Positions 1-64,000 of a DNA stretch of 64,000 nt are shown piece after piece. Origin of the DNA: Antedon mediterranea (lineage: Eukaryota; Echinodermata; Crinoidea; Comatulida; Antedonidae); contig NC_092676.1 of the NCBI RefSeq assembly GCF_964355755.1, positions 20,752,288 through 20,816,287 on the forward strand, in the 5' to 3' direction. Position numbers and translations under genes: made by a program. The notes under the pieces are model-generated. The model made no database searches and was not told where the DNA came from. It saw only the letters and a program-made list of their open reading frames with translations. Each line of letters starts with the position of its first letter. Position 1 is the stretch's first letter.

Positions 1-1050
1 ATGTGTAAAATATAACAACTCCCTATCAAGTGCTATCACGTTAAAAGCTGGTGTCCCCCAGGGGACTAAACTTGGTCCCATTGCATTTCAAATCATGATC
101 AATGATGCTGTTAAGGGTGCTAAAACGAATGCTTTAAAATACGTTGATGACCTATCTGTTTATGAAAATCGTAAGATAACACAACCAGGTCACTTGCAGC
201 ATGATCTTAATGAGTTTCATGATTGGTGTAAAAGGAATATTATGGACCTGAACCCTGCTAAATGCCAGGCACTACAAATATGTTTTAGTAAAAGGAATAT
301 TCCTGAAAATAAAATTTATATCGGGGGTAACGAACTAGCATTTGTCACTCATGCTAAAATACTTGGAGTCACGTTACAAAATAACTTAAAATGGGATAAG
401 CATATTGGGGATATTGTCCTCAAGGCTAATAGGAAGCTTTTTATTTTAAGGAGTCTAAAGAAATTTGGCTTCAACCCTGATGAACTATGCTCTGTCTACT
501 GCGGGTATATTAGACCCCTCCTTGAATATGCCGATGTTGTATGGCACCCCGGCTTAACCAAATCGCTTAGCAACTCTATAGAATCTGTCCAACGCAGAGC
601 ATGCCGTACCATATTGGGAAGGGATTTTAGTTCGTATGACAAAGCTCTAAAGGTCTGTAACATCTCATCCCTTACTGATAGGAGAATAGCTCACAGTCTC
701 AAATTTGCCAAGGGAATATCTCAGACTGTTCATTCTGCCGATCTTTTACCGGTGACACGGTTTGAAAGTCATGGGAGGTTGCTCCGTAATAGTAATAACA
801 TTTCACAATTACCATCCAGAACCGCCCGTTTCAGTAACAGCCCAATCCCTTATTTTATCCGCCTGCTTAACGCCTGATTTTCACTCATTTTTGTATAATT
901 TATTATTTTGTATGTTTCTATTTTGTATATTTTTATTGGTCTTGGTACATGCATGTAAAAGTTACCCACAATCTGGCCTTTGGCCACTAGTGGTAACTTG
1001 TGGCATGGTGGTGTCTAATGTTTTTTTGATGTTTTATATGAAATAAAAAG
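1..1050 (+). mobile_element. LINE (non-LTR retrotransposon) 3' fragment
   Basis: An open frame runs from base 2 to the stop at 877. It encodes the C-terminal half of a reverse transcriptase. The palm motif GVPQGTKLGP is at about bases 50-80. The catalytic box reads YVDD (140-151), a variant of the usual FADD/YADD. The thumb-like block KILGVTL..NLKWDKHI and the tail IRPLLEYADVVWHP are typical of CR1/Jockey-group LINEs. A 3' UTR ending near an AATAAA at about 1043 follows. The 5' part lies outside the window. The catalytic aspartates and an open frame suggest a fairly young copy. Confidence 0.85.
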
Positions 1051-1057
1051 AATAATA

Positions 1058-1190
1058 TACACTATCAAAATAGTTTGAAAAGAAAAGTGTGATGTGCCTA
1101 AATATGGTAGTGATATGCCCAAACATGGTAGTGATATGACATCATATCCATATATGGGCACATCACATTTTGTTGTCGCATAGAGCTTTA
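1058..1190. repeat. MITE, CTGTCTACACTATC family, copy 1
   Basis: This short non-autonomous element has inverted ends related to CACTATCAAA and TAAAGCTCTGTC. Its interior holds AAATATGGTAGTGATATG-like words, and it encodes nothing. It abuts the 3' end of the LINE fragment, and its left terminus is eroded. Confidence 0.6.
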
Positions 1191-1440
1191 AACTAGTTGG
1201 AATAAATGTTAGCAGTTGACATCACCCAGCTTCTGGATAACTACTATATAATAACCTAATGCTTAGTGAATTGAGTTAAATATATGGTAACATAGGCTTA
1301 CATTTTTTTGTTCCACACACAAGTTACATGAGAAACCGGTGTCAGGTCAAGTTTAGAGAATCCTTTAATTCAGATTTTCAAATTACAATACCCATATATT
1401 TGTGTTGTTTCATTAAACAATTTCCATGTTTTTATTTTAG

Positions 1441-3297
1441 TGTATTTGGAGGTCAAACCATTCCATATCCTAAAAGAGACTTTCTGAATGACAGTGAAGA
1501 TGGTGATGATAAGTCATCATCAGCAAGCAAGGTAATAGAGAGTTTTCGCACAAGCATGTTAACGATATTTCTCAAAATGCAACATGCAAGTTTCAACCAC
1601 TTTGTAAACAAAGCATGTTCACAAGATTTATGAAAATCCTTAGTTATGTGTGTCAAGAACCTTATTTCTGAAAACTATTGTCAATGAAAAACGTCAATCG
1701 AATGGTATCGAAATATGGAAAATTCTGCAGAATAATTAAGAAACAAATGGTAAATTTAAAGATATGTTTTTAATTAAACCAAACAAGAATTGTTCTTAAC
1801 AACATGTTATTTATTACTCATTATGCAAGTTTACAAATGCCTAGCTAGGCCTAGTCTCTAGGCCTAAGGCATTCCATAATTTGTTTTGATGAGAGTGGTG
1901 TATGTTGCTTGCACGACACATGAGTTTTGTTCTACAATTCCTGTCAAAGTGAAATCAAAATTTCTGGAAAATCGGTACACCTCGGGAGAAAAACACACAG
2001 ACAAAAGGCCTGCTTTTATGTTTCCGAGTTGTTACTGCACATGTGTGTATTGGCCTGGTATTAAACTGACCAATCATAATAATCAAATAGTTAGCAACTA
2101 TGCTTTCCTCCAGAGATTTCTTATGGTTCGCATATGCGTGTATGAAAACGTCTAATAAATCGGGAGATCGAACCTGGTTACAACATATTACAAGTTTATG
2201 CTGGTGTGAGAAGGGTATTAAGTTAAGATAGATAGTATAGCAAAAATTGTCTACATTTGTAGTTAGTATCATTTTATATGTATGTATTTTATTTTCTTTT
2301 TGTAGACTGCTAGTTCCAACAACCATGCAGCAAAGCGAATGCGAGTGTCTGGACAAACAGGCTCTTCAGGTGGTGGCATGGTTCAAGGAGACTATCAGGG
2401 CCAACAGAAGGTAGGCACATTCATTCTGTTATATTCTTTTATACAGTACCATAGATAGTGATGACAACTGTAACAGTACAGAAGAACCTTCATTTTACGT
2501 ACGGCACTGTCACAGGACAAAGCTAGATGTGAGGCCTAGCTGTGAGGCCTAACTAGAAAAGTATATGCAGGCTGTGCGATGTTTAAGTAAAGGAAAAAAA
2601 ATCAATGTTCTTGTATTTTCTATCAATAAATAAAAACAGTCGCTGCTGTAAGGGTAATGCATGCGTGTGGCTTGTCTCACATGTTATGGATTTGTTTTTG
2701 TTAAATAGCTCCATCAATGTAAGAAATTAAAACTATGTAATAAAATACTAAAAAATGATGACGTCATCGGTCATTTTATGCAGACGTAAAATCAGAGTAC
2801 ATAAAACAAAGGTTCTACTGTATTGTTGTCCGTATTCACCAATTTAAAATGAATAAAAATTCTGAGAAACAGTTTTTATAAAAAGAATGTTTTGCAGTTT
2901 TTTATTTTTCTTTTTTGTTTTGACGATTGAGACTGGAATCAATGGGTGTTTTAAAATCGGTTTTATTTGTATGTGGACCCGTTTCTGCTGATGCTGTTTC
3001 TATTAAAATATGTTTTAGTATAGACTTATGGTGTGAAAGAGGCATTGAAAAAGTGTTTAAGTACAGTAGCTTCATGCATATAAAAAATGGTAAATCATAT
3101 TTCTTTGCATTTAGCATTTGAGTGGGTACCAGCAAGGCCGGTCAGCCCAGCGTGAACAAGTGCCCTCACAATCAAAGTCTGGCATGATGTACTCATCCAG
3201 TTCAACTCAGCAACAGTCAAACAGTGGAACGTACCATTCACAGCAGCAACATCATGGTAGTCATCAACAACAGCATCACCATCAACATAGATATTGA
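1441..3297 (+). CDS. CDK8: Cyclin-dependent kinase 8/19, C-terminal three coding exons
   Basis: Three exons join in frame: 1441-1531 (acceptor TTTTAG, donor GTAATA), 2306-2410 (acceptor TTTGTAG, donor GTAGGC) and 3115-3297 (acceptor GCATTTAG, stop TGA). The first begins VFGGQTIPYPKRDFL, matching the CDK8/CDK19 segment just after the kinase domain (IPYPKREFL in vertebrates). An acidic stretch, a basic AKRMRV patch, a GDYQ block and a Gln/His-rich tail ending in HRY follow, in the same order as vertebrate CDK8. CDK8 or CDK19 pairs with cyclin C in the Mediator kinase module and phosphorylates transcription factors and RNA polymerase II in the nucleus. The kinase domain exons must lie upstream, outside the window. 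CDK8 and CDK19 cannot be told apart from this tail. Confidence 0.85.
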
Positions 3298-3323
3298 GGA
3301 AAATGTCTTGGAAATCCAGGCAC

Positions 3324-3466
3324 TAAAGCTCTGTCTACACTATCAAAGTTTATTTGACAAAAAAAAATGCGATGTGCCCATATAATAGACACGATCATAT
3401 CACTGCCATGTTTTGGCACATAACACTTTTTTGTCAAACTAGTTTGATAGTGTAGAAAGAACTTTA
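3324..3466. repeat. MITE, CTGTCTACACTATC family, copy 2
   Basis: Its ends are TAAAGCTCTGTCTACACTAT on the left and the diverged complement ATAGTGTAGAAAGAACTTTA on the right. It is non-coding and lies just after the CDK8/19 stop codon, so it is inside the 3' UTR. Confidence 0.75.
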
Positions 3467-3791
3467 TGTTTGGTTCAAGTCTTCTTCGATGATGATAACC
3501 CATCTTGTGATGAAGAGAATTGTAAACTGCCATTTGATAAACCATTCCTTAAAATGCACATAATTTTTCACATTACTGTAGTGTACTGGCCCCCAAAACT
3601 CCTGATATTTGTTAATGTAAATATCATTTTTCTGTAATTTTTCAGCATTATTTATCTAAATATTGTGTTTGTAATTAACATTTTGCTATTAAATGTTTGC
3701 AAATACAATATTTGAATTTATAAGAAACTATTTTCATAGTACACATTCTTTATTTATCCAACTAAACAAATGCAACACTTCTTTCTTACCT

Positions 3792-3905
3792 TAAGCTCTG
3801 TCTACACTATCAAACTTTATGTGAAAATGTGATGTGCTCATATATGGACATGATGACGTCATACAATATTTGGGCACATAGTTTGATAATGTAGACAGAG
3901 CTTTA
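3792..3905. repeat. MITE, CTGTCTACACTATC family, copy 3
   Basis: This is the shortest near-complete copy. TAAGCTCTGTCTACACTATC on the left is mirrored by GATAATGTAGACAGAGCTTTA on the right after complementing. TA flanks fit Tc1/mariner-type target use, which is an inference. Confidence 0.75.
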
Positions 3906-4906
3906 GGTTTGCAATAAAATTAAACTTTTAAGTAACTAACATTGACATCATTATTAAATATTTATGAGACTATTGATTTACAGACTTTTTAAAGTTTAAT
4001 GGCTAAGTTTTGTGATTGTAATAGCTTCATGCAGCGAACTCGATTCTCTGTACTGAATGAATCTTCACAGTACCTTAAAACCTCGAAAAAAATCCCCCCT
4101 CAAAAAGAAGCGCCCCCCCCCCCCCCTCGAAAACAACCCGCCTTCCTTGATTTGCAAAAAATAATCTCGAATAAAAGCCAATCTAGAAATCAAGCCCACT
4201 GGAAAAGATAGTATAGTCTTTGATTGTAAAATGGCAGAGAAATGTCATACCTACACATTTTACCAATCTACCAAATCATAAATTCCACCAGCAGTGGAAG
4301 TGAAAGTATAAAAGCCAACTGACTTGTATCGATAATACTGTAATAACAATTTTCAGAGAATTCCACATATGTTCAAATGACACAAGATAAACAGTAAAAT
4401 TTAATTCAATTAAATTTGTTTTCACAATTAAAACCTCATACATTGACAATATAAATATATCAACATTCGTGTGCTGGAGAAAACTGACAAGCAAAACTTT
4501 CCCTTTAGTTGGTCTAACCAGTATATTTCGGAAGATAATACTCTAATACATGAATGACGTTACTGCTTTCATGATTAAACCCTTTTAGAAATAGTCCTTT
4601 CAGAAATTTCTGCAATTGCAGATTAAAAGTAAATCTTCTGCTGTTATCTTTCAACATAATATTGTGCATGATTTTTACTCTTCCTCGGTTTGTTAAAGAA
4701 TTTCTCGCTTGCTTTTATGCTCGCATTAAAATGCAATTATTATTTTAAGCTATATCAACTGTATATCCTGTTGGCGCATTAGAGTGGTTACCGATAAATA
4801 TGGCAAAGGAACTAAAACCCTATCAAAATCTGTCAGCAAATCTGGGTCTTCGTTGAATATGAAAATTCATATCTAAAAATACTCATTGTCGGATGATAAT
4901 TGTTTC
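3906..4906. other. Intergenic, no gene seen
   Basis: An AATAAA at about 3914 could be a downstream CDK8/19 polyadenylation signal. A C-rich run lies at about 4111-4126. I see no exon-like or repeat structure I can name in the rest. Confidence 0.5.
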
Positions 4907-5077
4907 TAAAGCTCTGTCTACACTATCAAACTAGTTTGACAAAAAAGTGTTATGTGCCCCCAAATATGGTAGTGATATACCCAAATATGGTAGTGATATG
5001 ACATCATCATGTCCATATGTGTAGGCCTACATCACATTTTGTTGTCAAAAAAAGTGTGATAGTGTAGTCATAGCTTA
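4907..5077. repeat. MITE, CTGTCTACACTATC family, copy 4
   Basis: This is the longest copy, with the internal word AATATGGTAGTGATAT present twice as a short tandem. Ends are TAAAGCTCTGTC and the diverged complement ending ATAGCTTA. Confidence 0.75.
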
Positions 5078-5466
5078 AGTAGGCCCTAATTGATAGTCGG
5101 GAAAGAATCATTACCGGTATAGTTGATAATTTACTCATTTGTTCTTGAGATTGGTTCAATGATGGTTCCGAAACTAATTTAACCGTAAAGACAAATTCAC
5201 ACAATCTCTCCCCACCCCCAACCTCCCCACCTCCAATAACATACGTGCAAATGATGGAGATTATCATGAATGCTTATGACACTGTTAATCTAATTGGACT
5301 TTGAACAATACAGCGACAAGTAGTTATGTACATTGACTGGACAGAATGCAAATGGTCACGAAATACTGTATTTGTATGTTAAAACCTACTACTGTTGTCT
5401 GTACTTAGGCCTAGGCTAGGCCTACTAGTGTGTGTTTTTATTAGCTCAGTCCAGGCTCAGTCTAAC

Positions 5467-8400
5467 ATGAATGACACCCACTGTAGCGATGAAGCACCGT
5501 CATCGGAGGAAATGATTCAAGGTTCGTTTCTTTTTTGTAAGCCTAATAGGCCTAGGCCGTATTTTACCTCAATTTATTTTCTTACAAGGGACAAGGGACA
5601 ATTCGAATAATCCATCATTTGAGATTGCGTTACGTCGTTGCGTTGCGTCTCGGTGACACCAAGCAACGCAAGGACGACGTAAACGCAGCGTAAATCAACC
5701 AACCACAAGTGATGGATTATTCGAACTGTCGCATGTTATTGGTCAACGTCGATAGTTGGAACCAAGGAGCATTATTCGACACTCGACATTGTCATAATAA
5801 TTTTACCCTTTATGCCGTTTGTATAGGCATATTCAAATTTGATAATACAGCATTATTATTATTGATTACAAATGAAAACAGATATTAAAATCGTAAACTA
5901 AATATTCAGTTTCAATGGTGACAAAGCATTTCAATTCATAACAGTTTAGTTTCAGCTGTTGCTGTGGAAATATGATATGTATGTTCTATGGAAAACAATG
6001 ATCTCACAAAATAAATAAATCGTAAATTGTAGGCCCTACATAAATTATATAAATCATCAATTCACTCTTAATTCGAAAAAAAAAAAGAAACCAATAAAAC
6101 AGAAGATCAGAAACTAAATTAAAAAAAAACGCCATTACGGATTAAGTAATTTGTATTATGTTGTAAAATCAAAATAAAATAATAATAGATACATTTATCC
6201 ATGATTAAAGATGAATTGTTCCCTAAAAAATATGATGAAAAATGAAGATTAATAAAATCAGATTTTGAATAGCTTTTTTGTAGTTTTAATAAATTTAATC
6301 ACTTCCGCAGAAAAACACGCAAAAAAAAAGACAAAACAAACGCTTAAATATATAGTATCTTTAAATTAAAAAAAATATAAACAAACTAACAAAGCAAAAT
6401 ACTTATTTGGAATGGTAAGAGACAAATAACATCTTGTGTATGTTTTTTAATGCTTTACAAAGCTACGTGTTAAAACAATGGAGTTGAGTTGCGGCTTGCT
6501 ACGGTGGCTATGTTATGGTTATGCTGTCATGTCAGGATTTTTTCTAATGACAATTTATAACTCCACTCTCAAAGACTTGTAATAATACTGTACTTGTTTA
6601 TGTAAAACATCTTGTGTATATTATATTGCCACCTTTAAAGTGAATTAATTCGCTTATGGTTATCCTTCGCAATTTGCCTAAATATATACATAAAACAAAC
6701 AAAACAAAATTGAACGACGCCTCCCCGTTCCTTTTAATGCTTGATTCCCACTAAAGACGCAACACAAGAATGTAACGCGACATAAGTGAGTTGACCAATC
6801 ACAAGCGATGGATTATTCGAACTGTCGCTTGTCATTGGTCAACACGTTTGCGTTGCCTTTACGTCCCTGCGTTGCGTCCTAGTGTGAACCAAGCCTGTGA
6901 ATGTACTTTTAATTATATACTATTTTGTTTACAGTAATCAGACGTCGACGTGACATTCTGATATATGTCATAATAGCTGGTATACTGTCGTGTCTTACTG
7001 TCTTGCTATTTGTAGAAATTTCATACAGAATTGCTAGAAATCAATTTTACAGTGCGTCACGTACTATTATTATTATCCTACTTGCACTGTATCCAGTAAG
7101 TCTTACATTTTTCGTAAATACTATCTTTTGTGGTTCACCACCACCTTTATTTCTAAACATTTTCTACCTTTTTTCATTATTTTCTGTTTTCCCTCAAAAT
7201 ATCATAATTTCTTAACTTTATTATCATACCATTAATAAACATTAGAATTCATTTAATATTTTTGTTTTCTGAATTACTAAACATTAATACAAAGTATTTA
7301 CTTAAATCGTAAATACTATTTGTAAAATCAAAGAATAGCGAGAATATTTTCCCATATTCTTACCTATATTATACGTTCTGAGTGCCCGATTAAAATAGTC
7401 CAGGTTGCATGGTGGGTGTGGTAGAAGGGAGTGCAATTATCTAATCTTTTTAAAATTATTTAAAGGCAGAAGTGGTCGTTTAGATCATAGAACAAAATAT
7501 ACTGATGTACATATCTATATATAAATTTACGTAAGGGCAAAATTCGGTAAATCTCGCCTTACTTCTAGAATTTTTACTCGATGGTATATAAAGTTGGTTC
7601 GTACTTTCGGTACTGATTTTAACCACCTGATGTAACCCTGTTTACTAATTAAATTGAGTTAAATAATTAGTTATTGACGATTAAAACGAATTTAGGTTCA
7701 ACGATTTGCCCCAAATAGGGGTGTTTTCCGACCGTGGTATACACTGTTTAATGCATGTCCATCGTGAAAAATACCCGCATACAATAATACGAGGATGCTT
7801 CGCATTTTCCTATCTCCTCCTACGATAACTGTTTTTAATGGCTGAAAACCGGTTGAACAGCTCGAGTACAGCATCATAATGTTGAAGACAGGCCGATTTT
7901 CTTTAAAAAAATACTATTTTGATACATTTAATATACGTTTATACAAATGTATTGATTTGCAATGAATGGAACATTCCAAATTATTTGGTTTAACCATACT
8001 TGCATACCTCAAATGGTTTAACACAAGTAGGTAAATTTATAGACCCTTGGAGAATAAACAGAAATAGTATTGTAATGCTATACAATACTGCAAATAGGTA
8101 TTAACCACTTTTGATCGCCATTTGAATCAAAATTGTGTTGGTACTGTTAAATATAATATAAACAAATATACTAATAAACTTTATCACTGTGAGTGTGGGT
8201 AGCCCCTACTTTTAGATTAAACACATAATAATATAATACTTTATTACTGTCAGTTGTTTCTCAACGTTTGTATTAATTAATAATTACAAAAATATAAACG
8301 TATTAGTGGTCTTTAAATGTACTTTACTATTTCAATCGACCATGAGACAGTGACAGTTTTAATAAAGTATTAAATCGGAAATGTTTTACTCTATTTAGTG

Positions 8401-11400
8401 GTATATTATTTATAGGCCTATAAAAAAATATTTCGTTACTGAGAGTGGATAATAAAGAAATATATTAAAGAACCATTTAATATAAAGAATATATTAAAAA
8501 ATTGTTCCTCTTTGTACCTATCCTCATCCCCAACGCTCAACTCTAATGTTAGATACAAAACCCTAAACTCTAATAGATACAAAATTGGGTTTGTTTAAAT
8601 GAGTCCAAATAACAAATTTGGACTCATTTGTGACAAGTTTCTAGGTGCTAATTTTGGTTGACTACATAAATCATTGTGTCTATTTATTTGTTTCTGTAAA
8701 AGACAATGTTTTATAGTCCTGCCGTACGTACATTTGAAATCGCCAGTTTTTTTACGCTGAAATTACTATGTATTCGAGAACCATCTGTGGGCACGAACTA
8801 GATGGTACGCGAGCGAAGCGAGCGTACCATCTAGTATAGAAAATAAAGTAAAACATGGAAAATAACCATTTTCAATTTGTAATTTGATCTCATTTTATCA
8901 TTGAAGGAGTTGGTGTGTTCGGAAGTGACTTTTAAAATAGATTATGTTACATGTTATTATTTTGTATTAAATTTAAATTTGGGTAGAAGCGTTTGGGTAG
9001 TAATGTTTTGTAGTAAATTTTGTTGAAATTATCTGGTTATATATTTTCCTACAGGTATCTAGCGTTACATCTTTCGTCGGGGTGATTATTCCAAGAGCTT
9101 CATTGGTTGCTAACCTAACAGCATCTTTGTACGTAACAAATCATTTTAAAGATCTATAAAAAAGTTTGGTGGTGATAAACGCAGCCCTGTCATGATTTCC
9201 TGAAAATAATAAAGGCACATTAGTACGGTACTATATGCACACGTTTCTCACGTTACGTATTAATGTTAACACTTTCTCTGACGTTTCAATTATAATTGCT
9301 AATTAAATGGAAATACAATACTGACAGTATCGTCTTTTAAGTGTTGTTACCTCTTGAACGCACCGCAAACAATTTGACTAATCACGTTGCGATGGATCGT
9401 CGCTTTGTGATTGGTCAACTCACTTGCGCTGCGCCTATGTCGTTGCATTGCGTCCAAATGGAAAACCAAGCTTCATGATTGATAGAATGTATTTAGGCCT
9501 CATAGATATACTATAGTAATATATCTTTGTAGGCCTAGTGTTATGGTAGTGAGATGATTTATAGCAAACCCACGCCTATTACATACAGCCACAATGGGCC
9601 GAAATCCAACCAAACTGAGCGCTTCCCTGGCTGTCGTGGCCTAGCATCCGATTCCGAGATAACAATGTTGTATTTTTGTCAGCATTGTATTGATTTATTG
9701 TATAATTATATAAAACGTTATAAAACATATGATTAATGTTTTGTATTCGTTAAAGAGAGAATTTAATTTACAGTCATTTAACGAGTTCATTGTTTCAACT
9801 CATTATTATATTATATTCTTCCCATTTAATTCATAGGCCTATACATTTAAACTGTTTTTGTTTATGCAGAATTTAAAATTGATTTAAATAATATTGAAAA
9901 GTCACAATAAACATTCTTTTTTTCAGTTACTATTGTATATGTCTTTACCTTTTTGTGGTTTTGGTAATTGACTACTATAACGGTGTAGACTCAATGATTA
10001 TTAAACTGAAGGATCGCCGAATTTCTCTAGCCAGGCCTCCGATTGCATGTTGTTGTGACTGCCTTCCAAAAATTAACATGACAAGGTAAACTGGAGTAGC
10101 ATTCCTAAGTTGTATTGTATTGTTTTGTATTATAGGCCTACAAAATATAATAAAGTGTACAAAATAGGTTTTCTTGGAAAGATCTCATCGAAACTTTACT
10201 CAAGCAGCCCAGACTACCTCGTGTAAAGTTATTATGTAGAAGCATTGTTTTTTTACATAAATATTATTACCTGCTATTAACATTATTTTAACAGAAGTAA
10301 TTTTCACAAACTTCGTCTTGGAATTCTTCAGAATGCAGTTGTCCGACCAATAAGTCTATTCATAGCTGCTACATTGTGGGCAGATGGTACGGCGAAAGCG
10401 GTATGTTGAAAATACATTAATTATCTCATTTCAAATATTTTTGAATATAATTGAAATTATAGAGCATGTAACCCGGATTCATCCAGGCATTCGCGCCATT
10501 CGCCAAGGCGAAGGTCAGATGGATGAATGTATTTGTTTTTTAATGATTTTGTATTCTCTTGAATTTTTCTAAAGAAATTAGGCCTACTATTGATTGCGTG
10601 TACCATGTTATTGACTACAAAATGGTGTCTCGAGAGATCATATCCTAACAATGTTCTTTTTATTATAAATATTATTGAAAGAAACAACACATTTCGATAT
10701 TTCGATGTAATAACACTGTGATTTCGATGTTTCTCTCGATTTCGATTGTAATATAAATAGTATTGGCTTTAAAATCTGGAGAAACAAAGTAAACTATTTT
10801 ATTGTTTCCTGATCATATATATACAATATAAATGTCTCTCTTAACCTTTCGTATACAATTTAAAATATCATGGTCTTATCCATATACTTCTTCAGTAAAA
10901 ACAAATCTTACTTGGGTCCTTTCCACTTTCTCTCTCCATTGGTTATAACATTGCACATAGGAATTTTGGAAGGCATAGTGTCAGCTGACTATATATTTTC
11001 AAATTATTGAAGCATTTCATATTTGATACTTTTACTTTGTTTTTTTTTGTATCACCCGTAAACTCATAGATTTTCTACTCCGTAGACCTTTTTTTTATTG
11101 TTTGTAGGCTTATACATGCATATTTTCTATACTTTGACATTTTATTTTTTAAATCATCATCACAAACATAATTATAGCTATCAGTTAATATGCCTTTTGG
11201 TTTTTGTGTTCCAACTTCCCGTTTGATGTTTTGTCTTACTTTTTTATTTATTGTAATGGATATTGAAGTCTTACAAGACTTATCTTCTCTGATCAATGGT
11301 TAGAGTATTACACATTTTACAAGCATGGAAGAAATTACCGCTCAGCATATCATTATTACTAGCTCAATAATTAAAGTAATTAGTTGGAAATACTAATTAC

Positions 11401-13221
11401 AAATTATTCTTTAAAGGTTGAAGCCTATCTGTACATGAATATTATTACTATGATTTCTTCAATATTTGCTGTGTATTCGTTAGCAGTAATTTACAATGCT
11501 TCGAAAAAGCCACTAAAAGAGTTTATGATCACACCAAAGTTTATTGCAATGAAACTAGTTATGCTGGTTGGAAATACCCAGCATTTTATATTAAGTATGC
11601 TGGCCTATATTGAGGTGATTCTTCCCTGTAAGCCGCCATTTAACACACAAACTCGAGCGAACAGTAAGTATAATATTTACTGTTTTGTCTATTATTTCAT
11701 AAACATGCTAGGTTAACATTGATGTCCATTCCGTGAGATCCCTACATACTCTACATAATTGATATGAAATGATGCCATTATTCCCAAATATGGACACCCC
11801 TTGAATATCACGGCGAGGGTAGTAGACTGGAGGGATTGCTATACAGGTAGGTATCTGACGAGCGTGCGCATAGACTACCGTAGTATATGCGCCAACAACA
11901 CCACAGTTTTTGGTGGTTTGTGTATTTTAATGTAAGCCTAAGTGTTCCCCGGTATCAAAATATTTTATTTCAACTTAAATATTTGCTTATTCGTTGGTTG
12001 TAATTGCCTTTTTGTATTAAAGATGTATTGTCCAGTTGGAAAAAATATGTATTTAAAAAAAAACATTATGCCATTTTAATGACAAATAGGCCTAATACTA
12101 TCCTATTCATTACATTCACTTTGACCGAAAATGTAAAGCAAAACATACTATTGTCTGTCAGACCGTGGTTTTTGCTAAATTTAACGATTTCATTTTGTCA
12201 GTATTAGGTAAGAGAATTATTTTTATTCGTTTTCTAAAGAAGTGTATAAATATGGCCTATTCAAATCTGTTATGTTTTTAGAGGACAATACATATATCTT
12301 TAAGTATTATGTGCTTCCTCGCGGACAGTAAATAGGCCTCTGTTTGCCTATTCATTCATCAGTTATTTTACTTTTATTCTGGAAACGGATGTTCATAGTT
12401 ACAAAATCAATTGCATAAATATAAGGTTAAATAAAAAAGGCACAAAAAAAAAAACCACCGGTATCAGATCATCTCAGGATCTCCATCATTTTGTTATGGA
12501 CCTTGGATGATTCAAATGATGATACCATAATACATTCTATCATTTTTTCTATAAAAGCTAAATACAATATATGCCCATGGGTATTGCACTAGTCTACATT
12601 ACTTTTATTCATGAGTTTCGTGTTTTGTTTTTTTCTGTATGTGTTAGGTTATCATATTTTCAAATACAAATTCAGACCTCATAAAGGTATATATTATAAA
12701 TATAGGTATACATTTCATTATTAATAAGTGTTTTCCGGCATCAAATTCTTTGTGTTGTGTTCCAGGATTTATAAAGCGCCAATGTTATGAAACCTCTAAG
12801 GGCTGAAGAAAACACCATACATTATAGACCTTCATAATTATACAAAGTGATAACATTTACACAAATCTCATTCCAAAAGAATTATTTTACTTTTGAAATA
12901 TCATTTTCAATTTCTTTTATAGCAATATTTTATCGAAAACCATCCACAGACGTTGACAACCCCAATAATTTGTATTTTCTAATTTATATTTCAGCGATTT
13001 ATAATATGCTTATCATTTATGAAACTTTTATTATGTTGCTACTCGGAAGGATATTCATATTCATTTGGCGAGAGAAAGAAAACAGCGATTCTGAAAGTAA
13101 TTTTGAATTATCAGAAAGTATTTCTATAGTTGAAAGAAACATGTGCTGCAAACAAAAGGTCGAATCTTCAACGAGTGATGAAAACGCATCTGTAACAAAT
13201 ATACCAAAGGACGTTGTATAG
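5467..13221 (+). CDS. SLC51A: Organic solute transporter subunit alpha (SLC51A), copy 1
   Basis: Seven exons join in frame into 342 codons plus stop: 5467-5521, 6935-7095, 9055-9128, 9927-10085, 10295-10400, 11417-11663 and 12995-13221, all with GT..AG introns. The human protein has 340 residues. Recognisable blocks are IIPRASL, then ASFYYCICLYLFVVLVIDYY, then a cysteine patch (ACCCDCLP) followed by TRSNFHKLRLGILQNA, then CKPPFNTQTRAN, then ETFIMLLLGR. All align in order with vertebrate SLC51A. Seven hydrophobic segments are apparent. With the beta subunit SLC51B the family moves steroids and bile salts across the plasma membrane. The first exon is the least certain; it is the only upstream ATG exon found whose phase fits. 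Copy 1 ends in TAG eight codons before the copy 2 stop. Confidence 0.85.
5598..5750. repeat. Palindromic CCAAT-containing MITE, diverged copy
   Basis: It contains GATGGATTATTCGAACTGTC and ACGCAACG-type words in both orientations. It is related to the better copy at 6739-6894 in the same SLC51A intron and is non-coding. Confidence 0.5.
6739..6894. repeat. Palindromic CCAAT-containing MITE
   Basis: Inverted ends start GCTTGATTCCCACTAAAGAC and finish with the complement of CTTGGTTCACACTAGGACGC. Each arm has GACCAATCACAAGC or ATTGGTCAA. The counterpart in duplication unit 2 is 55025-55165. Confidence 0.7.
7515..8855. other. 1.34-kb segment absent from duplication unit 2
   Basis: Flanking bases are contiguous in unit 2 near 55765. 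The segment lies in SLC51A intron 2. It contains GAGTCCAAAT...ATTTGGACTC (8601-8625) and a perfect hairpin (8797-8835). No coding potential is visible. It may be an inserted element or a deletion in unit 2. Confidence 0.6.
8797..8835. repeat. Perfect inverted repeat, 14-bp arms
   Basis: ACTAGATGGTACGC and its exact complement are separated by an 11-base GC-rich spacer (GAGCGAAGCGA). It contrasts sharply with the AT-rich surroundings. Confidence 0.8.
9356..9472. repeat. CCAAT-containing palindromic MITE, diverged
   Basis: It shares TGATTGGTCAACTCACTTGC and CAAGCTT end words with the 6739 copy. The counterpart in duplication unit 2 is 56285-56394. It lies in an SLC51A intron. Confidence 0.5.
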
Positions 13222-13431
13222 AACGAACTAAGTGTTAATTTATAGAGTTTGATCAATGAGCTTAATAGACGCGCATCTAGATGATTGTCAATAGGCTGTT
13301 AAAACAACATAGCATTGGTATTATTGTGCTCAATAAATTATTATTTTGACGACATTTACTACAGTATAAAAGAAAATCAATTAAATCGTTACGTTATTGT
13401 ATTTTTTTAATGTAAAGCAAAATGTAATACC

Positions 13432-13555
13432 GGTACACCACGTATTAGTTCTGGAAATAACTGTTGAGTTTTTCGATGTTTCGATCAATATCAATATTTA
13501 TTGAAACGAAGAGAAACTCAACAGTTCTTTTCAGAACTAATATACGTGGTGTACC
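13432..13555. repeat. Long imperfect hairpin downstream of SLC51A copy 1
   Basis: Arms begin GGTACACCACGTAT and AACTGTTGAGTTT and return in complement with few mismatches, about 40 bases each, around an AT-rich loop. It is conserved at 60348-60473, so it predates the duplication. Confidence 0.75.
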
Positions 13556-14021
13556 GCAAGCTTTATATCAACATTTGATTTCGCCATGCAAACCTTCAAA
13601 CAATATATTATGTAAAACCGTAACGAAAGTCTATATTAAATAAATAACCATGACATTACAAAACAATTCCACGGAGTATAACGTATGTACTTAAAGCATT
13701 GTTGACTTCCTTATCCAATTCAATTTTGGAGAAAATTCCTGAAATACTATATTCCTTATAGAAGTGTGATTGTATATAGTCAACATCGACAGATGTGTGT
13801 GACGAAAATGTAAAGAGATCCTTATCGGAAAGTTTAATAACGCCTGAGGTTGAACATTGAAAAACATATGCGATATTATTGTGTGTGAGGAAAATTAAAA
13901 GCCATCTTTATCGGAAAAAACACATAGATATTATTGCATATAATATAATTATGTTGTTATTTTTTGTGTTACACACCAAGGCCCACTTATAATTTTTTTT
14001 AAATGTTTACACCCCACCCAC

Positions 14022-14280
14022 TCAAACAATTCTACATCTATCTGAAACTAAACGAATGGTTCGACTTTTATTTAATGCTGTTAAAAGTTCGTATTCGGCT
14101 GGCATGTGGTGATTGGTGGTATAATTCAGTGTCCTGTTGTCGTAGTAATGATGTTTTAACGGTTTGCCACTCGGAGATTTATAAAATGGATAAAAACCAT
14201 ATAACGAAACATATTGACACATTGACCCAGCTGCTGTATACATGATTAACCCCAGAGATGGGTTTCTTATTTTCCAAAAT
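14022..14280 (-). CDS. Sialyltransferase gene 1, exon with motifs S, III and VS
   Basis: After the acceptor TTTCAG the frame reads [15 protein letters not shown] then [10 protein letters not shown] (motif S), HHYYDN (motif III) and HHMPAE (motif VS, with the H-x3-E signature). It ends CRIV and stop. The motif-S cysteine normally pairs with one in motif L. NRT, NYT and NKS sequons suit a lumenal protein. This copy has Q where genes 2 and 3 have R after SMC. Confidence 0.9.
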
Positions 14281-17200
14281 CTGAAAGAAAAGTCATTTGT
14301 TGTAGGCTATGAAGAAAATTATATTTATGCATGCATAATTTAATGTGCTGATGATGTCAATTTATTCCTGTTATCTTTAATTATGTTCATTTTCAGTATG
14401 CATTATTATTATTATTTTACTCGTTGAACATTCTTGTAAGAAACGTTAAATCCCCAGCTCAAATCCACTGTCTTACAAAAACGGAAGTTAATGAAAGAAT
14501 AGTAAGATTAAGATGATACTTACTTTGTAACTAGTGGTAGCATACCTCGGTACGAATATACAATTCTAACTGTTAAATTATTCTGTTTGATACCTGCTAC
14601 AAGATTATGTGCGTAGCTTATATTCTTTTCTGCGTTCAATTTAGAAATCCATATATATGTGTCATTAAGCTCTTTAAACGTGTCGTATGAAGTTTTGTAG
14701 CAACTATTTGAAGTGTTTGTTAGACATATACTGCTTTCGATACTGGCGGCCCCATTGAGCACCATCATATCTATTTTACCACCAACGTCTTGTTCAAAAC
14801 CAATAGTTTGTGCAAGATTTCCTCTAAAAACAAAGTCGTGTTCATCTATTTCACGTCCACAATTGCTGTTTAGTAGATTACCAGCACTGCCTACAACTGC
14901 ACAGGATCCTTGCAGAGGAATACTGTCGATACCTTCTGGTAATTTTGTCATTCGTTTGTTCTGTTTGAAGCCATCTTTGTAAATTAGTGTTAATAGAGAC
15001 GGTTTAAATCCAGCCTTCTGAAGTCGTTTTCTTTAATAGAATACAAACTTATAAATTCTGGGCTTATAATTGATTTAAAAAAACTCTAGACAGGCATGTT
15101 CGAATTCAGTATGAGGCATATGTATACTTTTTGTTCTATTTCGTGAGAACAAACCACTTTTATTTCATTCAAACCACCGTAAATTTTACATGTAAAATCA
15201 GTATTCAAAAAAGTAATATAGCATATGCATACTAAAAACTCTCTAATATTATTATTATGAAAAACAATTAAGGAAGAATTTTAGCATTTGCCCTTTATAT
15301 TTTTCAAATTTCCCTAAATTTAGACTTCGAATATGCCATTTTACAGTTTAATAAAGTCATTCCCACTTAAAATAGATGAAATAAACGGTTAAGTTTAACC
15401 AAAACCATAGTGTGACAGACAATTTGAATATTATTCGTTTAGTAATCATAATAATAATATTCTCTCTGAGCCAATATGCTGCTTTCATTGTATTTGTTTG
15501 TGTCATTATTATTAATGAATCCGTATCTTGTAAAAAGTACACCAAGATCATTGTATTATATTATACAACTTATATAGAAATTCAACAGTTTGTATTTATA
15601 TACAATAAATGTTTCGTCACCAAATCTGATTTTAATTGGTGTAGAATTCTTTCAAGTCTATCTGAAAGAGTAAAGCTCTGTTTGGTATTTGCTATTTAAG
15701 CAGAGACCATGCATACATTTGTGGTGGCAGAAATTAGATGATCAAAAGAAGGCTGCAATAGGCGGGGTAGAAAAAGAAAATAGACATATATAGTCAAGTT
15801 CTATTTGATATGATAACTAGGAAGGTATAATGCCACCGTGTATTATGATCAGTGAAATGATTACCGTATCCAGTAAAAACGAAAGCAAAACTTACCTCAT
15901 ATCTAATGCTTTGCTTTCTTTAATGTGATTAGTCAATACTTTCCTACAAACAAAATCATAGGTTAAAATTATAATGGATACACATAAACTAAATACTCTT
16001 TTGATAAGAAGTAATAACTAAGATTATGGTACTTATCGGAAAGTTTCGTTTTGGCAGCTCCCTACCAATTAATTTCATCCGGCAGTGTGCTAATTTTAAA
16101 TTTTTTAAACCACGCTAAAGACTTCTTTTCGAAGTGTCTTAATTTACGGTTATTATACATTACATCATACATCTTAATGTTGACATTTCCTACTTTTTCC
16201 AGCTTGCTTTGTTCGCTTATATAAATGCGACTCTTGTTTATATATATAAAAGTATCTCTTCGGAGATCCCGCCTGCGATTTTTTTTTTCGTAATTAAGTT
16301 GGGAACCCCCTTATGAAACGTCACAAAATAAACATGAATAATTCATCAGTTAAATTTTCTTGTTCCGTGTGCACCCAAGCGTATAGCAACAAGAAGTGAT
16401 TATACACAAGTGCGGTACGATTCTAGGCCTATCTCCGCTGTGGTTGCCGCGTGGGATTTCATAAAAGAATAGCGGCGTTTTGTCAGGGGCGGATCCAGGA
16501 TTATTTTTGCGGGGGTGGGGGGGGGGGGGGGGGTGGCACACGCGATCGTAGAGAGAAAATGGGGAAAGCCCAGAAAAAAATGCATTTTATGGTGTTCGAG
16601 ATCACTAACGCACTCTGATTCGATCATCTGTAAAGGGTCTTGCACAACTCTTCACAGTTCCAAACTTCAGGGTGGCGAAAGTATTTTTCCCAAAGACTTT
16701 CTCTGAAAATCCGAGAGAGGGCGTCATATTTCGTCCCATTGTGTAGGGGGAGCATTATGCATCTCTCTGCGCTCGCCTTTTGAATGAACATTTTAATATG
16801 CTGCGCTTTCCGAATGAATTGCCGATTCTTACAAAGGGAGGATATCGCCTTGTTGTAGGCCTAACTACAGTACGTATACGCCTTTTTCACGAAACGGAAG
16901 ACATCTTCGATCGATGACAAACAATGCCGTGCAACTAAGCGTAACCAACAGAAATAACATAACGTTTTCAGGGGATTTCAGGACACCATGTTAATTAAAA
17001 TAATATCGTAACTCTTCAACGGAGGATCGTATGAGAAAAAAAATTACTGTAAAATGTTCTTAAAAGATTTTCGTATATCACTGTGTGATTAAAAAAAAAA
17101 TGTGAACATTTTTTTTAACTGCTTAAAATCTATCGAAAAAAACACCACAGTGTATAAGCATAGGCAGGCCCGTAGCCAGGTTTTTTTTGGGGGGTTCGGG

Positions 17201-20200
17201 CGAACCTCCCCTTTTGCGCGAACCCCCTTTTACCAGCGAACCCCCCTTGAAAAACAAAGGCCCCACTTCCAAAATCGTGCAATTAATTATCAATTATAGC
17301 AGATTTTTTGGTCATTTTACTTCTATTGACTATGTTTAAATCGATCGAATTCGAATATACAGATTGTCCGATGTCAAAGTCACTGCTGAGCGTGAGATCG
17401 AGAGATTGTTGAGAGATGATGGTTATAAATATGACAAAAAAAATGGACTGACCAATCGCGTGCTTCGGCCGGGCTTTTCGGAACGCACAAGATCACGTTC
17501 AGTTCAGTTCAATCTTTTTGTGGATTTTTATTTTTTTCCTGGAAATATTTTTCATTAAACCAAAGAATTTCACTGTGTAAACTTGAATAAAAATGGTTAA
17601 ATTGGTACGTGTACATTTATATTTCGGTGTATAAGACGCACTTTTGACACGCAAATTTGACCTCTAAATGTTACCCTAATTAATTTAATTACCTACTAAT
17701 ACTTAAATTAAACCACAGTGTGGTAACAAGTTTATTGAATTTTTAGTTAAGGTAAATTGTCATCCTCGACTGTATTAATTAATATTACAGTACGCATTAG
17801 ATATTCTACCCAGGCCTAGTAATATAATACTCTCTGAACTCGGTGGTTTATTTTTATTACATCTCTATGTCAACAATCACATAATTTTATAATCATGTAG
17901 GCAATAGTTCGTATGTCAAGCAATATCTAAAAGAGTGTGTTGTTATTGTGTTAAGTAGCTTCCCCTAATCTCATAGTGTATATGGCCAACAGTGCTGGCC
18001 ACCAGGCAAGGAGCACATGGTTAGTGCTCTCCTCTCCTCATATTGCTGTAATGCATGCATGGAAATAGGAAAGATTTTCATATAGGCCTACCCAACATGA
18101 TATTCCTGGTTCATTATCAGCCCAAAACACTGAACATCATTTGGATTGATTTTATAATGGTCATACACACAATAAGAAGGTATATATTTAAATAATATGA
18201 AATTAAAGTTACTTAAATAGATATAGGCTGTAGGCTGGGGGCCAGTGCATCGTAACTGAAACAATATGGGGATTTCCCTTTTCATTGAACGTTCAGTTGA
18301 AGTAGAGACTGATTACGATGTAATAAAGATAAGATAAGATAAGATAAGATAACTTTTATTGATCCTCAAAAAGGAAATTCATTGCTCGTCATAATAACAA
18401 AGAAAACACTATAAAAACAAATATAGCATAAAACCATTCAAGGCAATCAAATAAAATTATATCATTTGATTCTAATAAATATGTCTCAAATATCGTTGTT
18501 TTATTATTAAAATACCATTGTTTTGATTGTAAAATGTTTAAATTTCGGCCTAGAAATAAGTGCGTCTTATGCATCGACTACATAAAAAATACTAATATTT
18601 CAGTCTCCGTTATGGGTGCGTCTTATACACTGGTGCGACTTGTACACCGAAATATACGGTACTATTTGTTTTTTATGTTTATAGGATAAGAAATTATTTA
18701 AGGGCCTAATATAATATACTTTTTTGCAACAATAAAGCTGTATTTCATGATCAGTACTACTAACTTCCATAATACTGTACTATATAATTTCTCTGCATAA
18801 TTCAGATTTTAGTAGGTAAAAAATGTCTCTGTAAGCTTATTAAAACAACCGAAATTGCTCTGAGAGCCAAAGCTTCCAGGGGCCTTCGCCCCCTGGACCC
18901 CGACCGGGGGCCCTTGGCGGCCCCCAGCCTACAGTTGCTCGCTGCGCTCGCAAAATACTTGGTGTCAAGAAAACCCCCCTCTGATGCATTCTGGCTACGG
19001 GCCTGTTGTAGACAAACAAGTATTTAGTCTATATTGCTTTGTATAATAATACAATAGACCTACAAATAATTTTTAAAGCAGTTGCTGATGTCTATTCACA
19101 GTCCACTCCCCCAATACAGGACACAAGACATTTCTGGAACAGCAGACATCAAACTGTCCAGTATTATCATAGTTGAATAATAATATTAGTAATATTTTTT
19201 TCTTGGTGTTTTAGAAGGTCAATCCTGGACATTCAGAAATGTATCGATGAACTGGAAACCAAGCAGCAGATAATGCTCGCAAAATACTTGGTGTCAAGAA
19301 AACCCCCCTCTGATGCATTCTGGCTACGGGCCTGATAGGCTGAAAACGCTATGTTATTTCTGTTGGTTAAGCTTTGTTGCACGGCATTGTTTGTCATCGA
19401 TCGAAGATGTCTTCCGTTTCGTGAAAAAAGGCGTATTGGTCCCTGGGTGTAGCATGACTCATATATCAACGCCCGCGGCGTTTATGTTAGTACACAAATA
19501 TACGAATTAATAATGTTCAATACTCATTACTTTATTAAAGGCACTATGTGCGTGCGATATTCTATGTAGTATGACTTGGATACTCTCGTTTTATTTAAAT
19601 TTTTGTGGCTAAACTCATCGTTTTTAACATAAATTCGGACGATTTTTGCTATAAAAGTTGGGTTTTCATAATTAATTAACAATTACCTACTCTCGTTTGG
19701 TAGATATTGCAACATTCTGAGTCTCGTTTTTTTTTCCGTTTGGTGTTTTGTAGGACCGCGCTCGCCAAAGACAACAGTCGTTCACGTGTGGGAAGGGCCG
19801 TATTTCATCGCCTTTGTTGAGGATAAAAATTATCCTAGGCGATCGGGCGCTGCACGACCCTCCCCATCATGTTATTGAAGGCGCCATGAGAATTAATTTT
19901 ATTAGCGATGTAAGTAGGCTTTACAAAAAACAAAACTTGTAGACCTGGAGACAACATTTTATTTTTTTAACATGTTTGAGTGAGATGTTCGGCGATATAT
20001 GCACACGTGTGTACTCACGACGTCGATGTAAACAAACAGCCAACTTACTACTTCCGTCTGAGTGTATTGCATTTTGGGTAATGATGACGTTTTGCTCGAC
20101 GACAACCCATAGATTTAACCGGTTATTTCGGAGCACAAATTGAGCAGAAACGCGGTCTTGTTATTGTTATCTATTTTTAATCTATTTAAAAATAACCGGT

Positions 20201-23200
20201 TAAATTGCGTTATGCAGCAGAAACAGACCCGATCGACGCTTGGACCACAATGAAAATAAGTTGGAATCGTTCACCTTTGTTCCCGGCCTCAAACCCCTCC
20301 CCCGCTCATTGCGCACGCGTCTATTCCTCCTCTACTACTAGGCCTAGTACTAGTACCAGATAGAGAGTACTACTACCCTAGACTATTCATATCAGTTATC
20401 CGTGGGTCTCTTATTTTATAGCAAAAATATCGCAGTATAGCCTAAATAAAGTATTATTATTACACAGTAATAGGTTAAATGATGTTGCACCTTCTTTTTT
20501 TTTGGACATGATGAATAGTGTGTGTCACGACGGTGGAGGTAGTCTGGGTTCCAGACGGAGTTTTGTCTTAATATTAGTAAAAAGATAAATATTTTGGCAC
20601 ATATGGCGTTTCATACGTATACTACTTGATTTTGGATACTCCTAAAGGGGTCGTCAAACACACGGCCAGCATGTGGTTCTTTTTTGGCCAGCCTGTGGTC
20701 CGAGGGCGCTAGACATTTGGCCAGCCTGTGGTCCCGAGGGCACTAGCATGAAAACACACAGCCCGTCTCTGTGATTCTTTTTTGGCCAGCCTGTGGTTGG
20801 GGGGCGATAGACATATCGGCCAGCCTGCGGTCCCAAGGGCGCTAGACATAACTTTTCCATGCTTTTCTAAAGTGAGCCCTCTACAGCTGTTTTCATTTTA
20901 TAAAAACTTCACTGTGCTTTGACAAGAATATGTGTGGTCTTAATGTATTATATTAGATTATTATTTTTTATATTAAATAATGTTTTTGGACACATTTACG
21001 GCCGCCATGTTGTTGGTTCTTCCTCCTGTTGGAATCACTTTTCAGTCTGGAGTACGCCCTCTGGTGTTCTTATTACATCTCTCTCTGTCTATGGCTCTCT
21101 GCTGGCTGACCGAAATGTCTAGCGCCCTCGGGACCACAGGCTGGCCAAATGTCTAGCGCCCTCGGACCACAGGCTGGCCATAAAAGAACCACAGGCTGGC
21201 CGTGTGTTTGACGACCCCTGCTCGGATACTCCGTCTGGGGAAACACGCACAAGTCACGTGGTTTGACACCAAGAATTCTTGGTGCATACGATTATCCGGT
21301 TGACTAGTTTCAGCTGCATGCGATTGGCTACTCACTCGTACGCCGTTTTAATATTCATATTTCAGAAGTTCAAAGACTCGCATATGTTACGCTTAGACAA
21401 CGTGTACTTGGTACATTGATGAAAGTTTCTGAAGGCTAGAAATGATTTTATATGCCTAGTAGTTCGGTAAACATTTGATGGGATTTTTCCCAAGAACATG
21501 AAAACTCGTCTTGATAAGATAGGCTGCTTCTCCGCAAATCAAACATTGAATGGATCATTTATTACGCGGAGATAATTTGATTTAATTCCCACCCAGACCC
21601 TGTCCTGTTCTGTGTAGTGTGTGGTGTAGCTTTGTTGTGTGCCGGTGGTATGTAGGCCTACTTTATTGGCGTTTTATTTGGCAGGTCATACGTGCGAGTT
21701 GAGTAGTAGGACCTACGAAAGAGGCCTAGGCCAATGACTAAACAATTAATAAAAAAACAACTTGGCAACACGATTTATCAACAGTCTCGTCTCGTACATT
21801 CAGCACTGTACGTACTCGATCTTTTTCATTTTGAAACAAGATGATCATTGGTTGATTCGAAATCTATATTTACATACCGCCCGCCCCATATAGCCAAATA
21901 CGGTATGATCACTACGTCATTCTTATCGGACGTTTGCGGTCTACAAATCGATTTCTATACGCGTTTCACAAGTCTGTATTTTCAGACAAAAATCGCGGTC
22001 GCAATAAAAACAAATAAATAAAAAAGAAAATACAGACTTGGGGCAAGTCTACGGTGGAGGCAGCAAGCAAATCAAACTTGTTACGTACACGCATATTAAC
22101 CGATAGTTCGCACACGCACGCGCTGTTGGATGTATCATTATCTGTACAACAACAGCACGTGTGCTTTGTTTTGTCCAGACAATTCCAAATATTAAAAAGT
22201 GTCTGTTGAGCTATCGTGTTTCGGTAATAAAACAGACTGATAGAAGAAGTTACCCAGTTTCTAATCTAAAAACTTTTTTTTAAACTTTTTTTTTTACTTC
22301 TGTTTGATACCTGCTACAAGATTATGTGCGTAGCTTATATTCTTTTCTGCGTTCAATTTAGAAATCCATATATATGTGTCATTAAGTTCTTTAAACGTTT
22401 CGTATGAAGTTTTGTAGCAACTATTTGAAGTGTTTGTTAGAGATATACTGCTTTCGATACTGGCGGCCTCATTGAGCACCATCATATCTATTTTACCACC
22501 AACGTCTTGTTCAAAACCAATAGTTTGTGCAAGATTTCCTCTAAAAACAAAGTCGTGTTCATCTATTTCACGTCCACAACTGATGTTTAGTAGATTACCA
22601 GCACTGCCTACAACTGCACAGAATCCTTGCAGAGGAATACTGTCGATACCTTCTGGTAATTTTGTCATTCGTTTTTTCTGTTTGAAGCCATCTTTGTAAA
22701 TTAGTGTTAATAGAGACGGTTTGAATCCAGCCTTCTGAAGTCGTTTTCTTTAATAGAATACAAACTTATAAATTCTGGGCTTATAATTGATTAAAAGAAA
22801 CTCTAGACAGGCATGTTCGAATTCAGTATGAGGCATATGCATACTTTTTGTTCTATTTCGTGAGAACAAACCACTTTTATTTCATTCAAACCACCGTCAA
22901 TTTTACATGTAAAATCAGTATTCAAAAAAGTAATATAGCATATGCATACTAAAAACTCTCTAATATTATTGTTATGAAAAACAATTAAGAATTTTAGCAT
23001 TTGCTCTTTTTATTTTTCAAATTTCCCTAAATTTAGACTTTGAATATGCCATTTTACAGTTTAATAAAGTCATTCACTTTAGGAAAAAAACGAAAAAAAT
23101 ATTACCCACTTATAAAAAGATGAAATAAACGGTAAAGTTTAACCAAAACCATAGTGTGACAGACAATTTGAATATTATTCGTTTAGTAATCATAATAACT

Positions 23201-26200
23201 AATATTCTCTCTGAGCTAATATGCTGCTTTCATTGTATTTGTTTGTGTCATTATTATTAATGAATCCGTATCTTGTAAAAAGTACACCAAGATCATTGTA
23301 TTATATTATACAACTTATATAGAAATTCAACAGTTTGTATTATATACAATAAACGTTTCGTCACCAAATCTGATTTTAATTGGTGTAGAATTCTTTCAAG
23401 TCTATCTGTTTCTTGTATAGCTTACAATGAAAAAGTAAAGTTCTGTTTGTTACTTTCTATCTAAGCAGACCATGCATACATGTGAATTTGTTATGGCAGA
23501 CATTATATTATTATCAAAAGAAGGCTGCAATAAGCAGGGTAAAAAAACCAACAGAAATAGTCATATACAGTAAGTTCTATTTGATATGATAACTAGGAAG
23601 GTATAATGCCACTATGTGTATTATGAACAGTGAAATGATTACCGTATCCAATAAAAACGAAAGCAAAACTTACCTCATATCTAATGCTTTGCTTTCTTTA
23701 ATGTCATTAGTCAATACTTTCCTACAAACAAAATCATAGGTTAAAATTATAATGGATACACGTAAACTAAATACTCTTTTGATAAGAAGTAATAGCTAAC
23801 ATTACGGTACTTATCGGAAAGTTTTCGTTTTGGCAGCTCCCTACCAATTAATTGGGTGCACGCGGAACAACAAATTTAACTGATGAATTATTTATGTTTA
23901 TTTTGTGACGTTTCATGAGGGGTCCCCAACTTATGTACGAAAAAAAAAATCGCATCCCGCCTCGTGAATAAAAATACTGAAAGATGATGGCGTATCAATT
24001 TGATCTCTGGTGCGCGTGCGTACAACTGAGGACTAGTGCTGTTCCGCCGTACCACTGAAAACTGAAATTGAAAGAAAAAAATAGTCTAAATTTCGGTAAG
24101 ACAATAGATTTTTTTTGTTAAATTTAATTGTTTGTTTTGTCTTTTTTTTTTAAAAGGAAATCATGATATTGTTGGTGTTCTTAAAGGCCAGGTGCGGGCA
24201 AAAAATTTCTATTGATCATACATTCAAATAATTATCGATCTATAATTTTTTTGATTTTATTTGTGTTACATGAGCTTTTCGAAGTGTCTTAATTTACGGT
24301 TATTATACATTACATCATACATCTTAATGTTGACATTTTCCTACTTTTTCCAGCTTGCTTTGTTAGCTTAAATAAGCGACTCTTGTTTATATATATAAAA
24401 GTATCTCTTCGGAGATCCCGCCTCGTGAATAAAAATACTGAAAGATGAGGGCGTATCAATTTGATCTCTGGTGCGCGTGCGTACAACTGAGGACTAGTGC
24501 TGTTCCGTCGTACCACGCCGAGAATGTTAAAGAGTCGCTATCCAATCGAGTTTGAACAATACCATGAAAGCCCCAGTGGTCTAATGGTTAGTACATCTGC
24601 ATATCCAGCAAGCGGTTCGAGTTCGAGTCTTGGTTGTGGCGACTTTTTCTCATTCTCACAGATTTCCTCTTCTTTATCGTTTCAAATTATTATATATATA
24701 TATATATATTCAGCAAAAACGTCGGCACAAACATTGGACTGAAATTCCTATTCCTAGTAGACAAACATTTTCCAAAAGATAACAAACTAAGAAAAATCTT
24801 CAACCGAAACACTATCAAGATTAGCTACAGTTGTATGAACAATATGAAACAGGTAATAGACAGCCACAACAAGAGAATACTCAACCAGCAGCCCGAAACA
24901 ACATCCGTGGAAAACACGCAAGAAAACAAAACATGCAACTGCCGACAGAAAAACACATGCCCGCTAAACGGAAATTGCTTACAATCATCTGTAATATACC
25001 AAGCCACAGTTACACGCAAAGACAAATACACCTCGGAAACTTATATCGGACTCACTGAAAATGATTTTAAAACACGATACAGAAATCACACCTCATCATT
25101 CCGTAATACACGTTCTAGAAACTCAACCGAACTCAGTAAACATATTTGGACACTCAAGGACAACAACACAGACTATTCAATTTCATGGCGCATCTTGGCA
25201 TCTACTAAAGCATATAGTAGCGCAAACAAAAAATGCAACCTCTGCCTCAAAGAGAAATTATTTATCATCCGCCACCTTGAATTATCGACATTAAACAAAC
25301 GTAACGAACTTGTGTCCGCCTGCCGGCACAGAAAGAAAGCATTGTTACATAACAGCTGACATTCCAAAACATATCACCTGTAAATGCTAATTCTACAAGT
25401 AAATGTGCTTATAAGCAACTTTGTAATTGATTCTTCTCATTATAGTCTCCTGATGAGTGAGTTTCACGACTCACGAAACAAGCCTGTAGAGACCAAACTG
25501 TAGTTTTTACTTCTTTTCCAGACTTAACGTATATTTTAGCTCTACTTTACCGTATTGAGCACTTTTCAGACGGTTACATTGAACCGAACATTTATATATA
25601 TATATATATATATATAAATCCAAAGGCAAATTAGCTGTGGGTATCAGTGGCTGGATCTCAATGGAGATACAAAATAAAGCGAAAAGCTAAATCAAAACGA
25701 GAAGTAAAACAGCCAGAAAAGTTAGCAGAGCTTTCGGGCAACACTAGCCCCTCATCAGTGCAATATATATATATACTGTATATATATATATATATACCTT
25801 AATGTTGATATTTCCTGTTTTATTGTACAACGTATTTGGAGCTTTCTTTGGTCACTCATATAAAGTTAACTCTTTGTTATTGTTATAACTACAGTTTAAA
25901 TTATACAATATACCTTAATGTTGATGCTTCCAGATTCACGCTGGTGTTTAACCAACCCCTGAAGGTGTCATATTGCTTCCTATAAGTTTAAAATACAAAT
26001 ATGATATCGTATATAAAATAAAAACAAAAATAAAAAAACTGAAATTGAAAGAAAAAATAGTCTAAATTTCGCTGAGACAATAGATTTTTTTTGTTAAATT
26101 TAATTGTTTGTTTTGTCTTTTTTTAAAAAAAGGAAATCATGTTATTGTTGGTGTTCTTAAAGGCCAGGTGCGGGCAAAAAATTTCTATTGATCATACATT

Positions 26201-28631
26201 CCAATAATTATCGATCTATAATTTTTTGGATTTTATTTGTGTTACACGAGGTTGTTGAAAATAAGCACTTTCTTATCAGTGTGGGGATAGTTCAAATTAC
26301 ACAGTAAAATCTCTATTCTTTTGTACACAGATTTTGTAAATAGAGAGGCATTTTAAAAAGCTATGAAAAATAAAAATGTGGTAAAAAATGTTATCAGATG
26401 ACTTAATATAGGCAATATAAATTGAATTTCTGGTATTTTTATTCAACTTCAGATTTTTATTTTCATGATAGCAAAAAGTATCCACCGTATATCCACCATC
26501 TTTTTTCACCTTTTAGGGAGTCACCAGACATGTTATTACATTAGATTAAACTACCCAACTACTGAAAAAAAGTTTTATGTCGGAGTATGTTATCGGAATA
26601 GTATGTAGTATGTTATGTTTAAATGTTAAAGCGCAATTCCATAGAAATTAGAATAATTAAATGTTAAATTAAATTGAAATAATCAATCGTCTCGATTAAA
26701 CATCCGTTGATTATTTAATCGAATCGGCGGTGCCGCGCGTTGTAACCTTTGATGTAGGGTCCGTGAGTTTTCCATGTAATTTAACTCTTCCCTGAAATAA
26801 TTAAATAAATTGTACATAAAATTAATTGGAATTGTAGATTGTTAATAAGAAATAAAAATGATTGTAAAAAGAAAAAAAAGTGACTGAAACAACAATGATG
26901 ATGGATTGTATTGTCAGGGAAGAGTGTAATTTAACTCTTCCCTGGTATTGTGGTGTTATTTAAGTATGTAGTATTGTATTAAGTAATTGAAGTAGTAATT
27001 GTATTAAGTTATTAAGGATAAATGAAAAATAATATGCAAAAGATTGAGGAGTTACCTAAATGAAGGGGAGAATGTTCAGAAGGTGAATCAGTGTGCAATA
27101 GAGCATACTGTATTGTTCTTTGTTACACCTTTATGCAAATTAGCTATATATAAACATTGCACAGGTTGTTGTACGGGGCAGTCGACAATTGAGCTTCGTG
27201 CTGGGTGTAGTCAATACGACAAATAAATGGAAGCTTCGGCGACACCAAACAATTATTGTGGTGATGCGTTTAATTTATGTGTTTGTCGACCAGTCAATTC
27301 AGTTTATTATAGTTGGGGCCTACGTTTGTTTTGAGACTTCGAAACACTGGTTTTTATGGCAGAATTTTGCCAAATTTTGTATTTGACCATATTAAGGGAA
27401 ATTCATGTTTTTTCGTCTTGATTTCTGTTACAAATATTTGATTTATGTACAATTAACAAGATCTTATATTTAAAATTCATGCCTGTACCAGAGCTTTAAC
27501 GAAAGTAAATAATAACAGCATAAATATTTCGTCCGTGTTGAACAACCGTGTTATTTGAATTACGCATATTTTGTTTAGGAATTCTTTATCATGTTTGAAA
27601 TAATAGGTTATTAAAAGATAAAATTAGATTATCATTATTAATGTCATCATAAATGTCATCAAGTAAAAATAAAATTTTGCCAAGTAATAGTACCTGTTAC
27701 TTGTCAAAATAAATTGTTTTTTTTTAGGATTACTCAAAAAGTTATTGCAATATCTTTACCAAAATGAAAATACAGATAGATATGTGGTCAATGACCACTC
27801 AATTATATTTTGGAGGCAATCCGAACCAGGGTCCCAATTCTGGACCACTTTTAGTATTATTTCCAGACCTATCTAGTGTTAAAAGATAGTCAACTGAAAT
27901 TGCATTGCTACTTGTCCAAACAACTTTGGAGCAAGAGTTATAATTTGTGATTTGACATCAGGGGCGGACCCAGGGGCATAGTGGCAACACCCATAATTTC
28001 ATACTAAATGTTGTTTCTGCCACTAAATTAAAATCACATACACATGTTTGTAGTGAAATTAGCCTAATCACACACAGCATTAAGACACAAATAAAAATTG
28101 TTTCCCCGATGAAAGGAGAATTTATTTGTTTATGTACTCTCGGAGTGCCGTCCTAGTTATAAACCAATTCAAATTGATACATGAGGTTGCATATATTTAC
28201 AAATAATTATAACACTATTTTGAAATACAACATGTTAAACAATACAAGTTAAGCTTTAAATATATAAATAAACAAAAAGATGCTTTTGATCTAAGATAAT
28301 TGGTTAGATGTTTTGCCCTACTCTGACGTAATTTGTACGTTATACTATATATATTTGAGTACAAAGAGTAGGGTAACACATCTGACAAATTACTCAACTC
28401 CCTGACGCAAAGCTACTCCATAGTAGTTAAATAATGATGATTATTATAAATAGTAACAAACAAAATGTAATCACCAATCAATTTCAATATAATACACGTT
28501 ACAACTTACGGACTGTTATCACTTGAAATGACTGTCCGATGCTTTGCTATGATTTGAAAAATATAGACGGTAACCGCACCCAGTAAAAACCAAGTAAATC
28601 TTCGCGCTAATATTGACCGAGAACTTGCCAT
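14022..28631 (-). CDS. Alpha-2,8-sialyltransferase (ST8Sia-like, GT29), gene 1, composite
   Basis: Candidate exons, 5' to 3': 28631-28510 (type II membrane anchor), 25979-25914 (stem), 15943-15896 (48 nt; alternative copy 23721-23674), 15030-14524 (sialylmotif L), 14280-14022 (motifs S, III, VS and stop). Every junction is phase 2, so the total of 1002 nt gives 333 codons plus stop, close to ST8Sia size. A second motif-L exon at about 22300-22747 is truncated and would have to be skipped. The enzyme would sit in the Golgi membrane and transfer sialic acid from CMP-sialic acid onto sialylated glycans. Linking exons across 13 kb is inference. The exons themselves are well supported by the copies in genes 2 and 3. 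Confidence 0.55.
14524..15030 (-). CDS. Sialyltransferase gene 1, sialylmotif L exon
   Basis: This 507-nt exon carries [20 protein letters not shown] followed by [11 protein letters not shown], the CMP-sialic-acid-binding motif L of GT29. Its [10 protein letters not shown] form points to the ST8Sia branch. Donor GTAAGT follows. It has G at a position that is E (NEAAS) in the other copies. Confidence 0.92.
16055..16290 (-). other. Open stretch, possible alternative stem exon of gene 1
   Basis: On the minus strand one frame is open for about 75 codons, ending [19 protein letters not shown] at a GTAGGG donor in phase 2. That phase fits the next exon at 15943. The matching frame at about 63.1 kb has an in-frame TAA. 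No convincing acceptor is seen. It may be an exon, an exon relic or chance. Confidence 0.25.
16485..17300. other. Mixed repeat debris with G-run
   Basis: It includes GGGGCGGATCCAGGAT, followed by a long G-rich tract (about 16510-16533), and GGCCCGTAGCCAGG at about 17167. These look like ends of dispersed invertebrate repeats. No gene is seen. Confidence 0.4.
17619..18656. mobile_element. Non-autonomous DNA transposon with TATATTTCGGTGTA inverted ends
   Basis: The left end TATTTCGGTGTATAAGACGC is mirrored at the right by the complement of TATTTCGGTGTACAAGTCGC. The interior has no long frame. A GATAA tandem run followed by CTTTTATTGATCC at about 18325-18365 resembles a LINE tail inserted within it. 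Confidence 0.65.
18948..19333. repeat. Direct repeat pair of about 57 bases
   Basis: CTCGCAAAATACTTGGTGTC through CTGGCTACGGGCCTG occurs at about 18948-19004 and 19275-19333. The intervening DNA includes an exon-like stretch after a TTTTAG at about 19213, which I cannot assign. Confidence 0.7.
19340..20645. other. Intergenic, no gene recognised
   Basis: The sequence has locally higher GC near 19.75-20.4 kb. An inverted AACCGGTTA pair lies near 20115 and 20200. No exon can be supported. Confidence 0.4.
20646..21219. mobile_element. Foldback/MITE element with GGCCAGCCTGTGGT subrepeats
   Basis: This 574-bp element has nearly identical inverted ends over about 100 bases, starting AGGGGTCGTCAAACACACGG. 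Each arm holds tandem copies of GGCCAGCCTGTGGT plus GAGGGCGCTAGACAT. GGATACTCC lies 3-4 bases outside each end, which may be a target-site trace. There is no transposase. Confidence 0.8.
21220..22290. other. Intergenic, no gene recognised
   Basis: The sequence is mostly unique-looking. It ends in a T-rich run (about 22267-22294) exactly where similarity to the motif-L exon begins, which marks the breakpoint of the truncated copy. Confidence 0.4.
22297..22747 (-). pseudogene. Truncated sialylmotif L exon (internal duplicate)
   Basis: It is nearly identical to the motif-L exons at 14524 and 61439 from the acceptor at 22747 through VAGIKQ. Similarity then stops in a T-rich tract, so the last 21 or so codons and the splice donor are missing. 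No motif-S exon follows. It cannot encode a sialyltransferase alone and lies inside what I read as the long intron of gene 1. Confidence 0.85.
23674..23721 (-). CDS. Duplicate 48-nt stem exon of sialyltransferase
   Basis: After the acceptor TTTGTAG it reads [16 protein letters not shown], with donor GTAAGT and phase 2 at both ends. Equivalents are 15943-15896, 42482-42435 and 62920-62873. It could serve as exon 3 of gene 1 or be a relic accompanying the truncated exon. Confidence 0.6.
23862..24512. repeat. Rearranged duplication debris (inverted and direct)
   Basis: Bases 23862-23960 are the reverse complement of about 16285-16380. A segment starting CCCGCCTCGTGAATAAAAAT occurs twice (about 23956 and 24417). 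Bases 24054-24260 repeat at 26035-26250. These mark several breakages during duplication. Confidence 0.75.
24567..24648 (+). repeat. tRNA-like sequence (probable SINE head)
   Basis: The A-box-like TGGTCTAATGGTTAG and B-box-like GGTTCGAGTTCGAGTC are at tRNA spacing, and GCCCCAG can pair imperfectly with TTGTGGC at the end. The anticodon arm is poor, so a functional tRNA is unlikely. The following CGACTTTT to TTATCGTTTCAAATTA segment recurs in reverse at 44347-44400, as expected of a dispersed SINE. Confidence 0.55.
24715..25359 (+). mobile_element. Penelope-like element, C-terminal reverse transcriptase and GIY-YIG endonuclease fragment
   Basis: The frame opens inside the RT thumb ([20 protein letters not shown], then SYSCM). 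It continues to [15 protein letters not shown], the cysteine motif of Penelope endonucleases. The GIY-YIG domain follows: [31 protein letters not shown], then CNLCLKEKL and a CRH end. Most of the RT is absent, so this is a 5'-truncated copy. A type I hammerhead ribozyme follows 85 bases downstream, as known for this retroelement class. Confidence 0.85.
25445..25493 (+). ncRNA. Hammerhead ribozyme, type I, Penelope-associated
   Basis: The core CTGATGA (25450-25456) and GAAA (25475-25478) are both exact. Stem II is GTGAG/CTCAC with an 8-base loop. Stem III is minimal (A-U and C-G, loop 25480-25485). The cleavage triplet is GTA, giving cleavage after 25488. Stem I is GTCTC (25445-25449) with GAGAC (25489-25493). 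All conserved positions are present, so it should self-cleave as RNA. Confidence 0.88.
25720..25760 (-). ncRNA. Hammerhead-like motif, second element
   Basis: On the minus strand CTGATGA, a GGG..CCC stem II, GAAA and a GC/GC stem III followed by TA are in hammerhead order. Stem I is not evident. The same motif, slightly diverged, lies at 50058-50096. Both adjoin TA-rich tracts and probably mark another Penelope-type element end. Confidence 0.55.
25914..25979 (-). CDS. Sialyltransferase gene 1, 66-nt stem exon
   Basis: After the acceptor CTTATAG the phase-2 frame reads [20 protein letters not shown] and ends with a GTATAT donor. The equivalent in gene 2 is 42864-42799. Length and phase are conserved while residues differ, as expected for a Golgi enzyme stem. 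Confidence 0.65.
25980..28505. other. Long intron 1 of sialyltransferase gene 1; possible solo LTR
   Basis: The part at 26030-26250 repeats 24054-24260, and 27500-28500 resembles 42990-43560 of gene 2. Between about 26910 and 27255 there is TGTCAGGGAAGAG, then CTATATATAAAC (27143) and AATAAA (27222). This looks like an LTR promoter and polyA arrangement but has no proven ends. No other gene is seen. Confidence 0.35.
28510..28631 (-). CDS. Sialyltransferase gene 1, first exon (membrane anchor)
   Basis: It encodes a short basic N terminus ([11 protein letters not shown]), then a hydrophobic [17 protein letters not shown] span, then [12 protein letters not shown] and donor GTAAGT in phase 2. 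This is the cytoplasmic tail and signal anchor of a type II Golgi protein. It is nearly identical to the gene 2 exon at 43568-43689. Confidence 0.75.
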
Positions 28632-29099
28632 TGAAAACTTGCTGAAAGGTGATAGCGAAACACAAATAATCCTCTAACAGTGATGAGAACCTTTAGAAAT
28701 ATAATATTAGTAAAATATTTTATAAAAATAATTTAGGCTACTGCAGGCAAAAGTAAGCGAAATCGCGGAGGAAATAAATAATTAATGTGCATAGACGATC
28801 AAACTGCGACTGCGTCCTTTTGTGTTCACTAAACCGTGAAAATGTGTTTCCTAGTAATTGCATTATGGAACAATACCGTATACCATAATGTTATGTATGT
28901 CCATGTAAATGATAACATTTTATTTGTTCAAACTACATAGTAAAATACAGTTAGAAACAGGAAACAACATAGAATAATGTGAACGTACAGAGGAGAAACA
29001 AAATAATGTTCAAAATCAAATTCCAAATAACAAAGCTTGTTTCTGGTTACTACGAGTTTTTTTTGTTTTTTTTCCCTACTTACTATACATACACCATAT

Positions 29100-29760
29100 T
29101 CGTAGTTATATTCTGCTACTTCTGTATTAAACGCTATAGTTTTTGATCTTAATTTGACCGCTTGCTGAGTATTGGATAGTTCCTACTCTTGCAGGTTTCT
29201 GCTATTTCTTAATTAAAATGTATAGTAACTGAGTAGTTGCTGCATAGTTTTTGCTGTGTCTATCTTTAGAAAATGTCTGCAATTTCATCGCTAGTATAGC
29301 TAGGTGGGCCTATGGCTAGTAAATGCTGGTTTACATTGTACCGTACCACTTTACATTTAAAAGCTAGTTTTTGCTATTTGACCGACTTGACCTGTAATTG
29401 GTTAGTTACTTCATATAGTTTCTGCTATTTCTATCTTTAGGAAATCTATTTGACCGTAGGTATAGTATTATGAGTTACTGCTTCCTTACATTACCGCTTT
29501 CCAGTTAAGCGCGCTAGTTTTTGCTATTTGTGCGCTAAATTGTGTACTTACTTCATAGTTTCTGCTATTTCTTTCTTTAGAAATATCTCCTATTTGACTA
29601 GCTTTCATGACTAGTTACTTTTTTTTCTCTTTTGTGGCGCAAACACCACTTTTATTCACATTCATATTATCTCATAGATGGCTAGTTACTGCTGACTTTA
29701 GAAAATGTCTGCTATTTGACCGCTAGTTAGCAATGACTATAATAGTTAGGCCTACTAATA
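29100..29760. repeat. Degenerate TTTCTGCTATTT-rich repeat tract
   Basis: Many imperfect copies of TAGTTTCTGCTATTTCTTTC and TTTTTGCTATTTGACCG occur in direct orientation. A related tract lies at 45400-45940, on the same side of gene 2's first exon. No gene is seen. Confidence 0.6.
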
Positions 29761-29774
29761 TTAGATAGCTTTAG

Positions 29775-30093
29775 CAACGAAAACGGATACGTCATGCACA
29801 CGTATTCGTTTTCGTAAGCCAGTAAAAATAGAGAGGTTTCGCAACGCTACGAATACTAATAACGAAAACGGATACGTCACGCACACGTATTTGTTTTCGT
29901 AAGCCAGTAAAAATTGGTTTTGCTTGGGAACGAAATATTGAGGGCGCCGTCCAAAATATGACTGCGGTAAATTTAAGCGAAGCGCAGGTATGTGTTGTTG
30001 TAGTTACGAATGACTTGGGATCAGCTCAAAAGTTTCACAAATGGATGTGTGACGTATCCGTTTTCGTATTCGTAAGGTTGTGAAACCTCCCTA
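29775..30093. mobile_element. Small inverted-repeat element with nested palindromes
   Basis: Ends are TAGAGAGGTTTCGCAAC (29829) and GTTGTGAAACCTCCCTA (ending 30093). A palindrome, AACGAAAACGGATACGT with ACGTATTCGTTTTCGT, occurs at 29775-29817 and again at 29860-29902, an 85-bp direct repeat. It is non-coding. Confidence 0.65.
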
Positions 30094-30137
30094 TTATTAA
30101 TGTATATTCGTCAATTCATATTTCTTTCATACTTTTA

Positions 30138-33100
30138 TTGATTCGTGGTCGAACACCATTTTATTATTCAAAATGTGCAATAACCAGCTGTCCAGGTCAA
30201 TATGCACATGTTAAGTGGAACCAGGTCGAAATGGAACTTACACAACGTTCTATGAACAACTTTGTGCAATATTTTTTCTACTATTTTAATGATGCTGTTT
30301 ACATTGACGACGATTTTCATCCGATACCTATTTATTATTCAAAATGTGCAATATCAATAACTGGCCTTACATCATTACAAGTACGAAAGAAATCGAAGGT
30401 TAAATTCCTTGGCAGGGCTGTGTCATACTATTCAAATTCGGTTAGTACTCTACGTATTTGGTCTGTTGTACTTGGAGGGGACATAGAAGTCAATCCTGGC
30501 CCAAATGCTACTAATTTGAATAATAAATGTAGCTCTTTAAAGGTGTACTACCAAAACGTTCGTAGTGTAAAAAATAAAATGGAATCGTATAAATCGGAAT
30601 TGTTTAGTCACATGTGCACAAGATACATAGACGTTGTAGCACTAACTGAAACCTGGTTAAATAACACTGTAATTGATTGTGAACTGTCTTTAGATGGCTT
30701 TAATCTATATCGCAGGGACCGGCAAGAGGACAAGAGAGGAGGTGGAGTTTTAATCTTAATTAACAACAAATACAGGTCGTGTCGTCTCATTAAGTTTGAA
30801 GATGAAAGTCAAGAACTAATGTGGGTCAAAATTCAACTGTCTAGAAAAAAATTTTTAATTATTGGTATATATTATCGCCCACCATCGGCACCTAAATCTC
30901 AAATCGATCGTCTCTGTGAGTCTATAAACAATGTGCAATATGAATTTCAGGGCTTCAATCATGACGTTATGTTATTAGGAGATTTTAATCTACCTGAGAT
31001 AAAATGGCGTTTGAATAGTTATAATAAGTGCAATATTGTTGAATGTGAAGCTCCCGACAACTCTAATGGCAAATTTTTTATAGATAATATTTTACAGGGC
31101 AATAATTTTAATCAATTTGTATATTTTCCGACATGTGCCGATCACACTCTTGATCTTGTCTTGTGCAATACTATATGCCATGAAGTTTCATCCGGTGAAG
31201 ATATTTTTCACTTCTGACCACTGTGCAATAAATTTTAAATATCCTATAGAGTTTAACAAACACCTTATCAATAATGACGATCGATTGTTACATAACTTTA
31301 AAAAACTTAACAAATTAGATTTTATACAAACGCTTTCTCATATTCCTTGGCATTTACTTGATCTTGCCGTTGACATTGATGACGCAGTTAATTTATTTTA
31401 TGATTTTATTTTTGCTGCTATCAAAGATCTTGTCCCGGTTTTTAGACCTAAGAGAAAACTCCCACCATGGTTTGATAATGAGCTCTACACTGCTCTGAAA
31501 TCTAAAGAATCATATTTTAGAGAAAAAAAACGTAATCCAAATAGGTTAAATATTGAAAATTTTCGATTTGCTAAGTCAAATTTTAAACGACTTTGTAGAT
31601 TTAAGTATCGAACCTATGTTAATTCATTATGTTGTAATTTAAGTTGTAATCCGAAACGTTTTTGGTCTTGGATAAAATCCTCAAAAAAAAATAATAATAA
31701 CATTCCTTCAGAACTTCATTTTAATAATCAGTCAGCTTACACTGTAAAAGACAAAGCAAACTTACTTAATCAATTTTTTTATTCTGTTTTTAGTCCTATT
31801 AACAACGATTTGGATGTTCCTAATCTTCCTGAATATCCCATTGATTGCTTATCTAAACTTGAGTTTAATCAGGAGGTTATAGAAAAGCACATTAATGAAA
31901 TTGATTCTCATAAGGCTTCAGGTAATGATGGTCTAAGTAATATTGTTTTGTCTTTAGCTGCCAAACCTCTTTCTTTCCCTTGTAAAATTTTATTTGAAAG
32001 ATGCATTTCTGAGAAACGTTTTCCGATAAAATGGAAGCAAGCTAACGTGTGCCCTATCTTTAAAGCTGGTTCTAAATCTGATGTACGGAATTATAGACCG
32101 GTTTCATTGTTGCCAACTATTTCTATTTGAAAAAATTGTTCACGACCAAATTTTTAAACATATATCACCAGTTATTAGTGACCATCAACACGGATTTTAC
32201 CCAGGGAGGTCTTGTGAAACAAATTTGTCTGTTCTGTTGTCACATGCGTATGACGCAATAAATGCAAAAGGGCAATGCGAAGTTGTATATACAGACATGG
32301 CTAAAGCCTTTGACAGGGTCTCCCATAAGTTACTCTTGTTCAAACTACAACAATTTGGTCTAAATCACGATTTAATTTTATTTTTTACAAGTTATTTATC
32401 GGACAGGTTTCAGAGAGTCACTTTTGATGGTAACACGTCTGAATGGCTTCCAGTTTTATCTGGCGTGCCTCAGGGGTCGATTTTTCCTTTGTTCCTCGTC
32501 ATTCTAATGTTCTTATGTTTGCTGACGATATTAAATTATTTAAGTCTATACAAACCTTAAATGATATGTTGTTGTTACAAGAAGACGTTGACAGACTCAT
32601 TCACTGGTGCGACACTTGGAATATGTCAGTCAATGCCTCCAAATGCAAATCAATGTCTTTTACTCTTAAGAAAAAACCCATCTATTTTGACTTTTATATT
32701 AAGAATATTATACTTGAAAGAGTCTCTGTTCACAAAGACCTTGGTATTTTTTTAGATAGTTCATTAACTTTCTGTAAACATATTGATTTTATAGTCTCTA
32801 AATGCAATAGACTTTTGGGTTTTCTTTGGAGACATTGCAGACATATTAACGATAAAAAGGCATTAGTTATTTTATACAAATCTTTAGTTAGGTCGAATCT
32901 TGAATTCTGCAGTGTTATTTTTAACTCTATTTCTCTTGCCTAGTCTTCTAGATTACAAAGTGTTCAGAACAAGTTTTGTCGATTTTATGTGCGTAAATTT
33001 GGTTCTATTAGCAAAGACGTTCTTATTAATTTAGCGGGTAGGCGTAAGTTATTTGATTTAATTTTTCTTTTTAAGGCTGTGAACTCAATTTTCCATGGTA

Positions 33101-33455
33101 ATTTTGAAGTGTACTTTCCTATTTCTGTTCCACAATATCAATTGCGTAATCCTGCTTTATTTTCTATATCAAGAGGGAGGGTAAATATTACTAAAAATGG
33201 TTTTGTTAATCGTTTGCCTAAGTTATACCACTCACTATGAAAAATTGATGGATCTGTTGATGTTTTTTTTTTATTCCCTTGCTTGTTTCCGTCACAAGGT
33301 TTTGTCTAATGTCAGTAATATTTAAATGTTGTCTTGTTATCTATTGATTTTTGCTTGTATATAATATGTTATATTTTACGACTTTCAACCCTGTTAATGG
33401 TGACGTTTGGTCACTGTAGGGTGATGATGAAATAAAAAAAAAAAATAAAAAAAAA
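30138..33455 (+). mobile_element. Decayed LINE (CR1/Jockey group) with APE endonuclease, RT and 2A-like motif
   Basis: The first frame (30138-31217) holds a 2A-like GDIEVNPGP (30480-30503), then an APE endonuclease: QNVRS, TETWL, RGGGVLILI, IGIYYRPP, GDFNLPEIKW and DHTLDLVL. The SDH motif is in the next frame (31117-32130), so there is a frameshift near 31200. RT motifs follow: NYRPVSLLP, then after another shift DMAKAFDRVSH and GVPQGS, then a further break with a small deletion, FADD and later RT blocks. A TAG interrupts at 32941, and one more piece runs to 33240. An A-rich tail ends near 33460. The element cannot now be autonomous. Confidence 0.85.
30474..30503 (+). other. 2A-like ribosome-skipping motif in LINE ORF
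   Basis: The codons give GGDIEVNPGP, matching D(V/I)ExNPGP, preceded by a hydrophobic VVL stretch. In known 2A peptides the final G-P bond is not formed, releasing the upstream peptide. Such motifs are established in some non-LTR retrotransposons, including sea urchin elements. The N-terminal piece here is about 120 residues and of unknown role. Confidence 0.75.
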
Positions 33456-33596
33456 AAAAACACGGTAAAATACAGTACATTATAGGCCTAGTTAATGTTG
33501 GCAAATAAATATTTTGTAAAACTTGTTAAAACTTGAAATGAAACTACAGTAAGTTACAGATATGCTTACAGTACATAATAATAGTTATGTTAGTTG

Positions 33597-34020
33597 CTAA
33601 TAGAAATAATTAACGAAAACATTTATTGAATGTTTAAATTTCGAACGCATATAAATAAGTGTGAACAAATACGGATTGACTGACGAGTATATAGGTATGA
33701 TGAATGTTGCTGACCAAACATATATATCTTCTGGAATATCCCACCAATTCAGGTCTGAAGCAATCCCCATCACTATAATCGGAAACCAGCAACAGAAGTC
33801 GGTAAAAACTATAATCATTAGTTTCCATATCAGTTCACAGTGGCTCCTGATCGCTTAACAGAGAGGAAAATCGTGACATAACTCACAGCAATTACAATAA
33901 ATCCAAGAGCGTTGAATGCAATAAATATGACAATGGCATACTCCCAACCCGCTAATCGGCTTCGTGTTAGAGGCTCAGTCTCTTTGATATCATTGGACAA
34001 AAACTTACCCAAAAAATGCC
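33597..34020 (-). pseudogene. GPCR fragment, TM5-TM7, LGR/relaxin-receptor-like
   Basis: The upstream frame gives GWEYAIVIFIAFNALGFIVI, a TM5 resembling the LGR/RXFP group. A frame break occurs near 33830. The downstream frame gives FTDFCCWFPIIVMG (TM6 with the CWxP turn) and IIPIYSSVNPYLFTLIY (TM7 with NPxxF in place of NPxxY). No start, earlier helices or ectodomain are seen nearby. It may be a duplicated exon relic. A sequencing indel at the break cannot be excluded. Confidence 0.6.
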
Positions 34021-34029
34021 GATGATGAT

Positions 34030-35330
34030 TCTACACGTTTTGCGGTTCAGACGTTTAGTCTCCTATTTGAACAAAATTAACCAAAAGTTGAAAAGTACAA
34101 AACATGCTTCTCTGATAATTGGATTACAGCTAATGTGATCGAGCACAAAAAAAACAAGAATCCGTGACAGTAATAACAGGCTACAGGCAGAGCTGTTTGA
34201 AGTGCCTGACCCAGTAGTAGCAAAACCGGATGGAAATCTTAGTGAAGCTAATGTTGACATTAGAGCTATGTTGACATTTAACTCATGTTAACACAATATT
34301 GTGCACTGTCAACTTTGGTTTGTAAATTGAACTGGGGTTTTGTTTTAGGAGTTCTGAAGTTTTCAAAGCATACCGTTAATTTTAAGACATTGTATAATAA
34401 TCATTCAGGTCCAAAATTAGGTTAGTTTGTTAAAGTACAGTCGTTTACATAGCATAGAGTTAAAAATTAAATCCCTTAGAGAGGGGAAATCGTTTTTAGC
34501 ATTTAAACAATTAGAATTGTTCATTCTTAAGTACGTTTAAACATGAAAACTGCAGACATATGTTACACTGATTTGTTTTTTACTTTTGAAGTTAGAATGG
34601 TTTATCTGCAAAATTAATTACCCAGAATTCCATGTAAAGGCGCTGACAGAAATATGACAGCAGGCTCATTTCAACTAACCTTTATATGTATTATGTAATA
34701 CCAAATATCGAAATAAACATATTAGAATAGCAGCAATTGGATTCAGAATTTTCAATCGTGTTTTTTTCAAAACTTTCAAAAGTGTACTGGGACCTTGTTA
34801 ATTCTCGGTTGACGACATGGTTTGAAATTCTTTAATCATCTATCATCAACTTTCTTTATCTAATTAGTATACATTTGATGATGATGCATAAATAACAAAG
34901 CTGAATTAATTGTGGAGGACCTGGATTGTATTTTGTTGGGATATTTTTTTCTTTTGATGTTGTTTGCACCATTTTGCAAGTGTAGAGCGCTATAAAGCAC
35001 GCTTTGACAACATTCACACGAAGACACAGACCTGTGTGTTAATGTCATTTTATTCTAAAAATGACGAATAACTTGCAGCACACTTACAACAGTTTCTTCA
35101 GAATGTACAATGGTGCTGCCCCAAACAAATTAGTTAAGTAATATTAAAAGTAAAACAAGCAAGTATAAGATGAAGTTGGAATAAAATAGGCCTATATATA
35201 AAATCATAAAATTACTTGAGCTTGTAAAGTTAAAACAACTGACATTGGATGCCCAAAAGCCCCACATTCATCCGAATTAAACAAAAGAAAAGGCGGAGCA
35301 AGGGATGTGAAGGCGGCCGGAATTTCTTGC
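34030..35330. other. Intergenic, no gene recognised
   Basis: The sequence is AT-rich without exon-like segments I can defend. Short open frames on both strands lack any motif. Confidence 0.4.
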
Positions 35331-35344
35331 AGTGGTAGTTAATT

Positions 35345-35760
35345 CAGATTCAGATTCGATTTATTAAGTCATTCATACATAGTGCAATGATAATTGTTTC
35401 CTTGGCAGAAAAACACAAGCAAAACAATACACACATTATTTACATTCGTGATCAACAACAACTGATCAAGCAATATAAAATACAACAGACCTAATGACCT
35501 AACTTTGAAACTCATTGTTGCGTAGTCTAATAGCGCTAGGTAAGAATGAAAATTTATGTCTATTTGTTTTAACTGGAATTGTTGTTAATTTTCCAGATCT
35601 GGTAACTACTAACTTATTGTTGAGAATATGAGATTCATTAGATAAAATACTATTTAATTTAGATATCATTTCATCATTACACATTTGTGTGATATCTTTA
35701 ATCTCGACACCAGTAATTTTGCTTGCATTCCTAACTATTCTGTTAACTCACTCACATTTC
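35345..35760 (-). mobile_element. LINE 3' end fragment
   Basis: The minus-strand frame at 35684-35499 contains RSGKLTTIPVKTNRHKFSFL followed by PSAIRLRN. This is the usual last block of CR1-type LINE proteins, just before the stop. A GATTCAGATTCAGATTC-like tail lies at 35345-35360. Confidence 0.55.
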
Positions 35761-35965
35761 TCTTTGTTAGCACATTTGCCAAAGTAACACAGCAAAAGCT
35801 TAATACAGATTGAATAACACTTAAGCACATACAAAAGAAACGGATCTTAAACAACTATAATAGTAAAACCAAACATAGCAAAAATTACAAAACTATTCAA
35901 CGGAGCATACAGGTAAAACATTGTTGACTTTCCTTAAGCAATAAAGAAATTGAATTGAATTGAAT

Positions 35966-36108
35966 TAAGCTCTGCATACACTATCAAACTAGTTTGACAA
36001 AAAAGGTGTGATGTGCCCATATATGGTAGTGATTTGACATCATCATGTTCATGTATGGGAACATCACATTTTTTGTCACATCAAGTTTAGAGTGTAGACA
36101 AGGCTTTA
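35966..36108. repeat. MITE, CTGTCTACACTATC family, copy 5
   Basis: It shares CACTATCAAACTAGTTTGAC and the ATGTGCCCATATATGG core with copies 1-4. It sits at the edge of the gene 2 duplication block. Confidence 0.7.
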
Positions 36109-36328
36109 TTCAAGTTAAGAATATAATTATGATTCTATAGTCGAAATCGGCGGATGTGTGTGAAGAACATTGAGAGAGATTCTTATCGGAAAGTTCAATA
36201 GTTTTAAAGTCTAAGGTTGAACATTGAAAAACACATGTGATATTATTGCATATAATGTTGTTGTTATTTGTTGGATTACACACAAAGGGTACCACTTATA
36301 ATTAAAACAATGTTTACACCCAACCCAT

Positions 36329-36587
36329 TCAAGCAATTCTACATCTATCTGAAACTAAACGAATGGTTCGATTTTTATTTAATGATGTTAAAAGTTCGTA
36401 TTCGGCTGGCATGTGGTGATTAGTGGTATAATTCAGTGTCCTGTTGTCGTAGTAATGATGTTTTAACGGTTGGCCACTCGGTGATTTATAAAATGGATAA
36501 AAACCATATAACGAAACATATCGACACATTGACCCAGCTGCTGTATACATGATTAACCCAAGCGATGGGTTTCTTATTTTCCAAAAT
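36329..36587 (-). CDS. Sialyltransferase gene 2, motifs S/III/VS exon
   Basis: The frame starts [18 protein letters not shown], with [14 protein letters not shown] (motif S), YYDN and HMPAE, and ends CRIA with a stop. It differs from gene 3 at a handful of residues, mostly near the C terminus. Confidence 0.9.
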
Positions 36588-39500
36588 CTGAAAAAAAAAA
36601 AAATAACTCATTTGTTGTAGGCTATGAAGAAAATTATATTTATGCATGCATAATTTAATGTGCTGATGTCAATTTATTCCTGTTATCTTTAATTATGTTC
36701 ATTTTCAGTATGCATTATTATTATTATTTTACTCGTTGAACATTCTTGTAAAAAACGTTAAATCCCCAGCTCAAATCCACTGTCTTACAAAAACGGAAGT
36801 TACTGAAAGAATAGTAAGATTAAGATGATACTTACTTTGTAACTAGTGGTAGTATACCTCGGTACGAATATACAATTCTAACTGTTAAATTATTCTGTTT
36901 GATACCTGCTACAAGATTATGTGCGTAACTTATATTCTTTTCTACGTTCAATTTAGAAATCCATATATAAGTATCATGTAGCTCTTTAAACGTCTCGTAT
37001 GAAGTTCTGTAGCAACTATTTGAAGTGTTTGTTAGACATAAACCGCTTTCGATACTGGCGGCCTCATTGAGCACCATCATATCTATTTTACTACCAACGT
37101 CTTGTTCAAAACCAATAGTTTGTGCAAGATTTCCTCTAAAAACAAAGTCGTGTTCATCTATTTCACGTCCACAACTGCTGTTTAGTAGAATACCAGCACT
37201 GCCTACAACTGCACAGGTTCCTTGCATAGGAATACTGTCGATACCTTCTGGTAATTTTGTCATTCGTTTTTTCTGTTTGAAGCCATCTTTGTAAATTAGT
37301 GTTAATAGAGACGGTTTGAATCCAGCCTTCTGAAGTCGTTTTCTGTAATAGAAATAAAAACATATACATTCTGGGCTTATAATTGAATTTAAAAAAACTC
37401 TAGACAGGCATGTTCAAATTCAGTTGCATACTTTTCGTTCTCTTTGTTAGAAGCAAACCATTTTTATTTAATTCGAACTGTCAATTTTACATGTAAAATC
37501 AGTATAAAAAAAGTATAATATAGTACTTCAATAAAAACACTTCAATATTATTAGTACGAGACTTTGGTCTTTTTGTTTTTCAAATCACCCTAAAATCAGA
37601 CTTTGAATCGGCCATTTTTCACTTTTAATAAAGTTATTCACTTCCTTAAAAAAAAAAACGAACAAAATAATGCATTAATTTATTACAATTTACATTACAT
37701 GTACTGATAATCAATTTGAATATTTTTAATTTTGTTATTTATAGTTATACCTTTTTGTTCTGTTTCAAATTATAATAATAATCTAGTTTGTGTAATTAAT
37801 ATTCAAATAGATTTATCAAATGAATCCGTATCTTGTAAAAAAGCCACAAAGAGCATTATAATATTACACGGTATACAACAAAAGAAGGCTGCAATATAAG
37901 CGCGTAGGAAAAATGGAAACATCTTTATAGTCAAGTTCTATTTGCAGGAAGGTATAATAGTCTAGTAGGAAATGAGGGTTCCCATGCACCCCTGAGGTAT
38001 ATTTTTTTAATGTGATTTTTTATAATCTCAAGTATGTCTAGTAACCAGATCAGGTTGTTAACATTTTCAAATCGTGTCCCATGGGGTTGTTTTTGACCCA
38101 TTTAGTCGGCCATGTTGGTTTTAACAAATTAACATTTTTTCGCATTTCTCAGGAACCAGAGGTCGTAGAAATATAATTTTGGTACCAAAGTACTCAGTAT
38201 ATGTATGTTTGTATATGCTGTAATGAAAGTTTTTTGTATACAATTACAGGAAGTATGATTTTTGACCTATGACCTTGTTTTTAAATGGTGTCCATATCTC
38301 AAAAACCGGCTGTCATAGAAACTTTAGTCTCAAATTATGCAGAATACCAACATTTATATTCATGGTAATGCAAAAGTTTGTCCGAAAATGATCGGAAATG
38401 ATATTTTTGACCTTTGACATAATTTCATTTACATTTTTACACAATTTTGTCCATATTTGAGGGCATTAGCAGTTCTCGATAACTAACAGACATAGAAATA
38501 TAATTTTTGTGTCAAAGTACTCGCGATATGCATTTTTATATTCACACTAATGAAAGTTTTTTGTGAAAAATGACCGGAAGTAGGACTTTTGACCTATGAC
38601 CTCAACTTTAAATATTTTCATTATCTCAAAAACCAGTTGTCATAGAAACTTGGTTTTAGTCTCAAATTGTTCAGAATACCAATATTTATATTTATGATAA
38701 TAAAAAAGTTTGGCCAAAAACGACCGGAAATGATATTTTTTTATCTTTGACATACTCTTTTCTTTTTTGTCAGTACAAATTCTGTTCGTATTTTGTTAGC
38801 ATTATCAGTTCTCGATAACTAACAGACATAGAAAAAACATTTTTGTGCCGATCTTTGTTAGTAACAATACACTAGGAAAAATTCGTTGTTTAGTTATCAA
38901 CATTCCGACCTTTAACCCTATTGAATGATTTTGTAATGATATACCTTATCATTTTTAATTTTGAGATTAATACATACATACATGTATTAATTAATCTTCA
39001 TTCGAAAGGAGTTCTTCTAGGATGTGACCATCCTCATCTAACTCTTCCTCGTCCAGCTCCTCAGATGTTTTCTCAATCAGATCAATGAGAGAAGGAGGAA
39101 GGACAGCACTTTGTGACCAAATTGGCTCTAATATGTTGTCAGTTTTCTGCCAGCCTTGTTGATGGGTGTGAAATAATCAATTGTTGATTTTGTTGAGAGT
39201 TTGACTACTGAAGTTGCTGAAATGAAGCCACCAAACCCTGGAACAAGTTGATTTCCTTCTTGTTGACATCCAATGAACCGTGCATGAAACCAGATAAGAT
39301 GCTCTTGTGTATACTTGCAGTACACTGTATCGTTAGTTGCAGGTGGTGTAAAAACAGTTGCATCTTGAAATCTGGGTCCAACTCGACCATACAACTGCAC
39401 AGGAACAAGGGTTTCTGGTGTTTCAATCATCCGGGACCTTATATTGCTTCGCTCATAAAGAGGTAACAAGCGGTCGTGGTCAACGGTATTAAATCCAGGC

Positions 39501-42500
39501 TTTACCTCTTGTATCATGATCCCGCCTGTGGTATTTACCATATTTGAGCCATGGATGTTTGTGGTAACTTTGTTTAGATTATCCCACTCAAGATGGAACA
39601 CATCATTACCATCACCAGTAATGATTTGTGGAGTAAGGAATATAGAAATTTCATCTACAGCTTTCACCAGTGCTGTTTCAAGTTCTAAGCTGAAGTCGTA
39701 TGTCTCACAATGACCCAACCTATTCAGAATAGTTGTCAATTGCTTACTGCGATAGAGATGTCTAATTATGGTACTATAAGGAGTATGTGCTTCGGCAACT
39801 TCCACTTGCCTTTGTCACAGCACGGCATATATCCTAAAATAAATCAATATATATATGACAATATATATACATCAATGTATTGTGTAATTTTAAATATGCG
39901 TCGTGTACAAATAACATACCAATAAACTGTTGCAGAAGGCTTTCAAAGAACATTCAGTTATGATAACTGTTACGTACTGTTACGTACTGTAAATTTGTAA
40001 GAATAAATTTTAATGTGTCATACCTGGCCAATAGAAAGCACAATACGTCTTGTCTTTTCATTCATGTTCTGCATGTTTTCATCATTAGATATAAGTATAC
40101 TCAAAAAGCTCAAAAGATTTGGTGGAAGAAGTTTATCGGCTGCGTTGATTTCTAAATCACTTGCTGTAGGTGGCCACGGAAATGGCTTCATTTCTTTAAA
40201 ACCTTGTTGTACAGAATTTCGAAGTTGCATCGCCATATTTTCATACTGGTTTTTCAATCCCAGTATATATGCATAACTCACTGCATCAGCGACAGACAGA
40301 TTTTTGCTAAAAACAGCATTATAAGTAATACACCCCTTATCACCTGGGTTAACATTTGTAATAGTAATGCATTTGCTTATATGGTGGTTCTCTAACTGTG
40401 CCTCGAGTTTCTCACTTCTATACTCTGGAAGGGAATCCCATTTTCTCTAACTCTTTGACATAGGTATCACGAAGTGATGACATTAGCATGACTTCTTGCT
40501 GCCCAATTACATGTTCTTGAATAAAATAAATTACACACGTCAATGCATTTAAGCGGGCCTCACCTTTAAGACCATTATCATTATCCACATTCAACGACTG
40601 GATGTATTTTACATACTTTAGGTTGAATTTTTTTCTGCATGATTGGTGGAAATTGGCGTCGCGGGCAAACAGGTCTTCACCTTGCACTAAGCAATGTAGG
40701 TCATGCATTCCTAGTGCAAGTGACCGAGGCTCAATTTGTTTCCATGTGGGATCTTTAAATACACAATTTTCAGTTTTATAAACAGGAAACTTGATGCACC
40801 TTTCAGTCTTTCTAGACACTTTCAATTTAGGTTTATTACAAAAAATACACTCTGGTGGAAACAAACTGTTCGTAGTTGATGGTTGTTTACGATTTGAGCG
40901 GGAATTTTGAGCTGCACTAGATGTTGAACTACATTTTAAACGATGTTGGTTAATAATAAAGCGTTGGTAGCAAGCACGATGATAACCAATTACATTCAAA
41001 TCAGTATTTTCGAGATTCTCTGGAATACCTTTACAGACATCCTCCATACGATAAGGAGAATCATAAGGTTCGGTAAGTCGTTTGTCACGAATAATGTAGC
41101 TGATTCAACTTCTCTGAGGCTGATCCCTTGATATCAGTGAGCGGAATAAATTGAAGATGCTCAATACCTTTGACATGTAAAATGCAACTTACCGATGGAC
41201 GCTTCCGAACATTTTCTATTTCATCAATATCAATCTTGCACTTTTTTGAGTTTGACATGATTATTAAACAATAATCTCACAAGAATACATGTAATTATGT
41301 CAATATAATAAAACAACAACAGCTTTTAAACATACTTTTTATCCCAGTAAAATTGAGTAATTATTTCCTGAGTTAGGTGAGATTAGTTGTAAGTTTGTTT
41401 TAGAACATTGTGGAATATGAAAAGCATTTTCATTGGTTGAAAGTGATGCAGTTTTAAAACAACCTGATTGGTTGGAAGTTAGAAGATGATGATTGGTTGA
41501 AAATATTTTCTTTGGAGCCTTTTTTTTGGCGCATTATAATTAAACTGACAAAAAAGAAAAGAGTATGTCAAAGATAAAAAAATATCATTTCCAGTCGTTT
41601 TTGGCCAAACTTTTTTATTATCATAAATATAAATATTGGTATTCTGAACAATTTGAGACTAAAACCAAGTTTCTATGACAACTGGCTTTTGAGATAATGA
41701 AAATATTTAAAGTTGAGGTCATAGGTCAAAAGTCCTACTTCCGGTCATTTTTCACAAAAAACTTTCATTAGTGTGAATATAAAAATGCATATCGCGAGTA
41801 CTTTGACACAAAAATTATATTTCTATGTCTGTTAGTTATCGAGAACTGCTAATGCCCTCAAATATGGACAAAATTGTGTAAAAATGTAAATGAAATTATG
41901 TCAAAGGTCAAAAATATCATTTCCGATCATTTTCGGACAAACTTTTGCATTACCATGAATATAAATGTTGGTATTCTGCATAATTTGAGACTAAAATAAA
42001 GTTTCTATGACAACCGGTTATTGAGATATGGACACCATTTAAAAACAAGGTCATAGGTCAAAAATCATACTTCTCGTAATTGTATACAAAAAACTTTCAT
42101 TACAGCATATACAAACATACATATACTGAGTATTTTGGTACCAAAATTATATTTCTACGACCTCTGGTTCCTGAGAAATGCGAAAAAATGTTAATTTGTT
42201 AAAACCAACATGGCCGACTAAATGGGTCAAAAACAACCCCATGGGACACGATTTGAAAATGTTAACAACCTGGTCTGGTTACTAGACATACTTGAGATTA
42301 TAAAAAATCACATTAAAAAAATATACCTCAGGGGTGCATGGGAACCCCCATTTCCTACTCTACTATAATGCCACCGTGTATTATTAACAGTGATATGATT
42401 AACATATCCAGTAAAAACGAAAACAAAGACTTACCTCATATCTAATGCTTTACTTTCTTTAATATGATTAATCAATACTTTCCTACAAAAAAAATATCAA

Positions 42501-43689
42501 ATTGGTCAATGGATTTTTAGTTGAATTTAACCATTTATTTTGTCATTTTACAAGTGAAAACATTATTTTTTTCGTATTTTTTCTATGGAAGTGATTAACT
42601 TTATTAAAAATACAAAATAACATTCAAAGTCTGATTTAATTAATCTTCATTTTTCATGTTTTTGGGGACAATACATCTTTAATGTTGATATTTCCTGTTT
42701 TATTGCACAACGCATTTAGAGCTTGCTTTGGTCGCTCATATAAACTTAACTTATTGTTATTATTATAACTACAGTTTACACATTATATAATATGCTACCT
42801 TAATGTTGATATTTCCAGATTCACGTTGGTGTTTAACAAGCACCTGAAGGTGCCATGTTGTTTCCTAAAATACAAAAATGAAAAAAAAAAATAAATAAAA
42901 AATTGAAATTCAAAGAAAAAATAGTCAAAGTGTCGGTCAGAGAATGGATATTTGGTTTAATTTAGTTGTAATTATTTAGTTTGTCTTTTTATAAAGAAAA
43001 TCATGATATTGCCTACGAAAGTGAATAAGAATAGTATACTCAAAGTCCGTGTTGAACAACCGTGTTGTGAGAATTATTATGCACATTTCGTTTAGAATTT
43101 GTTTATGTGGTAGTGTATTGTGGTAGTGTATTAAAAGATAACATTAGAAATGCATTGAAAGAATTATTAATGTCATCCGGAAATATTTAATAGAATCTAT
43201 TTCTAAATTTATTTAATTTTGTGTATAACAAAATTTATATTAAATAATATTTCATATAATTGTTTTATAACTCGGGTCACTGGTTAATGGGAAAATGTAC
43301 TGTTTTAAGTTCTAAGCCACCAAGCCGTTTTATTATTATCATAAACTAAACAATTATACATGAGGTTATATACATTGACAAAGTTGATTTAAACCATCTA
43401 ATAACACTATTTTGAAATACAGTATGTTAACAGTACAAGTGAAGCTTTAAATATATAATAAACTTTAGCAAAAAGATACTTTTGATATAAGATAATGATG
43501 TTGATTATTATTAAAATACTAATATTAATCAACAATCCATTTCAACATAATAAACACAACAACTTACGGACTGTTATCGCTTGAAATGACTGTCCGATGC
43601 TTTGCTATGATTTGAAAAATATGGACGGTAACCGCACCCAGTAAAAACCAAGTAAATCTTCGCATTAATATTGACTGTGTTCTTGCCAT
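36329..43689 (-). CDS. Alpha-2,8-sialyltransferase (ST8Sia-like, GT29), gene 2, complete
   Basis: Five exons, 5' to 3': 43689-43568, 42864-42799, 42482-42435, 37342-36836 and 36587-36329. They total 1002 nt (333 codons plus stop), all junctions are phase 2 with GT..AG, and there are no internal stops. Order: short basic tail, signal anchor [17 protein letters not shown], stem, motif L ([20 protein letters not shown]), motif S ([17 protein letters not shown]), motif III (HHYYDN), motif VS (HHMPAE). GILLNSSCG is the closest of the copies to canonical ST8Sia. The start chosen is the ATG at 43689; a longer in-frame reading from 43746 adds an unlikely hydrophobic leader. Intron 3 holds the 37959-42364 transposon. 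The acceptor and substrate linkage cannot be read from sequence. Confidence 0.85.
36836..37342 (-). CDS. Sialyltransferase gene 2, sialylmotif L exon
   Basis: The 507-nt exon begins after a GTAG acceptor-like junction matching the other copies and ends at GTAAGT. Its substitutions (for example PMQGT, AGILL, DVGSK, ESGLC) make it the most diverged of the four motif-L exons, while the motif is intact. Confidence 0.92.
37959..42364 (-). mobile_element. 4.4-kb DNA transposon with about 0.8-kb terminal inverted repeats
   Basis: The left arm 37959-38773 and right arm 41545-42364 are inverted copies, starting AGT..AGTAGGAAATG. ATAAT flanks both ends. The other duplicates (near 15827 and 62802) show the uninterrupted site with a single ATAAT, proving insertion. 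Each arm is built of about 330-bp tandem subrepeats. Between the arms, minus-strand coding pieces (41047-40418, 40281-40018, 39805-39128 and a C-terminal acidic tail to about 39000) form one broken protein. I do not assign a superfamily. Confidence 0.85.
39000..41047 (-). pseudogene. Transposon-encoded zinc-finger protein, frameshifted
   Basis: The N-terminal part has HRACYQRF, then CIFCNKPK and a later [10 protein letters not shown], a paired-Cys/His zinc-binding pattern seen in uncharacterised invertebrate proteins. The middle piece (40281-40018) is spliced at a GTATGA donor. The next part includes [16 protein letters not shown] and [12 protein letters not shown]. The end is an acidic [12 protein letters not shown] tail. 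At least four frame changes (about 40420, 40300, 39800 and 39160) break it. No catalytic triad can be named with confidence. It is probably the element's transposase or accessory protein. Confidence 0.6.
42799..42864 (-). CDS. Sialyltransferase gene 2, 66-nt stem exon
   Basis: The phase-2 frame reads [20 protein letters not shown]. The acceptor is TATTTTAG and the donor GTAGCA. A similar GGAAATATCAACATTAA word recurs 120 bases downstream, at 42670, without a donor. Confidence 0.65.
43568..43689 (-). CDS. Sialyltransferase gene 2, first exon (membrane anchor)
   Basis: [11 protein letters not shown] is followed by the hydrophobic anchor [17 protein letters not shown] and [12 protein letters not shown], then GTAAGT. 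Its similarity to 28510-28631 covers flanking DNA too, so it arose by duplication. Confidence 0.8.
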
Positions 43690-44071
43690 TGTAACTTCCT
43701 GCAAGGTGATAACGAAGTAAAAATAATCCTCTAAAGGTGATGACAACCTTTAGAAAAATAGATTTTAGCAGTAATAATATTTTACGGCAGTGCAAAATTA
43801 AGCGAAATCGCGGAGGAAATAAATCCTTAACATAGACCTTAACCGACAGCCTGTTGTGTGTTCACTAAACCGTGAAAATGCGTTTCTGGTAGAAACTACA
43901 TTACCAATTGCATTATGGAACAATTTACCGTATATCGTATGTTATGTATGCATTTTATTTGTTCAAACAACATAGTAGAATACAGTTAGAAACAGGAAAC
44001 AACATGGAATAATATGAACGTACAGAGTAGAAACAAAATAATGTTCAAAATAATTAAATGCGTAATAAAGC

Positions 44072-44115
44072 TTGGTTCTCAGTAGAGACGCAATGCGAAG
44101 ACGCAGATTCTACGC
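44072..44115. repeat. Half copy of the CCAAT palindromic MITE
   Basis: AAGCTTGGTTCTCAGTAGAG followed by ACGCAATGCGAAGACGCAG matches one arm of the 6739-6894 element. The other arm is missing. Confidence 0.45.
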
Positions 44116-44346
44116 AGGTTTTGCACAGAGAGCAAATAAATGGTACATTATACATTCTATAATCTAATAACCACCAGAAGAAAATTTCTCTCCACACACT
44201 GATCTTCCACGAAAAGCAGAAAACTGAAATAGATTACAATATTTATGTAACATCTGAATTATAGGCCTATATGTAACCTATATAAACACATTAGGCATAG
44301 AAAGTTATTTCTAAACCGCCTGGTGATATACTGAAATTTAAGTAAT

Positions 44347-44400
44347 TAATTTGAAACGATAAGATGAGGAGAATGGAAAAAAGTCGCCTCAACAACCGAC
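44347..44400 (-). repeat. Partial SINE copy (3' half)
   Basis: On the minus strand GTTGTTGAGGCGACTTTTTT through TTATCGTTTCAAATTAATT matches the body after the tRNA-like head at 24567-24690. Confidence 0.55.
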
Positions 44401-44576
44401 ATATAAAATGCCCTTCAATTCAGTTATGCTTTTCTGTTTTTTTCTACAATCCAGATGCAACTTTTAAATAATGAATAAAAATGTCTAGTTTTATCTTACC
44501 TTACTGTTGTTTAAATTAGAATGTTCCCTTCGATTGTTGCATGTTTGAAGTTTAATGAGTGAGGCAAACCAAAATT

Positions 44577-45245
44577 GATCGATCTGAGCCCATTGATAGT
44601 ATCATATTCTTGGAAAGAAGACTTCGATTTGGTTGTTCTCATGGTCCGTTCATACACTGATCGACAAAACTCAAAGAATAACAGTAAATGCTTTATTTTA
44701 TATAGTTGCTTGACATTAATTATGCATGAGATGTTTTCGGATCGATCTGAGCCCATTGACAGTATAATATTCCCGGAAAAAAAATATCGATTTGGTTCCC
44801 TTGGTCCGTACACACACGGATCTTCGAGAAAACGCCACAAACCCCCCTGTTTTTACTATACAGTAGGCCTACTATAACTTTATATAGTTTCATCATGACA
44901 TGCAATATTTATAGAGTTATATAATACATGATATTAGTAGATCTTATTCCATTTTGTATCACAGATTTGATTCCTATGTTCCGTTAGTTTTGTTTAAACT
45001 ATGTATTTTCCGCCTTCTTATTGTTCCTGTTCTCCTTGAAGTAACATGAATGATCGATTCAAGACAAAAATAAACACTTAAGTGCGCTCAAATTCCAGTA
45101 GTCGCTAGACTGTGCCCTGTAATTATATCAGTAGGCCTAGCTCTTTTTTAAATGTTGTTGATATTTTATACATATGTAGGCTATGCAAAGAGTTATACAA
45201 TGCATGGGATTGATCGATCTGAGCCTATTGTATATAATCAGATTG
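44577..45245. repeat. Degenerate tandem repeat with GATCGATCTGAGCC
   Basis: GATCGATCTGAGCCCATTGA starts units at 44577 and 44741 (164-bp spacing), with a shorter third unit near 45211. The first two share GGTCCGT..ACACAC. Minus-strand frames across it are short and unrecognised. Confidence 0.65.
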
Positions 45246-45399
45246 TTAAAGGCGAGATTAATCCATTTGTTATTGTATTATTCGAAAGCTCCCACTGGTG
45301 GTACGAGGCCTAAAGTTGCATTTATCTTTAATCATATAGTATACACCTAAGTTAATTACTGTACCAAAAACATATCCACTTAAAACATGGGTTTTCAGG

Positions 45400-47360
45400 T
45401 TATTCTGCTCTTTCTGATAAAGTATAGCTAGTTCGTGCTAGTTCCTATAATAGAGCAGTTTACTAGTTTTTGCTATTACTTTGCCATTAGCTTTTCAGTT
45501 AGGAGCAGTTACTACAGTGGTTTTCTTGTTGTTTCTGGTTACTAGAGGCTTCTTTAGTTTTTTCCTGCTTGCTATATATACACCATATTCGTGGCTATAT
45601 TCTGCTATCTATTGGCTGCATAGATGTTGCTGTATTAAGCACTATAGTTTCTGTTTTAGTCACTTTTGCTATTTCGCCGCTTTGTAAGTATTGGATAGTA
45701 GCAGATAGTTGCTGCTATTTGAGCCTCAGAATTGGGTATTACTTCATAGTTTCTGCTATTTCTTTCTTTATAAAATTTCTGCTATTTGACCGTATAGCTA
45801 TTATGGCTAGGCATATAAGTTACTACTGGCTTAACAATATCACTTTACATTTAAGAGCTGGTTTTTGCTATTTGACCGTTAGAATTGGGTAATTACTACA
45901 TAGTTTCTGCTATTTTTTTCTTTAGGATTTCTAATTGTAACAGTTATTTGTCTTTTCAAGCTAAATCATAAATTTATGAAATGACTCCCAAATATGGGAG
46001 TGATATGATATCATCGTGTCAAATTTGTTTGTATCGCATAAAGTTTGATAGCGTACTACAATGTGGTTACTGCTATTGCTAAACAGTTTAGAGGTAAAAA
46101 GTAGACATAATTATAGAACATAACAATTATTCTCTTAATATTGTTATTTCTCTAACAAAACACTTTGTTTCATGTTATGTTTAGTTTTATTTGTAGTACA
46201 ATGGCTTAATTGTTCTGTATATAAGGTTATATTTTAACTTTTTGTATTGTATGGACTGAGTGTACAATCCGTTTGGGCTTTGGCCTATTCTCACTCCTGG
46301 TTATTTTTTCACGCCGCGGCTTTAGCCATATAAACCCCCAGAGGACATAATCAATAAGAAACTGTATCAACGCGAAAGCTATATATCTAAGGCAATTTTA
46401 ATATTTTGTAAACTCGACTAATTGATAGGTCCAAGAGGCTGGACCCAAAAAACGTCTGGGAAAAGAGAGTCTATGAGGGCTCACTGTTGAACGATTTTGG
46501 ATTCTCACCCTTTGATTGGTTGACGCGAATTAACAGACTGCGGAAGAAATTTCTCACGTGTGCCGTTGTCTCTGAGGACTGCTGCATGCATGTCCTGTTG
46601 TGCGTCCTGGTGGTATGTCCATCGCACGTCGGGAAAATAATGTATTGACATTCTTTGAATTAGGTTTTAATAAACATATAATATCATATTTGATTGAATT
46701 TTACAATGTTGATATACAAAATATATTACTAAAAACCGTAACTTTTAAAGTTCATACAATTGCCTACCGAGGGCGCAATTTATTTACTTCGTTCGTGGCT
46801 AAAAACGATTATTGTCGGCGATGTTTTGGACCCTATATTTCGAAAAGTCAGATTTTCATAATCCATTCTTTATTTTAATATTGATAGACAATATTAACAG
46901 GCAATGTATGCTATTAACTTCTAATGTTGCATTGTTATCCCTACATAGCTAGGTAGTAGGTCTATATACTATATATACTAGTAGTATGTGTGTGAGCCGG
47001 GTCTTTAGGGAGTTAATGCTCCTACCCGGGAATATGTATATATACTGTAGTTTAGTTTATGATTATATTTTTTTCAGTAGGCCAGACTATATTTACACAA
47101 AAATGTTTACTACTGATTGTTAAACAAAAATAATAAATCATTATATCTGAAGAAAGAACAATCAAGCGCCGTTTTTTTGTAAGAAATATTTCTTGTTTAT
47201 TGTATTATATATGACGTGTATTATTATGTTATATAGTAGTACGGTAACCTAACCCTTAACCTAACCATATATGATACAGACTTGTGCATGTCACTGCTCC
47301 TTAATAATAATAATCAGGAGATATAATACAATATGAATTTAAAAGTTGGAAGCAGGATGT
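45400..47360. other. Intergenic, repeat-like, no gene recognised
   Basis: The TTTCTGCTATTT-type repeat tract (to about 45940) is followed by a fragment of the CTGTCTACACTATC MITE (about 45984-46054). A stretch with more GC (46300-46640) has no supported exon. The rest is AT-rich. Confidence 0.4.
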
Positions 47361-47369
47361 GCAGATAGT

Positions 47370-49751
47370 GAGCACACAATGAGCAAACATGGCCAGGGGA
47401 AAAGAATAATGGAGATATTGAGCCCATAATGAGCAAACATGGCCAGGGGAAAAGAATAATGGAGATATTGAGCCCATAATGAGAAAGATGGCCAGGAGAA
47501 AGGAATAATTGATATTGAGCACATAATGAGCAAACATGGCCAGGAGAAAAGAATAATGGAGATATTGAGCCCATAATGAGCAAACATGGCCAGGAGAAAA
47601 GAATAATGGAGATATTGAGCCCATAATGAGCAAACATGGCCAGGGGAAAAGAATAATGGAGATATTGAGCCCATAATGAGAAAGATGGCCAGGAGAAAGG
47701 AATAATTGATATTGAGCACATAATGAGCAAACATGGCCAGGAGAAAAGAATAATGGAGAAATTGAGCCCATAATGAGTAAACATGGCAAGGAGAAAGGAA
47801 TAATGGAGAAATTGAGCCCATAATGAGCAAACATGGCCAGGAGAAAGGAATAATGGAGAAATTGAGCCCATAATGAGTAAACATGGCAAGGAGAAAGGAA
47901 TAATGGAGAAATTGAGCCCATAATGAGTAAACATGGCCAGGAGAAAGGAATAATGGAGAAATTGAGCCCATAATGAGCAAACATGGCCAGGAGAAAGGAA
48001 TAAAGGATATATTGAGCACATAATGAGCAAACATGGCCAGGAGAAAGGAATAATGGAGAAATTGAGCCCATAATGAGTAAACATGGCCAGGAGAAAGGAA
48101 TAATGGAGAAATTGAGCCCATAATGAGCAAACATGGCCAGGAGAAAGGAATAATGGAGAAATTGAGCCCATAATGAGCAAACATGGCCAGGAGAAAGGAA
48201 TAATGGAGAAATTGAGCCCATAATGAGTAAACATGGCCAGGAGAAAGGAATAATGGAGAAATTGAGCCCATAATGAGCAAACATGGCCAGGAGAAAAGAA
48301 TAAAGGATATATTGAGCACATAATGAGCAAACATGGCCAGGAGAAAGGAATAATGGAGAAATTGAGCACACAATGAGCAAACATGGCCAGGAGAAAGGAA
48401 TAATGGAGAAATTGAGCCCATAATGAGCAAACATGGCCAGGAGAAAGGAATAAAGGATATATTGAGCCCATAATGAGCAAACATGGCCAGGAGAAAGGAA
48501 TAATGGAGAAATTGAGCACACAATGAGCAAACATGGCCAGGAGAAAGGAATAATGGAGAAATTGAGCCCATAATGAGCAAACATGGCCAGGAGAAAGGAA
48601 TAAAGGATATATTGAGCCCATAATGAGCAAACATGGCCAGGAGAAAGGAATAAAGGATATATTGAGCCCATAATGAGCAAACATGGCCAGGAGAAAGGAA
48701 TAAAGGATATATTGAGCCCATAATGAGCAAACATGGCCAGGAGAAAAGAATAATGGAGAAATTGAGCACATAATGAGAAAGATGGCCAGGAGAAAGGAAT
48801 AATGGAGAAATTGAGCACATAATGAGAAAGATGGCCAGGAGAAAGGAATAATGGAGATATTGAGCACATAATGAGCAAACATGGCCAGGAGAAAGGAATA
48901 ATGGATATATTGAGCACACAATGAGCAAACATGGCCAGGAGAAAGGAATAATGGAGATATTGAGCACATAATGAGCAAACATGGCCAGGAGAAAGGAATA
49001 ATGGAGAAATTGAGCACATAATGAGAAAACATGGCCAGGAGAAAGGAATAAAGGATATATTGAGCACATAATGAGCAAACATGGCCAGGAGAAAGGAATA
49101 ATGGAGATATTGAGCCCATAATGAGCAAACATGGCCAGGAGAAAGGAATAATGGAGATATTGAGCACATAATGAGCAAACATGGCAAGGAGAAAGGAATA
49201 ATGGAGATATTGAGCACATAATGAGCAAACATGGCCAGGAGAAAAGAATAATGGAGATATTGAGCCCATAATGAGCAAACATGGCCAGGAGAAAGGAATA
49301 ATGGAGATATTGAGCACATAATGAGCAAACATGGCCAGGAGAAAGGAATAATGGATATATTGAGCACACAATGAGCAAACATGGCCAGGAGAAAGGAATA
49401 ATGGAGATATTGAGCACATAATGAGCAAACATGGCCAGGAGAAAGGAATAATGGAGATATTGAGCACATAATGAGCAAACATGGCAAGGAGAAAGGAATA
49501 ATGGAGATATTGAGCACATAATGAGCAAACATGGCCAGGAGAAAAGAATAATGGAGATATTGAGCCCATAATGAGCAAACATGGCCTGGAGAAAGGAATA
49601 AAGGATATATTGAGCACATAATGAGCAAACATGGCAAGGAGAAAGGAATAATGGAGAAATTGAGCCCATAATGAGCAAACATGGCAAGGAGAAAGGAATA
49701 ATGGAGAAATTGAGCCCATAATGAGCAAACATGGCCAGGAGAAAGGAATAA
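47370..49751. repeat. 50-bp minisatellite array, about 47 units
   Basis: The unit starts ACATGGCCAGGAGAAAGGAA and repeats every 50 bases, with variants (GAGAAA/GAGATA, CCC/CAC, AGCAAAC/AGAAAG) and a few 46-49-base units. Higher-order copies exist; for example 49141-49260 and 49441-49560 match, a 300-bp (six-unit) period. The minus strand of the unit has no stop in any frame, so three open frames of about 800 codons overlap there. Confidence 0.95.
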
Positions 49752-49754
49752 TAA

Positions 49755-50339
49755 TAATATCAATTTCTAATCAACTTTCTATGCGTTTCATGTTATTTTG
49801 AGCAGGTAAAAAATTCCCACACGCGCGAATTTTTTTTTTTTTTTTTTGAAAACAATTTTTTTCGCGTGATTTATGTTTTTTCAGCCTTTTCTAGTAATTT
49901 TACCAACTTTTTGAACAATTTCGACTTAAAATTACGTCATACGGGCACATCGAATTGGATAATTTACGTTCTTTTTTGATGAAAAATTTAAACAGTCGTA
50001 GTTTCTAAACTAAACGGTAAAAGTTATTTTTATTATGTATTCTGAAAAGCCAGAAAAGTTAGCTAGCTTTCAGGCAACACTAGCCCTTCATCAGTGCAAG
50101 TAAAGGAATTTGGATAACGTCATGGCATAAGAACTGGCAAGTGCTGCCTGGGTGGACATGAATAAAAGAAATACAACAAAAGGTAATATATAATTATATA
50201 TTCTAATATATAATATTTAATTACTGTAATTTAAAATAAAGTAATTTCATTTTTTAATATAGTTGTCCAACTAGCAATCCATCCAGTGGAAGTAATAGCA
50301 GTGGTAATGGTTCTAAACAGTAAGTAAACACTAGTTTGC
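49755..50339. other. Intergenic with hammerhead-like relic
   Basis: A T-run (about 49831-49847) and a hammerhead-like motif (minus, 50058-50096) are present. A segment at 50264-50320 (TAG acceptor, SNPSSGSNSSGNGSK, then GTAAGT) resembles a small plus-strand exon but has no partner exons. Confidence 0.35.
50058..50096 (-). ncRNA. Hammerhead-like motif, diverged copy
   Basis: Minus-strand CTGATGA (50094-50088) and GAAA (50071-50068) flank a GGC/GCC stem II. GCTAGC and TA follow. The stem II closing pair is weakened relative to 25720-25760 and stem I is not seen, so activity is doubtful. Confidence 0.45.
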
Positions 50340-53300
50340 ATTTTCCAAGATGGCTACCAAAATCCAAGATGGCCGCCAGAAAAAAGGAAATGCCATATAT
50401 CTGGCTGTAAAACTCGTAAATCAACAAATGGGGTGTAAATTTAAGGGTTTCTGGGGTCAATGAAACAGATGCTGGTTATGCCATATTGCTCAGACCACCT
50501 ATTTCCAAGATGGCGGCCAAATTTCAAAATGGCCGCTAAAAAAGGGAAATGAACAAATGAGGTATTAATTCAGGGGTTTCTTGGGTCACCAAAACAGATG
50601 CTGGTCAAACTATTTTGCTCAGGTCACCCATTTCCAAAATGGCGGCCAAATTTCAAAATGGCTTCCAAAAAAACCCCAAAATTTTGTGTAGGCATATGTG
50701 GGTTAAAAATCAGAAATTAACCAAAACAATGTATGAAAAAGGTTTACTTGGCTCGACTTGTTAATGGTTATTGGACTTATATAATAGCTACATTACAGTT
50801 TACAGTTAATTACAGTTGATTTACCCTATTTGGATGAACATGTGCACCGGCAAAGAGATGTGCAAGGCAGATTTGCCTTGCTGCATTTGCAGACTGTACA
50901 GGCCTTTTTGCAGCCACATTTCACAAAGTCTCTGCAAGCTTTAGATGCCTCTGGAATGGTAGACCAGACAGGTTCCCATGAGTTCCCAACTTTCACTCAT
51001 GCATAGTCGGTTGGACACGGATTTGTTTGTTGAGATAACATGCATGTTGTCCAGATGCCAGCTTGGTATACGGCCCTCCTAGTGTGCTGGAGTAGTGCAT
51101 TCTGAGTAGGTGGTATCTTGTCAACAGCTTGCCGTTTCTGGCTGAACAGTTCCATCCGAGCACTGTTAACATTCATGGCGTTACTTGTTTTGTCATAAAC
51201 TACGACAACTAGTCTCTCAGAATGTAAGTGAAGATGCTCAAACGGATGTGCGGCAAGATGAAGAAAGGAGGCATCCGTATCTTCGTCATAAGCATTCCAT
51301 GCCTGCCAAAACGATTTCTTCCCTTTACCTCTAAACGCTGAGGTAGTATCACATCCTGACAGGGAGTGGAACATTGGCAGGGAACGTGATTTACGTTCAC
51401 CGAGATGTGCACAAATGGCGTTGATACTGTAATGAGTGTAGTTCTTTCCAGTTCCAAATGCTATCCAGAGATCAAGATCAGCATTTATCTGAGAGAGGTC
51501 ATGAAACACACCGATAAGAACAACGACAACATCTGTATCCACAGTTTGCACCTGGATGGATTTTGCTCCATTTTCCAACGCGTGTTTCACGTGAACCACA
51601 ATCCTAGTGTCTGCTTCCTCTTGATTACAGCTGGACATTTTGAACTGCGTTCCAACATATGTAACATGCTCTCCAGCTGTGATATATACCGAACACTCAG
51701 GAGGGATGCTGCAATCCGCAACTTTTGATGAAAGGAATTCAAAAAGTTCTTTCTTGTTGATTGGATCACGGAGGAAGTCATTCCAGTTGCCCGGCAGCTT
51801 GGTATCACCTGATACTTGTCTAAGCACACCTTTGCCTCGTTTCTCTCTGGTTCCCTCCTTAAGGCTATCTGGTCGGTATTCGTCCCACACAACATCCACT
51901 CGCTTTGTGTCACGTAGCTGACGTTTCAGATGGGGTATAAACACGTTGTCAGCATATTCTTGGAATGTTGAGACATTTATTATAGGTAATGCATGTACTG
52001 TCACCGCACCATCCAGAACTTTGCAGTCATATAATACAGGTACCTCTGTGTGGTTTGATTCGATACATTGTAACAGATGACATTTGGTAACAGACAGATT
52101 AAGCTTTCCAAACTCAGACAGGGATGGAGGATACAACTGTACTTCGTGTGCAAAGAATTAACTGATGTCACCATCTCTATTTTTTAAGGAAATGTATAAC
52201 TGGCCGAAGAGTGCCACATTGTTCTCAAGCACCTTTACTTTCTTGCAATCCTTTGATTTGACTTTGAGCTTTGTTGAGAGCAAGGGTGGTGAATTCTTTG
52301 AGATTGTATCATATATGGAACGACTACGATCCACGAGCACGGTCTTCACATGCTCTTGATACTTCTTTGTGCCTGTATCTTCTAGTGTACGGATTGTATC
52401 CACTACTGCCTCATTCGCGCAGTTACGACTATCAAGAGTTACTAACTCAGGGAAGTCATCCAGGAAGGGATTTCCCATCTTGCGTATTGTGTTAGATAGA
52501 CTATCAACCTGTTGCCGGGAGGTTTTCTGTGCTGCAAGTCCCTGTTCATGGTGTTCAAAGTTAGCTGGGTTTTCCGGATCATTGTCATGAATATATTCAT
52601 TCTCATACTGTCTCAGTCTGGCAAGCTCGGGTCCAGCAGTCATCCAGCGTCTGAAGGCAACTGGATTTTCTGTAAGTCCTACTACACCACCGAATGCTTT
52701 CACCACTTTATTCTCTTGCTCATGCGCTTGGTCTATTGGAATCGCAGAGTATCTGTGTAACGACTTTGCGATTGTCCAGTGATTCCGAGTTTCAAACTCA
52801 TATTTGATATCTTGTGGCAATGCCTTCATGTCTCTAATGTGTACAGGCAGCCACCGAGAATAGTTCACATGATCTAACGCAAAGAACAATGGCACGAGTG
52901 CCTCTAATACAGAAACATACAATAGGAAGTCTCTCTCCCGATGGGCTCTAACAAATATGCGAATCAGAATCTCATAGTGTGCGATCATGTTCCAGAACTT
53001 GAACGTGGGGGATTTCTTAGATAATTGTTCAAACTCTCATCAACATTAGATCTCTGGTTAAATGCTTCATTCAGTAGCCGCTGAGAAACAAGAACAGTGA
53101 CTTGATGGGCATGTCGAGTTCTGGTAATGTGTGATACTTTCAGGAATGAATCGACTGTTCCAGATGAAGCAACGTCAGATTCAGTGAGAGCCGTTGTCCA
53201 AACTGACTCATCTAATAAATCGCCAACAGTGTTCCATAGCGCCTTCTCAATGTGCAGTCCGCCCATACGTAGACTTTCTCACCATAGAGATCTGACCATT

Positions 53301-53817
53301 TCCATTTTTAAATTTGACCTTCATCTTGAAAATGAGTGACCTGAGCAAAATGGCTTGACCAGTATCTGTTTCAGTAACCTAGCTCAGATACCTCTGAATT
53401 GACACCTTATTTGTTCATTTATGATTTTTACAGCCTTATATACAATATTTCCTTTTTTTGGCAGCCATTTTGAAATTTGGCCGCCATCTTGGAATTGGGT
53501 GACCTGAGCAAAATGGCTTGACCAGCATATATTACAGTGACCTCAGAAACTCCTGAATTGACACCTCATTTGTTAATTTCTGATTTTTACAGTCTGATAT
53601 ATGACATTTGATTTTTTTGGCGGCCATTTTAAAAGTTGGCCGCCATCTTGGAAATTGGTGGTCTGAGCAACATGACATGACCAGCTTCTGTTTCAGTGAC
53701 CCCCAGAAACCCTGACATTGACACCCCATTTGTTGATTTATGAGTCTTACAGCCAGATATATGGCATTTCCTTTTTTCTGGTGGCCATCTTGGATTTTGG
53801 CCGCCCTTTTGGAAAAT
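50340..53817 (-). mobile_element. 3.5-kb inverted-repeat transposon with AAGATGGCGGCC subrepeats
   Basis: Left (50340-50690) and right (53300-53817) regions are inverted relatives. Each contains three or four spaced copies of CCAAGATGGCGGCCAAA-type blocks, about 165 bases apart. Ends begin ATTTTCC. No clear target-site duplication is visible. The interior encodes one broken minus-strand protein. Its arms of tandem subrepeats resemble the design of the 37959-42364 element, though the sequences differ. Confidence 0.75.
50997..53266 (-). pseudogene. Transposon protein, possible FEN1/XPG-like nuclease domain, disrupted
   Basis: Three pieces read in order. 53266-52985 starts GGLHIEKALWNTVGD and includes ASHITRTRHAHQ-like text. 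After a frame change in a C-run near 53012, 52988-52158 includes SRWLPVHIRDM and IPIDQAHEQENK. After one in-frame TAA (52158-52160), 52136-50997 includes VVWDEYRPDSLK, NQEEADTRIVVH, VDTDVVVVL and FHSLSGCDTTSAFRGKGKK. The acidic EEADT/DTD pairs and the GCDT..GKGK loop resemble 5'-flap nuclease folds. That resemblance is inferred, not proven. The same architecture occurs in uncharacterised proteins of many marine invertebrates. Only two lesions are seen, so decay is recent. Confidence 0.65.
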
Positions 53818-54250
53818 CGGACCCGATCAAGTGGGTTCCACGGATAAAATCAATAGATAGGTCAAAAGGAAACTCCATGCCAAATTTGGTACTTTTGTCC
53901 GGCCGGTAACGCTAATCCTGAAAATTGTTGCTAAGCCACCTGACTTTAATAGAAATATGTAGGGTGAAGGAAGTTAAGGTCTATGCCGGAACTAAGTTGA
54001 TGCAACCAAAGCAGGTTTGATTTCATGCAGATGGACAAGCACATATTATTGGAAGGGCCTTTTCTTACAATCCGTTTTGCTGCGTCGCTAGTGGGAACTA
54101 TGTTTAATTGAATCTTTAGATCCCCCCCCCCCCCCACAAACAAAAGTGTTTCTACACATCACCAGGTATTCAGATTATTATTATTTCTATTTAAAAAAAT
54201 TATGTTTAGACTTGCATATACAATAGTAGTGGACTAGCTAAACATATGGA
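53818..54250. other. Spacer before duplication unit 2
   Basis: It contains a C-run (about 54122-54136). No gene is seen, and no copy of the SLC51A first exon is present here. Confidence 0.4.
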
Positions 54251-54439
54251 AAAGCAAAAAAAAGCAAAATCCTTATTACATGGTAAGAGACAAATAACAT
54301 CTTGTGTATGTTTTTTAATGCTTTGTAAAGCTACGTGTTGTTAAAATAATGGAGTGGAGTTGTGGCTTGGTACGGTAGCTATCATGTCAATATTTTGTCT
54401 AATGACGATTTACAACTCCACTCTCAAAGACAGTTATTG

Positions 54440-54910
54440 CATAGTCACCACAAGGTTGTATTGTACTCAAAAACAACGTTTCTAATAATGATCTATTTAG
54501 ATATCCCGCCATTTTACTCAACATTGTAATTTTATACCCAATATTTTTACTGATAGACTGGGTATTCTGATTCTACATTAACATTTCATCTATAATAACT
54601 CCCAGATATCTTATACTATCAACTTGTTCAATTTTGGTGGGTCCAATTTTAATATCCAGTTGGTTATTATCTACTGAACGACTGTTTCTGAGTAACATGA
54701 CCTTAGTTTTGTCTGTATTGATTGAGAGGTGATTTCTATTATACTATTCACTAACATTATTCATGATTATTGTAGAGAATCGTTTACAGACTTAGTTGAA
54801 TTACCAGTAGTATACGCAACAACATCATCAGCAAAAATGCTGCAAGTTTTGCAATATGACCGATTACAGAAATTGGTCTGTAGTTGTTATATGTTTGTCT
54901 TGTGAAGGGG
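54440..54910 (-). mobile_element. LINE fragment with internal deletion
   Basis: The minus-strand reading has NNYRPISVIGHIAK fused closely to FADDVVAYTTGNS, so the RT region between fingers and catalytic box is deleted. Later text (SIRYLGVIIDE) is the normal downstream block. It interrupts duplication unit 2. Confidence 0.65.
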
Positions 54911-55024
54911 ATTGCCACCTTTAAAGTGAATTAATTCGCTTATGGTTATCCTTGGCAATTTGCCTAAATATATACACAAAACAAACAAAACAAATTTGAA
55001 CGACGCCTTCCCGTTCCGTTTAAT

Positions 55025-55165
55025 GCTTGATTCTCACTAAAGACGCAACACAAGGATGTAACGCGACATAAGTGAGTTGACCAATCACAAGCGATGGATT
55101 ATTCGAACTGTCGCTTGTCATTGGTCAACACGTTTGCGTTGCCTTTACGTTAGTGTGAACCAAGC
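55025..55165. repeat. CCAAT palindromic MITE, unit 2 copy
   Basis: It is the counterpart of 6739-6894, with a short deletion in the right arm (ACGTTAGTGTGAACC). Confidence 0.65.
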
Positions 55166-55210
55166 TTAAGTGTGAATGTAACTTTTAATCATATACTATT
55201 TTGTTTACAG

Positions 55211-58200
55211 TAATCAGACGTCGACGTGCCATTCTGATATATGTCATAATAGCTTGTATACTGTCGTGTCTTACTATCTTGCTATTCGTAGAGATTTCAT
55301 ACAGAATTGCTAGAAATCAATTTTACAGTGCGTCACGCACTATTATTATTATTCTACTTGCATTGTATCCAGTAAGTTTTACATTTTTCGTAAATACTAT
55401 TTTTGTTTATCTTTGTTTTTTTTAAATTTTGTATCTATTATGTTGTGTTTATTGTTTTATGTTTTTTATGTAAAAAGGTCCTATAGTATCATACCATTAG
55501 TAAACATTGGCATTCATTTAGTATTTTTGTTTTCTGAATTACTAAACATTAATACAAAGTATTTACTTCTTAAATCGTAAATACTATTTATAAAATCAAG
55601 GAATAGCGAGAATATTTGCCCATATTCTTACATATCTTATACGTTCTGACTGCCCGAATAAAATAGTCCAGCTTGCATGGTGGGTGTGGTAGAAGGAAGT
55701 GCAATCTAATATTTTTCAAATTATTTAAAAGCGGATGTTGTGGTTTAGATCATAGAACAAAATATGATGTACATAAAAAAAAATGAAAAATAACTATACC
55801 ATTTTCAATTTGTAATTTGATCTCATTTCATCATTGAAGGAGTGTGTTCGGGAGTGACCAAGCTTTTAAAATAGATTATTACTTTTTATTATTTTTATTA
55901 AATTTAATGGTGGGTAGAAGCGTTTGGGTAATGATGTTTTGTAGTAAATTTTGTTACAGTTATCTGGTTATATATTTTCCTACAGGTATCTAGCGTTACA
56001 TCTTTCGTCGGGGTGATTATACCAAGAGCTTCATTGGTTGCTAACCTAACAGCATCTTTGTACGTAAAAAAATTCATTTTCAAGATCTATAAACTTAATG
56101 TTTGGTGGTGGTAAACGCAGCCCTGTCATGATTTCCTGAAAATAATAAAGGCACACTAGTACTATATGCACACGTTTCTCACGTTACATATTAATGTTAA
56201 CACTTTCTCTGACGTTTCAATTAGAATTGCGAATTAAATGGAAATACAATACTGACAGTATCGTCTTTAAGTTTTGTTACCACAATCGCAAACAATTTGA
56301 CCAATCACGACGCGATGGATCGTCGCTTCGTGATTGGTCAACTCACTTGCACTGCGCCGATGTCGTTGCGTTGCGTCCAAGTGGAAACCGAGCTTTATGA
56401 TTGATAGAATGTGTAGGCCTCATAGATATACTATAGTAATATATCTTTGGTAGGCACAGTGTTATGGTAATGAGATGAGTTATAGCACACCCACGCCTAT
56501 TATATACAGACACAATGGGCCGAAATCCAACCAAACTGAGCGCTTCCCTGGTTGTCGTGGCCTAGCATCCGATTCCGAGATAAACAATGTTGTATTTTTG
56601 TCAGCATTGTATTGATTTATTGTATAATTATATAAAACGTTATAAAACATATGATTAATGTTTTGTATTCGTTAAAGAGAGAATTTAATTTACAGTCATT
56701 TAACGAGTTCATTGTTTCAACTCATTATTATATTATATTCTTCCCATTTAATTCATAGGCCTATACATTTAAACTGTTTTTGTTTATGCAGAATTTAAAA
56801 TTGATTTAAATAATATTGAAAAGTCACAATAAACATTCTTTTTTTCAGTTACTATTGTATATGTCTTTACCTTTTTGTGGTTTTGGTAATTGACTACTAT
56901 AACGGTGTAGACTCAATGATTATTAAACTGAAGGATCGCCGAATTTCACTAGCCAGGCCTCCGATTGCATGTTGTTGTGACTGCCTTCCAAAAATTAACA
57001 TGACAAGGTAAACTGGAGTAGCATTCCTAAGTTGTATTGTATTGTTTTGTATTATAGGTCTACAAAATATAATAAAGTGTACAAAATAGGTTTTCTTGGA
57101 AAGATCTCATCGAAACTTTACTAAAGCAGCCCAGATTACCTCGTGTAAAGTTATTATGTAGAAGCATTGTTTTTTTACATAAATATTATTACCTGCTATT
57201 AACATTATTTTAACAGAAGTAATTTTCACAAACTTCGTCTTGGAATTCTTCAGAATGCAGTTGTCCGACCAATAAGTCTATTCATAGCTGCTACATTGTG
57301 GGCAGATGGTACGGCGAAAGCGGTATGTTGAAAATACATTAATTATCTCATTTCAAATATTTTTGAATATAATTGAAATTATAGAGCATGTAACCCGGAT
57401 TCATCCAGGCATTCGCGCCATTCGCCAAGGCGAAGGTCAGATGGATGAATGTATTTGTTTTTTAATGATTTTGTATTCTCTTGAATTTTTCTAAAGAAAT
57501 TAGGCCTACTATTGATTGCGTGTACCATGTTATTGACTACAAAATGGTGTCTCGAGAGATCATATCCTAACAATGTTCTTTTTATTATAAATATTATTGA
57601 AAGAAACAACACATTTCGATATTTCGATGTAATAACACTGTGATTTCGATGTTTCTCTCGATTTCGATTGTAATATAAATAGTATTGGCTTTAAAATCTG
57701 GAGAAACAAAGTAAACTATTTTATTGTTTCCTGATCATATATATACAATATAAATGTCTCTCTTAACCTTTCGTATACAATTTAAAATATCATGGTCTTA
57801 TCCATATACTTCTTCAGTAAAAACAAATCTTACTTGGGTCCTTTCCACTTTCTCTCTCCATTGGTTATAACATTGCACATAGGAATTTTGGAAGGCATAG
57901 TGTCAGCTGACTATATATTTTCAAATTATTGAAGCATTTCATATTTGATACTTTTACTTTGTTTTTTTTGTATCACCCGTAAACTCATAGATTTTCTACT
58001 CCGTAGACCTTTTTTTTTTATTGTTTGTAGGCTTATACATGCATATTTTCTATACTTTGACATTTTATTTTTTAAATCATCATCACAAACATAATTATAG
58101 CTATCAGTTAATATGCCTTTTGGTTTTTGTGTTCCAACTTCCCGTTTGATGTTTTGTCTTACTTTTTTATTTATTGTAATGGATATTGAAGTCTTACAAG

Positions 58201-60160
58201 ACTTATCTTCTCTGATCAATGGTTAGAGTATTACACATTTTACAAGCATGGAAGAAATTACCGCTCAGCATATCATTATTACTAGCTCAATAATTAAAGT
58301 AATTAGTTGGAAATACTAATTACAAATTATTCTTTAAAGGTTGAAGCCTATCTGTACATGAATATTATTACTATGATTTCTTCAATATTTGCTGTGTATT
58401 CGTTAGCAGTAATTTACAATGCTTCGAAAAAGCCACTAAAAGAGTTTATGATCACACCAAAGTTTATTGCAATGAAACTAGTTATGCTGGTTGGAAATAC
58501 CCAGCATTTTATATTAAGTATGCTGGCCTATATTGAGGTGATTCTTCCCTGTAAGCCGCCATTTAACACACAAACTCGAGCGAACAGTAAGTATAATATT
58601 TGCTGTTTTGTCTATTATTTCATAAACATGATAGGTTAACATTTATGTCCATTCCGTGAGATCCCTACATACTCTACATGATTGATATGAAATGATGCCA
58701 TTATTCCCAAATATGGACACCCCTTGAATATCACGGCGAGGGTAGTAGACTGGAGGGATTGCTATACAGGTAGGTATCTGACGCGCGTGCGCATAGACTA
58801 CCGTAGTATATGCACCAACAACACCACAGTTTTTGGTTTGTGTATTTTAATGTAAGCCTAAGTGTTCCCCGGTATCAAATTATTTTATTTCAACTTAAAT
58901 ATTTGCTTATTCGTTGGTTGTAATTGCCTTTTTGTATTACAGATGTATTGTCCAGTTGGAAAAAATATGTATTTAAAAAAAAACATTATGCCATTTTAAT
59001 GACAAATAGGCCTAATACTATCCTATTCATTACATTCACTTTGACCGAAAATGTAAAGCAAAACATACTATTGTCTGTCAGACCGTGGTTTTTGCTAAAT
59101 TTAACGATTTCATTTTGTCAGTATTAGGTGAGATAATTATTTTTATTCGTTTTGTAAAGAAGTGTATAAATATGGCCTATTCAAATCTGTTATGTTTTTA
59201 GAGGACAATACATATATCTTTAAGTATTATGTGCTGCCTCGCGGACAGTAAATAGGCCTCTGTTTGCCTATTCATTCATCAGTTATTTTACTTTTATTCC
59301 GGAAACGGATGTTCATACAAAATCAATTGCATAAATATAAGGTTAAATAAAAAAGGCACAAAAAAAACCACTGGTATCAGATCATCTCAGGATCTCCATC
59401 ATTTTGTTATGGAGCCTGGATGATTCAAATGATGATACCATAATACTTTCTATCACTTTTTCTATAAAAGCTAAATACAATATATGCCCATGGGTATTGC
59501 ACTAGTCTATATTACTTTTATTCATGAGTTTCGTGTTTTGTTTTTTTCTGTATGTGTTAGGTCGTTAGGTTATCATATTTTCAAATACAAATTCAGACCT
59601 CATAAAGGTATATATTATAAATATAGGTATACATTTCATTATTAATAAGTGTTTTCCGGCATCAAATTCTTTGTGTTGTGTTCCAGGATTTATAAAGCGC
59701 CAATGTTATGAAACCTCTAAGAGCTGAAGAAAACACCCTACACAAGACCTTCATATACAAAGTGATAACATTTACACAAATCTCATTCCAAAAGAATTAT
59801 TTTACTTTTGAAATATCATTTTCAATTTCTTTTATAGCAATATTTTATCGAAAACCATCCACAAACGTTGACAACCCCAATAATTTGTATTTTCTAATTT
59901 ATATTTCAGCGATTTATAATATGCTTATCATTTATGAAACTTTTATTATGTTGCTACTCGGAAGGATATTCATATTCATTTGGCGAGAGAAAGAAAACAG
60001 CGATTCTGAAAGTAGTTTTGAATTATCAGAAAGTATTTCTATAGTTGAGAGAAACATGTGCTGCAAACAAAAGGTCGAATCTTCAACGAGTGATGAAAAC
60101 GCATCTGTAACAAATATACCAAAGGACGTTGTAGAGAACGAACTAAGTGTTAATTTATAG
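55211..60160 (+). CDS. SLC51A: Organic solute transporter subunit alpha (SLC51A), copy 2
   Basis: Exons: 55211-55371, 55986-56059, 56849-57007, 57217-57322, 58340-58586 and 59910-60160. Each has the same length and phase as copy 1 exons 2-7, except the last, which is 24 nt longer. All splice sites and the frame are intact. Protein changes are few (for example RRRAIL for RRRDIL, IIACIL for IIAGIL). The C-terminal cytoplasmic tail is Ser/Glu-rich (SDSESSFELSESIS). No exon matching copy 1's ATG exon (5467-5521) was found in 5 kb upstream, where unit 2 similarity starts only at 54255. The gene may be 5'-truncated or use another first exon. Confidence 0.8.
56285..56394. repeat. CCAAT palindromic MITE, diverged, unit 2 copy
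   Basis: It is the counterpart of 9356-9472, in the same SLC51A intron. Confidence 0.5.
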
Positions 60161-60347
60161 AGTTTGATCAATGAGCTTAATAGACGCGCATCTAGATGAT
60201 TGTCAATAGGCTGTTAAAAGCGGCATAGAATTGGTATTATTGTGTTCAATAAATTATTATTTTGACACCATTGACTACAGTACAAAAGAAAATCTATTAA
60301 ATCGTTACGTTATTGTATTTTTTTAATGTAAAGCAAAATGTAATACC

Positions 60348-60473
60348 GGTACACCACGTATATTAATTCTGGAAATAACTGTTGAATTTCTCGATGTTTC
60401 GATCAATATCAGTATTCATTGAAACGACGAGAAACTCAACAGTTCTTTTCAGAACTAATATACGTGGTGTACC
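60348..60473. repeat. Long imperfect hairpin downstream of SLC51A copy 2
   Basis: It is the counterpart of 13432-13555. Both arms are kept, with compensating and non-compensating changes scattered between copies. Confidence 0.7.
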
Positions 60474-60939
60474 GCAAACTTTATATCAACATTTGATTTC
60501 GCCATGCAAACCTTCAAACAATATATTATGTAAAACCGTAATGAAAGTCTATATTAAATAAATAACCATGACATTACAAAACAATTCCACGGAGCATAAC
60601 GTATGTACTTAAAGCATTGTTGACTTCCTTATCCAATTCAATTTTGGAGAAAATTCCTGAAATACTATATTCCTTATAGAAGTGTGATTGTATAGTCAAC
60701 ATCGACGGATGTGTGTGACGAAAATGTAAAGAGATCCTTATCGGAGAGTTTAATAACGCCTGAGGTTGAACATTGAAAAACATATGTGATATTATTGTGT
60801 GTGAGGAAAATTAAAAGCCATCCTTATCGGAAAAAACACATAGATATTATTGCATATAATATAATTATGTTGTTATTTTTTGTGTTACACACCAAGGCCC
60901 ACTTATAATTTTTTTTTTTAATGTTTACACCCCACCCAC

Positions 60940-62920
60940 TCAAATAATTCTACATCTATCTGAAACTAAACGAATGGTTCGACTTTTATTTAATGTTGTT
61001 AAAAGTTCGTATTCGGCTGGCATGTGGTGATTGGTGGTATAATTCAGTGTCCTGTTGTCGTAGTAATGATGTTTTAACGGTTTGCCACTCGGTGATTTAT
61101 AAAATGGATAAAAACCATATAATGAAACATATCGACACATTGACCCAGCTGCTGTATACATGATTAACCCCAGAGATGGGTTTCTTATTTTCCAAAATCT
61201 GAAAGAAAACTCATTTGTTGTAGGCTATGAAGAAAATTATATTTATGCATGCATAATTTAATGTGCTGATGTCAATTTATTCCTGTTATCTTTAATTATG
61301 TTCATTTTCAGTATGCATTATTATTATTATTTTACTCGTTGAACATTCTTGTAAGAAACGTTAAATCCCCAGCTCAAATCCACTGTCTTACAAAAACGGA
61401 AGTTAATGAAAGAATAGTAAGATTAAGATGATACTTACTTTGTAACTAGTGGTAGCATACCTCGGTACGAATATACAATTCTAACTGTTAAATTATTCTG
61501 TTTGATACCTGCTACTAGATTATGTGCGTAGCTTATATTCTTTTCTGCGTTCAATTTAGAAATCCATATATATGTGTCATTAAGCTCTTTAAACGTTTCG
61601 TATGAAGTTTTGTAGCAACTATTTGAAGTGTTTGTTAGACATATACTGCTTTCGATACTGGCGGCCTCATTGAGCACCATCATATCTATTTTACCACCAA
61701 CGTCTTGTTCAAAACCAATAGTTTGTGCAAGATTTCCTCTAAAAACAAAGTCGTGTTCATCTATTTCACGTCCACAACTGCTGTTTAGTAGATTACCAGC
61801 ACTGCCTACAACTGCACAGGATCCTCGCAGAGGAATACTGTCGATACCTTCTGGTAATTTTGTCATTCGTTTTTTCTGTTTGAAGCCATCTTTGTAAATT
61901 AGTGTTAATAGAGACGGTTTGAATCCAGCCTTCTGAAGTCGTTTTCTTTAATAGAATACAAACTTATAAATTCTGGGCTTATAATTGATTAAAAGAAACT
62001 CTAGACAGGCATGTTCGAATTCAGTATGAGGCATATGCATACTTTTTGTTCTATTTCGTGAGAACAAACCACTTTTATTTCATTCAAACCACCGTCAATT
62101 TTATATGTAAAATCAGTATTCAAAAAAGTAATATAGCATGCATACTAAAAACTCTCTAATATTATTATGAAAAACAATTAAGGAAGAATTTTAGCATTTG
62201 CTCTTTTTATTTTTCAAATTTCCCTAAATTTAGACTTTGAATATGCCATTTTACAGTTTAATAAAGTCATTCACTTTAGAAAAAAAACGAAGAAAATAAT
62301 ACAGTACCCACTTATAAAAAGATGAAATAAACGGTTAAGTTTAACCAAAACCATAGTGTGACAAACAATTTGAATATTATTAGTTTAGTAATCATAATAA
62401 CTAATATTCTCTCTGAGCCAATATACTGCTTTCATTGTATTTGTTTGTGTCATTATTATTAATGAATCCGTATCTTGTAAAAAGTACACCAAGATCATTG
62501 TATTATATTATACAACTTATATAGAAATTCAACAGTTTGTATTATATACAATAAACGTTTCGTCACCAAATCTGATTTTAATTGGTGTAGAATTCTTTCA
62601 AGTCTATCTGTTTCTTGTATAGCTTACAATGAAAATGTAAAGTTCTGTTTGGTACTTGCTATCTAAGCAGACCATGCATACATGTGAATTTGTGATGGCA
62701 GACATTATATTATTATTAAAAGAAGGCTGCAATAAGCAGGGTAAAAAAAACCAGAAATAGTCATATATAGCCAAGTTCTATTTGATATGATAACTAGGAA
62801 GGTATAATGCCACCATGTATTATGATCAGTGAAATGATTACCGTATCCAATAAAAACGAAAGCAAAACTTACCTCATATCTAATGCTTTGCTTCCTTTAA
62901 TGTGATTAGTCAATACTTTC
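60940..62920 (-). CDS. Alpha-2,8-sialyltransferase (ST8Sia-like, GT29), gene 3, 3' exons
   Basis: Exons: 62920-62873 (48 nt, [16 protein letters not shown]), 61945-61439 (motif [21 protein letters not shown]) and 61198-60940 (motifs S, III and VS, stop). Phases and lengths equal those of genes 1 and 2. The K-G change (KESK to KGSK) in the stem exon is unique here. The membrane-anchor and first stem exons are not in the remaining 1.1 kb, so they would lie beyond base 64000. It is otherwise intact. Confidence 0.82.
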
Positions 62921-63463
62921 CTACAAACAAAATCATATGTTAAAATTATAATGGATACACGTAAACTAAATACTCTTTTGATAAGAAGTAATAGCTAACA
63001 TTACGGTACTTATCGGAAAGTTTTCGTTTTGGCAGCTCCCTACCAATTAATTTCATCCGGCAGTGTGCTAATTTTAAATTTTTTAAACCACGCTGAAGAC
63101 TTCTTTTCGAAGTGTCTTTATTTACGGTTATTATACATTACATCATACATCTTAATGTTGACATTTCCTACTTTTTCCAGCTTGCTTTGTTCGCTTATAT
63201 AAATAGCGACTCTTGTTTATATATATAAAAGTATCTCTTCGGAGATCTCGCCCGCCTGCGATTTTTTTTTCGTACATAAGTTGGGGACCCCCTTATGAAA
63301 CGTCACAAAATAAACATGAATAATTCATCAGTTAAATTTTCTTGTTCCGTGTGCACCCAAGCGTATAGCAACAAGAAGTGATTACACAAGTGCGGTACGA
63401 TTCTAGGCCTATCTCCGCTGTGGTTGCCGCGTGGGATTTCATAAAAGAATAGCGGCGTTTTGT

Positions 63464-64000
63464 GTGGATTGTCGAAATAATCAGCCTTTAGTTTATGGTG
63501 TTTTTAATATAATTTATTACTAAAGAATTACGTGTTAAAATTATAGTTTCTATTAATACTATTATGCCTAATTATTAGTCTCTAAACCCATGTCTATTCT
63601 AGTAGTAGCTGTGTGGGTGTTGTGTGTGACGTGTGTATGTGTTAGGTATGACGACACAGTCCGAGTAATAAGTCAGCAAAATTAAACAATAACATTACAC
63701 AAAAATATATTTTTTATTCTCGTGGGTCTAATCTTCCCATCTCGTGTTCATATACCCGCATTTTTAAAGTTCCTTTGAGTACATGCATATTGTTTGATAA
63801 TAAAATAGCAGAATTAAAAAATTACAGTACACAAATTATACACATTTTTTATTCTTGTGGGTCTAAGCTTTCTTTGGGCTATGTCCAATTAATAGTTAGT
63901 TTAATGTCTTGCCTAGCTGTCGATTAGCCTCGGACACATTTTGCATAGTGGCGTGTGTGTGAAGAAGAGTGCGCGAAGGCAATCACGTGAATTGACCTAG
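63464..64000. other. Sequence beyond duplication unit 2
   Basis: A degenerate direct repeat (TTTTTATTCTCGTGGGTCTA at about 63710 and TTTTTATTCTTGTGGGTCTA at about 63849) is visible. No exon is recognised. Confidence 0.4.

Follow-up and report, generated by a model that had tools for sequence, protein, structure and literature searches.

Tandem duplications of ST8Sia-related genes have been published for amphioxus and sea urchin (Harduin-Lepers et al. 2008, PMC2564942), and echinoderms are known to contain multiple uncharacterised sialyltransferases (PMC6994554). The locus from Antedon mediterranea described here resembles these ST8Sia EX expansions, since ST8Sia-related GT29 genes are again tandemly multiplied in an invertebrate deuterostome; in view of the published duplications the array adds one more example to a known type. 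It differs from them in that an unrelated gene, SLC51A, is located inside the duplicated unit; the likeness is drawn at the level of the ST8Sia family. In the literature searched there was no paper on SLC51A in echinoderms. The locus also shares its direct repeats and an apparently chimeric gene at the junction with duplications by non-allelic homologous recombination, from which it does not differ in kind; misaligned recombination of this type is an ordinary route by which gene clusters grow.

The window is a stretch of 64,000 nucleotides (C7:20752288-20816287 in a 354 Mb assembly), extended for the analysis by 10 kb on its left and 80 kb on its right; positions above 64000 are window coordinates continued past the window end. 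Self-comparison of the window revealed two blocks, 8865-15362 and 55798-62272, with 97.0% identity over 6.5 kb. Weaker similarity extends the blocks in the 5' direction (6625-7513 and 54911-55775, 88%), and a further match upstream links 6388-6576 to 54258-54431 at 81%. Both blocks contain a convergent gene pair, SLC51A on the plus strand and a sialyltransferase on the minus strand, with 776 bp between them. The introns are common to both, as is an intergenic hairpin, found at 13431-13556 between SLC51A copy A and sialyltransferase A1 and at 60347-60474 in the second block; an Rfam scan of the window gave no match. The initial annotation had proposed that SLC51A and a sialyltransferase were copied together with introns, intergenic sequence and hairpin, and the 97.0% identity over 6.5 kb bears this out. 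It was also right about the convergent pair. However, the tail-to-tail block is not a duplication unit of its own but forms the left end of a longer unit that is repeated in tandem. The original observation is real, yet part of a larger array. About 5 kb before the window there is an exon which, judged by eye only, resembles a CDK8/19 kinase over 41 residues.

Over about 126 kb the array contains nine sialyltransferase genes (GT29, ST8Sia-like) together with relics. A gene has three coding exons, which carry the signal anchor, motif L, and motifs S, III and VS, respectively. Six of the genes (A1, A3, B1, B3, C1 and C3) have complete open three-exon frames of 295 aa. Sialyltransferase A1 (14022-28631, minus strand) is encoded by exons 28631-28510 (signal anchor), 15030-14524 (motif L) and 14280-14022 (motifs S, III and VS), and A3 (36329-43689, minus strand) by exons 43689-43568, 37342-36836 and 36587-36329. 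For B1 (60940-61945, minus strand), exons 2 and 3 are at 61945-61439 and 61198-60940, while exon 1 (68055-67934) lies outside the window. All three exons are recognisable in sialyltransferase D at 117.8 kb. The first exon was not seen in E (131.8 kb), which has lost the motif-L cysteine, or in F. A relic piece of a sialyltransferase occurs at 97.2-97.8 kb. The relic that had been noted within the window is present at 22298-22757 (A2, minus strand), but it is a truncated extra copy of the middle, motif-L exon inside the first intron of A1; it shares 97% identity with the region of the B1 exon. The earlier count of two SLC51A genes, three sialyltransferases and a relic applied to the window; exon 1 of the block-2 sialyltransferase and a third SLC51A are both beyond it.

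The names given to the two genes, SLC51A and ST8Sia-like, were correct, as judged from matches to PF03619 and OSTalpha for the former and to PF00777 and ST8SiaIII for the latter. The spliced 295-aa sialyltransferase matched PF00777 with 149 bits against a cut-off of 23 (E 2e-43). Its nearest solved relative is ST8SiaIII (105 bits, E 4e-29); among the PDB sequences, the only ones used for this comparison, ST3Gal1 scored 47 bits and the ST3Gal, ST6Gal and ST6GalNAc types in general 47 bits or less. Motif L reads CAVVGSAG...DVG, and the next motif consists of a 13-residue stretch followed by ...CRYVSLYGF. Motifs III and VS are present with the catalytic His and Glu, HHYYDN and HHMPAE aligning to HYYD and HQLPAE of ST8SiaIII. 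Exon 1 encodes the N-terminal signal anchor, with a stretch of 21 residues, and is kept in seven copies with the correct splice phase. This arrangement points to a type II topology. From their family the products are probably Golgi type II enzymes, which would add sialic acid to glycolipids or glycoproteins. Constraint was not seen between A1 and B1 alone (4 synonymous and 9 nonsynonymous changes, p 0.5). It is found in wider pairs (for example A3-C3, p 0.008, and A1-C3, p 0.002), which share history and are not independent.

SLC51A copy A (6935-13245, plus strand) has six coding exons at 6935-7095, 9055-9128, 9927-10085, 10295-10400, 11417-11663 and 12995-13245. Those of copy B (55211-60160, plus strand; 331 aa) are at 55211-55371, 55986-56059, 56849-57007, 57217-57322, 58340-58586 and 59910-60160. 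GT-AG is present at every internal exon border of A and B. A scan upstream of both copies for a first (N-terminal) exon, sought as an open frame in the matching splice phase, gave no conserved candidate. The spliced B protein matches nearly the full length of PF03619 (137 bits, E 9e-40) and human OSTalpha in the PDB with E 1.4e-27 over 265 residues; all of its PDB matches are OSTalpha chains. Like OSTalpha it has a Cys-rich loop before a conserved TR and is colinear with the human protein; the difference is that the gene is multi-copy here. Its family suggests that the product is an OSTalpha-type membrane transporter. A profile search of the genome for OSTbeta (PF15048) gave no match, but the control gave none anywhere either. 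The claim that both genes stay open in both blocks is nearly right; the exception is a TAG in SLC51A copy A, 8 codons ahead of the stop of copy B. The synonymous versus nonsynonymous comparison, which had been proposed as a check, showed fewer nonsynonymous changes between A and B: apart from the late stop there are 4 at 764 nonsynonymous sites and 8 at 226 synonymous sites (Fisher p 0.0014). The third SLC51A, copy C (86099-90142, beyond the window), is missing two stretches that B has, one of 401 bp (57260-57660) and one of 451 bp (58103-58553). Exon 5 thereby loses its end and exon 6 is almost entirely missing, and copy C is hence a relic.

The latest tandem duplication has its first copy (interval I) at 9670-56600 and its second (interval I') from 56601 to about 87500, past the window end. 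The two intervals form a colinear chain of nine segments with 28,403 aligned bases and 1.33% mismatch. The duplication unit is 31-47 kb and thus larger than the 6.5-kb block; it contains SLC51A, ST1, ST3 and then more sequence with a minisatellite. The different lengths of the units (46.9 and 30.9 kb) are largely due to insertions in A; at the places where A carries a LINE-like element and an inverted-repeat transposon, unit B has clean empty sites. The LINE-like element (30156-33459) has an A-rich tail, and its reverse-transcriptase frames are broken. The transposon-like insert (37958-42364; 4.4 kb) has inverted ends of about 820 bp that are 98% alike, with TATAAT on both sides. Long minus-strand frames at 50997-53036 and 39128-41104 have no Pfam match and probably encode transposon proteins. 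The minisatellite (47360-49752, units of about 50 bp) recurs at 79.7-80.6 kb; at 47360-49752 each of the three minus frames is open for more than 800 codons, so that the openness is no gene signal.

Unit C is older, and its sialyltransferase regions diverge by about 4-8%. The trees (C1,(A1,B1)) and (C3,(A3,B3)) have one shape, which indicates that ST1 and ST3 were copied together. The tree from exons plus introns supported the A-B pairings with bootstrap values of 83-91% and the split between ST1 and ST3 with 100%. These trees bear on the possibility that many small independent duplications and gene conversion, with no single event of 31-47 kb, produced the array. The patchy identity, local copies such as A2 and a region in which A, B and C are equidistant (58601-60400) would agree with such a history. 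It is nevertheless improbable, since the nine segments chained across the whole interval are colinear and have few mismatches, and the ST1 and ST3 trees are identical in shape.

Next to the unit boundary we examined the site patterns in a three-way alignment of copies A, B and C. Up to 56552, 128 sites grouped B with C, 4 grouped A with C and 2 grouped A with B. From 56561 to 58600 the corresponding numbers were 1, 3 and 11, with the first A-type cluster starting at 57140, and beyond 60400 they were 17, 15 and 65. From 58601 to 60400, A, B and C are roughly equidistant (21, 18 and 18 sites). These patterns indicate that SLC51A B has a C-type front and an A-type rear, joined at or near exon 4. 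The putative recombination junction is around this exon at 56553-57139, the C-type sites ending at 56552 and the A-type sites beginning at 57140. A chimeric SLC51A of this type is predicted if two older SLC51A copies had undergone unequal crossing-over. The equidistance at 58601-60400 implies that gene conversion must also have acted. A stretch of more than 1 kb without any A-B difference (10.4-11.6 kb) needs conversion or chance and fits conversion; it weakens the exon-versus-intron comparison.

The junction is also informative on whether the two units are haplotypes of one locus that were joined in series by the assembly. Allelic divergence in marine invertebrates covers values such as 1.33%, and identity by itself can therefore not decide this question; the presence or absence of transposons is likewise possible between two such alleles. 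However, the joined sequence of 154 kb is free of N, and hence no scaffold join is visible. Reads would also have to switch from C-type to A-type within about 570 bp of shared sequence (from 56553), which is far below the overlaps of long reads, and the older C unit with its 4-8% difference is present in any case. A haplotig join is thus unlikely.

Directly visible in the DNA are the way in which the copies relate in sequence, the mosaic and the open frames; from these we infer the order of events and the mechanism of crossing-over, just as function was inferred from family. The array quite probably grew by tandem segmental duplication, with unequal crossing-over for unit B and SLC51A as a passenger. 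The ancestral locus would have been an ST8Sia-like array with one SLC51A at its edge, enlarged by tandem segmental duplication. An older duplication would have generated two units of SLC51A, ST1 and ST3, represented today by the start of A and by C. Unequal crossing-over of the two SLC51A copies, near exon 4, would later have doubled everything between them; the same exchange would have created the middle unit B together with the chimeric SLC51A. Gene conversion probably blurred the junction signal afterwards. SLC51A would have been carried along throughout.

The initial annotation had raised joint selection as a speculation of its own, in which SLC51A and the sialyltransferase are held together as a working pair by shared regulation or a shared pathway. 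The two were indeed copied together, and both are largely open in A and B. But the SLC51A of copy C is without most of exons 5 and 6, with C1 and C3 intact beside it, and none of the sialyltransferases A3, B3, C3, D, E and F is accompanied by its own SLC51A. Elsewhere in this genome, SLC51A-like genes occur at four positions (C10:3.46, C10:7.16, C7:6.23 and C10:16.5 Mb), each megabases from any sialyltransferase match, and the adjacency was found nowhere else. With the third SLC51A broken beside intact sialyltransferases and an adjacency that does not recur, the speculation is unsupported and a working pair is very unlikely. Equally far-fetched would be a module under common regulation that, for instance, makes and exports sialylated or steroid-linked compounds, and whose duplication was favoured because it raised the dose of both genes. 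The decay of SLC51A in C and the distant positions of the other SLC51A-like genes make SLC51A look like a passenger, and hitchhiking looks like the simplest reading of the pair.

The full-length motif-L exons inside the array are 73-100% identical, and their identity to those at other loci in the genome is at most 54% and usually below 45%. The sialyltransferase array is its own clade within this genome, and to this extent the earlier suggestion of a lineage-specific expansion holds. Genome-wide, the motif-L exon has 81 matches, which corresponds to roughly 80 sialyltransferase loci. Other clusters are located on C9 (6.93-7.03 Mb), C3 (35.5-35.7 Mb), C1 (25.4-25.5 Mb), C5 and C11. Mitochondrial COX1, in which the echinoderm genetic code could have been examined, is not in the assembly. 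As an indirect sign of an echinoderm, a tektin of this genome scores 291 bits to a chain of PDB entry 8snb, a sea urchin sperm structure, and 156 bits to mammalian tektin-4. The present case resolves how such an array grows: an older pair of units was followed by what was probably one unequal exchange inside a passenger gene, and this exchange left the transporter gene chimeric but open. The roughly 80 loci would be useful for the study of the unusual sialoglycans of echinoderms.
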